Part shown: positions 1 through 64,000 of the stretch, piece by piece
How the letters are laid out: every line of letters begins with the position of its first letter
How positions within the stretch are numbered: the first letter of the stretch is position 1
DNA from: Euphorbia lathyris
Lineage: Eukaryota > Streptophyta > Magnoliopsida > Malpighiales > Euphorbiaceae
Reading direction: 5' to 3'
Length of the DNA stretch: 64,000 bases
Assembly: GCF_963576675.1 (NCBI RefSeq)
Contig: NC_088910.1
Coordinates: 62,260,531 to 62,324,530 of the forward strand
The notes under the pieces: model-generated
Told to the model about the DNA's origin: nothing
What the model saw: only the letters and a program-made list of their open reading frames with translations
Databases searched by the model: none
Made by a program: the position numbers and the translations under genes

Positions 1-1520
1 CTTATGAAGTATCTGAATCCTCCTCTTGCTTAGACTGACATAGGACCACATACATCCGAATGAATGAGTCCTAGAGTGTCTGATACACGTTCACCTTTAT
101 TGCTAAAGGGTGTCTTTGTCATTTTACCTTTTAAACATGCTTCGCATGTTTCCAATGATTCAGGATCAATTGAATTTATAAGCCCATCTTGATGTAGCTT
201 AAGCATGCGTCTTTTGTTTATATGGCCTAAACGACAATGTCACAAGTAAGTTGAATTATCTATCTTATGTCTTTTGATATCAATTGCGAAAATAGAAATT
301 TTGTCATCTAACACATAAATCCCATTTTGTGATATTCCTAAAAAATAGAAAATCGAATCTCTATAAAAATCGCAATGTTTGTCTTTTATTGAAATATGAA
401 AACCGTCGTCAACAAGACGGCTAATAGAAATAATGTTATGAGACATTTGTGGAACGTATAAACAGTTCCTTAATTCTATTACAAGCCCAGAGGGCAAATT
501 TAAAACATAATCTCCAATTGCGAGGGCAGCAACTCTTGCTCCATTTCCTACTCGCAAGTTTATGCTTCCTTTCTTCAGTTCCCTAGTCCGATTTAGTTCC
601 TGCATATTTGTACAAATATGAGATCCGCATCCGGTATCAAGTACCCAAGATTCAGACTGTGAAACTGTATTTATTTCAATATAAAACATACCAGATGTTG
701 AAGCACTGCCTTTTCCCTTCTTGAGGGAGGCTAGGTACTCCTTGCAGTTCCTTTTCCAATGCCCGTCTTTACCACAGAAGTGGCACTCTCCTTTGGGCTT
801 CTTCACTTCCTTTCCCTTAGCTCTAGCGGGTATGGCTCCCTTGCCTTTCTTGGGATATTTAGGATTGGGAAAGTTCCCCTTCCTTTTCTTTGATCCCTCT
901 ATAACAAGAGCTGATATTGCCTTGTCCTTTTTCATATTGGGCTCAACTGACTTGAGCATATTTGCAAGCTCTTCAAGAGAGGTTTGCAAGTCATTCATCT
1001 GATAGTTCATAATGAACTGTGAATAACTCTCTAGGAGGGATTGGAGAATTAAGTATATGCTTAGTTCGTTATCCATCGCGAATCCAATACTAGAAAGTTT
1101 GGTAATATAGCCAATCATCTTGACACAATGTGTCATCACGGATGTGCCCTCTTGCATCCTGCTACGATATAGTAACTTGGATATCTCGTAGCGTTCGCAC
1201 CTACTCTGTTTCCCAAACAGTTCCTTAAGGTGCATGATGATGGAATAGGCATCCATTTCCTCATGTTGCCTTTGTAATTCCGGTGTCATCGATGCAAGTA
1301 TGATGCATCCCGCATGATCATCATCAGCTTTGTGCTTCTGGTAAGCATCAATTTCTTGAATGGGAGCATCATCAGCAGGGATAGGGGGTATCGATGTATC
1401 AAGTACATACTCTATCTTATCGAACTTCAAAACAATTTTGAGGTTACGAAACCAGTCGGTGAAGTTTGAACCGTTCAACTTGTTATCGGTAAGAATGTTT
1501 TGTAGATTGGTTTTAGTCAT
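1..1520 (-). pseudogene. copia gag-protease-integrase start, two in-frame stops
   Basis: The N-terminal part is a copia-type gag (UBN2-like, about residues 10-190) starting MTKTNLQNILTDNKLNG. A lysine-rich stretch follows, then a CCHC zinc knuckle (CHFCGKDGHWKRNC, about residue 245) and a retroviral-type aspartic protease active site (DTGCGSH, about residue 295). The reading frame stays copia-like after a TGA at about 237-239, where the family has Trp before the HCRLGH pre-integrase motif. It continues through CEACLKGK and the start of integrase (HSDVCGPM) to a second in-frame stop near position 27. Two nonsense changes with no frameshift suggest moderate age. The start codon is the first Met of the conserved gag beginning. 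Read with 1521-1723 as 5' leader. Confidence 0.88.
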
Positions 1521-1723
1521 GATTTTAAGAGTGTTTAATTAAACCTGAGAGTGAGAAAGAGTAAACGTATGTTATTCATTTGCTTTAAAGTATATCAATC
1601 TAAAATTATAGGCCTTTTAGTTTATTTTAGATTGCTCCCACTATTTTGCCAAATTAATAGCCCTCCATATTAATTCGAAGAATTTCACAAATCCTTTAGT
1701 GAGCTAGGATCCTAACTCCTGAG
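1521..1723 (-). other. copia leader, gag-proximal piece
   Basis: This non-coding stretch is joined in sense to 7228 onward once the LTR element between them is removed. The 5-bp duplication ATTTC (1724-1728 and 7223-7227) marks the break. No gene is seen in it. Confidence 0.6.
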
Positions 1724-1728
1724 ATTTC

Positions 1729-3339
1729 TGATAGCTCCCATTTGTATAGGGTTTTTAGGCCCCTTTTAGCTTCCTTTTGCTTTATTTCCTTTCAGTTTTA
1801 TTATCGTTTTGTTGTCTTTTAGTTAGAATTAGTAATTTCTGTTATTTATGGCATTTTCTGTGTTTTCAGGTGTTTTTAGGCCTATTTGAGCATTCCCGAA
1901 CCAGACCGAGCCTTTTGGAGCAATTCTGGACAATTCAGGGACCGTCGGAGCACTTTTGGGACTCGCCAGGGACCATTAGAGCATATTTCGGAAGCCCAAG
2001 GACCAAAACGGATAAAAACCAGAGTTCTGTCCCATTTTGGCACTTGTCTCGACGAGACACAAAAGCGTCTCGGCGAGACAAGGCCTGTCTCGACGAGACA
2101 GGTCCTCGTCTCGACGAGACACTTCCTGTCTCGACGAGACGAGGCGGGAGGGGCACAAAAACGCCTCTCCCTTGCTGGAATGTCGAACTATTATGCCCCA
2201 AAATCCCCTGTTAATATAGAAAACGACCTTTGTACCCCCGGAGACACTAGGGTTTCGCCCTATCTCTATAAATAGGGAGCTCCTCTCAGTTATTCGGGGA
2301 CAGATTCATTAGGAGCCGCCATAATGTAGAAGTTTTAGCTTTTTATTTCCTTGCTTTCTAGATTAGGTTTAATTCCTTTTTATTTTATTTTATTCAAGAA
2401 CAATTGATGGGAGAAGTTCCGCATCTTCTATTTTTGTAATCAGAATCGGCAAAACGGGTTCTAGATTTCTCTCTTTCCCTTTTATCTTTTACGATTATAT
2501 TCAATTGAAGATGTTTTTCCATTATTCCTATTTTCCTATTGCTATGATTGGTTTGTCTATGAACTGATCTCCATCCAATTTGGGATGGGGATGAAATTGA
2601 TTATATGAATATGTATGATTAGGGATCTAGGACCTTTGATTGATCAGTTTATGCATGCTTAATGCCTAGATATTGTTAGGAACAGGATTTATGCTAGAAT
2701 GAACATTGATAATGATCAACTAGCCTGTTTATGTATATAATGTGCCTAATGCCTATTACCCTGACATTAAATAGGATTATAGATAGATGAGAACCTGACC
2801 ACGGAATCGTTTATACCGAACCTGTGTAAATCTGACTTCGCTAGAGACCATTAGGAATGAGGCTTTGTGGCTGGGCTACGGCTTTAGCCTTAATTGTCAA
2901 TAAACCTAATGCTTTGCATGACCTAGGGTATATGCATAATCAAGCCGTCACCCGAATGCATGTGAATAGGAAGGACAATACTGATCATATTAGTCTTTCA
3001 CTTAGGGCAATTACCTTCAATCACTGGTAAAACACAAATCTGAACCCCCTGAACCCATACATAGGATTTAATCAAAGGATTCCTCAGCCTAGGTTGTGTC
3101 ATCCATTAATTCACCTTCTACCCTGTCAATTGTTCACTTTATTTTGTTATGTTTATTGCTTTAATTAGTTATTAAAAAACCCAATATTTATCCAACCCTC
3201 TAAACAATTAGATCATTCTAGGTAGATTTGCTAGTTATAATGAATAGTCCTTGTGGTTCGATCTCGTGCTTAGCACTTTATTACTTGTTGCGATAGGATA
3301 CGCGTGTCCTATTAACTGCTATATACTTTACGAGCATCA
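1729..3339 (+). repeat. 5' LTR of the 1729-7222 element
   Basis: It begins TGATAGCTCCC and ends GAGCATCA. A TATA box (TATAAATA, 2267-2274) marks the likely promoter. A palindrome array lies about 130-220 bp upstream of it in U3. Small apparent reading frames in this LTR are repeated in the 3' LTR and are not genes. Confidence 0.93.
2046..2140. repeat. Array of five 13-bp palindromes in U3 (5' LTR)
   Basis: Five copies of GTCTCGACGAGAC (one has G in the centre) start at 2046, 2067, 2087, 2108 and 2128. The pitch is 20-21 bp, with 7-8 bp unrelated spacers. Each is a perfect 6+6 palindrome around one central base. Confidence 0.95.
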
Positions 3340-3345
3340 AGTTTT

Positions 3346-3363
3346 TGGCGCCGTTGCCGGGGA
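3346..3363 (+). promoter_or_regulatory. Primer-binding site, tRNA-Asp
   Basis: TGGCGCCGTTGCCGGGGA begins 6 bp after the 5' LTR end and is complementary to the 3' end of plant tRNA-Asp, the usual Athila/Tat primer. Confidence 0.93.
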
Positions 3364-3598
3364 CTATTTTGATTATAATTAGATTAAATTTGCTTGGAAC
3401 TATTTTATTTATAATTAGATTATATTTCGAAATACCCGACAACAACACCATCAAGTTTTTGATTAAATGTTGCCGGGACTATTTCGATTATAATCTATGT
3501 AAATTGAATAGGTTAAGATAATTGTTTAGATATGTATATATATATAAAAAAAATAAAAATTTTGGGTTTTTCAAAAAAAAAAAAAAAAATCTCGTGTC

Positions 3599-3717
3599 GT
3601 CTCGCCGAGACACTGTTCATCTCGGCGAGACACAAAAAAAAAAATTTTTTTTTTATTAATAAAAAAAAAAAAAATTCATGTCGTCTCGCCGAGACACTGT
3701 TCATCTCGGCGAGACAC
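3599..3717. repeat. Two palindrome pairs in the internal region
   Basis: GTCTCGCCGAGAC followed 7 bp later by ATCTCGGCGAGAC occurs twice, about 85 bp apart. The arms match those in the LTR arrays but the central base differs. The pitch inside each pair is 20 bp. Confidence 0.9.
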
Positions 3718-5033
3718 ACCAAAAAAAAATTATTTTTTATTTTTTATTTTCTATTTAAAAAAAAAATTTGAATTAACGTTTTTTTTCTCTTTTTTCTTTT
3801 TCTTTTGTTTTCTTCTATTCTTATGTTTGTTTTTTTTTTCTATTGGCAGAACCCTCTAATCGGAATACTCACCGACGCCGGATTAATTTTCAGGACTGCA
3901 GCTTGGAATTGAAAATTTAGCATCGGAAAGTCGGGGTTGGATTGACAAGCCACCCCTGAGGGAGTTTTTCTATCCTATTTCTTTTCTGCACTTTATGTTT
4001 TACTTTTATGTAATGATGGAAGTAAATGCATGTTGTAAGTGTGAGGAGGAGATACTAGGATATGATGATTTTTGATTCTGCCATTTGCATGTTTTTAATT
4101 TCTTTTTGTTTTTATATTAGGTTGCATGTTTTTGTTTTAATTTTAGGATTTAATGCCTTTTGTTTTCGTTTGCTTTTTAATTCTAGGAATAAAAAGAATC
4201 CTAGGCAGTTGAAGTTGATACATTTAGCTATCCCGTAATACAGTTGACAATGCGCTTAAAAATTTGCACATTCTAAATGAAATTTATGCATGCGAAAAAT
4301 CTTGAACAACGTTTGAGTCTCCAAAGAGTATTATTTGCCTAAAATTGACATGGAACGGAACGTTAGTTGAGGCTAGGATTGATACCAATAACCCTTGAAT
4401 TGTGAGTTAGAGCCATAAAGATCAATATTTTAGACTCATGATTAGGAATAATTGATCTCTTAGGTGTGAGATTACATTTATTGTCTTTGTGCTCATAGGA
4501 ATTGCATCCAACACTGGTTGACTTTTGTGTTTCTATTAAACTTGAAATGATTAGGCAACCTAGGTATAGCCCTTTGTGAAATTTAGCCTATTTTTTTTTT
4601 TTGTTTAGCCAAAATCCCTTAACAATTCCACTAGATAAGCCCCTTTGAGCCTTTTACCCCTTTCTTTGATCAACCCTGTTACAAACCTTAGCTTTCTTAA
4701 ATACCATTTCTCACCCAAGTTAATTGACTCAATTTAGTTTTGATAAATCCTTAGACACACATCTCCTTCAAATTCTCGCTAGCAATCATTAAAAGGTTGT
4801 AATTTTAATAGAAGAAGCAACCATTACCCATTTGATTTTCACTCTTTATCCCCTCTATCCAAAAAAAAAAAGGTTAAAAACCAAATCAAAAAAAAAACAA
4901 TAAAATAGAGGAAAGGATAAAAGACGTGTTTATATTTTTAGTTGCCTCCCGAATACTTCACTGATTCACAAACACAACCTTGAGCTTAAACCTTCTTTTA
5001 CATAGCGGAAAACGTGTCCCTTTTAGATTTCGA

Positions 5034-5072
5034 CTTGCTTGAGGACAAGCAAGATTTTAAGTGTGGGGAGGT
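5034..5072 (+). repeat. Upstream duplicate of hairpin plus polypurine tract
   Basis: CTTGCTTGAGGACAAGCAAG, a hairpin, is followed by GTGTGGGGAGGT. It is nearly the same as the true tract ending at 5590, and here is followed by TATAGCTCCC, which resembles the LTR start. It looks like a relic of an older internal/3' LTR junction. Confidence 0.75.
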
Positions 5073-5552
5073 GGTTTATAGCTCCCTAATGCTGAAAATT
5101 TGTCCTTTTTGTAAATTTTTTTACTATTTGAGTCATTAACTTTTTGCCTATAAATTCCATTTTTCCTACCCCAACCCTTAGCCAATGTTACAACCCTTTA
5201 AAGACCTATGATTTTGTTTAATTTTAATGCATTAATTTTGACCGGATGGATGATGCAATCCCAATGTGACCACTTTGTGCAATTAAATGTAGAGCGTTTA
5301 CAAAAAAAATTTCACCCAAACACTTGAGCGTTAGAGTGACCACTTGTGAGCTATCAATTTTAGTCCTTTTCCTTCGTTTTCATGAAGTGTTGATTGATAA
5401 AACCAATTAATCAGTTTTGGAGACTCGTCTGGGGTTCATTATGTTTTTAATTGCAAAATGAATAGTCTGAACTGTTGTGAATAATAAAGTGTAGTAGATT
5501 CTTGTTTTTGTAAGGGAGCTATTTGTTGATTTTTCTCTGCTTTAGATTCTGT

Positions 5553-5590
5553 CTTGCTTGAGGACAAGCAAGATTCAAGTGTGGGGAGGT
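5553..5590 (+). promoter_or_regulatory. Hairpin and polypurine tract before the 3' LTR
   Basis: The hairpin CTTGCTTGAGGACAAGCAAG (5553-5572) and AAGTGTGGGGAGGT directly abut the 3' LTR. This is the expected plus-strand primer of reverse transcription. Confidence 0.85.
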
Positions 5591-7222
5591 TGATAGCTCC
5601 CATTTGTATAGGGTTTTTAGGCCCCTTTTAGCTTCCTTTTGCTTTATTTCCTTTCAGTTTTATTATTGTTTTGTTGTCTTTTAGTTAGAATTAGTAATTT
5701 CTGTTATTTATATCATTTTCTGTGTTTTCAGGTGTTTTTAGGCCTATTTGAGCATTCCCGAACCAGACCGAGCCTTTTGGAGCAATTCTGGACAATTCAG
5801 GGACCGTCGGAGCACTTTTGGGACTCGCCAGGGACCATTAGAGCATATTTCGGAAGCCCAGGGACCAAAATGGATAAAAACCAAAGTTCTGTCCCATTTT
5901 GGCACTTGTCTCGACGAGACACAAAAGCGTCTCGGCGAGACAAGGCCTGTCTCGACGAGACACATAAGTGTCTCGACGAGATAGGTCCTCGTCTCGACGA
6001 GACACTTCCTGTCTCGACGAGACGAGGCGGGAGAGGCACAAAAACGCCTCTCCCTTGCTGGAATGTCGAACTATTATGCCCAAAAAGCCCCTGTTAATAT
6101 AGAAAACGACCTTTGTACCCCCGGAGACACTAGGGTTTCGCCCTATCTCTATAAATAGGGAGCTCCTCTCAGTTATTCGGGGACGGATTCATTAGGAGCC
6201 GCCATAATGTAGAAGTTTTAGCTTTTTATTTCCTTGCTTTCTAGATTAGGTTTAATTCCTTTTTATTTTATTTTATTCAAGAACAATTGATGGGAGAAGT
6301 TCCGCATCTTCTATTTTTGTAATCAGAATCGGCAAAACGGGTTCTAGATTTCTCTCTTTCCCTTTTATCTTTTACGATTATATTCAATTGAAGATGTTTT
6401 TCCATTATTCCTATTTTCCTATTGCTATGATTGGTTTGTCTATGAACTGATCTCCATCCAATTTGGGATGGGGATGAAATTGATTATATGAATATGTATG
6501 ATTAGGGATCTAGGACCTTTGATTGATCAGTTTATGCATGCTTAATGCCTAGATATTGTTAGGAACAGGATTTATGCTAGAATGAACATTGATAATGATC
6601 AACTAGCCTGTTTATGTATATAATGTGCCTAATGCCTATTACCCTGACATTAAATAGGATTATAGATAGATGAGAACCTGACCACGGAATCGTCTATACC
6701 GAACTTGTGTAAATCTGACTTCGCTAGAGACCACTAGGAATGAGGCTTTGTGGCTGGGCTACGGCTTTAGCCTTAATTGTCAATAAACCTAATGCTTTGC
6801 ATGACCTAGGGTATATGCCTAATCAAGCCGTCACCTGAATGCATGTGAATAGGAAGGACAATACTGATCATATTAGTCTTTCACTTAGGGCAATTACCTT
6901 CAATCACTGGTAAAACACAAATCTGAACTCCCTGAACCCATACATAGGATTTAATCAAAGGATTCCTCAGCCTAGGTTGTGTCATCCATTAATTCACCTT
7001 CTACCCTGTCAATTGTTCACTTTATTTTGTTATGTTTATTGCTTTAATTAGTTATTAAAAAACCCAACATTTATCCAACCCTCTAAACAATTAGATCATT
7101 CTAGGTAGATTTGCTAGTTATAACGAATAGTCCTTGTGGTTCGATCTCGTGCTTAGCACTTTATTACTTGTTGCGATAGGATACACTTGTCCTATTAACT
7201 GCTATATACTTTACGAGCATCA
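5591..7222 (+). repeat. 3' LTR of the 1729-7222 element
   Basis: It is colinear with the 5' LTR and almost identical. The one visible large difference is an extra 21-bp palindrome unit. TATAAATA lies at 6150-6157. Confidence 0.93.
5908..6023. repeat. Array of six 13-bp palindromes in U3 (3' LTR)
   Basis: The same array as in the 5' LTR but with one more unit, which accounts exactly for the 21-bp length difference between the LTRs. One copy has a point change (GAGATA in place of GAGACA). Confidence 0.95.
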
Positions 7223-7227
7223 ATTTC

Positions 7228-8258
7228 GCCTTGAGTTTGCTCAACAAGCTAGTCTCATTCGTTAGGTAGATTCATGTAATCAATAACATCTTTAATGTGA
7301 TTCCTAGGTTATTGGGTTACTAACCACATTAGTAACTAATATGCTATTCACATTAATCCCAACCATTTTGCCCATTAGTTTATGACTACATGAGTTTGCT
7401 CATCCAATTATCATAATCTAATTTAAGTATTACCCCATATTCATGAAAAGTGATTTTCGATAATTCAGGTGTTACCGTAAGACCCCGAGCTTGAGTTTGC
7501 TCAACAACCCAAAGGCCCCCAGTACTGCCGGCTGAATTATAATATTAGGGAGGGGCAACCGATTTTAATAACTTGTTTATTTACTTAACTTTTAATGAGG
7601 GATTTTATTTTAGGTCTCATAATCTAACTTAGTCTTGATTTGCTTTAGCATACATCAGACACATACATTGGCGTTATGGACATATCATCTAAATTATTCC
7701 GTCGAGCCAGAGACGGAATAAAAGGCCAAACCTAGGGAAATACTAACTATTACATATTTCTCTTTAGGTCATCCGTCTTCTCCATGGCGCCTTGAAATTA
7801 CATATTAATTTCTATACTACTAAAGAAAACTTCAATTAAATTGAAGGGAATTAGATGAGAGGAGAAATTACAATAGATAGTAGAAAGGCAGGACTCGCAG
7901 ACCCTATTTCAAAAATACAAAAAGACTAAAAGAGGGTCCAAATATGTCCATAACTCCAAACATGCATAGACTCAATTAAATAAATTTAATTGGTTGATTA
8001 CATAAGTATTTTATGTAATATTTAGGCTAATCACATTAACTCATCAAATTAACTTTCATCCAATTTTACTTCTAACAGTTTCGTATCCTTTTATATTAAA
8101 CTTTTAGATTAATATAACTATACAAAACTTTAATTATGCATGTTCCAATTATTTTGATTTTAATTCATTTAAAACCTTTTTGATTTACAAATAGGTAAAA
8201 CAAACTTTTAAATAAATTTTCATTCGATAATCAAAACAGAAAACTATAAATTTCTGAA

Positions 8259-8295
<37 letters not shown>

Positions 8296-8520
8296 AAATT
8301 AATTTTAAACGATTTAAAATCAAGTGGGTCTCGGGCCGGGCCTGAGGTCGGGCTGCTGCCGTTTGGCAGCAGCCCTAGGCGTCAAATCCGCCGCTGCCAG
8401 GCGCCGCGCACAGTTGCTGCTGCGCGGTAGCAACTGCGCGACAACAGTCGGGTCGCGTCGTAAGGCGCGACCCGAGCTGCTGTAATAATTTTTTTTTAAA
8501 TATATATATATATATATATA
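7228..8520 (-). other. copia leader, middle piece
   Basis: No gene is seen. Read on the minus strand it continues into 1723-1521. It includes an AT microsatellite (8265-8292), a GC-rich hairpin block (8325-8482) and ends in the TA run 8501-8520 next to the giant MULE. Its upstream partner is 29824-30144. Confidence 0.55.
8325..8482. other. GC-rich block of nested hairpins
   Basis: About 155 bp of very GC-rich sequence lies between two AT microsatellites. Visible inverted repeats include GCTGCTGCC/GGCAGCAGC (8349-8371), GTTGCTGCTGCGCGGTAGCAAC-type pairing near 8412-8434, and GGGTCGCG/CGCGACCC (8449-8474). It lies in the copia leader, where a structured RNA could matter for translation or packaging; that role is inference. 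Confidence 0.7.
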
Positions 8521-8521
8521 T

Positions 8522-8580
8522 GGAGGAGTTTTCAATGGTGAGTCTCCACCCATGGTGAGTCAATAGGTGACCTGCTATAG
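8522..8580 (+). repeat. Left terminal inverted repeat of the giant MULE
   Basis: GGAGGAGTTTTCAATGGTGAG, then TCTCCACCCATGGTGAGTC. It pairs with 28440-28502 read on the other strand. The motif ATGGTGAGTC is itself repeated inside the end. Confidence 0.65.
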
Positions 8581-9571
8581 CAGGTTACCAAGTTACCTAA
8601 ATACATATTTCTCTCTCCATGATAAATACCATTACGTTTTTTAATAAAGGCTATTACGCTTTTTTAAAAAAGGTTTCTCTCACCACATTAAATTCTTCTT
8701 CTTCACCATCGCTATACCGCTGGTGTCTGGTTCTGTAATAATTTTTGTATTAATCTTACTCATGGATACTAAATCCATATCTTTCTTTACGGTCTTTTTA
8801 TGTTAATTTTTCTGATTGATTCGAGATCCGTATCGTTATAATAAATACATATCATTCTTGTTAATTTTTTTCTAGCTGATTCGAAATATATATTGTTAAC
8901 ACCTCTGATTCGAAATATAATACATGGAAGGTATTTCGATTTCCTTTGATTCATAAATCGATTTTGGTTTTTGATTACGACCACCATTTTTATTAGTAAC
9001 TTCATTCAAGTTCATGAAGTTGAAGATAAGCTTATGGATTTAAGTTGATTTATATAATTATGTATTCGGTTAATTTCTGATTTGGGATATACAATTAGAA
9101 TTGGAAATTTGGGATTGGAGTATGATCAAGAAGATGTCTACATGGAAGTGATAAAACTATGGGTATATAAATGTGTTGATGCTTCAATTATGAAAACTGC
9201 AACAATTTGTAACGAGGAATATGATCAAGAAGACGTATACATATTTTGCAGAAATTTGAAACATAAGTATGAAGAAGATGTCTTCTTATGCCATATATAT
9301 CAGAATCGTATAACTATCAATAAAATCTATACTATTTTAACGATGTAATCTCTTTATGTAATATGTCTCACTCAATTGTTCACAATTCTTTCTGATTTGA
9401 GTATGAGTTGCAAATTGTTTAATTAAATGAAAGATATCCTTTTTTTTGTATTGTTTTTTTAAGTTACTAAAAAAATAACAACCATGAGATATAACATTGC
9501 TAAATTATGTTGTAGCTAATATTAAATGAGCAATGAAAAGGTACAACAAGTAAAGATTGACATTCAATGAA
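8581..9571. other. Left subterminal region, no gene
   Basis: It has four spaced copies of a CTGATTCGAAATATA-like motif (8815-8960). Three copies of the element's 12-bp palindrome lie at 9130-9141, 9229-9240 and 9274-9285. A reading frame at 9082-9348 exists only because the repeated motif has no stops; it shows EYDQEDVY twice and resembles nothing I know. Confidence 0.6.
9274..9285. promoter_or_regulatory. Left-end copy of the 12-bp palindrome (GAAGATGTCTTC)
   Basis: It is the exact reverse complement of the two right-end copies (27763-27774 and 27796-27807), so the element carries this site in inverted orientation near both ends. Confidence 0.6.
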
Positions 9572-12136
9572 CTAATCAATATTGCTATTAGAGTTCTCTT
9601 CCAAATCGTCATCCTTAAATTTATGACAATTCCTTGAATCATGACCAGTCCGACGACACGTTTTACAATGGTTAAGAGTATTTCTTTTTCTTTTGGTCTG
9701 GCCTTTGTTTTGGGGTTTTGATGAAGAAGCAACTTGCTTTGATTTCAGCGTACTAGCCACGGTAGGTCGACCCCTTGGTTTGCTAACAGTGGAGTCCAAA
9801 ACAGGATCATGAAACGTTCCTTCAGCATTTTGACGATGTTGGGTCTCGTCCTCTGTGGGGTATTTGGACAATTCCACATTCAATGCAGATACAACTTGCA
9901 TAGCCCTTTGAAAAGATTTGTCTGATTTTGAAGCAAGGCATGAAGTTATACCACAATTCTTTGAAAGTGATCCGTACCTCAAATTTCTAGCTGATTCTGG
10001 ATGAGGGTACTTTCTTTCCTCATGGTTGGTTAAATAATCAAAATTTTTAGCATCTTTCAGCCAACGACGATTGACCAAACAATCAGGGAAATTCAGTATC
10101 TCCAAACTCTTCATAGATGCAAAAATATGTCTGCATGGAATTCCTTTCGTCTCAAATGAATAGCAATCGCATTGAATTGTTGCTCGATCATCAGAAATCG
10201 TAACCGTGCGCTTTGCCACTTTACCCCCGAATGGTTTTACATTACAAACAGCTTGATTCTCCTCACGGTCTATGATGGTAACATATTTTTCCGGGCATTG
10301 CATCTCCCGCTTTATCCTTTTATAAATTTCCCTGGTGAAAATTGAAGAAACATCATCCTCCACACTTGGCATCGAAGTTTGGTTGGGCAATGTTTCGGTC
10401 ATATTGGTTCTATAGTGCTCTTCCATCTCGTTGAAGTGTAACATTGACAGAGAAAACTCAAAGTGTTTGAAAAACTTCCACAATGATACTTTGTTATCCA
10501 AGTCTTTTTTCAACAAAGAATTCATTGACTCGCATCGGCCCGTAGCTTTTGCACCGCCAAAATAATGACCACGAAGAAAAGTGTCTGCCCACTGCTTTCT
10601 AGTTGCATAATGTGCCTCTATCCATGCATTGGCTTCCAAATTGTATTCTTTTACCATCCCATTCCATTTAATCTCCCATTCGGCCTCTTCATAGTATCTA
10701 GTGTGTTACAAAAAAATATAAACCGCGTTATCAGTATTGAAACCTGTAATGAAATTAGTATCAAAGGGATCGTAAACTTAAAACCATAAATATAATTTTT
10801 TTACCTGAAAATAAACTTTCTAAAATCTGTATTGAAACATGAGGCTTTAATATGTGCAACTGCATTTTTCAATATGTGCCACGAGCAAATACGACGTGGA
10901 ATTCCCGGCATTATAGCTTCTAGTGCTTTACTCATTGATCTGCAACCGTCCATTAGTACTATTTTCGGCATCTTGCCATCCATACACCCTAAAAATGTTT
11001 CCAATAGCCAAACATAATTTTCCGCTGTCTCATCTTGGAGGAGTGCAGATCCAAACACACATGTCTTGTCATGATTGTTTGATCCAAGTAGAATAACCAA
11101 TGGTTTTCCGTACCTGTAAGGAGTATTATGAATCAGATACAAAGAAGAGATCCAATAGAAAAAACTTATTAGATTTTATTGTAACTAAGAAGGGGTTTAT
11201 GAAAACATACCTGTTAGTCTTGTAAGTAACATCAAAAGACAAACAATCGCCAAACAATTTGTAATCAATTTGGCAACTCCCGTCAGACCAGAATAAATTT
11301 CTTAGTCGTCTATCCTCATCTACCTCATACTTGTAGAAAAACTTATCATCTGCTCCTTTTTTCGATTCAAGTAAACACATCGCTCTATTTGTGTCGGTAT
11401 CATCCAAATTTGAATTATCTTTTGCAATTGCCCTGTACAGGTCTTTTTTCAGGAATCCTAAATCTTTCCAATTACCATTTACTTCTACAAAGTAATTGTA
11501 ACATTGAAATGTATTAATTCCAGCTCTCTTCATTGAAAATGCTTGCTCCTTAGTAGGATCATCTATTTTTCTGTGAGACCTCAGAAATATTTTTTCGCTC
11601 GATACTGCTAGTTTGTGTGTATGGCTAGTATTGAAGCATTTAACTATCCAATTTTTATTTACCTTATCGATATTAATTCTGAATTCCGCTGCACACATCA
11701 ATCTTGTTACAGGACGTACTTCCCGAATCCTATTTTTTGTATTACAATATTTTGGTTCTCGTTTACCTTCGCATGAGCAAACCCAACTTCTAACAACTAT
11801 ATCATTGTTTTTGTCTTTCCTTTTTAACTTTTTCCTAACACTAAACCCCACCAGCTTTGCATATAACATATAAAAAGACTCAGCTTGTTCAACACTTACA
11901 AGTCTCTTGTTATCGAAGTCCGATAACTGTATATCCATTGGATCTTTGTTGATTTCCAGAAAATCGAGCAGGCTATTCCACTCTTCAATATCTGGTTCGA
12001 TCCATTTTCCATCCGCCCCTGTTTCTACAACCAACTCATCTTCGTTGAGATCGGTCGTCTCTTCCTCATGTCTTCCATCATTACTATTTTGGACATTGCG
12101 GTCTTCACAATCAGCATGCTGTTTTGAGCTCTCCAT
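9572..12136 (-). CDS. FAR1/MURA-type MULE transposase, three exons, apparently intact
   Basis: Exons 12136-11211, 11113-10805 and 10697-9572 join in frame through GT-AG introns to give 786 residues. The N-terminus is acidic. Residues about 85-170 match the FAR1 zinc-binding DNA domain (Cys and His in SWVCSCEGKR, CFNTSHTHKL). The MULE transposase domain has Asp302 (LSFDVTYKTN), Asp364 (IVLMDGCRSM), the CSWH motif, and a Glu candidate in YYEEAEWE near 416-420. The FAR1-family signature GRCESMNSLLKK follows. A SWIM zinc finger (CDCYSFETKGIPCRHIF, about 590-606), a KPRGRP AT-hook-like motif and a CCHC knuckle (CKTCRRTGHDSRNC) end the protein. It would bind the element's ends and cut and rejoin DNA. 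No stop or frameshift was found. Confidence 0.92.
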
Positions 12137-12870
12137 ATTCTTTCAACAATTGTATTTGAAATGAAATTTGTTGATAAAATGTTTACAGTAATCCAATTTA
12201 CCGTTTGTGTTTATTTTAAATTCAAATTTTCACGAGCCCCAACGTTATTAATGGACAGTTGTGTCGACATTAATTACATATTGTAACCCCCCAAAACACC
12301 TCTAATATTAGTATATGTAGAACAATTTCAATAATTTGAATTGGATGGGTTGGTTTGAGTTGTTTCAATTACAAGAGAGAGGTTGGGGTTTCGAACCTCT
12401 TGAATCTCATTTTATTTTTTGAGTCATTTATATATATTTGAACGTATATTTTTAAAAAGAATATGAAATATTAAATTGTGCTTTTATATAAAGACGACTT
12501 TTTAGAACGGTTTCTCTAATTTGCCTCCTATTTATGCAAATAAACTAAATTAAGACATACAAATTGATGTGGGTAAATTATTAATGTTATTAGTCTCACT
12601 AATATTTCATTAACATATTAAAAAGAACGGAGCGAGTCGTTACAATGTTTATGTTAAATATTTTTTATTTTCAAATAAGTGTATTTATTTTAACATAATT
12701 GAATTATTTAAGTAGTGGGGAAATAAGACTTGGCAATTTGTGATGCATTAAGAATAAATAGTAAAAAAAAACATATATCAAAACGATTCCAATTATACAT
12801 ACTACCAATTAATTCGCACGTTGTAATTCATGCACAATAGCTTACAAAAAAACACAATAGCAATTGTAAT
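12137..12870. other. Spacer between transposase and protease genes
   Basis: Upstream region of the transposase gene. A variant of the element motif (AAAGACGACTTTTTA, about 12491-12505) lies about 355 bp before the start codon. No gene is seen. Confidence 0.5.
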
Positions 12871-14324
12871 TTAAATAAATGATTGTGCTTTTTTTAATAG
12901 TTCGGTTTTCCTCTTATTATAGTCCGACTTCGCAATCCACCAAGCTATTCGACATCTTTCTTCATTGGAGTTGAACTACAAAACAAACGGAAGAAAAATA
13001 GAATTAATAAAGTGTAGTGTATTTAAAAAAAATGAATTCTCAATGACTATTATAAATATTACCTGAAAAGTACTTGAATCAACCTAACAATGCTTGATCA
13101 TAAATAAAATCACAAAAACTCCACAGTCGAAATTATTTGGTTGTCTAGGAACATTTCTTCCACGGACAATTGCAAAGCTAGCGAAGTTGTAATTTGCGGG
13201 TTTGCTTTTTAGTTGTTCCTTGAAGCCCATGTCTAACGCGCGTAACTACATTTATTAATATACATTATTTCATAAGAAGATAATAATTGTTTTTTGAACT
13301 GAAGTAGTATTAAAAATCAAATAAAACTTACAATTCCAACAATCAATGTCTTATGATATATTGGTGTGTCGGGACGAGCAAACAAGTCCCAAACTTCTAC
13401 TACTCCCTTGTCAATCATAATCCGGGATAGAATGAAGTGATTTTTATATAAAATAGGGATATAAATCTGATAGACGTCTTCTACATTAGAATTTATATAA
13501 GAATTATATACAAAATTTGAACTTATATCTATGTAGGTGCTTACTTCATTGCACTCGTCAAGTAGACCCATGTAGCGCTCGAAATATCTCATACGTTCCC
13601 AAGATTTGGACAATGGTAGATTATGATGAGGCAAGTGCTCTTTCTGTGTTTGGAGAAATATAAAAGGTTGGTACCAACAATGACATGTAAGTGTATCACA
13701 ACAAAAATAATAATAAAAAAAGCCTACCGTAATTCTTACTGGTAGATACCAGTTTATTTTACCACCATTTTTTGAGGTTGACCTTGCATGTTCTGTCAAT
13801 ATTGATGACACCATTGTAACAACCTGTTAATATGTAAAAAGATCATCATCATATCTTGTATGCAATATTTTAGATATTTATTTACAAATAATACCTCAAC
13901 TTCCAATTCTTCATTTGGTCCGAGAAAACGAAAATCAAACCGACTTAGTGAACAAATATCGGTTTGAGCTATAATTTCACTGTATTAGATGAAATTACAC
14001 ATTTTTTAGAAAATCATAACAACTCCAATGATTAATGTAAAAAGAAATTGCAAAAAGAGTTTTAAAATTATACCTGGAACTTGCATTTGAGAAGATGTAT
14101 TCCAATAAAGGTATTTCTTTAGGAGATGTTTTGTGTTTTAAATTAAAATCTGAAAATGTCACAACTCTAGGAACTTCTGTCTGAAGTTTGTTGTTTACAG
14201 CTTCATTAGTAACTCCATCTATTTGAGAATCACATCTTTTACGGTTAACTGTTGCTTTGATTCGCCTACTCAAAGGTGACACCCTCCTTTCAACTGAACT
14301 TTGCCATTTCTTATCATTAGCCAT
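12871..14324 (-). pseudogene. ULP1-like (C48) cysteine protease, six exons, one premature stop
   Basis: Exons 14324-14074, 13979-13895, 13823-13728, 13643-13332, 13245-13063 and 12975-12871 join with correct phase and GT-AG borders (1032 nt). The catalytic set of SUMO-type proteases is visible: His213 (YKNHFILSR), Asp230 (VEVWDLF), Gln283 and Cys289 (RQPNNFDCGVF). A TAG at 13086-13084 interrupts codon 302, just after the active-site helix. The frame continues normally into the last exon (NEERCRIAWW...), so the stop looks like a later mutation; a protein truncated at 301 might still fold in part. It is probably the counterpart of the ULP-like gene in VANDAL/Kaonashi MULEs. A copy of the 12-bp palindrome lies 317 bp upstream. 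Confidence 0.85.
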
Positions 14325-14640
14325 TTTCGAATTATTACAAATAGGTATGTATGGATTATGTGGATGAATAGGTATGTATCTATATGTTTTGGTATTGTAT
14401 ATGGTTTGATTCCTTGTTATTTTAAAAATAAGAAAGTTTTAATTGCTAAAGTATTGATTGAATAAAAAAAATGCACAACTTCCTATATATGAGTTATTTA
14501 CAACCTTTTTTTTAATGTGACTCTTCGTTTTTCCTGGTTACATTTAGGCAAAAAATCGAATAGTATTTGAAAGTTAGTGGTTAATTTCACAATTATGATA
14601 AATGGAGTACAACTTTATAAATTTTCACATTTACCAATAA

Positions 14641-14652
14641 GAAGGCGTCTTC
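14641..14652. promoter_or_regulatory. 12-bp palindrome variant (GAAGGCGTCTTC) upstream of the protease gene
   Basis: One of about 13 copies in the element, 317 bp before the protease start codon. Role inferred from recurrence. Confidence 0.55.
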
Positions 14653-14962
14653 GAATTTATATTTATGGCACCACATAAAAAACTGCACTCATAAAAGTAT
14701 GTTCGGTCAAATTAAAAGATAATATCAGGAAAAAATAGATTTGATAAACAAGCGACTCGAACATGTGATCTGACGGTTAGAATTAGTATGTATTAACAGC
14801 TGAACTAGGAACAATTATTGTCTAGGTTGCATTTAAGAAGTATAACATAAGATACTCGAGTACATCTAAAACAAAATTACAACAAAATAATGGAATTAAG
14901 TTTAAGATAATATAGTTAGGGTGTGGAATTCAAAGTATTAATTAAGTAATAATCATGTGCAA

Positions 14963-17900
14963 TTAATGTCTTATTGTCTTCTATATAAAAAAAAGGTTTT
15001 ATTTCCTTGCATAGGTTTAAATAACGTATCATAACGTGAATAATTAAGTAATAATCACTAGCTCCATGCAAAAGTCCATAGGGTTTCTCAGCTCGTTAGT
15101 CGAACGATTGTATTTTATATTCATCCAATAATATTGTTTTTTTTTAAATTTTGAGGTCATGAAACCTTATCGTAACCTAACACCGTCGGACTTAACGTAT
15201 CTTTGTGTGACTAATGAAGTAAAATTCAAACAATCTCCATGCAAAAGTCCCTAGGGTTTCTCAGCTTGTTATCCGAACGATTGTGATCAATCATTTATCT
15301 AATAATATATTTTTAAAAATCTTGAGGTCATAAAAGCTTATCGTAACCTAATGCCACCAGACGTAACGTATATTGGTGTGACTAATTATATTAATTCAAA
15401 CGATCTCCATACAAAGGTCCCTAGGGTTTCTCAGCTCGTTATCCGAACGATTGTGATCAATCATTTATCTAATAATATTTTTTAAAAACTTTTGAGGTCA
15501 TAAAAGCTTATCGTAACCTAATGCCACCGGACGTAACGTATATTGGTGTGACTAATTAAGTAATAATCACAATCTCCATACAAAAGTCCCTAGGGTTTAT
15601 CAGCTCGCTATTCGAACGATTGTGTTCTATATTTAATTTATCGATCATTTATCTAATAATATATTTTTTAAAAATTTTGATTTGAGGTCATTAAACCTTG
15701 TTGCAACCTAACGCCGTCGGACTTAACGTATCATAATGTGACTAATTACTTTATAATCATGATCTCGATATATAAGTCCATAGGGTTTCTCAGCTCGTTA
15801 TTTAGATGATTATGTTCTATAATTATTTAATAATTATTTTGTTTAATGATACTTTATTTATTTTAATTTGAGGTCAAGAACTCGATATATAAGTTCATGT
15901 AAAAAAATAATCAAATGTATATTGTACCCTCCTCATATCCAATAAAAAAAATTAAAAAATTTTAAGTCAAAGAGCTAGCATGGTTGGAGGAAATCATAAT
16001 TGTAGATAAACTAATTATAGTAGTAGCATTTTATTTAGGCTTTCTTAGATTGGTTTGTTAATCAATTGGTGTTACTATTAATTAATTGCTCCCTTACCTC
16101 AAAATTCGAATGCATTAATTTCACAAATACATTAAATGCAAATCAGAACGCATCCATATGAAACGTGCTCATTAATTAGTAAATGAAGACGTCTTATACT
16201 AAAGAGTAAAATATAATGAAACTTGGGAAAAAAAAATTTGCCAACAAGGGGACTCGAAACAGTGACACACAGATTCATGAGGACGTGTTATACCAACAGA
16301 TCTACGAATAATTACTGTTTTATAATATGGCGGAATTCATAACAAGGTAAACCATAATTCATACAATTAGAAAGATATTAGATTGATTCAATTGCAATTA
16401 AGGTTCGTATTCTTTTTTCCATTAATATTATTATTTCATATGAAAAAAAGTTGCATACATTTTGACATTATAGTTGTTCAAATTTAATTAAGTTCATTAA
16501 TTACAAAATTTGCTGAAAAGGGGAATCGAACATATGACCATAAGATTCAAGGTGAGTCGCTATACCATCAGGACAAGGAGCTATTTCTGTTAATGTTTAC
16601 ACCGACTTATGTAAGATGACTTTCTAATACATTTTGTTTAATAATATTTTCTTTATTTCATGTGAAATTAAGGTCTTATTGCCTTCTATAAAAAAAAAGG
16701 TTTTATTTCCTTGCATAGGTTTAAATAACGTATCATAACGTGAATAATTAAGTAATAATCACGATCTCCATACAAAAGTCCCTAGGGTTTTATCAGCTCG
16801 TTATTCGAACGATTGTATTCTATATTCATCCAATAATATATATTTTATTTTAATTTTGAGGTCATGAAACCTTATCGTAACCTAACACCGTCGTACTTAA
16901 CGTATCTTTGTGTGAATAATTAATTAATAATCATGATCTCAATACAAAAGTCCCTAGGATTTCTCAGCTCGTTAATTGAACGATTGTGTTCTATATTCTA
17001 CATTTATCAAACATTTTTTGTATCATGATTTATAAAAAAAAATTAATTGGAATTTAATCAACGTGAATGTAAAAAATAATCAAATGTATATTGTCCCCTC
17101 CTCATATTCAAAGTTAAAAAAATAAATCTAAAAATATTAAGTCAAAGAGCTAGCATAGTTGGAGGAAAACATAATTATAGTAGTAGTATTTTATTTAGGT
17201 TTTCTTAGCTTGGTTTATTAATCAATTGGTGTTACTATTAATTAATTGCTCCCTTATCTCAAAATTCGAATGCGTTAATTTCACAAATACATTAAATGCT
17301 GATCAGAACGCATCCATATAAAACGTGTTCATTAATTCATAAAGAAAAACGTCTTATAATAAAGAGTAAAATAATATAGGTGAACTTAGGAGAAAAAAAT
17401 TGCCAACAAGGGGACTCGAAACAGTGACCCAAGGATTAATGAGGACGTGTTATACCAACAGATCTACGAATAATGACTGTCGTAAAAAATAGCGTGGAAA
17501 AAGTTGCATACATTTTGACATTATGGTTGTTCAAATTTAATTAAAATAAAAAATTTTAGAATTTGATGAAAAGGGAAATCGAACACATGACCTTAAGATT
17601 CAAGGGGAGTCACTATACCATCAGGACAATGAGCTATTTCTGTTTATGCTTACACCGATTTATCTAAGACGACTTTTTAAATCCTTTTGTTTTAATAATA
17701 TTTTCTTTATTTCATGTGCAATTAAGGTCTTATTGCCTTCTATAAAAAAAGGTTTTATTGCCTTGCGTAGGCTTAAATAACGTACCATAACGTGAATAAT
17801 TAAGTAATAATCACGATCTACATTCGAACGATTGTGTTCTATATTTATCTAATAATATATATTTTTTTAATTTCGAGGTCATGAAACCTTATCGTAACCT

Positions 17901-19160
17901 AACACCGTCGTACTTAACGTATCTTTGTTTGAATAATTAAGTAATAATCACGATCTACATACAAAAGTCCCTAGGGTTTCTCAGCTCGTTATTCGAACGA
18001 TTGTGTTCTATATTTATTTTATCAATCATTTATCTAATAATATATTTTTTTTTTAATTTCGAGGTCATGAAACCTTATCGTAACCTAACACCGTCTTACT
18101 TAACGTATCTTTATTTGAATAATTAAGTAATAATCACGATCTACATATAAAAGTCCCTAGGGTTTCTCAGCTCATTATTCGATCGATTGTGTTCTATATT
18201 CATATAATAATATAGTTTTTTTAACTTTTATTTGAAGTCATGAAACCTTATCGTAATAATCAAGTAATAATTAAGTAATAATCACTAGCTCCATAAAAAA
18301 CTCCCTAGGGTTTCTCAGCTCATTAATTGAACGATTATGTTCTATATTCATCTAATAATATTTTTATTTTAATTTTGAGGTCATGAAAACTTATCGTAAC
18401 CTAACACCATCGGGCTTGACATATCTTGGTTTGACTAATTAAGTAATAATCACGATATCCATACAAAACTCCCTAGGGTTTCTCAGATCGTTATTCGAAC
18501 GATTGTATTCTATATTTATTTTATCAATCATTTATCTAATAATATATATTTTTTTAATTTCGAGGTCATGAAACCTTATCGTAACCTAACACCGTTGTAC
18601 TTAACGTATCTTTGTTTGAATAATTAAGTAATAATCACGAACTACATACAAAAGTCCCTAGGGTTTCTCAGCTCATTATTTGAACGATTGTGTTCTATAT
18701 TTATTTTATCAATCATTTATCTAATAATATATATTTTTTTAATTTCGAGGTCATGAAACCTTATCGTAACCTAACACCGTCGTACTTAACGTATCTTTGT
18801 TTGAATAATTAAGTAATAATCACGATCTACATACAAAAGTCCCTAGGGTCTCTCAGCTCATTATTCGAACGATTGTGTTCTATATTCATATAATAATATA
18901 TTTTTTTTAAATTTGATTTGAAGTCATGAAACCTTGTCGTAATAATCAAGTAATAATTAAGTAATAATCACTAGCTCCATACAAAACTCCCTAGGGTTTC
19001 TCAGCTCGTTAATTGAACGATTGTGTTATATATTTATCTAATAATATTTTTTTTTAATTTTGAGGTCACGAAACCTTATCGTAACCTAAAACCGTCTGAC
19101 GTAATTAATTAATAATCATGATCTCGATATATAAGTCATTATGGTTTCTCAGCTCGTTAT
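14963..19160. repeat. Higher-order tandem repeat array (unit about 150-190 bp)
   Basis: At least 14 diverged units share CCCTAGGGTTTCTCAGCTCG, TTCGAACGATTGTGTTC, then GAGGTCATGAAACCTTATCG, then AATTAAGTAATAATCAC. Clear unit starts lie near 15071, 15251, 15417, 15587, 15777, 16779, 16941, 17967, 18151, 18301, 18470, 18655, 18838, 18988 and 19134. The units are grouped in three larger blocks that each begin with CTTATTGCCTTCTATAAAAA (14969, 16677, 17731) and end with tRNA-like cassettes. No coding potential. Confidence 0.85.
16185..16196. promoter_or_regulatory. 12-bp palindrome copy inside a repeated promoter-like module
   Basis: GAAGACGTCTTA lies about 65 bp after ACAAATACATTAAATGCA. The same pair of sequences recurs at 17283-17356, 19359-19435 and 20298-20372. 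Confidence 0.55.
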
Positions 19161-20535
19161 TTGAATGATTATGTTCTGTAATTATTTTCTCAATCCTTTT
19201 GTTTAATAATATTTTATTTAACATAATAATTATAATAACAATTTATAAATCATAAGGGTTTTTTTTAACTTATAAATATAAATTAATTGGTGTGAATAAT
19301 TGCTCCCTTACCTCAATTTCGAATTCACATTATATATAAAAATATACTGCTTGGATTTTACAAATACATTTAATGCAACATGGATCGCATTTACATGTAT
19401 AATTGGAAAACTAAAACACATATGAAGGCGTCTTCTAATTGGCGAACGCTTACCATATTAAATTAGCAATCCATTTATTTTAACGCCACATTAATGACAT
19501 TCATAAATAGCGCAGTATATAACAAGGAAAACCTTCATACGTACACTCACAAATATATTAGATTGTTTCAATTGCAATTAATGTTCAAATCTTTTTTTTT
19601 CTATTAATATTTATTATTTCGGCATATGGAAAAAGTTGCATACATTTTGACATTATGGTTGTTCAAATTTAATTAAAATAAAAAATTTTAAAATTTGCTG
19701 AAAAGGGGAATCAAACACATGACCTTAAGAATCAAGGGGAGTCACTATACCATCACGACAATAAGCTATTTCTGTTTATGCTTACACCGATTTATCTAAG
19801 ACGACTTTTTAATTCCTTTTGTTTTAATAATATTTTCTTTATTTCATGTGCAATTAAGGTCTTATTGCCTTCTATAAAAAAATGGTTTTATTGCCTTCTA
19901 AATATATTACATTAATTCAATTACAATTAAGGTTCCTTTTTTTATTATTATTACTAATATTATTATTTCAAAGTATCTTATATTAAAAAAGTTGCATACA
20001 ACTTTGACAATATGGTTGTCCAAATTTAATCAAAATCAATAAGCAAAGAAAAATTTGCTGAAAAGGGGAATCAAACACATGACCATAAGATTCAAGGGGA
20101 CTCATTCTACCAAGACGATTTAATTACTGTCATATTTAATCAATAATTTATTTAATAATTATTTTTTTTACCTCACGTAACCTTAGCCTAAACTAATAAT
20201 AATAGTAGTAAATTAGTTAGATTTTGTTATATTATTGGTTTGTTAATCAATTAGTTTTAATAGTAATTAATAGCTCTATTTTCGAATGCATTGACTTCAC
20301 AAATACATTAAATGCAATTCGGAACTCATTCATATCAAACGTGCATATTTACGGACATAGGAAGACGTCTTCTCATAAATTGATTCAACTATAATTAAGG
20401 TTTCAATAATAATAATAATAATAAATACATACTTGTTCGAATTAAAATAATATTTGCCAAAAGAAGGGGACTCGAACACATGATCATTTATTTCAAGGAG
20501 AATTTGTTTTACCAACTGGACAAGGGGCTATTACT
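16240..20535 (-). repeat. Dispersed tRNA-like cassettes (A-box and B-box pairs)
   Basis: Read on the minus strand, each roughly 70-bp cassette has an A-box-like stretch (such as TGTCCAGTTGGTA), about 40-45 bp, and a B-box-like GTTCGAGTCCC. Copies lie near 16240-16316, 16515-16590, 17401-17478, 17570-17640, 19700-19770, 20050-20125 and 20463-20535. Outlying copies are at 14745-14812 and 24890-24955. They resemble SINE heads or tRNA relics. I see no cloverleaf good enough for a working tRNA gene. Confidence 0.6.
20361..20372. promoter_or_regulatory. Perfect GAAGACGTCTTC palindrome
   Basis: A perfect 12-bp copy of the element motif with the ACAAATACATTAAATGCA box about 60 bp before it. Confidence 0.6.
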
Positions 20536-20632
20536 GCTAAGATTAACACCAAATTATTTGAGATTATTGTGTTGTACATAAAAATACCTAAAATGGGAAC
20601 CTTGGTTATGAGGGGAATTGAAGGAGCATGTT

Positions 20633-20975
20633 CAACTGCTAACATGGAATCAAAGTGGTAGAAGACATCCAGAATACGTCGACACCCCTTTCGACCAGAT
20701 AAACAAAACCCAAATGAATAAATAATCAATAACCCGAAACAAAACCCAAATGAATAAATAATCAATAACCCAAAAAAGAACATAAGCAAATTAAAAGAAA
20801 ACATGTTTAAATGCTAACATGGAATCAAAGTGGAAGAAGACATCCAGAATACGTCGGCACCCCTTTCGACCAGATAAACAAAACCCAAATGAATAAATAA
20901 TCAATAACCCGAAACAAAACCCAAATGAATAAATAATCAATCACCCAAATAAGAACATAAGCAAATTAAAAGAAA
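20633..20975. repeat. Tandem duplication (unit about 175 bp)
   Basis: The stretch starting AACATGGAATCAAAGTGG at 20641 recurs at 20816 with few changes. Each unit holds two copies of an AAACCCAAATGAATAAATAA subrepeat. Apparent reading frames across it are repeat artefacts. Confidence 0.9.
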
Positions 20976-21501
20976 AGTAAAGATGAAATCAACTTGATAC
21001 ATAAATGTTTGCTCAACTGATGTCAAAGCTCAATGGGGTACAATTATACAAATGAGTAACTATTGCAGCCCAGGAAGTTTAGACATTAGTTCTTCAAACA
21101 TTTTTTCTTCTCTTGAAGGTATATATGTCTCGCCTAATTTGTGGATTCTCCTCAAGTAGTTTAATAGTTTTTTTTTAGAATACATAACACAGAAGAGAGT
21201 TCCATTTCAGTTATTTATATGTAAATGTCAATGCAGTTGGAGACTCTTCAGTTTCCCATCATCAATGAAAGGAATATAAAAAAAAGGCTGCAACTCTTTA
21301 CGTATAAAAGTGGTAAAATAATTGAGGATGACCAGTTACATCAGTCATCTCCCATTCTCCATTATTGAATATACTAGTAATAACTTAAACAAGTAATATA
21401 GTAATAATAATTTAACTAGAAGATATGATTACACGATATCCATAATGAATCTATATTCAATAATTCAGACAGATGCATCATATAAAGACAGAAAATAATT
21501 A

Positions 21502-21513
21502 AAAGACGTCTTC
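21502..21513. promoter_or_regulatory. 12-bp palindrome copy upstream of the 21741 gene
   Basis: AAAGACGTCTTC lies 239 bp before the start codon and about 135 bp before the TATA box at 21639-21646. Confidence 0.55.
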
Positions 21514-21638
21514 CAGTATTCTTTCGTTTCAAATTTTTAACTTATCATGCATTTATTATACTGCCACATTAATGGCATAAAATCGACCTTGCATTTATTA
21601 TTGTATGAACGAAATTTGAAAAGAATTTTTAGTAGTAG

Positions 21639-21646
21639 TATAAATA
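21639..21646 (+). promoter_or_regulatory. TATA box of the 21741 gene
   Basis: TATAAATA, about 100 bp upstream of the start codon. Confidence 0.6.
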
Positions 21647-21740
21647 AGCTTGAATCGATGGAAATCATTTAAAGTATATCATTGGCTGTCAAAGTTTATC
21701 AATCATTTATCATTTCATCTTCAAATATAATTCATATTCT

Positions 21741-22061
21741 ATGGATAAGTCTGAAAAGCAGATTGGAAACATTATGGGAGAGAATGATGATGTTACTGAT
21801 ACCGATGCCACAAAAGCATTGGCTGATTTTTCAAACATGATTACAAGTTTTAATGATTCATTCGTGGAAGGAGATGCAGATTCAATAATAGACTTCATGC
21901 AGGTGATTGCATCTGCCACAAAATTGATGTATGAGTCAGCGGCTAAATATATGAAATCCGAATTGGAAGAGATTGAGGAGTTGAAGGATGAAGTTGAGGA
22001 GGCGAAGGAGACGTTGAAGGCTTTTAACAAGATGAACAAAGTATTGGATAGGTTGGAATAG
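21741..22061 (+). CDS. Small helical/coiled-coil protein, member 1 of an element-encoded family
   Basis: 106 residues, intronless, acidic. I do not recognise it from any named family. An N-terminal polar part is followed from about residue 40 by a helical region (IIDFMQVIASATKLMYESAA) and a C-terminal heptad-rich coiled coil full of Glu and Lys. The central helix aligns with the frameshifted gene at 23131-23470 (ILKFMKVVLSALVSL...DSM) and more loosely with the gene at 23835-24326. A TATA box and an upstream 12-bp palindrome are in place. A DNA-binding or transposase-partner role, as for VANC or MURB in other MULEs, is inference only. Confidence 0.65.
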   Translation: MDKSEKQIGNIMGENDDVTDTDATKALADFSNMITSFNDSFVEGDADSIIDFMQVIASATKLMYESAAKYMKSELEEIEELKDEVEEAKETLKAFNKMNKVLDRLE

Positions 22062-22209
22062 TCAACTACACATGTTATGTTTGCTTTGTGAGATACCGTA
22101 AACACAGTTTTTATTTTAATGCAAAATAATTTCTTATCTACTGAAGTTTATATTAATAATTGCATTTAAGAGTATATTTGATTTGAGTATATTTTATGTG
22201 TAGTGAGGC

Positions 22210-22920
22210 AATAAAATTTGTAAATACTTCAAATATCCGTTTTTTCATATTACATCTAAAAACTTGTAATTTTAAAGTACGATTTGCATAGGGATAATGA
22301 AAATGTGTTGGTGCTTAAATTGTTAAATTAATTGTGTAGTGAAACAAGTATAATTTGGAAATACCTAAAACATCTATTACTTCATATTACATCTAAAAAC
22401 TTATAATTTTGAAGTACATTATAATTTCGTGATATAGTTGGTTTAACATGAAAAGTTTAATTATATTTAATTAAGATTTGTAATAATTAATATTTAATAA
22501 AGGATATCGTAGGTGTAATTTTATGGACTAATTTTTTTCCGTAGCTCAATTTTTTTTTGGGTTGTCAAAATATTATTCTACTCAAATATAATTTGGAAAT
22601 ACCTAAAACATCTGTTACTTCATATTACATCTAAAAACTTGTAATTTTGAAGTACATTATAATTTCGTGATATAGTCGGTTTAACATGAAAAGTTTAATT
22701 ATATTTAATTAAGATTTGTAATAATTAATATTTAATAAAGAATATCGTAGGTGTAATTTTAAGGACTAATTTTTTTCTGTAGCTCAATTTTTTTTTTGGG
22801 TTGTCAAAATATTACTCTACTCAAATATAATTTGGAAATACCTAATACATTTGTTTCTTCATATTACAATTCGTTATATAATCGGTTTAACATGAAAAGT
22901 TTAATTATATTTAATTGATT
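22210..22920. repeat. Tandem repeat, period about 238 bp
   Basis: AATTTGGAAATACCTAAAAC recurs at about 22352 and 22590, and in diverged form at 22829. A more diverged first unit lies near 22210. Each unit carries TTCATATTACATCTAAAAAC, a TTAACATGAAAAGTTTAATT block and TTGTCAAAATATTA. No gene. Confidence 0.85.
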
Positions 22921-23130
22921 TAACATAATATAAACCTTAATTTTGACATCAATAATTTACAGTTAATAAATATAAAAAAAACATAATATTTCAATATTAG
23001 TGAGATTGTGATGATAGAGAAAACCATAGTACTATTATTGAAAATGAAAAAGAACTGTGTAAACATAAGTAAAACAACAAAAAAAAGTTCCATAAAAAAC
23101 AACAACAAAATAAAGTAAAAGACAAAAACA

Positions 23131-23470
23131 TCACAGTTTATCTATTCTTAAATCCACATTCACATTATGTGCATCATTAATTTTTGCCTTCAGATCTTCC
23201 AGCTTCTTCACCAATTTCTCCTTCTCCTCCATTTTTGACTCAAAATAATCAGCCATTGAATCAGAGAGAAACTAATGCAGATAAAACAACTTTCATGAAT
23301 TTTAGGATTTCATCCTTGTCTCCACGCTTGAGTGCAACTTGTACTCCATTTAGAACACTTTCATAATAAACTCCCAATTGAGTATCATCACTACCCTCAC
23401 TATATTCGCACGTCTTTCTCTTTTTACCTGAGGACTCACCTGCCACGTTACTAAGATTCTCTCCTGACAT
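23131..23470 (-). pseudogene. Small helical protein, member 2, frameshifted
   Basis: Starts MSGENLSNVAGES. The first 69 codons end at a TGA within a TCTCTCTGA stretch. One frame over, the sequence continues as SDSMADYFESKMEEKEKL and a Lys/Glu coiled coil to a stop at 23131-23133. The joined reading aligns along its length with the 21741 gene, so a one-base slip in the TC run is the likely cause. A basic KKRK patch lies near residue 17. TATATAAATAG on the minus strand at about 23531-23542 is 60-70 bp upstream of the start codon. Confidence 0.7.
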
Positions 23471-23708
23471 ATTTATCAGTGATTACAACACTTTGATAGT
23501 GCTATGTGAAATGGTATGCATGGTAAGAGACTATTTATATAGATTAACACACCTTTTCAAATGCACACTACATGTAACTGAAAACTGCTTTTATTTCATG
23601 AATACATTGAATCCAATACGATCTGTATTCAGTTACATTTACCATACCAACATAATGACATTTTAAAAAAGTATTAATACATTGAATACAAAACGGATAC
23701 ATCGAACG

Positions 23709-23720
23709 AAAAGACGTCTC
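23709..23720. promoter_or_regulatory. 12-bp palindrome variant between divergent small genes
   Basis: AAAAGACGTCTC-type copy 240 bp before the minus-strand gene (23470) and 124 bp before the plus-strand gene (23835). It may serve both. Confidence 0.5.
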
Positions 23721-23783
23721 TGTATTTAAGTGTGATTATGAATAGACTTTACAAATTAAGTACATTAATTCCGAAATTTTCTA

Positions 23784-23791
23784 TATAAATA
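23784..23791 (+). promoter_or_regulatory. TATA box of the 23835 gene
   Basis: TATAAATA about 50 bp upstream of the start codon, in a CTATATAAATAGGAG context very like that of the neighbouring minus-strand gene. Confidence 0.6.
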
Positions 23792-23834
23792 GGAGTATGT
23801 AATGCTCTCGAAATGTTATACTCGCTCTTAAAAT

Positions 23835-24326
23835 ATGGACGTGGTAGTACTTTCCGATTCAGTAGATCCTTCCAAAGAGCCTTCCAAAAATGAAGACAAT
23901 TTCCAGCCATACCTATTTGAAGATGATCCTAATGAAGGAATTTCTCCACTCAAAAAAATAAAAGTAGAAAAGTCTAAAAAAGAATCAGTGGGGCCTTCGT
24001 CGCAAAAGAAGAAAAAGGCTCAGCATAAGTTAGATGTGAAGGAAGGGAATACATTCAGGAAGCTTATTATTGGGAAGACTGATGACGGTGTTAATCCCTT
24101 GGGTGCTACTCCATTTCCTTTAAATGAAATTGAAGATGCTGTTCAAAAGTGTGTCAAGAAACATATGCGTCAACATACAGATCAATTCTTATCTACAATC
24201 AAGATCATCGCCAGAGCCTTAAATATTTTGCATGATTCAATGGGTCTTAGTTTGGAGTTGGATTCTGAGGAGATGGAAACTAATGATGATAAGCTGAATG
24301 AAGGGAAAGACAAGAAGGAGATGTAG
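23835..24326 (+). CDS. Small Lys-rich protein, possible member 3 of the family
   Basis: 163 residues, intronless, not recognised. The N-terminus is acidic and Ser-rich; a basic run with nuclear-localisation character (KKIKVEKSKK, then KKKKAQHK) spans about residues 40-65. The C-terminal helix (IIARALNILHDSMGLSLELD) has the same hydrophobic and DSM spacing as the helix of the frameshifted neighbour (VVLSALVSL.DSM), which suggests distant common origin. It ends in an acidic tail. TATA box and palindrome are upstream. Nuclear action is inferred from the basic patch. Confidence 0.6.
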   Translation: MDVVVLSDSVDPSKEPSKNEDNFQPYLFEDDPNEGISPLKKIKVEKSKKESVGPSSQKKKKAQHKLDVKEGNTFRKLIIGKTDDGVNPLGATPFPLNEIEDAVQKCVKKHMRQHTDQFLSTIKIIARALNILHDSMGLSLELDSEEMETNDDKLNEGKDKKEM

Positions 24327-25303
24327 ATCCACAAAAGCATTTGATTGTGAAAAAATGCTTTAATAAGTTTCATATTCTTAATTATGTGTGTCTTGACTTA
24401 CTGTAAGACATTAATTTCAATAATATATATGCAACATTGATTTTCAATATTTTATTTCTTAGTTTCATTATTGGATGATAACTTAATTTTCAAGTAATAC
24501 CTAGGTTACATATATTCCAATTTGTATTGTAATGATAACAATTGCTAATTTTTACAAAAAATTAACCATTCATATAATACCGAATATTAATTCATAAAAA
24601 AATACATTTAATATCAAACTACAATTTGTAAGTAATACCTGAGTTGAATGAATTATAAATTAATGCATTAAAATAAACTATATATAAACAAGATGTTTAA
24701 TTAATTAACAAAATAATTTGAATATAAATACCCAATTTGAACGATTAAAAGTGATAATTTTCAAGTAGTAGCTAATTTGGATGCATTCTAAATAAGTACA
24801 CATAAGAAGACGTCTTCTGATTGTTATTGTTTTTAAAAATGCATTTAAAATAATTTTTAAAACCAATTAAAAAAAATACCACTGGCCGGTTTCGAACACA
24901 GGACCAGATGACTTTTACGATAGTTGCTAACCAGTTGATCTACGAACAATTACTAATTAGATTGATAATTAATATCTTTTAACGTGTTTATAGAATAATC
25001 TGCAAAAATACAAAAAAAGAGCGTGACGTTGGGGTCGAAAACGGGTCGGCTTGTTTAGAGCACCAAACTTACCGCTACAATAGACCGTCTTAGTGATACT
25101 TCTCTCGAATTAAATTGTAACACGTGTTATATGGGGTTTGTTTAATCCTGGAGAAATAGGAACGCCATTGTTTCCGATCAAAATCCTTGAGAAATTCCCA
25201 ATACCGAAACCTAACTTCATCACCGGCGGCATCGATTTTTCCTTACCACTACACAGATTTTCTTTTCATCCTTACTTTCTAAATCTTCAAATTTCAAGCT
25301 CCA
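24327..25303. other. AT-rich spacer, no gene
   Basis: It contains a perfect GAAGACGTCTTC at 24806-24817 (498 bp upstream of the next gene), a tRNA-like cassette near 24890-24955, and a pyrimidine-rich leader just before 25304. Confidence 0.55.
24806..24817. promoter_or_regulatory. Perfect GAAGACGTCTTC palindrome upstream of the 25304 gene
   Basis: Perfect 12-bp copy of the element motif. Confidence 0.6.
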
Positions 25304-26260
25304 ATGGCTAAGACAAGACAGAGTACAGCTGGTTCACGAAGCAAGGGGAAGCAGACATTGCAACCTAAGAGGAAGAACAAGGCTGTAAAAAGGCGTAGAA
25401 CTTGCAATGCCGGAACATCTAGTACCAGAGATAGAGTGGCGAAGCTGGATAGTATGCCTGTGCTCAAAGGTATGCCCATTGATATTGAATCCTTGAAAAG
25501 AATCGATTTTGATGTTTCTCCTTACATTGAGCATTTAAAATTGAGGAAATTGTTGACTCTTAAAGTCAACACATACGATGAATTGGTTAAGGAATTCTAT
25601 AGAAACCTTCATAGGAATAACAGGGGAACAGAGATGTCTTCTAGTGTAAAAAACGTTAAGATCAAAATAGACACTACTTTGTTAAATGAACTTTTTGATA
25701 TGCCTTCGGTTGAGGATGGGTTTTGCATTAAAAACCCAGTTGATAAAAAAATAGAATGGGAGGGGTATAATGATACCCATTTCATAAAGGAAGTCCTACA
25801 CGAGTCTGGTTTACCCCTTGCCACGACAAACATGACGGCTCATGCCCGATTTTTACATCAAGTGGTGATAAAGACACTGCTACCTAAGTATGGTAGCAGG
25901 GAAAAATGCTCATTAGCCGAAAGGATTATTTTGTGGCATCTGTTAAAGGGGAAACAGATGAATTTTGCTCAACAGAATATCTATCACATACTGAACAGGT
26001 TCAGAGCGGTTAAGAAAGACCGTCAAAGGAAAATCCATCTACCTTATGGTAATCTTTTGACGGTAGTCTTTGAACATTACAATGTTCCTGTGACTGTGAG
26101 GGATAACCGGTCAGTCAATACAAATCTCATGGATGATCTATACTTGTTAAGTATGGCAACTATGACGAGTAATAGAGGCTGGATCCTTTCCAAATTTGTC
26201 AGAGCTGAAGATGAAATTGTGTTTGATAAAAAAAACATATTTAAGGAACGTGGGGAATGA
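25304..26260 (+). CDS. Putative plant transposon protein-like gene, probably broken from a longer fusion
   Basis: 318 residues. The N-terminus is strongly basic (KRKNKAVKRRRT). From about residue 70 the layout follows the putative plant transposon protein family (PF20167-like): YDELVKEFYRNL, an LLNELFDMPS box, ARFLHQVVIKTLLP, an AERIILWHLLKGKQMN helix and an LPYGNLLTVVFEHYNVPV segment. Function of the family is unknown. The frame ends at TGA (26258-26260) in a GGGGAATGA context, but acidic coding character continues in other frames into the phosphatase at 26300. The ancestral gene was therefore probably one fusion, now split by two small frameshifts. Confidence 0.65.
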   Translation: MAKTRQSTAGSRSKGKQTLQPKRKNKAVKRRRTCNAGTSSTRDRVAKLDSMPVLKGMPIDIESLKRIDFDVSPYIEHLKLRKLLTLKVNTYDELVKEFYRNLHRNNRGTEMSSSVKNVKIKIDTTLLNELFDMPSVEDGFCIKNPVDKKIEWEGYNDTHFIKEVLHESGLPLATTNMTAHARFLHQVVIKTLLPKYGSREKCSLAERIILWHLLKGKQMNFAQQNIYHILNRFRAVKKDRQRKIHLPYGNLLTVVFEHYNVPVTVRDNRSVNTNLMDDLYLLSMATMTSNRGWILSKFVRAEDEIVFDKKNIFKERGE

Positions 26261-26299
26261 CGGAGAGGATGTTGAGGTTGAGCTGGAAGTGATGGGCAT

Positions 26300-27583
26300 G
26301 TGGATGATGACATAGAAAGTCTGGATGTTGGGATGGATTGTTTTGATTTTGAAGATGAAGATGTTGGGATGGGTGGTGTGGAGATGGAGGGTTCAGAGGA
26401 TACGTTAGAGGCTGATGAGCCAAGACCCGAAGAGTCTGACGAAGAAGAGGAGGATGAGTATGAGATTGTATTCCGGACGGTGGAGCAGCCAGAAAAGGAG
26501 AAAACAATGGAGGAAAAAGTTGATGATGACAGCAATGTTCTGATGCTGTTAACTTACGTTGAAGCTGAACTACCGACACCCTCTTGTCCAATGAAGAAGC
26601 TTCTTATTTTAGACTTGAATAGGGTACTTATATGCTCGCGAACCGGTCACCATCGCCCACATATCACTCCATTCATGAAATTCTGTTTTGATAATTTTAC
26701 GGTTGCAATTTGGTCATCAAAGATGAGGTATTTTTCACATTCTTATAAGGTTCATTGAATTCTAAACATTTGATCCTCTTTTTACATTCTTCTTAAGTTC
26801 ATTGAATACTTTATAATTATAGTGTCTTCTTATGTGTTTTCCAGGAAAAACATTGACAAGATTCTTCCAAAAATTAGAATGTCATTGGCTGATGAAGTTC
26901 AAATGTTGTTTGTTTGGGTTAGACAATTGTTTCCAACTTTTAGGATTCATTTCCGTTCCAACATCAACTAATGAAATATTCATGTTTCCTATATAATAGT
27001 TTACTACACTGTTTGATTTTCAGGGTCAAGAGCATTGTGTTGTAACAAATGTCACATTTGGCCCCCGTGATAAAAAATGTATAATGTTTAAAGATTTGAA
27101 GCATGTTTGGGATAGCTATCCACAATTCAATGCTTCAAATACTGTGTTGATAGATGATTCACCATACAAGTCACTACTGAATTCTGTAAGTGTACCATCT
27201 TTATTACAATTACCCTGTATTATTATGCATTATAATTTCATTTGTTGGATTCTGTAGCCAAACAATTTCATTTACCCCACAACATTTGATTCAAAGAACA
27301 GATTGGACAATTATCTAGGTAAAGCTTCCTGTCAATATCTATGTACTTTATTTACCAAAATGTTCATCTAACTAAAATAATGCAATTTGCAGAGCCAAAT
27401 GGAGGTTTTGTAACCTATTTGGAAAGACTATCACGCGCACAACACGTTGCAGAATTCATCCAGAGGGAACGAATCGGTCAAGATCCCATTCGAGAGGATG
27501 ATGGGCGAATGGCTAAACTACAACAAGCTATAGATTATGCTATGGCATATGGAAGATGGCAAAAAATACTTTGTCAAATGTAA
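26300..27583 (+). CDS. FCP1/NLI-interacting-factor-like phosphatase domain, five exons
   Basis: Exons 26300-26727, 26845-26917, 27024-27185, 27258-27318 and 27393-27583 join in phase with GT-AG introns (about 305 residues). After a long acidic stretch (DEEEEDEYEI), the HAD-type phosphatase begins at KKLLILDLNRVL, where the first Asp-x-Asp of the active site reads DLN. It continues through FTVAIWSSK, a WGQEHC segment and the motif VLIDDSPYKSLLN, and ends with a family-like tail (GGFVTYLERLSRAQHVAEFI). Family members dephosphorylate Ser/Thr, best known on RNA polymerase II. The second acidic catalytic residue of motif I is Asn here, so activity is doubtful. It is probably a captured host gene or part of a fusion with 25304. 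Confidence 0.75.
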
Positions 27584-27762
27584 ATATATATTTTGACAAA
27601 CAGTAAATACATATTTTTGGCATATTATGTGAAAACAATTGTTTCAGCGATCAATCTGTGTTACAAATTTATATTTGTTTAATTATCATTTGGTTGTGTC
27701 AATTTCGACAGGCTGTGTTAAACACAAATTTATAACAGTTTGTATATATGAATTATTCCACA

Positions 27763-27807
27763 GAAGACATCTTCTTTGTAGTATTTAACACATAAGAAGA
27801 CATCTTC
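27763..27807. promoter_or_regulatory. Two right-end copies of the 12-bp palindrome
   Basis: GAAGACATCTTC at 27763 and 27796, 33 bp apart. Reverse complement of the left-end copy at 9274. Confidence 0.6.
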
Positions 27808-28105
27808 GTTTGACAATATATTCTATACGCTAAAAGGTAACACCAAATTATAATACATCATTTTTTTTACATTGTTTACTTATCACAAATATTTACTCAT
27901 ATCCAAATGACACAGATGACTGGAATTTCGGCTATGCTTCATATTTGATTGATAATAAGACAACTTCTTATGTATATTCTCTAATATGATATCGAAACAA
28001 CATTTTATTACATTGCATTTTCAATCCATTTATTTATCAATGAGGATTGAAATAGAGTGGTAAACGATTAATCTAAAACTAAGATTAGTTCTGGTCGAAT
28101 AGAGG

Positions 28106-28215
28106 CTGCCTGAGATTAATTCCGATCACTTTGAGACTGCCTGAGATTAATTCCGATCATTTTGACACTGCCTGAGATTGATTCCGGTATAAAAAAGTCT
28201 GCCTGAGGTTGATTT
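28106..28215. repeat. Four direct repeats, period 31 bp
   Basis: CTGCCTGAGrTTGATT units at regular 31-bp spacing near the right end of the MULE. Confidence 0.9.
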
Positions 28216-28439
28216 AGCGTCGTCAATGGCTGCCATGAGAGAGAAATCGTATTCCTTCGGTTGCACAATTCAACGTTATGCATTAATTTGGAAAGAGAAA
28301 GAGAAGATGATATTAATTGATGTGAGAGAATTCGGTTTTTAAAATGCAAAAAGTTTTAAATTACAACCTACATGTCAGCAGGTAAAACCTTTTTAATATT
28401 AAATGCCAACTTAAATTATGGACCATTAGATCTTGATCC

Positions 28440-28502
28440 AATGGATATTAATTGCTCACCACCTATGGAGATAATTTAGTGCTCACCATTAAAACTAACC
28501 CC
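28440..28502 (-). repeat. Right terminal inverted repeat of the giant MULE
   Basis: On the minus strand it reads GGGGTTAGTTTTAATGGTGAG and then TCTCCATAGGTGGTGAGCAAT, matching the left end with one extra stretch of about 9 bases. Confidence 0.6.
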
Positions 28503-28525
28503 ATATATATATATATATATATATA

Positions 28526-29818
28526 TGATAAGTCTCCAATTCAACGTTCAAATGTCCACTTTAGTGCTAGGTTATTTAATTAATTTGATGTTATTTTGGG
28601 TATTATTGCTTGTTTTGGTTTGATTTGCCTCCACAGGACTCAAATGATTAAAAGGAGCATAATTGGGCTTAATTGGAGAAACTTTGGACCAGAAAGGAAT
28701 TTGGTGCTGAATTAAAGGAGCTAAAGCGAAATTGGAGTTAGTCTTGCCCAAGACTAAGGACCTCCGAATCTTCTGATGTTCAAATTGACTAGGACCTTTT
28801 CCAACTCGAAATAGAAGGCTGAAAATCAGGGATTTGAAATCTGTAAAAGAGGTTGATGATTTAGATAGATATTATTTTGTTACCCAACTTTTAGGAGGGG
28901 GTTTTCTCTATAAATAGATGAGAATTTACACCTTGGGGGAAAAAAGTTCTTTTTTAGGTTTTTTTCTCTCTTTTTGGTTTCTTAGTTAGCTTTATTTATT
29001 TTTATCGTCTTTAATGGCTATCATAGTCGATTTCATGACTATGTGTAGCTAAACACTTTATTCGGTTAAGGGATTAATCAAAGGCGAGCATTATTTTCTA
29101 TCGTGAGATTGTTACTCTTTAATTTAGAAATCTGAATTTATATGAGTTGTTTGCATGTTTGTTAATCTATAAAATCAGACCATCATTGGAGGTTCAGGTG
29201 AAGGTTTGGCCAGACTTTTGCTTTTTCATTCATTGAACAACGTTAGGAAATAGGATTTGTAATCATCTGAATATCTTAACAACGATTAAGCGCATGAACA
29301 TGTGATTTGGTTTAAATCGGAATCGCTAAGAATTCGGTTAACTTAGATTGGGTCCTTCTAATTCCTAATGCTTTCGACGGATTAAATTCTAAGCGCTAAG
29401 CTAGAACTGACTGATTGAATATGAGCTTATCTTTAGGCGCTCTAGGATTTGCTTTACAATTAAGGAAGGATTAGGTCGGGAATGAATAAGGAACGGCTAT
29501 AACCAATCCAGATCATGTTAATTAAGATAATGTCTCACCGTCAATGATCGATGGGAAATAATTGTTTGGCCTGCGGAATCTTCCTTAACTGAAATTCCAA
29601 CATATAATTTTACATTCAATTTCAATTTGATTCTGCCATTTTTATTTATTCATTAATCAACAATTTCAATCCCCCTTATTTATTTTTTGTTAATTGCTTG
29701 GTTATATTTGTGATTAGATCAGTATTAGTCCTTTGGGTACGACCTTTACTTGCTCTTTTATAATTTATTTTTGGCTAAGTGAAGTTATAATTAACTTTGG
29801 TGGATTCGACACCCATCA
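28526..29818 (+). mobile_element. Solo LTR, gypsy-type (1.29 kb)
   Basis: Begins TGATAAGTCTCC and ends ACACCCATCA. It is flanked by ATATA on both sides (28521-28525, 29819-29823), which is consistent with a 5-bp duplication but weak because the site is a TA repeat. A TATA box (TATAAATA, 28909-28916) is present. The internal region and second LTR are gone, as expected after LTR-LTR recombination. Confidence 0.7.
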
Positions 29819-29823
29819 ATATA

Positions 29824-30130
29824 TCAGTTTTAAAACGATTTTCAGAAACTAAGAAAAACTATTATAGATTTTCCGTTTTATCTTTCAGAATAAATAAAAC
29901 TGATTTTATCAATCTAACCATAAAACTAATAGATTTTGTTATAATGATTATCAACCAAAATTATTAGGAACATGTGCATAACTTGTTTTAATTAACAATT
30001 AATTAAAACTTATTTATCTTTTAGAACTAATTAATCAAAACAGTTTTGTTAATTAACCTAACTATAAATATTTATTCAACCTGATTGAAAACTTCTAAAT
30101 TTTCATATATGAAATAACGGATTTAACGCA
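29824..30130 (-). other. copia leader, primer-proximal piece
   Basis: Non-coding AT-rich sequence between the copia primer site and the TA-repeat break point. No gene. Confidence 0.55.
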
Positions 30131-30143
30131 GGCTCTGATACCA
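30131..30143 (-). promoter_or_regulatory. copia primer-binding site, initiator tRNA-Met
   Basis: TGGTATCAGAGCC on the minus strand, one base from the LTR end. Confidence 0.93.
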
Positions 30144-30144
30144 C

Positions 30145-31945
30145 TGAAGGAAAATAGGCTAACGTATAACTGCGGAAATATAAAAATTTTAACCTATTTC
30201 CATTAACCCCAAGATCCGTTAACCGTTATTTCATATAAAGAGCGATAAAAGAAATACCTTTCAGAAGTTCTATCTACCGTTGCAAACGAAGTGCCCACAA
30301 CTCTTACTTCGAGTTCCCGAGCACAAAACAAAACAATGGAAGATCAAGTTAGAATCAACCGTTTAAAACAACCAAAGTACATTGTCTCTAATTAATCAAC
30401 ACAAGATCAAGGATAAGGAGAAAGAGATGAAAATCAATTGAACGGAAGGAAGCGGTGGAAAATCTCGTCCTCGAGCTAGGGGTCGAAATTCTCTCTCTTG
30501 CTTTAGGGTAGGAATTTGAAATTCTCTCTCTTGAATACTAGGGCTAGATTTCAAAAATCTACATAGGGGGGTATTTATAATCTTTCTTGTATCTAATCCT
30601 TAATTAGATAGAATTAGGTTTATTGAATAAGAATTCAATTCGGAATAGAATTCTTAATTATTATCTATTAATATATCTAAATATAAAAGATAATAATAAT
30701 AACCTTATTGGATAATAATAGGAGTAATATAATCTAATTAAAACTCCTAACTTATTTATCCTTTTATTAATTTAATTCATAATCCTAATCTAATTAGGAT
30801 TAATAAAATCAAACTAATTATTTATGTATTACCATACATAAAATCGCCCCCCTTGAGTAATTGGGCCTTATTGGGCTCAATTGGGCTTCCGTCAATTAAT
30901 TAGCATCTGTCTCTCTTTTGGGTTCCAAGTCTTATGTGTGACCCATTAGGTTCTTATTGCTACTAGCCGTATGCAACTTATTAAATTAATTTTCAAAGAA
31001 TTATATTTAATCTTTGCATAACGGAATGATGTACAAAGTATGTGATTAGTAAGTCCGTAATCATTCCCCTAGAGCTATAAGAAGACAGGTTGATTCTGTC
31101 GTTGACCTTTCCGTATTAGTTACGGTATAATTCGATCCTTTATCAACTATGTCCTTGAACTGAATCTTATGACTATGGATAATGTCAAGTCACATATAGT
31201 GAGACGTTCGTTTTACTTGTCTAGGCCGAGTCAACTCCAATTAGATAGGTTAAGAGAAATCCGTATTTCAATCTTAAGCTATCACCTTGCAAGGATTTAG
31301 AGTCAAGACTTCCACAAGGGATCCATAGACATATCTCCCATTTATCGGGAGTGATAAATGCTCAATCCAATGTATAACGATCCTGCAATCACTTCCTGTG
31401 ATACCCAACCTCTGCTGTTCACACCCCAGAATGACCAATTAACATTCCTTTGAGTCTGAGGATTATTTATACCTATTAATACTAATGAGATGAACAGGTG
31501 ACAAGGATGATTCTACCCATCATGTTATCTCAAGTCGGGTCCCCAATCCTAATGAACTACTTTTCATTAGATCCATGTAACTGTCCATATATCTATATAT
31601 ATGAAGCTTGTGAGATCAGCTTTCTGTCGGATAGAAGACATTGTTACATGCAAGTCTCAATAGTGATATGTCAATCCTAAACATATTACTTGACTTGGGG
31701 TGGTTTTAAGTTTATTAGTTTATTACAAAGTTTCGTCTCACTTCATGCTTGTATGAACACTTTATAATCACTTTAAACAAACTTACGGATTTCCTTTTAT
31801 TAGACTTTATTTAGTGCTTAAAAGGGATTGCCTTTATATAGTCATAAAACATATATCTCATTAAAAAAAATGATATAAAGAACACTTCATTTACATTAAG
31901 TTTGTATCCTAGAACAATTGTCTTATAGGACACTAAACCCCAACA
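30145..31945 (-). repeat. copia 5' LTR (1.8 kb)
   Basis: On the minus strand it begins TGTTGGGGTTTAGTGTCC and ends CTTCA next to the primer site. Small reading frames inside are not genes. The base pairs just outside (GACAA at 31946-31950) should be the target duplication; the partner copy lies beyond the left edge. Confidence 0.88.
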
Positions 31946-33749
31946 GACAACCCCATGACGAACTCGCGGAACTTCGCCAGCTTCACGTCCATCCTCTTCA
32001 CCATCTCTGGATGATCACCCACCCTGTCGACTAGGTCTACCATCAACTCGGCCTCCTCCTCGGCACGTGTTCGCTTCGAACCCTCGCTAGCACCACCAAC
32101 AACGTCGTCCGCGACCAACCCTTCATTCTCGCTCCCTATCACTTCTTTCCCCTTGCTCATTTTTCTCTTCCGGGACGACACAGTCTCAATCCGACCCTCA
32201 CCAACCAACCTATCTTCGAGCACAACCTCGGGTTCCTCCCCGACCTTGACCCACTCGTTTTCTTTCATAGGAAGCCCCCTCGGGGACCTCTGCTGCCATA
32301 TCACCATCATCAGCCGCGGAAAGTACCCCACCCATACTCTGGATCACCTGATTCGCATCTTCGAGCGACGAGAAGGAGGCCAGAGAAGCCGAAGCACCAG
32401 TGAAAGCTTCCTTAGTATTCTCAATACCGACACCAAACTCATCCGGATCGAAATCCATGCTCACCCGAGGATTCCGAGCACCTGCAAAAAAAACAACAAA
32501 AGAGTCAAATACTTAGCACATTTCCAAACAAAAGCAAAATCACTATCACATCTAAGCCACCCACACGCCTCACCTACAACGGCAACGTTTACGGTTATCG
32601 ACTCTAACTCGGCAAGCTCACCGGTTGAGAAATTGTACCCTCTTTTCCACTTCTCAAAATCCGACGCCACCCAACCCCACAGCTGAGCCATCCGCCACGG
32701 ATTCCAGATGTAATAACATGAGGCAAGAAGTGATCGACGAGTTCGTCCAAATCCTGTTTCTGATCCTTTCCCGTAGGCAAGTCCTTCAGATACTTCACCA
32801 ACTGAATCTTCGATTCCAGCATCTCCCGAGGCCTCAGCCACCAACTAGAGTCCATTGGATCCTCATTCCAGACCACTTGGAATGGAAAGTCCCCGTCCAG
32901 CTTCCGGACAAGCAGGAAGCGATGCCTAAATTCATTCACTTTATCTTTCAGATCCCCTATTACTTTGAATTTCTGGTGGGAAAAGGTAACATGCTGTGAT
33001 TGCGGTCCTTTATTCGGCTGAAAGAACTAACGAAATACAAGACCAGTTGCTCAAAATCCCGCTGACCAGCACATGGAGTAAAACCCGACCATCATCCTCC
33101 ATCCGTTCGGGTGAATTTGGCCAGGACAAAGGTCGTATTCTTTCAGGACCTCCACGAAGAATGGAAGAAGGGGGAGCCGAATCCCCGATTCAAGTTGTTC
33201 CTTATAAACCATTAATTCATTGGCCCCACCCGTATGATGAGCATGATCCTCCTCGTCTAGTGCAGCCAATTCGTATGGTTGGCCTATTCGATAAACCGCG
33301 AAGATAGAGGCTAAATCTGCGGACACAATAATATTATGGGCATCCTCTACAGCGAAAGACTCCGGCCTCCTCGGACGCTCCACCCGCTCAAAGCGCCTAC
33401 CATCGGTACCCGCTACACCCGGTTGCCTCATCCACAACTTGGCCCTTATGTCTTCGTATGACGTGCCCAAATGATGAGCCGACGTTATTAAACCGTCCAG
33501 AACAACCACCACAACCTCAAGAACCCCGGGGCGTACACCACCAACAGGTTGTTCCTGACTCGGTATAGCTCGTGGCACGTTTGACTTCTTTTTCTTCGCC
33601 TTTACAATATGGGAACTACTTTCCCCTTCCAATTCTATCCGCCTTTTCCGCTTCAAGGAGCGGGTCCGCGATACGTCACGAAGCGTGAAATCACCCGGAG
33701 TAACAGGCAGCAATCGTCTGAAGGCTCCCCGGGAAGAACCTTCTGACAT
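31946..33749 (-). pseudogene. Decayed antisense ORF of a Tat-type gypsy element (Transposase_28-like), truncated by the copia insertion
   Basis: The upstream part (33749-33051) starts MSEGSSRGAFRRL, has a basic KRKRR region, and carries the putative gypsy-type transposon motif near its end (RLPLLPFFVEVLKEYDLCPGQIHPNGWRM is the region; key residues PFF, PGQ, HPNGWR). The frame breaks near 33050 and coding character shifts frame twice, through FEQLVLYFVSSF to FRHRFLLVRKLDGDF and WNEDPMDSSWWL (32939-32700). It then runs through acidic and coiled-coil-like segments to 31950, where the copia LTR cuts it. Antisense ORFs of this kind are reported in the Tat lineage between pol and the 3' LTR. The LTR at 34284 on the plus strand fits that layout. 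Confidence 0.65.
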
Positions 33750-34283
33750 ACTCCCTCTCCCTAAAGAAAATAGTAAAACAAAAGCAGAAAGAGGAAGGTA
33801 TGACTAACCTTCGAAAAAAGCAAGAGGAGAAACGGCCAGAAAAAGCTTTCCCCAGATAGCACGAGAAGCACTAAAATCCCGAACACTCCAACCTACAGAC
33901 GGTCGAACTCCACGGAGCGGCGACCAACTTTCGCAAAGTTGGGAATCCAATTGGAAGAGACGAGTCACACCAAGAAAAATAGGAAACAGGAAATGAGAAG
34001 AAATCATTCTCAAAGTATTTATACTAAGGCCAAAAGTAAAGGCGTCGGCAAAGCACTCACTCCAAGGTATCTGGCAGCGCGTGCAAACAGAAAATAAATG
34101 TCACATTTAATGCTACAATGGTAGTCCTAAAAGCACATGCGTGGAAATTGAGGAATCTCTTCAGTAAAACTCTGACCGCTTATGCTACCTCCGTTTCGCT
34201 ACTCGACCACGTCGTTTTGTGATACTCACTCTACCGCTCGCATGCAATGCTCGCCATACCTGTTCACGAGGGGGGGGACTACT

Positions 34284-34572
34284 TGATTCAAAATATCACA
34301 AAAGCCAAACAGGGCCCAAAAGCCCAAGGAGCAAGGCCCACTAAGCCATCTCAGCTCACTATAAATACCCCCAACATAGGAAAGGTAAAGACACATTCTC
34401 ACTCACTACACAATCGGGTACCCTCTAAGCTCTTCGATTATTTCCTTTAATAATCATCTCGAACATCTAACTGTCTTGATCATCGGAGTGTTCAAAGGGA
34501 CCGCTCCCCACGCAGAGACGATATCCAAAAGCCACGAGAACCCTCGAAGGCTGTCCGGGTCACTGTAGTTCA
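34284..34572 (+). repeat. Probable 3' LTR of the Tat-type element (about 290 bp)
   Basis: A G-run polypurine tract (34268-34278) precedes TGATTCAAAATATC. A TATA box (TATAAATA, 34360-34367) and the gypsy-like TGATCATCGGAGTGTTCAAA follow, and it ends near GTAGTTCA. Ends are approximate. Confidence 0.6.
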
Positions 34573-34801
34573 TTCCCTAATTAGAAATTAAGTTAATTTT
34601 TTTTATTTTTTTTTTATAGAAAAGAGATAATAAATTCATATAAAAACAAACAATGAGTTTGGTGTTGTTTGAACCCATGATCTCTCACCTTAAAACAAAG
34701 CTCTTAACCAACTCAACTACTTTAAATTTTGAGATAATACTACATATGTTAAATATATACTAATATTTGGGGGGGCTACATGGGACAAAAATAACGACAC
34801 T
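34573..34801. other. Spacer with a tRNA-like relic
   Basis: 34650-34730 read on the minus strand has GAGTTGGTTAAGAGC, then GGGTTCAAAC after about 40 bp, which is a tRNA or SINE-head relic. No gene. Confidence 0.4.
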
Positions 34802-34866
34802 CAAGGGCGGAGCCGATGACCGGGGGGGCTTCGGCCCCCCCGGGCTCTGGGCTGGATCTGCCCCTG
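34802..34866. mobile_element. 65-bp foldback element (hAT-like ends)
   Basis: Ends CAAGGGCGGAGCC and CAGGGGCAGATCC (opposite strand) resemble the CAGTGGCGGAGCC termini of plant hAT-type MITEs. The centre (34820-34843) is a perfect 10-bp GC stem closed by TTCG. No clear 8-bp duplication is seen. Confidence 0.5.
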
Positions 34867-35059
34867 CTTCTGCGAAGTCAGACGGGAGGAAGACAGCCAT
34901 GCGTAAATATTGAGGGTATTATGGGAAAGTCACACAAAAACAGTCTAGATATGTAGTAGGTTGAGTAAATGGGTTAAATATGTAAATGAGTCTCCCATTT
35001 GACCTAGTTTTGTAATTTACCCATTTAATAATCTGCAAAACAACTAATTAACGTTATAA

Positions 35060-35338
35060 GGCCATCTCCAACCATTCTCTATAATCTATTTTTAGAGTAA
35101 AGGTGCACTCCAATGACACTCTAAAACATTTTAGAGTAAGACATTTGATACTCTATATATGAAGAATCAAAATGTCATACTCTATTTTTAGAGTAAGGTT
35201 TAATGATTGTTTAAGAATAAAAATATCATTTTATATAATAAATTGTATGTAAAATTAATATAATAATAATAAAATATTATCTGTTAATAGAAATATTCTT
35301 TTTAGGGTTATAAATAGAGTAGATGGTTGAAGATGGCC
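35060..35338. mobile_element. Tourist-like (PIF/Harbinger) MITE, 279 bp
   Basis: Inverted ends GGCCATCTCCAACC and GGTTGAAGATGGCC, flanked by TAA on both sides (35057-35059, 35339-35341). No coding capacity. Confidence 0.85.
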
Positions 35339-35393
35339 TAACTTCCAAAACTAAAATTATGCAATCTGTAAACTCAATAACAACTCACTCTAA

Positions 35394-36118
35394 GGGCCTG
35401 TTTGGTTCAACTGTTAGCTAATAGCTGTTGCAGTTGCTGTCAGCCGTTTGCAGTTGCAATAAGATGTTAGCTGTTGCTGTTAGTTGTTTGTTATTAGCTA
35501 TTTAATTACTAGTGTTTGGTAAAATTATATTAAACTGTTGCTGTTCGGATTTAAAATGTCTAAAATGGACATGTTTTAAATTAATCAACGATGAAATTAT
35601 AAAAGGAACAATGTGAAAAAATGCCTATAACGTTTACAACTAGGAATAATTTCACATCTTAATGTCTAAAATGGTACAATTTTACTCATAACGTTGGCAA
35701 CTAAGACCAATTTTACCCATAACATTGACAAGTTGGGTCTATTTCAGATATTATTAGAAAACATAGATATTTTATTTCTTATTATACACCAATTGCACAT
35801 ACCAGTGGTTCTAAAAAAGAGATTTCATATTTTTTTGTGATTTAATAATAAAATTGAAAATTAATATTTATAAATTCGATAAAATATTGGAATTTTTTTT
35901 TGTCCAACTCGTACAAAAGACAATATATTTTTTTATTTTCTTAAAAAAATCATGTCTAATCATATGTTTGTGATCTGTTACTAACTATGATAAAATGATG
36001 CACATGTGAAGTGTAAATGACAATATTCATGACCAAGAAGACAGTTTGATAAATTATTTCTCAAATTGACCCAACTTGTCAATATTATGGGTAAAATTGA
36101 TTTTGGCTACCAAAATTA
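35394..36118. repeat. hAT-like terminus and mid-repetitive sequence, no gene
   Basis: Starts GGGCCTGTTTGGTTCAACTG, a common plant hAT/MITE end. A possible other end is near 48340-48364 (AACACCC then TCTAA). The following part (about 35600-36118) has AACGTTTACAACTAGGA-type repeats that continue at 47992-48060 after the MULE. Confidence 0.4.
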
Positions 36119-36589
36119 GGTAAATTACATACGTGGTGTACAACCTTTACCCATAATCACACTTTGGTGTACAACCAAAATTTTGTCACACTAAACTGTA
36201 CAACCTTTTAGTGACCTCCCACTAAAGTGTACAACATGTAATTATGACGGTCAACACCTGGTCAACGCACCACCTCATCACTTTTAACCTCCTAACAAAT
36301 AAAAGTGGATCTCACCTAATGCTAAATGACTAATTTACCCTTAATTATATTTTCTTTTATTTTTTATTTTTTTATATTAATTCTTTTCTCTCTCTCACCT
36401 CCGTTGAAAACGTTTGCTCTCTCTCACCTCCATGCCTACAACGTTTGCTCTCTCTCACTCCATGCCTACAACACCGAAAATGTTTGCTCTCTCTCACCTC
36501 CATGCCTACAACGTTTGCTCTCTCTCACCTCTTGCTCTCTCTTACCTCCATGCCTACAAGACAGATCTAACCCAGGTTGGAGCAGCTAC

Positions 36590-38395
36590 TGATAGCGTGC
36601 GCGCCTAGGTAGAGTTTTCTAATGGCGATTAAATGTGTATTGCGGTGAATGTGCTATGAATATGGATGTGATCTTTTAAATGTTCTTAACTCTACTAGAT
36701 GCTACGGCTACTTAGGGGCAAGTGTACCCCGTCGTATCAAGTAATAATCCGGTTAAGACCGGGTATCGAATCCACGGGATTTATAATTACAAGTATTAGA
36801 TGACTCGGTTTCGTATGTTATTTAAGCAGCGATTTCTTTGGGGTGAAGCAAGATACAACTACACATTATCCTAACTATTGGCGACTCAGATTTGTGTAGC
36901 TAAAACCCTATGAAGTGGGATGAATATTGATAAGTTATAACCGCGATAAATAATGACTCTAAATGTATACGGATAATAATTTACTCTTGCAAAGACGACT
37001 AAGTATAGTAGGACCGTCCCGTGAAGCACTTAGACTACGTAATTCCTAGTCAAGGCGTGTCTAATGCGGGGGAATTAGAAACTAGGGCCCGTAAGTTCCG
37101 TGGCTTGTCAATTCCTACGGTTTCCGGTTTGTCACTCCTGGTAGGGCAACACCTATATAACTCCCTAAAGATAACCCGAATGGCGTCAGAAATCGCGTTC
37201 TCCTACACAATAGTCAATTATCAATATCAATACAAGTAGAAAATACTAACACGTAAAGGGAAATAGAGATTATAAATCATGAAATTATAAATATGAAATG
37301 TATATAAATGGGATACAACCAAGCCTAGTACATAGGAAGAGTACAAGCTAATTAGCACGTAAAAGGGGAGAATCCGCCCTTGAAACTAGCTAACCGGACT
37401 CAAAGCTGTCTCCTAGGTTGTGGAGGTGGAACTCTTGAGCTTGGTGACGAATGGTGGAGCGGAACTTCGATGGAATGCCGGAACAACCGAACAAGCTCTC
37501 GAGGTGGAGAGTTTAGCTACAAAAACTGAATCTATACTACAACAAGTAACAAAACAAGTATAGTTTGCTCTCTAGTGTGTAATTATTTCTTGGTATCAAA
37601 TGAAGTTCAAGAGCTTCCTATTTATAGACATCAAGCAAGGGCAAGTTTGTAATTTCACAAAGCACAAGTATGGAGCAACATTATTTGGTGCAGAAATCCC
37701 ATGATACGCCCCGCGTAAATTGGTCTACGCCCCGCGTAAATGCCCATTCCATCAGAAATCTCCTGCATGTGGACCAATTTGTTGTCTTGTTGTCTCAAGC
37801 ACGCCCTGTGTAAAGGATTGTACGCCCCGCGTGTTTGAGTCTCTGAAGTTTTATTGCTTGAATTGGTGCTTTTACGCCGTGCGTAGCTGAAGTACGCCCC
37901 GCGTAAAAGAGTCTCTTATCTTTTTACGTTGAAGAACTGTCTTTTACGCCCCGCGTATATGGTGATACGCCCCGCGTATGGAGAGTTGACTCTGGGAGAC
38001 AATGCAGTCTGACTTTCAGGATTAGGCCAATTATTGCCGACATGTGTCATACGCCCCGCGTACAGTGGCATACGCCCCGCGTATGCTGAGTCAGTTCCAC
38101 TCCACATGGCTTCTGCGGATAAGGCAATCATTATCGACACCATGTTTCACGCCCCGCGTATGGAGTGGATTTTTGCTCCTTTCTCGTACCTGAAATACAA
38201 ATCTTGAGAGCCGAGTTAGCTTGACGTTTTTATTTCCTAAACTAATCAAAAACGAGGAAATTAACTGAAAGTACGAGATTTATTTTTATTTCTTTATTTT
38301 ATCAAAACACTTTATTTTTGTAATTAAACTTATTTATGTTATCCAAAATCAACCCGTAAATCACGCTAAAAGATAGGGGTAAAATACCCCTATCA
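36590..38395 (-). repeat. 3' LTR of the Athila-like element, with palindrome array
   Basis: In element sense it starts at 38395 with a hairpin (TGATAGGGGTA, then TACCCCTATC). U3 holds about a dozen 13-bp palindromes of the type TACGCCCCGCGTA between 37695 and 38166, and the TATA box (TATAAATA, inverse of about 37619-37626) follows about 70 bp later. Confidence 0.92.
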
Positions 38396-40272
38396 AACCT
38401 CCTCGGACTTTAAAGTTTTACTTGTCCTCAAGTAAAAGAAATCGAAAGACAAGGGATTGAGAAAATTAAGAAACAAACCGAAGGTTGGTTTTGCCAAGTG
38501 CGTGATTTCAAAGTTATGGTTTTGTGCAAAGGTTTCGGTAAGTACCTACGCAAACAATTGAGTACAAAAACTTGTTTGAAACTCCATGATCAAGATTTAA
38601 TAGGCAATATTAACGGGGGTTGATTATCTTTTGAGAACCCGATAGTACCTCACCAAGGGATTTCGCTCTTACGCTCAATTTTAGGTGGGTCGGTGTTTTA
38701 GCACTCTTCTTTGCACTTACTCCAGATCATGTCGAATTTGCATTTTTATCCGGGTTTTTCCTCCTAAAATACGGTTAGGCAATATTAAAAATGAACCCGG
38801 AGGGGGGGTTGTAATGTGGGTGGCTACTTTAGTGGTTAGTTTAAAGAAACTCGAGTTCAAAAATACCGCTTTGTGATTGCACCGTATCATTGCTTATTTC
38901 GGCCATGGCGAATTTTACAAGACGTACTTCAAAATTGCTCGGGTGGAGCTTGAGAATGCCTTTTTATTTTTATCGTATCCTTTGTTTTGACAGAGGCACA
39001 AAAACAATATTTTGAAAACTTATGGTGCTCATTTGCTAAGGCCGTGACTTATTTCGGGTAATTCGAGTGCACTTTGATTATGTCGGTAATTGAACAAGAG
39101 GAAAAATGGTTAAATGTTAAGAGGGTATTAACAAAAAAAAGTTGGTTAATAGGCTCGAGGGGGTTTCCTAATGTTCAGTGAAAACGAGAAAAATAATTTA
39201 AGAAAAATTAGCCTAAGTGGGTTCGGTTTATCATCTATTGCCTTTTTACCACAATAAGTTTACTTAACCCGGTATTGGATGCAAATTCTATGAGTCGAGT
39301 GAAGTCAAAGCTCTCGAAAAATTGTGAAAGAATTAGAGTTCTCGTACGAACTCTTTTAGGCTCAAAAATACCTCACAAAGATTCGGGTTTAAATTGTGTA
39401 CTATCAAGTTTTCGCTAAATTCTCAACTATCCCGTTTTTATTGCCTTTTTAAAGTTCATTATGGAGATAACATTAGGGTTAAGACTCAATGCCTTAGTTT
39501 AGTACTAACCTAAGCTTTGCACAAATTCCCTAACTTTAAGATCAAGACTAAAATTTCTTAATCGAATCAGTCCTTTATGTTCCGACGTTTTTATTTTTGA
39601 TGACAAATAACGGAACTTTAATTAATTTCCGAAGGAGGGATAACGTGTCGGGAAAATTTAAAAGAGTCAATAAATTAGTTTAATTATTTTGTTGTTAGTA
39701 AATTTTTATTTTTGTTTTTGGTAGTGCAAAACAAACGTTAAGTACGGGGTTGCACATCCCTCCACGTTATTTAAAATGACGCCTATTCCAAGGGCGTCGC
39801 AAAAAGAAACTAAAACAAAAACAAAAATAAAGCTAAGGAAGGGAAAGAAGAAGACCCTTAGTGATCAGGGGCCCTACGCGAGGCGTGCCCAGGGGGGCGC
39901 CCCGTGTAGGGCGGCATTTTTAATGCGTTTTGAGTCAGAGACTCAAAGACGCAGGGCGTAATAGGGAGGGCGCCCTGCGTAAGGTGGTGTTTTTATTGGT
40001 TTTAGAGTTAGAGACTCAAATACGCGGGGCGTAATAGGGAACGCCCCGCGTGTTTGAGTTTCTGAACTTTTTTACGCATGAAAATGAGGGGTACGCGGGG
40101 CATTCCATGGGGTACGCCCTGCGTAGATTTATTATAAACAGCAAAAATAAACGCAAAAATAGCACGAAACATAAATGGAAATAACTAATATATTAGAAAA
40201 TAAAAAGAGAGTACATCAAAACATTAAAACATCAAAACATCAAAAGAAAATGGAAAACAAAAAGAAATGGAA
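38396..40272 (-). other. Non-coding 3' part of the Athila-like element
   Basis: No gene is seen. It includes the polypurine tract next to 38396 and a cluster of degenerate palindromes (TACGCGGGGCGTA type) at about 39870-40130. Confidence 0.6.
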
Positions 40273-41475
40273 CTATGGTTGAGGTGGAGGTGGATTGCCA
40301 TGGAGGTTGAAGTAGGAAGCGAAGGAAGCGGTGAGGGCATCGAAACGAGAGTCGATATGAGCCCGGTCCTCACGTTGTTGTGCCTCAATGGTGTCGAAGC
40401 GGGTGTCAAAATGGGCCCGATCACGATGTTGGTTATCCTCCAAGATATCCAACCGAGCGTAAAGGGCATTGAAGTCGTGAAGGGGTGGAGGACTAAAATT
40501 GAGACCTAAGCTCGAGTCCGAGTCACCTTCCGCATTGGAGTTGGCTGCCCCCGAGGTCTCGCCCGGGCCGGAGGTCGAACGGTTAAGAGACTTAAAGGCA
40601 TTCTTATCCACGGGTCGAGGCAAAAGGCTCGGAAGGCGATCAAGGGCAGCTTCACCGAGAGTGGTGAGGGCGAAGATGGTGATGAGGTGGCCAAAACCGA
40701 GCTTGGCCCGCTTCCGGACGGGTGTGGCATGGAGGTGAACAGCCACGTGATAGGCAAGGTCATAGATGAGCCCATTGACAAAACAGTAGAGGGCCAACCG
40801 TTCGTGTTTGTTGACCTTAGATGCCTCGGACTTCCCCGAAAAGTAAAATGAAATGAAGCGGTGGAGAAGTTGGAGGATATGGTCACGGATGAGAGATGGG
40901 CGGAGGTTGGAGACGTGATAGTCATCGGACCCCGTAATGGAGGCCCAAAACTCATAAGCCACAACGCCGTCGGGCCAACTGGATCTGCCTCCCTCCGTTT
41001 GGAAAGTGAAATGGTGTTGGAGCCATTGAGTGTCAATGGAAAATGGGCGGTTGTGGAGGCGAAAGTTGAAGAGGGCGGCTCCGGGGACGTTGTTGGAGGT
41101 GAGAGTGGTGTAGAATTTCACCACTAGTGATGGGTACACCCGTCGATGCGTAGAGTAGATGTCGTACTAACCGAGGGCACGGAGGCGAGCTTCGAAGGGA
41201 ATGCCTAAATCATATTGATCAAGCACGCTTCGTTGGATATAGGGAAGCTCCATGATAGTGGCGGCACAAAGATCTTCATACCTTTGGGCCTCCTCCTCGG
41301 TGAGGAGATGAAAAGGGGCCCGGTATTGGCGGGTGAGTGGTGGAGTTTCCTCCCGTTCGGGAGGTGGAGGTTGCTGATTTTGGGTGGAGTGGGAGGAGCG
41401 AGTGGTGCGAGCTCGACGAGCTTGCATTTGTTGGTCGAGGGGAGTGTTAACGGCTGCTCGTTTGCTTCGGGTCAT
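40273..41475 (-). pseudogene. Athila ORF-1-like gene, one in-frame stop
   Basis: Starts MTRSKRAAVN. A Pro/Gln-rich head is followed by TEEEAQRYEDLCAA and FEARLRALG, then a TAG at 41169-41167 where the frame otherwise continues as YDIYSTHRRVYPSLVVKFY. The body has FRLHNRPFSIDTQWL, a long helical region, and a C-terminal Ser-rich and coiled-coil tail (RAHFDTRFDTIEAQQ and RAHIDSRFDALTA repeat). It lies downstream of gag in element sense. Function is unknown; the family is seen in Athila elements. Confidence 0.7.
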
Positions 41476-41619
41476 GATTGTATGAGGAAGAAGGGAAAAG
41501 GAATGAAGAGGGAGTGGGAGATGAGTGTTGTGAAGAGTTGGGGTAGTTGTGAGGAAGGAAAGGGGAAAAAGGGAAGATATATATAGGGGAGAAGTGGGGA
41601 ATCCAAGCAAAGCTCGGAT

Positions 41620-42335
41620 TCCCAGAGGGGTACGCGGGGCGTAAAGGGGCTACGCCATGCGTATCCCTCCCCCTGATGTTATTTTGCGCAAGAACGGTGA
41701 GATACGCGCGGCGTAATTAGGGTTACGCCACGCGTATCGGACCTCCTGCTCCTTTTTTATGACAAAAAGGGCGGAGACGCGGGGCGTAAATGGGGTTACG
41801 CCCCGCGTATGATGACGGATTTTTTTTTTTGGTTTTTGGTAATTTTCTGATTTTTTGAATTTTGGATTTATGAGTGTTTAATGATCTTTAATTGATTTTA
41901 TGATTTTTATGTTTTATTTATGACTCTTTTTAATTTTTATTAATTTATAATTAAGGGGGTAGTTAATGAAAATTTATTATGGAGGGAAGTTGGAAATTTG
42001 AATTTGAAAGGATGGGAATTGATTGGCTGGAAGAGGAGGTGGAGTGTGGAAATGAGAAAGTTGTATAGGGAAGAGGAGTGATGGGAAGTTGGAGAGAGAG
42101 GGAGTTGCCATGGGGAGTTGTGATTCACAACTCCCCGAGGATACGCGCGGCGTACCCTAGGGTACGCCCCGCGTGTTCTCTACGTGGCATTTATTAAACA
42201 AGAGCGTTTTTTAGGAAAAACGTACGCGGGGCGCAAATTCAGGTACGCCGCGCGTAGTGTGTCCTTTATTAAGTAAAAAGGGGCAGACACACAACTACGC
42301 GGAGCGCAAGGGGTTGTACGCCCCACGTATTTTAA
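41620..42335. repeat. Palindrome pairs in the internal region of the Athila-like element
   Basis: Pairs of TACGCGGGGCGTA/TACGCCCCGCGTA-type palindromes occur near 41630-41665, 41702-41740, 41776-41812, 42141-42176, 42223-42260 and 42285-42335. Inside each pair the pitch is 20-21 bp. They flank the ORF-1 and gag genes and are non-coding. Confidence 0.85.
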
Positions 42336-42544
42336 GAGTTTTGGATTAATGTGGGATTTGTTTTTCTTTTGATTTTATGAAAATAAAAGAAAAAGGGAGA
42401 AAATAAAATAAAGTAAAAATGAAGACAATAATGCGAAATAAAGAAAGCAGATAACGTTTATAATACATATAGACAAGTGGTTCGAGGAATTCAAACCGAT
42501 GCTACGTTTTGAGTCGAAGTAGCTCGACTTTCTTATATGGCGGC

Positions 42545-44104
42545 TTATTGCAAGACGTCCGCGTTGGAGCTTGACGGGTCCGAACTCCTATTGTTGAGGA
42601 GCGTTATCACTTGTCCGGATTCCCTATTCTTACCCCGCAGATTTTGTTCAGTGTTTGCCGGGAGGGTTCCTAGTGGCCTTTCTTGTTGTTGACGGTTTAG
42701 GTGGGCCACCTGGCGGCTAAGATCCCTACAAAACACTTCGCTATCGGAAAGACGGGTTAATATGTCCTTCAACAAGGACCTGACCGATTGGTCGTGTACA
42801 TTGTTGGAAGGTGGAGCGTTTCGATTACCGGGCGCGGCTTGTGATTGCCCGAGCCCGTTTTCCCAAAATTCTTGCTCAAAGCCGGATGGGGGCCTCAACA
42901 CGTTATTATTATTGCCATATGATAAGTTTGGGTGTTGGTACCGAGGCCTCCATCCACCGTTATTATTATTATTATTATTGTGGTGAGAATAGGAGTTCGG
43001 ATGGGAATTATACCTTTGGTTACCTCCTATATAACTTACGTTTTCGGCATCGCCGGCGAAGGGGCTACCGGTTTGGCAATTAAACGCATCGTGGTCTCCA
43101 CCACAGTGAGTGCTCATCAGGACCTGTACACTTTTATTGAGGCTTAATTGGGCGATCAACGAGTCAAGTTTCTTGTTCATTTCGATCATGAAGATTGTGG
43201 GAGCCTCGTCTTCTACGGCAAAGGTTTGATGCTGTGAAGGTCCGACAAGCCGATCTTCTTGCCATTGGACACTTTTCCTAGCTAATTCGTGAATGAGCTC
43301 ATACGCCTCGCTTGCCGATTTGCGAAACAAATCCCGACCTACGGTGGAATCAACGATTGCACGATTAGTAGGTGTTAAACCATGATAAAAAGTACTTACT
43401 AAATCATGCTTAGGGATATCGTGATGGGGACAGCTTCAGAGCAGCTTTCGGAACCTAGCCCAAGCTGAGTGGAGGGCCTCGTATCCAAGTTGCCGAAAGG
43501 AAGTGATATCTTTTCTCAATTTAACCGTTTTAGAGGGCGGGAAGTAGTAAGATAGGAACTCCTTCTCGAGTTCCTTCCACGATGTGATCGATCCCGCCTC
43601 TAACGAGTGCAACCATTCCAACGCCTGTCCTGTCAAAGAAAAAGGAAATAGTTTTAGTTGGACGGCCTCAACTGGAACATTATTTTGCCGTGACGTTTCG
43701 GCACACATAAGAAATTTATCAAGGTGTTCGTTAGGGTTTTCATGGGGTTCCCCTCCGAATTGACTAAATTGTTGAATTAATTGGATCATGCTAGTCTTTA
43801 TTTCAAATGTGTCGGCCGGAATGGTGGGGGCAACGATTCCGTGGTGGATTTGAGGACGATGTGGAGCAAGAATCTCCAACATCGAACGCGTGTCGTTGCC
43901 TTCACCATTACGGTCGTTATTCACGGGTTGTTCCGGCGCCCTTTGGTTGATCTCGGGCTGGTTAGCTTCATCGTTGAGATTTGCCATTCTCTCTTTTCGA
44001 ATCCTACAAAGAGTACGTTCAATTTCGAGATCAATAGGAATAAGAGAATCACTTTTCGATCGGGTGTGCATAAAGTAAAAAGAAGTATAAAAGGTTATCA
44101 ACAA
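42545..44104 (-). pseudogene. Athila-type gag, one in-frame stop
   Basis: The best start is MHTRSKSDSL at 44071. The central gag domain is clear (FGGEPHENPNEHLDKFL, LFPFSLTGQALEWLHSL, WKELEKEFLSYYFPPSKT, ITSFRQ). At about 43433 a TGA follows RKLL where the family has Arg (RSCPHH); the same frame continues with HHDIPKHDLVSTFYHGL and GRDLFRKSASEAYELI. A degenerate zinc-finger-like CGGDHDAFNC, an Asn-rich stretch and a coiled-coil tail follow, ending at 42545 with no protease. Gag packages element RNA, so this copy is probably inactive. Confidence 0.88.
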
Positions 44105-44206
44105 GAAAGAATAATGTTAGTCAAAGTATATATAAACAATTTATACAAAAAGAATGCTTAAACTAACAATGAAATGTTTTTGTCTAATATTGTAGGAGAT
44201 TATAAA

Positions 44207-44224
44207 TCCCCGGCAACGGAGCCA
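44207..44224 (-). promoter_or_regulatory. Primer-binding site, tRNA-Asp (one mismatch)
   Basis: Minus strand TGGCTCCGTTGCCGGGGA, 6 bp from the 5' LTR. Confidence 0.9.
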
Positions 44225-44230
44225 AAAACT

Positions 44231-46038
44231 TGATAGCGTACGCGCCTAGGTAGAGTTTTCTAATGGCGATTAAATGTGTATTGCGGTGAATGTGCTATGA
44301 ATATGGATGTGATCTTTTAAATGTTCTTAACTCTACTAGATGCTATGGCTACTTAGGGGCAAGTGTACCCCGTCGTATCAAGTAATAATCCGGTTAAGAC
44401 CGGGTATCGAATCCACGGGATTTATAATTACAAGTATTAGACGACTCGGTTTCGTATGTTATTTAAGCGGCGATTTCTTTGGGGTGAAGCAAGATACAAC
44501 TACACCATTATCCTAACTATTGGCGACTCAGATTTGTGTAGCTAAAATCCTATGAAGTGGGATGAATATTGATAAGTTATAACCGCGATAAATAATGACT
44601 CTAAATGTATACGGATAATAATTTACTCTTGCAAAGACGACTAAGTATAGTAGGACCGACCCGTGAAGCACTTAGACTACGTAATTCATAGTCAAGGCGT
44701 GTCTAATGCGGGGGAATTAGAAACTAGGGCCCATAATTTCCGTGGCTTGTCAATTCCTACGGTTTCCGGTTTGTCACTTCCGGTAGGGCAACACCTATAT
44801 AACTCCCTAAAGATAACCCGAATGGCGTCGGAAATCGCGTTCTCCTACACAATAGTCAATTATCAATATCAAAACAAGTAGCAAATACTAACACGTAAAG
44901 GGAAATAGAGATTATAAATCATGAAATTATAAATATGAAATGTATATAAATGGGATACAACCAAGCCTAGTACATAGGAAGAGTACAAGCTAATTAGCAC
45001 GTAAAAGGGGAGAATCCGCCCTTGAAACTAGCTAACCGGACTCAAAGCCGTCTCTTAGGTCGTGGAGGTGGAACTCTCGAGCTTGGTGATGAATGGTGGA
45101 GCGGAACTTCGATGGAATGCTGGAACAACCGAACAAGCTCTCGAGGTGGAGAGTTTAGCTACAAAAACTGAATCTATACTACAACAAGTAGCAAAACAAG
45201 TATAGTTTGCTCTCTAGTGTGTAATTATTTCTTGGTATCAAATGAAGTTCAAGAGCTTCCTATTTATAGACATCAAACAAGGGCAAGTTTGTAATTTCAC
45301 AAAGCACAAGTATGGAGCAATATTATTTGGTGCAGAAATCCCATGATACGCCCCGCATAAATTCCCATTCCGTCAGAAATCTCCTGCATGTGGACCAATT
45401 CGTTGTCTTGTTGTCTCAAGCACGCCCTGCGTAAAGGATTGTACGCCCCGCGTGTTTGAGTCTCTAAAGTTTTATTGCTTGAATTGGTGCTTTTACGCCG
45501 TGCATAGCTGAAGTACGCCCCGCGTAAAAGAGTCTCTGATCTTTTTACGTTGAAGAACTGTCTTTTACGCCCCGCGTATATGGTGATACGCCCCGTGTAT
45601 GGAGAGTTGACTCTGGGAGACAATGCAGTTTGACTTTCAGGATTAGGCCAATTATTGCCGACATGTGTCATACGCCCCGCGTACAGTGGCATACGCCCCG
45701 CGTATGCTGAGTCAGTTCCACTCCACATGGCTTCTGCGGATAAGGCAATCATTACCGACACTATGTTTCACGCCCCGCGTAGAGGATTATACACCCCGCG
45801 TATGGAGTGGATTTTTGCTCCTTTCTCGTACCTGAAATACAAATCTTGAGAGCCGAGTTAGCTTGACGTTTTTATTTCCTAAACTAATCAAAAACGAGGA
45901 AAATTAACTGAAAGTACGAGATTTATTTTTATTTCTTTATTTTATCAAAACACTTTATTTTTGTAATTAAACTTATTTATTTTATCCAAAATCAATCCGT
46001 AAATCACGCTAAAAGATAGGGGTAAAATACCCCTATCA
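44231..46038 (-). repeat. 5' LTR of the Athila-like element, with palindrome array
   Basis: Near-identical to 36590-38395. Two palindrome units differ by exact 21-bp gains or losses (near 45355 and near 45780). Palindromes lie between about 45340 and 45805, upstream of the inverse TATA box near 45263. Confidence 0.92.
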
Positions 46039-46942
46039 GCTACAGCAGATGAACAACGGCGGACGAGTCGCGACGATGAAGACGGAGGTGGAGCCATGAT
46101 GAATACCGACCAGACAAATGGCGGAACCAAAGACGGAGAAAATGAACGGCAAAAGGGAGAGAGAAAATGGCGGAACGATAAATGAATTCCAACCCTTGAT
46201 TTTCAATCTTAATTTCAAGTTTAATCCAAATATTATAATCTATTTTATGTTTCTGTTTTTGGTTTTTATAGTTTATGGTTTTCTGGATTCAATATAGTAG
46301 AGAAGAAGAAGAAGGAGGAGAAGTGGAAGAGGCTTCGGCGGAAGGGAGAGAGAGAAAAAAAAATATTAAAAAAAGTAAAAAATAAAAAAAAATATAATTA
46401 AGGGTAAATTAGTCATTTAGTATTAGGTAGGATCCAATTTTATTTGTTAGGAGGTTAAAAGTGGGGTAAATTACATACGTGGTGTACAATCTTTACCCTA
46501 AATCACACTTTGGTGTACAACCAAAATTTTGTCACACTAAACCGTACGATCTTCAGGTGACCTCCCACTAAAGTGTACAACCGGGTTTTTATGACCGGTC
46601 AACGCTGGTCAGCGTTGCCACATCATCATTTTTCATTATAACATTAAAAAAGTGGGACCCACTCTTTATAGAATTACTAAAATAGCCTCGTCCTTTATAA
46701 ATTTACTAAATTACCATCATCTTTTTCCTTCAATCCATCTTTCTACCATTTCTCTCTCTCACTCCTTTCTCTACCATTTGCAGTCATAGAGACAGCAAAT
46801 TCCCAATTTGTAAAACACCATTTACAGACCTGAAATATTAAGCTTTCCAAATGATGGATTCAGAAATAGTCAGAAATTTCACAGGATCGGATCTTCTTTG
46901 ACAATGCAAGGCTTAATCATCTATTTTTTTTTCTAATTAAGG

Positions 46943-47150
46943 ACAATGTGGTGATACTAAATGATCATATAAGGGTATTTGAGGAAGGAAATGTGTTGGA
47001 ATGCGTTGATAATAGCATGGGGGATTATCCTAAAGATGAAGTGTTGCCTGTCCTCAAATTGGCCCTCGTTTGTACATCTCATATTCCATCAAGCAGGCCT
47101 TCCATGGCTGAAGTCGTCCAAATTATGCAGGTCATTAAGACCCCTCTCAC
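46943..47150 (+). pseudogene. Captured LRR receptor-kinase fragment (kinase C-terminal end)
   Basis: Reads VVILNDHIRVFEEGN, then DEVLPVLKLALVCTSHIPS and RPSMAEVVQIM. This is the last subdomain of a plant LRR receptor-like kinase, most like the IRK/PXC type in my memory. It begins at a splice-acceptor-like TTAAG and ends at a donor-like ATGCAG/GTCATT. Only about 65 residues are present. Confidence 0.75.
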
Positions 47151-47192
47151 TGATGTTAATCGTGTTTGTTTGTTTTATGTTTGTCTCTTTTG

Positions 47193-47395
47193 GATAAATA
47201 GGGCCATGGATTCTAGGTCTTTCCCTACGAAGAGAAAGGAAGAGTTGTCGATACAGCTTCCTGAGCCATCTATTCCTCAATTCGAGACCTCAAGGCGACC
47301 TGATCTGCGATTTGACCGCCTTCATGTACCAGAAAAGGAATTGTTAGATGAAAACAAGCTCGAATTATGGGTACCCATCGTTATGTGGGTTGCTG
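47193..47395 (+). pseudogene. Captured second gene fragment, possibly GNAT-type acetyltransferase N-terminus
   Basis: In the same frame as the kinase fragment: SFPTKRKEELSIQLPEPS, then LRFDRLHVPEKELLDENKLE. The RFDRL-x-ENKLE pattern resembles the region before the domain of a plant chloroplast GNAT-like protein. The catalytic domain is missing. Identification is tentative. Confidence 0.45.
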
Positions 47396-48060
47396 CTATT
47401 TTTTCTTTTTATTGGATTTTTTTTCATGTTTGTCTATCAATTTTTCTGTTTTGGTCCTTCCCGGGAAATATTCCTAAGGCACGTAAATAGCATAGATGAA
47501 ATGGTAGAGAGAGAGAGGAGTGAGAGAGAGAAATGGTAGAGATATGGGTTGAAGGAAGAATATGATGGTAATTTAGTAAATTTATAAGGGATGAGGTTAT
47601 TTTAGTAATTCTATAAAGAGTGGGTCCCACTTTTTTTAATGCTATAATGAAAAATGATGATGTGGCAACTCTGACCGGTCATAAAAACCGGCTGTACACT
47701 TTAGTGGGAGGTCACCTAAAGTTCGTACGGTTTAGTGTGACAAAATTTTTGTTGTACACCAAAGTGTGATTTAGGGTAAAGGTTGTACACTACGTATGTA
47801 ATTTACCCGTTAAAAGTGATGAGATGGAGCATTGACCAGGCGTTGACCGGTCAAAATTACTTACTTTACACTTTAGTGGGAGGTCACTAAAAGGTTGTAC
47901 AATTTAGTGTGACAAAATTTTGATTGTACACCAAAGTGTGATTACGGGTAAAGGTTGTACACCACGTATGTAATTTACCCTACCAAAATTAGAGGTATAA
48001 TTGCACATTTTAGACGTTAATCGTAAAATTGCTCCTAGCTATAAATGTTGGAGTAAAATA

Positions 48061-50689
48061 AAATTTTATTGAATGCAACAAAACCTTGTTTTTTCGATAA
48101 TTATGCTGTAGAAATACAAATAATGTTAAGGAATAAACATATTTTGTGGAAATAAGAAGAATCATTATGTTAATAACAACTAACTACAAACAACTGTTTA
48201 TGAAAAGCTCCAAATATGAGTTTTTCGTGAAACGCTCCAAAACGCTGCAGTTTCCAGAGAAAATGTTTAAACGCTTCGGTTATATAAACCTAACCAAACG
48301 CTATATTTTCTGCGGTTTGGAGTGAAAAGTTAAACGCTCATCCGAACAACTAAAATAAACACCCTCTAAAACTTCCAAGACAAATATAATTTTTTTAATA
48401 CAGAAAATTTAGATAAAGGACAAGAAAGAGATTCAACTCTCATTGGCACAAATGTGATCTAATATATAAAAGTATATCTAAGGCTAAGATAGATGGATTG
48501 ATTGATGATATGAATTTATTAATCACTGTTAAATAAATTCTAATAAATCTAACAGCGATTAACAAATTTATTTGGTCAGATAGGTTTCGTCTTAAAACTA
48601 CGAGGACAAAATAGAAAAGATACATCCAATATTGATAGTCAAACTTTTTTTACATTTCATGTTATAAATGGTACAATCAATATCTATATCGCTTATAAGT
48701 TTGATCAATTTTTTACATTTTGGACCGGGTAGTGCCGGGTACCTGCGGGTATAATACTCGTTGCCATCCCTAAATATATTATTAAGATGCACTTACCTTC
48801 ACATGTATGTACATGTAAATTACGCATCATATACCTTTATAAGAGATCTAAATTGTGTGTATTAAATATGAGTATAGGGTCACGTGATGGTCATTTAATA
48901 GGAAGATCAATAACGACTACAACAGGTGCCCCTCTAATTTCGCTAATCATGGTGTGTGATGTGGGTCAGAATGTGCATGATATTTAAAACCTCTTTTGAT
49001 TGGGCCACGTGGTTTCGACGGTTACATTATAAGGACAAAAGTGTTTCATTGATATACGTGTATTAGAAGCACCTGCTTTTTCATGTCAAATGGATGACCT
49101 CTCATCCATATTTTGCAATGTGTAATATGGACCCACACATATTATAAGAAGTCTCACTATTTTATTTATTAAGTGGGGTCACACTACACATATTAAAAGG
49201 TGAATTGAAGGTATTCCAAATGAATGATATTATGTTACTTTTTTTAAAGATAAATATGCCCTTAACCAAAATTTTGACTAAATAGATACGTCAAACGATA
49301 TATTTAAAAATATGTTGTTTATAACGAAACATATTCAGAAGTTATTAACAAACTTTTAGATTTGATGTTATTGTTTAGGTTTGTCTTTGTAAATAGATTT
49401 GACAAACTATTAATAATAATTGGATTCATTGAAGCCGATCGGATTATCATATAACTTGGCCTTAATTAAAATGGTGAAAATATTATTGCAAATCCAAATG
49501 TTGCATCTAGCATTTGCAAGTATGTACAAATTATCATTATTTTACCTTAAATTCATAAAACAGAATCTCCATTTTATTCTGAGGTGGATTCTTCTCCATA
49601 TGTGCCAATCTTCATCCAATTCCTTTTCAACCACGAAGTTTATACATCATCGCGTTTTGCCCCAATCGACTGAAATACATCATTTCATTTTATTTTGCAT
49701 TAATAATATTTTCTTATCCTTTGTTTTTTTAGGAATAAATTATCGTTTTTTAATAGTACTAATTTATTTGAACTATAGATTTACATATAAAATAGTAAAA
49801 TTTCATCTTGTTTTTAAAAAAAGTTAATTTTATCCGTACCAATTGCAAGTTTTGATCGCAATGGTTTAACTGCGATATCAAACATTCTAAACAAGTTTAT
49901 TTATAAACTATTTTTTTTATTTATATCAATTAAGATTGACTTGAATGTTTATGGATCTTAAATCGTTTTAATTGAAAGATGATCCATCTAAAAGGGTGTT
50001 TGACAAGTTTCGAATTAAGAAATTGAATAAACTATAAAAAAATTGTTTATTTTGATATGCTGTGTGTAACCGTTTTAATAACATAGTAAATATTTTAAGC
50101 TTTTTTTTTTTTTTGTAATTAACTTATATGAGTCTGACTTAATGTTGACATTTTGAAAAAATTGGTTGTAACTATTTTACTAACACAAAAAATCATTTTA
50201 TTTATAATTGATTTTATTTATAATTGATGTTTGAAAGATCTAATTTACCATAATGGGTCAAATGGGCGAAATACCTGCAAAGCAATCTATTCAAAAATTC
50301 TATAAGGTAGGTGCAAAATTAATATTATTTGAAAACAGTAGGGATAAACAAATTTGGATTTATTATTATTATTATTATTATAATAGAAGCTTTAAGTTTT
50401 TGTTTTTAAGTTAGTGTTGTATAGTTTGGGGATGGAAAGAATTTTCGTGGCCAGCAGTTCCACCCATAGAGGTGCAAACCATCTGCGAAAGTGAATAGCC
50501 ACTGCTGTCGGCGGTGGATACACTTATGAAAAAATAGAAAAGCAGAAGGGAGTGTGAACATATATTATATATAGAGAGAGAGGGGATTAGGAAAGAAGCA
50601 GACATTAAAGAAGTTGCCTTTTCAAGGAGTTCACACCAACCTCAGTACATGTTTATATAGCTACCATTGAAAAACGTATCGAATATCCA
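48061..50689. other. Intergenic, no gene
   Basis: AT-rich. It holds the possible right hAT-like end (to 48364), a transposon-terminus-like stretch GGGTACCTGCGGGTATAATA with GTTGCCATCCCTA (48730-48772), a TTA microsatellite near 50360-50382, and the nuclease promoter region with a TATATATAGAGAGAGAG stretch near 50567-50583. Confidence 0.5.
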
Positions 50690-52256
50690 ATGAAAATGAA
50701 AATGAAGGGGTATGACTGCTGGTGTTTCATGTTTATTATATGCATTCTGGTAGTAGTGAGTGATGGATGGGGCATTGATGGCCATCTCATAGTCTGCAAG
50801 ATTGCTCAGGTCTCTCTCTCTCTCTCTTTTCAAATATTCATATACATGTATCTGTTTTCTTATATTGAGTTGGTGCAGTCAAGGTTAAGCCAAGCAGCAG
50901 CAGACGCTGTCAAGGAGCTGTTGCCGGAGTCTGCAGAGAATGATCTGAGCAGCTATTGTTCATGGGCAGATCGTGTCAAGTTCCGTTATCGCTGGTCTTC
51001 TCCTCTTCACTATATCGATACCCCTGATTCTCTTTGCTCCTATATTTACAGCAGTAATTTCTCTTTCTTTTTCTTTTTCTTTTTCTTTCAGATAAACTTC
51101 TAATTTACTTAATTCTAAGGATTTTCATTTTTGTTACTTGAGGGGATTGCAAGGATGAAGATGGGGAAAAAGGAAGGTGTGTTGCTGGTGCAATTAACAA
51201 TTACACTTCTCAACTTCTTACCTACAAAACTGTTTCATCTCAATACCAATGTAATAACATCATACATCTTTTTCATTACTCAGATTTTATCTTTATTAAC
51301 TAACAAGCCAAATGAATACTCAGATAATCTCACAGAAGCACTACTTTTCCTTTCTCATTTTATGGGAGATATTCATCAGGTACATTACATATATATTTTA
51401 ACATCCAAATTATGTAAGTTTAATTTACTATGATATGATATTAAGCTTCCTTCCACAATATGTAGCCTCTTCATGTGGGTTTCACTTCGGACAAGGGAGG
51501 CAATACAATTGATGTCCATTGGTACACAAGGAAGCAACTTCTTCACCATGTCAGTTCAATTTCCCATTCAACCAAACTTTACTTTTTTTTGGTCCTTTAT
51601 TATATATGCTCAACCATACAGATTTCATACAGGTCTGGGATAATAGTATAATTGAGACAGATGAAGAGAGGTTCTACAACTCCATTGCAGATGGTTTGGT
51701 TGATGCAATTCAAAAAAATATCACCGTACTCTTCCTAGTTCCTTCTTATGTTTAACCACAATATGTACTTGTGACATTAATTGATTGATTTTTTAGCACA
51801 GAATATTCTGAAAATTTTCATAAATACAATACAATACAATTTCAGGGAGAATGGTCAGATCTAGTTCCAAGATGGGAGATCTGCCGTGGTAACAACAAAG
51901 CTTGCCCAGACATGTATGGGTTTTTTTTTGTTCTCAATAAGAATTTCTAAATGAGCTGCTTTTATTATTAATTGATTCAAATAAAACTGGATGTCTACTT
52001 TGAACAGATATGCATCTGAAGGTATAAAAGCAGCATGTGATTGGGCATACAAAGGAGCTAGTGAAGGATCAGTGTTAGAAGGTAATTAAACCATATATTC
52101 AACCAAACCTTTTTCGTTTTACAAGTCAGAAAATGCTAACAACAAGCTGTTCAAATTTCAGATGATTACTTCCTGTCTCGAAAACCGATAGTTCATTTAC
52201 GGTTAGCTCAAGGTGGTGTGAGATTGGCAGCCACTCTCAATCGGATTTTCCAGTGA
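50690..52256 (+). CDS. S1/P1-type endonuclease, nine exons
   Basis: Exons 50690-50809, 50879-51053, 51143-51250, 51324-51379, 51466-51549, 51633-51725, 51846-51913, 52008-52081 and 52162-52256 join in phase to 290 residues. A signal peptide (MKMKMKGYDC... VVVSDG) precedes the mature end WGIDGH, whose Trp1 and His6 are zinc ligands. Further ligands are in SWADRVK, PLHYIDTP, LSHFMGDIHQPLH and DVHWYTR. This is the three-zinc nuclease fold of the plant ENDO/BFN family, which cuts single-stranded nucleic acid in secretory or vacuolar compartments, often in cell death and senescence. Length and exon count fit. An Asn-Tyr-Thr glycosylation site is visible. No defect was seen. Confidence 0.94.
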
Positions 52257-52567
52257 TTCCTTCTTTCTAATTAGATTATGATTTCATATTTGTTTCTCAA
52301 AAACTGTTTAATTACTATGGTAAGTATTGCTTGTAACACAATAGAAAGTATGTTCTGATTTTAGCACTGTTTTCTTGTAATAATGTACAAACTGCAACTG
52401 CTATTAGAAGTAATAATTTTATAACAGAACAGAACATTCAAAGCCTAGCAATCAACAAAGAGTTGTGAAAAATCCAGTTCAACACATAATTTACATGCTC
52501 TCGAAATAATGAAACAACCTAAATCTAAATCTAAGTTCAGAACATGATTACAGATTAGTGATGACTG

Positions 52568-53289
52568 TTACGTTTTCTTGACAACAAGAACAGGGCACTT
52601 GGCATATTGAACACAATAACTGCTCACACTTCCTTGTATAGCCCTGCGTAAATACCCAAATTTATACAAGTAAAAAAGACAAGATCATCTTTGTGTTTTT
52701 GTAAGGAAGGAGAATCAAAGAGGAAACAAACCTCTTAATTTTTCCAAGGCCACGCTCCCCTATAATAAGCATACTGATATTTAGCTTTTGAACGACATCA
52801 CATATGGCCGTTTTAGGATCACCAATTTCTGTAATTATCTCTGCATTCACCTGAAAAAGATGAAAAAAAAATGATTCAAACTGTGGTCAGTAAGATGGGA
52901 AGTATAGGCAAGCATATACCCCTCGACTGGCACAAATTCCTTTGGCTTTCTCTAGATAAGCCAACGCAAGCTTCTGGTTATTCTGTTTGACAGATTTAGC
53001 CAATTCTGGAGCTGCCAATATTACAGTTTAAAGTGATCAGTGAAGTGAATTGAAAGAGTCACAGATGAAGATGAAGATGAAGGGTATTACCGGAAGAAAC
53101 AGAGGAGTAGATGCGAGCAGAGCCAAGTGAAGCAGCAAAAGTGAGGTTGTCTATGGCAGGTGGCTGAGCCATGAAGATGTAAAGAGGTGCTTCCATTAAA
53201 GTTTCTTTAAGATTATTAAGTACCCACATCAGTGCATAGTAACTATTCTCGTTTTCATCGATGGCTACCATCACTTTCCACTCTGCCAT
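52568..53289 (-). CDS. Universal stress protein (UspA domain), four exons
   Basis: Exons 53289-53091, 53011-52920, 52850-52732 and 52643-52568 give 161 residues. The beta-strand and ATP site start at KVMVAIDENENS. The C-terminal ATP-binding signature is complete: G-2x-G-9x-G-S in GERGLGKIKRAIQGS. It ends CPVLVVKKT. An upstream in-frame Met at 53340 would add 17 basic residues; I prefer MAEWKVM because family members start close to the first strand. It lies 400 bp downstream of a paralogue in the same orientation with the same exon sizes (92 and 119 nt middle exons). Confidence 0.93.
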
Positions 53290-53688
53290 TTTACACCTAA
53301 ACGATTTCTTCTTCTTTCCCAGACACCGGGTATGTTTCATTTTATTAACGTTATAAGTAACATGTTTTAACTTTAGCCTCGTCTCCTGAACTGAACTGGT
53401 AGTTGAGATTTTTCTTTTTTAGTTCATAACTGTCAGTCAACTATGTGGAAAAGTGGCCACAACGATTCCTATATTTTCAGTGTTTATCCAAATTATTTTT
53501 ACTATATTCAATAGATTTTTGTCTTTACAAAAATAAAAAATAAAAAAGATATGAAACGACGTCGCTGTTATATCATAATTACAAATCGCACAACCATAAG
53601 AATACAGACAGACAGGTATAAGTTGAAAGTTCTGGGTACCAACCAACCAGAATTATCTTTATTCTATATAATTAAAGGAAATTGTTAA

Positions 53689-54422
53689 TTAAATTGGTTT
53701 TTTGACAACAAGAACAGGGCACTTTGCATTGTGAACACAGTAGTTGCTGACACTTCCCAGGAAAGCCCTGCTCAACAAAATTAATCACTAATTAAGCACC
53801 TTAAATAACATACATAAAATTATTACTAATTAAATACCTAACCTCTGTATAGCACCCCGACTGTGACTGCCTAGAACAAGAAGTTCAACGTCAAGCTTTT
53901 CTACTGCCTCGCTTATTTTCTCTTTAGGATCTCCGATCTCTGTCAATGTCTGTGCAACAATCTGTGCCAACACTAACTTTTTCAATTAGATACATAGAAT
54001 ATCAATCTTAGTCTAATTAAATTAAAATTAAACTGCAAAAAATACCCCATGGTCGGCGCAAATTTGTTTAGCTTTCTCCAGTAGAGATGATGCGATCTTC
54101 TTTTGATTTTCTTGCATAGATGCAATCAATTCGGGAGCTGCAGGCAGGCAGAGGAAAAGACTTAAAAAGCGAATGGAGATGGAAAAAGGGAGGGGGGGGG
54201 GGGGGGGGGGAATTAGAAAAACTTACGAGCAGAACCAAAAGAAGAAGCATAGACAAAGCCAAAGTTAGAATTGGGCTGAGCAGTGAAGATGAGAAGATGA
54301 GAGTTGAGGATGGTATCTTTTAAATAATCAAGAGCCCATTCAAGAGCATATTGGCTGCACTCGCTTTCATCTATCGCCACCATTACCTTCTTCTTCTTCT
54401 TCTTCTTCCCTGTCTCTTCCAT
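53689..54422 (-). CDS. Universal stress protein, tandem paralogue, four exons
   Basis: Exons 54422-54227, 54137-54046, 53961-53843 and 53767-53689 give 161 residues, exactly the length of its neighbour. It starts MEETGKKKKKKKVMVAIDES. The ATP loop reads GSHSRGAIQRAFLGS: the second Gly of G-2x-G is Ser, so nucleotide binding may be altered. It ends CPVLVVKKPI. Intron 1 carries a run of 19 C on the coding strand (54192-54210) as part of its polypyrimidine tract. Probable local duplication of the 52568 gene or the reverse. Confidence 0.93.
54192..54210. repeat. Homopolymer run of 19 G
   Basis: Pure G on the plus strand, C on the gene strand, about 55 bp before the intron 1 acceptor. True length could vary or be a sequencing artefact. 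Confidence 0.9.
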
Positions 54423-54886
54423 TTCTTATTACTTACTACTACCTATGCATTATTCATCTTTTTTATAACCAAGCAAGGCTACACGTTTCTGTCCATAAAA
54501 GCAACACTTTGCGTTTCGTTTCCAAATATAACGAGAGATAATTATCAGGTGCTGGCAGGACCAGGGTTGTAGTTTGAGATTCAACAGATTTAGAGTTTAT
54601 CTATTTGTCCTAATCAAAGTGAGAGTGAATTGATGGATGATTATGATTATGATTACAACAGATTAATCAGTTTTTTAATCAAGACTGTCCAACCAGGGAG
54701 GGCCCTTAATAATTCAACAATTTCTAATTTCTTAATGAGAAAAAGTGAAAGCTGTCTATCATCTCAATTTTATTTAATTATTAGTAGTATAATTTAAAAG
54801 AGCTGATTAACTTGTAATTCATATCATCTTAAGTGTCATACGAACCTTCTCTCAGATAAAAGAATGGCAGAGTGAGCTCATAAGCA

Positions 54887-56184
54887 GGATAAATTTCAAT
54901 TATGGTGTACAAATTTGTCCTATTTCACACTTTGGTGTATAACTTTTAATTTGTCTCATTAATATCTATTACCTTATGGGTGACCTCCACTGTGGTGTAC
55001 GGCCGGTGAAAATGACCGGTCAACACAAAAGTCAACATGCCACATCAGCCATTTGACCAGTCAAACAGTCAATATTTGACCACTTAACATAAAATTACAT
55101 ATATACCCTTTCTTCCTCTTTCCATTTCAATTGGTGTCTCTCGATCTCTTTCTTCATTGCCCTCTTTCCGCTTCTCTCTCTAACTCCCTTTCAATTTCTG
55201 GTAATTATATGTGCCATAACAAATGGGGGATCCATTGCCTTCTCTCTTTAACTCTCTTTCTCCATTGCCCTCTTTCCACTTTTCTCTCTAACTCTCTTTC
55301 AATTTCTCGTAATTATATGTGCCATCAAGGCTTTTTACATTAAGAATGAAGCTTGCTGAATATGATGATTTAGACAGATCTAACTGAATAAGAAGTTCGA
55401 AGCGTAAGGCGATTCAAGCTCTTCCGACCCATCCTAAAGCATTCCCAAATGATGAATTTCTGGGCAGATTTCGTTAGTTCAAATTTGGATAACAAAGACC
55501 GCTAACATAACTAAAAGTGCCCAATGCTTGAAACTGTTTAGAATTAAGCCTAGGTGCCAAATCAACTATCTGAAAAAATGTACACGGTATTGAAGTAAGC
55601 CTTTCCCCTGCGGCATAATTTCAATTAGAATAGCATGAATTGATTAAAGGAATGAAAAATTTGGGGGAATGATAGCTGGAGACAAGATCAAGAGGAAGGA
55701 CTAAATTGGTAGTGCAAAACTTGCATCTGTAAGACCTGCCTTCCAACTCTACCACAAAAAAATTTCCCATTACTAAACTGTTTGAGCTGCTGCTGCTTCT
55801 ATAAAGTTCATTAAATTAATTGTTAAGAAAAAAAGAACAGAAAGTTTTGGGATTGCTAAGAGCACTTATCCGAATTTCTTGGCAGATTCTTAAGTTAGAG
55901 AGAGAAATGAGCCATGGAAAAGAGAGAGATGAACAAGGAGAGAGAGAGTGTATTTTTATTTATTTATTTATTTTTGATAAAGGGTATTTTGGTAATTGTA
56001 TATGGAGTGTGTATAATTAAAGTAAAAAAATGGTGAGGTGACGCGTTGACTGGTCATTTTTACCGGCTATACACCACAGTGGGAGGTCATCCCTAAGTTC
56101 GTACATATTAATGAGACAAATTGAAAACTGTACATCAAAGTGTGAAATAGAGTAAATGTTGTACACCATAGATGAAATTTACCC
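54887..56184. mobile_element. MULE, third copy of the GGTAAATT family (1.3 kb)
   Basis: Inverted ends GGATAAATTTCAATTATGGT and GGGTAAATTTCATCTATGGT with a perfect 10-bp duplication CTCATAAGCA (54877-54886, 56185-56194). Inside there is a local duplication (about 55127-55220 and 55232-55325) and unrecognised sequence, perhaps captured. No transposase. Confidence 0.92.
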
Positions 56185-56308
56185 CTCATAAGCATAAATA
56201 TTTACTTTCAAAACATAACTTTCCTTGTTATTAATTTTCACAACTTGTAATTATTATCGTTTTAGTTTTCTTATTATTCCATTTTAACTGCTTTCCAAAA
56301 GTTTGCTA

Positions 56309-56565
56309 CTCCCTCCATTCCATTATATAAGTCATTGTAGGGTATTTCACACAAATTAAGAAATATATTGGTTAACTAAAAAAAATTCTCTCTCATGTCA
56401 CTATTGGACAATAAGCATTGGAATATTAAAAAACACATGTACCAATACAAAAAATAATTCTCTCTCATATCACTATTGGGCAATAAGCATTGGAATCCTA
56501 GAATGACTTATATTTAGGGAAAAAACTAATTTGCTAGAATGACCTATATAATAGAATGGAGGGAG
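56309..56565. mobile_element. Stowaway-type MITE, 257 bp
   Basis: Inverted ends CTCCCTCCATTCCATTATA and its inverse, TA duplication on both sides (56307-56308, 56566-56567). The inside holds a direct repeat of TTCTCTCTCAT...CACTATTGG...CAATAAGCATTGGAAT. Confidence 0.93.
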
Positions 56566-56567
56566 TA

Positions 56568-58322
56568 CAATATTAATTATATGTTCATTACTAATCAGTT
56601 CATTTATTTTCATTAATGCATAATAGAGTACAATTTTGTTAAAATCAATACTTAATCTCTTTATCTATAATTTGATTAATAAAATGTTCACTTTTATACA
56701 AAATGACAAGTTTACTCTTCTATCATTAATTGATTTAGGGATGTGTTATTTAATTAGACATTATAAAACTTTTCAATTATATTAGTTGAAATATAAAAAG
56801 AAATAGTAATAATACAGTTATATTATCCAATTTAGTATAAAATTTAAGTTTTTTATACTAAAGTTTTGACAAATAAAATTATGAATGGACGGACAGATTA
56901 AGTAGTTGATTTTAATAAAACTCAAACACCCTTTAGTATATTTTTAGAAATAGAAAAAACCAACTAGTATAATATAACACAAAGCCAAGAACCAATAAGA
57001 CTTGATTATATCCTTCAACACAATTCCTATTATTTGCTAAATAGAAATTCATCTGGAATTGGTGGGAGAAAGGATTAATATACGGATTCCAATTCTAGAA
57101 TTGGAGTACAATAATTATTGATTATTGAGTTACAACAGCAAGCAGATTATACGGGTAATAATACAGAAAAAGGAAAGAAAGCATTATATTTGATGGCCTA
57201 TTATTGTTTTTTGCTCACAAATCCAAGTAATTGCAATGCTAGCTAGAAAGAAGTATCTAGAGAGTGGACTCCTTATTAATCATTTACCATTCAGGAGGTT
57301 CGGCAATGCCATTTATCAGCAGCCAAATCCATGATCCCATCAATTGGGGATTGCAACGGCTAGCAAATCCGCGAATAATACTTATTCCATACCTTTATTT
57401 ATTTATTTTTTGAATTATCTATTCCGTCTCATTACCTAACGAGTATACCTTTTGAATCTTACCCAGGTATTCTTACCCCGATAAAAATTAACACATAAAA
57501 CAAATAAATTGCAAATTTAACAAAACATAACTGTAATAAACCATCCATAAATTTAACAAACATTCTACATCCAAATACTGAACATTATTCAAATTATCAA
57601 GAAATTAAAACACATTAAAAGTAAATATATTATTTTCATACCATTGTAATCTTCATTTTGAGTAACCAAAAAAAAAAAATCTTCATTCTGATATATTGCA
57701 GGTAACAAGTAGCAGGTACCCGAAGGAGTACATCATGGTTAATTTTTTGGATCCCATACCCGTCCCCAAACCATTTTACTCTTGCACAAGGTTCGAATAA
57801 TCCTATTAGGGTCGGTAGTGCCGGCTTTCGCGGATAATGCAATCTCTACCATCAATCCTTGTTTCTATTGCTTTTTTTAATCATAATTACTTCCCAATAA
57901 CTCGTTAATTCTTCGAAAATTTATTAGGTTTATTTAACAAATAATGATACACTCGTTGCTGAATATCAGAATTTAAGATGTGCAAATCATAAACTCTCAT
58001 TTCCAAAACTCGTAAATAAAGAAAATCATGAAAGGGAATAATGCAAACCCGTCGCAGCTAAAATGACTTATTCAGTGCATTATATCAAGGGAGAACTGGA
58101 ACATAATTTGTTGAGGCTACATGCACACCAAGAGTTACTTCCTTCTTTTGCATTTTATAGAAACATAAAAGAACTCAACAAATATGATGAGTTCTATCAG
58201 TATTCTGTTGAAGTCAACACTTTTTCTAGTTTTTTTTAATATTTTTTTAACAATCATATTGCATTCATCCTCTTTCACAAGAATGTAATAGTGACAAGTA
58301 GCAAATTTCTTGTATGGTAGAG
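56568..58322. other. Intergenic, no gene
   Basis: AT-rich. 57690-57850 read on the minus strand has GGGTACCTGC and a GCCGGCACTACCGACCC stretch like that at 48725-48745, so the two may be ends or relics of one transposon family. The stretch just before 58323 is the 3' flank of the thioesterase gene. Confidence 0.45.
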
Positions 58323-61206
58323 CTAGTTAGATTCTTCATGTCTGAGAAACTGAACCAATTTCGATCTCAATTCAGATGGAATGCGAACAGGACGGTAATT
58401 TTTGTCAAGCCAAACTGCTGTGGCTTTTGCTTCTAAAATAGGCTGAAAAATTGCCCATTTCAGCTAACTTAGCAAGCAAGCAAGCATATAGATGACAAAC
58501 CTAGAAATGAGGACATGGCTGATGAAACATACCTTTTCGTTTGGCAGCTTGAATATGAAGTGTTCAAAGTATAACCGAGCAGCTGAGGAGCCCGAGACCT
58601 TTACCTTTAGAACAAACCTATCTCCACTCTACCAAAACAAAGAACCAATTCCAAAAGGGATAATAAAAAAACATACATATATTGTATCTTTTAAATAATT
58701 AATCATTTCTTGCTTTCATCATTTGCAGTGCATTGTATTCAATGAATAAGCACTGATGCCCTTCACAATCAAGCAAATGTCTTTTCTGTGTAAGACAGTT
58801 TTGTTCATAGTTTTACAATGCATACGAAAAACGATGATGAAATTTGGATAATCCCAGCAGAAGAAGCCTGCTATCTGCTACAGATTTTAAAGCTATAATT
58901 TTAAAATCAATGTTCATCTTTAATATTGCAGTAGGGTTTAGGTCTCTTTTCTTTGCCAAATATTAGAGATCTTATTTTCTATAAGATTCTATTTAATGCT
59001 TTTGAATTATTTTGGAAGTTTTACAATTCGAGGGTTCTATTATTTATAGAATTTAACTATTTAGAAGTTTTACAAATAAGAATAATTATTCTTATACACC
59101 TAAAATTCTCATCTATTTAAAGTAGAGGATCATATTCGATAAAACCACTTACGATTTTCCAATTATAAAAGTGTAGAGGAGAATTTGGTGATGTATTACA
59201 AATTACCATTAAACTTCAAAGATAAGTTCCTAGAAGAACAAGAAAACTTGAGGGAATTCAAGAGGGCTTTCGTGTTAACATCTAAAATTGAGTAAATTAC
59301 TTCTACAACGTAATACATGGTTTTGTAGTTCGAGAAAATAAAGATGAGGGAGAGAGGCATACTCTTAGAGGAGCAAGGAATTTGAGTGACAACTCTGATA
59401 GTGCCAATGCATCGCCAGTTCGAGCAACAGCATCAGCACTAACTCCAATCCTTTCCAAAAGTTCATGACGACCTGCCAAAGATAGTAAGACTTAGCAACT
59501 ATATATTAGATGATCATAAAAATTTGACCAAGCAAGCTACTTTATAGGCAGTTAAGAGAAAATATGGTTATTCAAATCCATTACAATCAGCGACGCCATG
59601 GTAGATATTTCCATTTCAGCTGCAGTTCCATTTCTTATTCGAGGTTACAGGGAAAAAAGAGAAGTCAAACCCTCACTTTTCTCAAACCACCTGTAACCAC
59701 AACATACTCAGCTAGCATGATCAAATTCATTACTATTTAGATTCCACAATTCAGTAGAAACAATAATCAATTGTCTTCAACTTGTAATATATACATAATG
59801 ATGACAAAGCCCAAGACACTAAATATGAACTCCCTGCCTTCCCGAGCCAGCATTCAAAAATTTAGAAGTGACCTAAACTGCTACTATAGATGACCAGCTC
59901 GTAAATTCATGTCCAGCTTTGATACAACTGTATAATTAGATTAATCATAAACAGATTAATCTGCTTTGTAAGGTATAGGAGTAAGCATTAGAAAACATGT
60001 ACAGTCATCCTCTAACCCATTAACATAGTAGTTGTCATTGAGATCAAATACATCAAACAAAAAAAATCTCTCCAGAATGAATAAAAATTGCAGGATCAGT
60101 TATTAATTCAAATTTAAGATAAACTAGAGTGAGGACGTGGAATGCTCATCATAGACATAGATTTAACTGGGCAGTTTTTCCAGAGGTGGGAGCATATATA
60201 TACCTTTCTGGAAAGTTCAATCAAAAACTATTTTGGGATATTTTTATCAGAAAACAAGAACCAGAAAGCACAGAAAAGATTAACTGAGCAACAACAAAAA
60301 AGGCTGTAAGATAAATAAACAAATAAAATGTATATATGTGGACATTTTCAGTGCAGATATACTATTGCTAGCTAATGATGGTCAACATTGATGAGTCCAA
60401 AAGGCTGTAAGATATGCTAACCAGTGGATTTACACCTGATAATACTAATAGCATAGTCTGAAGAGTAATAAGCTTACTGAAAGTTGATTTCGAATAGTAA
60501 TATAGAATTATGAATCCAGCTACTTCCTCGAGTTCACGATCCAAATTTTAAGCCATTTTATCTTTCGTGTTTTTCATACATATAAATTACATTCAAGCAA
60601 GCTATTTTGCATCTAACCAACTTCACTTCTGAAGGCTCAAAGAAGCTATTGAGCAAACTAATTGGCAACTTGGAGTCTATAACGCTAAGCCCGTACATTT
60701 AATAGTTCCAAAATGTGATAGCCAATGATAAAAAGGAAGATGATGAAACTACCAAAGCAGCAAGTTATACAATTGTACCTAAATTTGACATGAATTGGCA
60801 AAGAAAAAGAAGATACCATGTTGACAATAACCCGCATAAACGGAATTGTTGACAACTCCGTATTGATCCAGCTCGTAATCACGCACTTTGAGTTCAACAG
60901 CAAAGAAGCTACTCATTCTACAAGTCAAATTTCCAATAATTGTCCGTGGATTTTACGAGGAAACACTCAATTAATCGGGGTAAAAGAAGGAAAAGGAAAA
61001 ATTTTAATCAAGTACCCTTTGCCAGATTTAACATCAAGAAACGATAATGCAGAGCAGCTCCTGACGGTGGGGAGTGATCGAACAAGTGGCGGCATAGGTG
61101 AGCGGGAAACTCGAAAGGATGGTGAAAATGGAGGCCGGAGAGAGGTCGACAAGAAGGGAAGCGCCGAGTGGGGTGGGTTGATAACTCCAACTGCCTGTAA
61201 CGACAT
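58323..61206 (-). CDS. Plastid acyl-thioesterase, hotdog fold (ALT-type), five exons
   Basis: Exons 61206-61016, 60917-60817, 59472-59363, 58628-58533 and 58442-58323 give 205 residues. The first 60 residues are Ser/Arg/Pro-rich, a plausible chloroplast transit peptide. The hotdog (4HBT) domain has the catalytic loop [20 protein letters not shown] with Asp and Gly-Val-Val-Asn, then [19 protein letters not shown] and [11 protein letters not shown], and ends [16 protein letters not shown]. It matches the plant acyl-lipid thioesterase (ALT) family, which releases medium-chain and beta-keto fatty acids from acyl carrier protein in plastids. Intron 2 is about 1.3 kb. The exon 2 acceptor at 60918 is preferred because it restores [16 protein letters not shown]. 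Confidence 0.93.
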
Positions 61207-63000
61207 GGCTTGTGATTGGGAAATGAAGATGAGAAATTGATGAATTGGGGGGAAAGAAAGAAATGCTTCCCTTCTTTATTTCTACAATTGGGCGTTACAA
61301 TCCATGTAAAGGCTGTGCACCCACTAAAATGTCATTTTTCAAGGGCTTTTCCAGTTCAGCTTAGCCGAAATTCATTCGGCCCATCTCTATTCTGTTATTC
61401 TTTTTCTTTTCTTTTTTCTAAATTACCAAAAACCATTTCCTCTTATAATACACATATCCTTACTTACCTATGGATTATATCTACCTACTACGACGGGTTA
61501 TAGTTCAGTTGGCACTGTATATTGAGTTGGTGAAAACGGATATCAGATGCAATTCCCACTAAATACATCTGCATGAAAAAGTGATGAGTACTGTGACTAA
61601 ATCCCAAACAAAATTATCTCAATAAAAAATACATGTGGTTTAGAAAAAAAAAAAAAACATACTTTTACCTATTGTAAATTCAAATGGATATCATCAAATC
61701 AAGTTTGGGTTTAACTCATTTACTTACGAGCGACTTGATTTTGCCTCAATAACATATACATTTTGTCTCATTCCCTATATGTCTCATTCACATGGCTTCT
61801 TTGCTTGGCATTGGTCACTTTTCTTGACCAATTCATTTACAATGTCATATGTTTTGGAAAATATTTTCACTTGCAACGGGATCAATAGTAAAACAGTTAT
61901 AACGCATTAAATTCATAACTAAATTTTCTTCCATTACATCATCTTTAAGCATTACGAATAGGGAAGCATCTCAATAAAACATGTAAAAAACTCTTACCTT
62001 AACGTCCTTTCATATTTCCAATCCTAGCATTCATATGTCTAACGGTGTTTTGTACCACCTAATCCGAATTTCTTTTCAATTATTAAGCTATATATAATAA
62101 AACAAGATATTAATTCTCATTAAAAAAAACCTTACAAATTATCATGCGTGCATCATCTAATGTGAGAGAAACAACTTATAACCACCAACTTTTAAGATTG
62201 TCTTCAGCTTGTAGAAGGACTACTCCCTCATTTATGTAAGAATCCAAGTTAATGATGAAGAGCATCAATGCCGAATATAAAGAAGGGAGAAGAAGGAGAA
62301 GTATGTGAAAAGTAAACTTAAAATCTGATATTCAGTAGATTTGTTTTACATCTCAGACGATGGGTATTTATAATAATAAAAAAATAAGCTTTTTAATCAT
62401 GAAAATAATAATTAGGATGTAACCACTTCTTATTGTTCTTATAGAATAAAAAAAACAGTTACAAATTATAACTACCGTTTATCCACTACATAAAAAAAAA
62501 TATAATAAATTAATCTAAACAAGATTTTACCTCATCAACTTCCTCCAACATGTTTGCATCATCAATGAACTAAAACCTTCTTCCAACATGTTTGCATCAT
62601 CATTTGGATCTAATTCTAGCTAATGATTTTAGCTTTGGGAAGCTTACAAACAATCTATCTACTTTAAAAATGACCTGCATAAAATTATTTAAGTGAGGTT
62701 TATAGAAGAACAAGCATGATTTCTATCCAATTTTATATCTAATATAATTAGGTACATTTTCCAATAATCACCTAAGTTAGCATCTTTCCAAAAAAGATAA
62801 AGCAAATAGAAAAGCAAGGATGTGTGTAAATTAGGTACGATTTGCTTTATCTCAATGGGGTCTGATGGATCCATTAGGCCCGTCACTAGCTGCCCCGGGC
62901 TACCATCATACCCTTGTTTGTGGGTATTCGTTAGGCTAAATACCTGATGGACAATGTTCCTGCCGATTCGGATAGGGGTAGTCTTCCTATAATCACGTCA
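61207..63000. other. 5' flank of the thioesterase and intergenic sequence
   Basis: 61495-61562 on the plus strand is tRNA-like (GGTTATAGTTCAGTTGGCA, then a B-box-like GATGCAATTCCCACT), probably a SINE relic. CCAACATGTTTGCATCATCA occurs twice (62544, 62583). No gene. Confidence 0.45.
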
Positions 63001-64000
63001 TACAGGAATGCAACATTTTTACTATAAAGAATTCTACTTTACTCCCCCCACATTGGTCTTGAATCACAATCTCCACTTACAAATAGATGTTTCCCACCAA
63101 GGGATCGTGTGGCCACTGATTCCCGTTAAAGGTCGCATACCTTCGACCAATTCTTCTCTTTTGATGCCCATATCCTCAAATACTCCCTGGGTTACACTAT
63201 GTCATTTTCCCTTTCACATGACATAAGATACATGACAGATATTTATTTTCGTGTCGTCTGAATTTTTTTATGACAGTATTTTAAAATTATGTCATTTGAA
63301 GGCGTAATTAAAAAAACGCTCGATTCACATGTGGCCTTCCGACGACAGAATCCTGTCATCCAAAGAAAATGTGCGTTTTTGTTAAATTTCACTTGCTCAT
63401 CAGATGACACCTGTAATAAATGACTGTCATTGTATGAGGAAAACAAAAAAAACGGCAAATAAAATTTCACTTACGCGGCCCTATACCAAATTTAGGCGCT
63501 CGATCGTTTGACTGAAATTTTAGCTCATATATAAACCCTTTCTCTCATCCAAAACCCCATTTTAGGTTACGCAATCTTCATCCCTCTCATCCCTATCTAT
63601 CTTCATGGTTGATTTCTACATGCAATCAGTGAGCTCGAAACACGATACTGGTACGCCATCTTTTCTTCGTTCCTGGATGTATTAGAGTTTCATTGTTCCT
63701 TACTCTATCTTTTCCTCATCCGATTTACTTTTGTGTATGTCAATTTCAGCAGCTGGAATAAGGATCTATCATTGAAAGGGTTAGATCTCTCGCTTAGATT
63801 TGGTTATTTTATTGTATTCATTGTTAGATTCACTGTTGAAAAGCTTGGGCCTTTATCTTTTTTAACCTATGGCAATACAGTGCCTGATGTTGAAGATGTT
63901 GTGATTCCTTTTTATTTGAACATAATATTTGCAGGGATAATAAGAATGCTACATGGGAAGGCTGACTGAAGAGATTCTCAATCAGTTCATGCGTTTAGCA
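63001..64000. other. TGTCAT/ATGACA-rich stretch and unrecognised transcript-like sequence
   Basis: Between 63190 and 63450 the hexamers TGTCAT and ATGACA recur at least eight times in both orientations (ACATGACATAA, ATGACAG, CCTGTCATCC, CAGATGACACC), with GACGACAGAATCCTGTCATC as a near palindrome. This resembles the subterminal repeats of CACTA elements, but no CACTA end is identified. After a TATATAAACCC box near 63520 a transcript-like region follows. The reading frame at 63733-63969 matches nothing I know. Confidence 0.35.

Follow-up and report, generated by a model that had tools for sequence, protein, structure and literature searches.

A Mutator-like element of Euphorbia lathyris that may switch on its accessory genes together through a shared palindrome

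Sequence-specific anti-silencing by transposons has, in the literature considered here, been worked out for the VANDAL elements of Arabidopsis, in which the VANC domains correspond to DUF1985/DUF287 (PMC5735166). Jittery-like Mutator-like elements (MULEs) form multi-copy families, such as Jitvine-1 (11.9 kb) and Jitvine-2 (14.4 kb), and ULP domains are reported without being assigned, in the account considered, to a particular family (PMC2528002). In general, a Jittery/FAR1-type transposase is one with an N-terminal FAR1 domain and a C-terminal SWIM or CCHC domain (PMC6446971, Table 1).

The window analysed here is a 64,000-nt stretch of Euphorbia lathyris (NC_088910.1), and one copy of an element, at window positions 8522-28502, is under study. 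By its sequence, this region reads as one 20-kb MULE of the FAR1-type branch, Jittery-like by its domains (Table 1). The two ends have in common AGTTTT[C]AATGGTGAG, with 15 matches and one gap over ~21 bp (14 of the first 20 bases when compared ungapped), at P = 0.00245 against 20,000 random 60-mer pairs from the window. Terminal inverted repeats span 14-500 bp in MULEs, so that these are short though inside the span, and 39-292 bp in the plant Jittery group, or are lacking there, so that ~21 bp falls between (PMC6446971 and its Table 1). AATGGTGAG occurs three times in the 64 kb (8534 +, 28482 -, 56029 +) and nowhere inside the element beyond the two end copies. A second ATGGTGAG lies at 8552 at the left end and a second GGTGAGC at 28454 at the right end. 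Only four (AT)n runs of at least 12 bp are present in the window, and two of them abut the ends; the 12 bp just outside are the same on both sides (ATATATATATAT). They are compatible with an 8- or 10-bp target site duplication, 8-11 bp being the size expected for MULEs, but a duplication here is indistinguishable from a microsatellite repeat because both flanks are AT microsatellite. GC content is 30.9% in the element against 36.9% outside it. One self-contained element with a common cis motif is well supported by these ends, the AT flanks and a palindrome, GAAGACGTCTTC, that is limited to the element in the window and present near both ends; together with the transposase, these features bear out the 20-kb MULE between matching inverted ends that the sequence-only reading had proposed.

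Table 1. Features of the element and its flanks (window positions).
Feature	Position	Strand	Details
(AT)n flank, left	8500-8521		directly outside left terminal inverted repeat
Left terminal inverted repeat	8522..8542	+	GGAGGAGTTTTCAATGGTGAG; local match to right end, P 0.00245
Palindrome copy near left end	9274..9285	+	GAAGATGTCTTC; ~0.75 kb from end; in open frame, may be coding
Transposase gene	9572..12136	-	exons 12136-11211, 11113-10805, 10697-9572; 786 aa, open
ULP1-type cysteine protease gene	13084..14324	-	301 aa, open; Peptidase_C48 2.8e-10; five exons: 14324-14074, 13979-13895, 13823-13728, 13643-13332, 13245-13084 (last exon end set by counting codons)
Palindrome copy upstream of ULP	14641..14652	+	GAAGGCGTCTTC; 317 bp
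Nine related tRNA-like (A-box/B-box) blocks	14729..24955	9/9 on -	~93 bp each; starts 14729, 16226, 16498, 17389, 17549, 19681, 20042, 20444, 24865
Tandem array	14953..19292	.	15 units, spacing 148-190 bp, two gaps of ~1 kb; core TCCCTAGGGTTTCTCAGCTC
Palindrome copy	16185..16196	+	inside promoter-like block 16007-16220
Palindrome copy	19424..19435	+	flanks similar to upstream sites of S1 and S2/S3
Perfect palindrome copy	20361..20372	+	inside promoter-like block 20189-20398
Palindrome copy upstream of S1	21502..21513	+	AAAGACGTCTTC; 228 bp
Small gene S1	21741..22061	+	106 aa, acidic, predicted helical/coiled-coil
Small gene S2	23131..23470	-	S1 paralogue; reading frame broken in examined copy
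Degenerate palindrome (3 mismatches)	23710..23721	+	between divergent S2 and S3; their sole common site
Small gene S3	23835..24326	+	163 aa, probable distant paralogue; lysine-rich stretch
Perfect palindrome copy upstream of TN	24806..24817	+	487 bp
Transposase_32 (PF20167) protein, TN	25304..26260	+	318 aa, strongly basic; Pfam 2.9e-19
NIF/UBLCP1-like phosphatase domain	26291..27583	+	exons 26291-26727, 26845-26917, 27024-27185, 27258-27318, 27393-27583
Two palindrome copies near right end	27763..27807	+	at 27763 and 27796, 33 bp apart; GAAGACATCTTC; ~0.7 kb from end
Right terminal inverted repeat	28482..28502	-	GGGGTTAGTTTTAATGGTGAG as reverse complement
(AT)n flank, right	28503-28526		directly outside right terminal inverted repeat

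Most of the genes read from the letters agree with the models obtained here. The predicted transposase carries FAR1 (Pfam 1.8e-15), MULE (PF10551, 6.3e-24) and SWIM (1.5e-5) domains, and by eye the D..D..E positions of the MULE domain and, after SWIM, a C-terminal CX2CX4HX4C knuckle can be located. The MULE domain and the inverted ends are those of a MULE, and the domain order is that of the Jittery/FAR1 type. The ULP1-like protease likewise stands: a Peptidase_C48 gene lies inside the element, as in ULP-MULEs, with the predicted catalytic set H, D, Q, C present as read by eye, and its protein had no match among PDB sequences at E ≤ 10. The plant-transposon-protein-like gene corresponds to TN (pI 9.9, charge +23). 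The domain beside it does resemble a phosphatase (NIF, Pfam 8.4e-14; 1.2e-8 to PDB 3shq, UBLCP1), but its frame is cut off from that of TN by three in-frame stops. The catalytic motif of an active NIF/FCP-type phosphatase is DxDx(T/V). Here DLNRV replaces it, aligned to DIDYT of 3shq, so that this mark of an active enzyme is missing. Pack-MULE cargo consists of host gene fragments; the NIF domain, with its resemblance to UBLCP1 in the PDB comparison, is a candidate for such a fragment.

Three related small proteins had also been proposed. S1 and S2 are homologous (BLASTP 4e-9; shuffle z 10.3, 0/2000) and S3 is a probable third member through S1 (z 6.2, 0/2000), but S2-S3 similarity is weak (z 2.9, 32/2000) and the S2 frame is broken. 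Changes between S1 and S2 fall on codon positions 1, 2 and 3 in 39, 27 and 43 of 78 codons, fewest at position 2 (chi-square P 0.028). A single-sequence prediction for S1 (mean pLDDT 75, pTM 0.38) gives short helices and one 60-residue helix, with no fold match in the PDB at E ≤ 10 and only sub-threshold matches in a Pfam scan. The small proteins are unlikely to be DNA binders because they are acidic (S1 has charge -14.5 and pI 4.25, and S2 and S3 likewise are acidic overall), with weak counter-evidence in a sub-threshold match of S1 to HTH_60, a family of helix-turn-helix domains (E 0.019; 15.8 bits where the cut-off is 24.1). Thus, the idea that these three proteins act on the palindrome finds no support. 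Since S2 and the TN-NIF junction are interrupted, not every gene of the examined copy is intact, and this copy may no longer be fully autonomous, though the transposase and ULP frames are open.

GAAGACGTCTTC is the commonest of 3648 palindromes in the element, the next having three copies. With at most one mismatch it occurs nine times in the 64-kb window against 0.06 expected, always in the element's 20 kb and never in the other 44 kb; with at most two mismatches there are 13 copies against 1.53 expected, again all inside. A copy with at most one mismatch lies within 500 bp upstream of three of the six genes (ULP, S1 and TN), S2 and S3 have the degenerate site alone, and the 2.5 kb upstream of the transposase contain none. 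An upstream palindrome common to nearly every gene, as had been stated, is therefore too strong a claim; it is here that the sequence-only reading goes too far, while its element, genes and motif copies largely hold. Five of the 13 copies are possibly coding, two of them within ULP exons (13470 and 14091) and three (9130, 9229 and 9274, the last being one of the nine) in a single 89-codon open frame at the left end. The TTATG flank of 9274 mirrors that of 27796 as an inverted pair.

That the palindrome is found, in the window, inside the element alone suggests that the element may activate its genes in concert. The explanation preferred here is tentative, with a probability of about 0.42: the region would be one MULE in which ULP, S1, S2/S3 and TN are co-switched by a dimeric protein that recognises GAAGACGTCTTC specifically, the transposase being driven by a promoter of its own. 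From established knowledge, the transposase would recognise the ends, perhaps through the repeated GGTGAG, and move the element by cut and paste. The likeliest binder would be the basic TN protein or the FAR1 domain, which are better candidates than the small proteins on charge alone. By analogy, the ULP protein is also a candidate, since in some VANDALs the VANC genes include a ULP1 domain (PMC13317346). The acidic coiled-coil proteins could serve as oligomerising partners, ULP1 and the phosphatase-like domain might act on host chromatin or silencing proteins, and the tandem array could form a further platform, similar to a VANC target. Against this explanation stand the single copy, the lack of a palindrome at the transposase, the shortness of the end match, the masking of any target site duplication, the position of 9274 in an open frame, the broken frames and the partial duplication of the palindrome copies, which slightly lowered its probability.

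This last point leads to a rather unlikely alternative, in which the MULE has ordinary captured or nested cargo, duplicates of a single ancestral promoter account for the palindrome and promoter-like blocks, and co-regulation is absent. The accessory genes would be passengers, NIF derived from a gene of the host and TN from an Athila-like retrotransposon; an extra ORF of Athila is known to contain Transposase_32 (PMC11728184), gene capture is frequent in MULEs (PMC13317346), the array is plainly duplicated, and broken frames would fit. The flanks at 16185, 17345 (a diverged counterpart of 16185 with three mismatches), 19424 and 20361 duplicate one another. The S1 and S2/S3 sites have flanks resembling that of 19424 (P 0.0003), and the flanks of the ULP and TN sites show weak similarity to array blocks (P 0.013-0.04, uncorrected). 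Of the 45 flank pairs, 17 are closer to each other than 95% of pairs drawn at random from the element (P ≤ 0.05), and 8 closer than 99%; the nine copies are thus not independent events. Nevertheless, at the right end and in most pairs outside the array blocks the 12-mer is kept while flank similarity is weak or absent, 27796 appearing in none of the 16 pairs listed among those 17. The conservation of codon position 2 between S1 and S2 also argues against mere passengers.

Plant bZIP proteins bind ACGT-core boxes, and GACGTC is the C-box. It is unlikely, but conceivable, that within one MULE the palindrome is a site for a host transcription factor, such as one of these, so that regulation is borrowed and no element protein binds. 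GACGTC is kept in four of the nine copies (16185, 20361, 21502, 24806), and TATA-like boxes were read by eye downstream of the S1 and S2/S3 sites. By contrast, the other five (9274, 14641, 19424, 27763, 27796) have a broken ACGT core yet preserve the outer GAAG and CTTC, and some copies sit close to the two ends, away from any obvious promoter.

The tandem array is interrupted by promoter-like and tRNA-like blocks, the latter without a tRNA match in Rfam or ARAGORN, and the palindrome sits outside its units. Its best 20-bp core is 96% identical across the 15 units, above all 2000 of 2000 column permutations, in a comparison biased towards the core because the units were anchored near it. By analogy with VANC21, which often targets non-coding tandem repeats (PMC5735166), and with the VANC genes that include ULP1 (PMC13317346), this core rather than the palindrome might be the VANC-like target, bound by the TN or ULP protein to undo silencing. 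This is quite unlikely, given the anchoring and the Pfam scans of ten sequences, which gave no DUF1985/DUF287 match at E ≤ 1; the VANC protein that marks VANDALs was thus not found. Finally, a composite 20 kb whose two ends stem from different elements, as the limited end match might allow, is highly improbable: palindrome copies with mirrored CATAAGAAGACATCTTC lie at similar distances from the ends, an AT run flanks each end, and the interior has no further AATGGTGAG.

The most far-reaching form of the preferred explanation is improbable: independently of VANDAL/VANC, a FAR1/Jittery-lineage transposon would have evolved an operator, GAAGACGTCTTC, together with a self-encoded binder that co-switches the accessory genes and labels the two subterminal regions, while the coiled-coil partners, the ULP1 protease and a pseudophosphatase would be directed against host silencing. 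If true, an element-wide operator in another MULE lineage, alongside other accessory genes, would show whether self-regulation evolved more than once, and the palindrome is a motif open to direct binding and methylation assays.

As described in the sources considered, VANDAL/Hiun elements with VANC resemble this one in being multi-gene MULEs that have tandem repeats in their non-coding DNA as well as a short recurring motif, but theirs is YAGTATTAY and not GAAGACGTCTTC (PMC5735166, PMC10398659). Here the transposase carries FAR1, a DUF1985/DUF287 protein was not found and anti-silencing is putative; of the VANDAL-like logic with different parts that had been suggested, one element with a common cis motif survives, without a VANC domain or the small proteins as actors. 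VANC targets in VANDAL21 are often tandem repeats (PMC5735166), whereas the array units here are devoid of the palindrome. KAONASHI-type MULEs share the ULP1 protease domain, but KI elements are non-TIR with ULP in reverse to mudrA, whereas here short TIRs are present and the orientation is the same (PMC13317346, PMC2528002). In MAIL3 and VvMAIL2.2 a TE-related domain also adjoins a phosphatase domain, but the pair is PMD-PP7 instead of Transposase_32 and a NIF/UBLCP1-type domain with discontinuous frames and a degenerate motif (PMC7156037). The three-ORF Abermu of barley is similarly large, with extra ORFs, one in opposite orientation, but is sister to MuDR-related elements, with TIRs of 138-145 bp and a 9-bp TSD (PMC9168764). 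The grapevine ULP-bearing Jittery-like MULEs (and those of melon, as cited there) share the Jittery-type transposase, the ULP1 domain and large size; ULP is downstream of the transposase there and upstream, on the same strand, here, and that account, as far as considered, mentions none of S1-S3, Transposase_32, NIF, the palindrome family or the tandem array (PMC2528002). Thus, while ULP-bearing Jittery-like MULEs were already known, the cargo and palindrome of this element look new.

The putative Mutator-like element (MULE) described here is taken as a single element; its anatomy and motif statistics were read directly from the DNA, while its gene models are sequence-based predictions (see the table). 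Its left and right ends have in common AGTTTT[C]AATGGTGAG, in both cases adjoining (AT)n. The match is short, with 14 of the first 20 bases identical without gaps, and its score is reached by only 0.245% of 20,000 random pairs of 60-mers from the window. In addition, two of the four AT runs of at least 12 bp in the window adjoin these ends, and there are palindrome sites in mirrored context at 9274, about 0.75 kb from the left end, and at 27796, about 0.7 kb from the right one. The proposal of the sequence-only reading that matching inverted ends delimit one element is well supported. The 12 bp that adjoin the two ends on the outside are identical, yet they lie inside the microsatellite. GC content is 30.9% in the element versus 36.9% outside, and self-comparison of the window (E ≤ 1e-8, matches >60 bp) revealed neither a second copy nor an empty site. 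Outside the element, AATGGTGAG occurs only at 56029, within a different dispersed repeat.

Features of the element and of neighbouring repeats, in window coordinates
Feature	Position	Strand	Description
Element	8522-28502
Transposase		minus	786 aa, FAR1-MULE-SWIM; open model
ULP1-type protease (ULP)		minus	five exons, upstream of transposase; open model
Small gene S1		plus	past 6-kb non-coding region
Small gene S2		minus	past 6-kb non-coding region
Small gene S3		plus	past 6-kb non-coding region
Transposase_32 (PF20167) protein (TN)		plus	past 6-kb non-coding region
UBLCP1-like phosphatase domain (NIF)		plus	past 6-kb non-coding region
Tandem array	14953-19292		15 units, spacing 148-190 bp save two gaps of ~1 kb
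tRNA-like blocks	14729-24955	minus	nine blocks with A-box/B-box-like pairs, among or near array units
Open frame	9079-9348		89 codons, repeated EYDQEDVY peptide
Tandem repeat	28102-28186		31 bp, 2.7 copies, just within right end
Direct repeats	1729-3343; 5591-7226		97.4% identical, ~1.6 kb each, 2.2-kb interior; resemble LTRs of a short retroelement
Direct repeats	36590-38395; 44231-46038		95.6% identical, ~1.8 kb each; resemble LTRs

The 12-bp palindrome GAAGACGTCTTC is present, at no more than one mismatch, in nine copies in the window (0.06 expected), all nine of them in the element. The next best of 60 palindromes with the same half composition has one copy in the window and, among 3648 12-bp palindromes (GC ≥ 4), the runner-up in the element has three. 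Allowing two mismatches gives 13 matches, five of them possibly coding: two fall in ULP exons and three, including 9274, share one open frame at the left end. Palindrome-like matches at 9130, 9229 and 9274 arise from the codons of the EYDQEDVY peptide, whose frame is a possible gene fragment. It had been claimed that nearly all genes share an upstream palindrome; this stands for S1, ULP and TN (at 228, 317 and 487 bp, respectively), is reduced to one common, degenerate three-mismatch site for S2 and S3, and fails for the transposase, which has no palindrome within 2.5 kb upstream.

These copies are not independent. Wide flanks are common to those at 16185, 17345, 19424 and 20361, flanks at the S1 and S2/S3 sites are similar to those of 19424 (P 0.0003), and those at the ULP and TN sites show a weak likeness to array blocks; of the 45 flank pairs, 17 are similar at P ≤ 0.05 and eight at P ≤ 0.01. 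Judging by sequence, several genes seem to have received copies of a single ancestral promoter module in which the 12-mer was retained. Such a pattern fits a regulon, in which the accessory genes would be switched jointly through the palindrome, and also plain duplication. On account of this flank similarity, the odds of the regulon readings are reduced, and those of a duplicated promoter with captured cargo and no co-regulation are increased.

The genes themselves differ in preservation. Composition-matched random DNA would give 0.07 ATG open reading frames of at least 106 aa per 12 kb, and frames of 163 or 318 aa appeared in none of 60 simulations. By sequence, S1 and S2 are clear paralogues. 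Over 78 codons they show 39, 27 and 43 changes at positions 1, 2 and 3, with position 2 fewest (P 0.028). The S2 frame is broken. S3 is their probable paralogue, S2-S3 similarity being weak when taken alone (32 of 2000 shuffles). A tblastn search with S1-S3 for remnants in 14.4-20.6 kb, covering the array, gave no match below E 1. Read in the TN frame, the stretch between TN and NIF contains three stops. The NIF model has four GT-AG introns, and UBLCP1 (3shq, 1.2e-8) is the sole protein in PDB that it matches at E ≤ 0.1; since DLNRV aligns where 3shq has DIDYT, the domain is probably inactive as a phosphatase.

In the array, core identity is 96% over 20 bp, the units being anchored near that very core. 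Five of the nine tRNA-like blocks begin no more than about 100 bp downstream of a palindrome site, which in one case is diverged. Exact B-box patterns are in excess in the element, with four copies of GTTCGANNCC versus 0.21 expected and eight of TTCGANNCC versus 1.0 (100 simulations). A/B-box pairs number 13 at a loose threshold, equal to the maximum of 40 simulations (mean 6.6), and 76 at a second, above the maximum of 70 in 20 simulations (mean 60.5); copies are partly duplicated, so these counts are not independent. E-values of the nine block matches are circular, the model having been built from these same sequences. As a weaker relative occurs outside the element at 34669-34720 (E 5.8e-4), the blocks may be a tRNA-derived host repeat. 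Genuine tRNA genes or a known RNA were rejected: none were found by ARAGORN, Rfam gave no tRNA match, and the blocks have no consensus fold.

A protein of the element may bind the palindrome, and co-regulation and anti-silencing are proposed. The earlier suggestion that the small proteins act on the motif is rejected as the leading option, since S1-S3 are all net acidic and S1 is predicted to be helical/coiled-coil without a fold match; a sub-threshold helix-turn-helix match in S1 points weakly the other way. On charge, the FAR1 domain or the strongly basic TN (pI 9.9) would be better candidates; single-sequence structure prediction of TN gave a mean pLDDT of 33.7, too low to use. By analogy (PMC13317346), ULP is an additional candidate.

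Among the titles listed in keyword searches of the open-access literature, none reported a MULE that has Transposase_32 or NIF genes. Jittery-like MULEs that carry ULP have been described in grapevine, with melon cited in the same paper (PMC2528002), and Table 1 of PMC6446971 gives a single ORF for plant members of the Jittery group. On sequence grounds, we call the element, seen in one copy, a variant of the known ULP-carrying Jittery-like MULEs. Although the VANC domains characteristic of VANDAL/VANC were not found in its proteins by Pfam scans, that system (PMC5735166; PMC10398659) offers the closest functional analogy.
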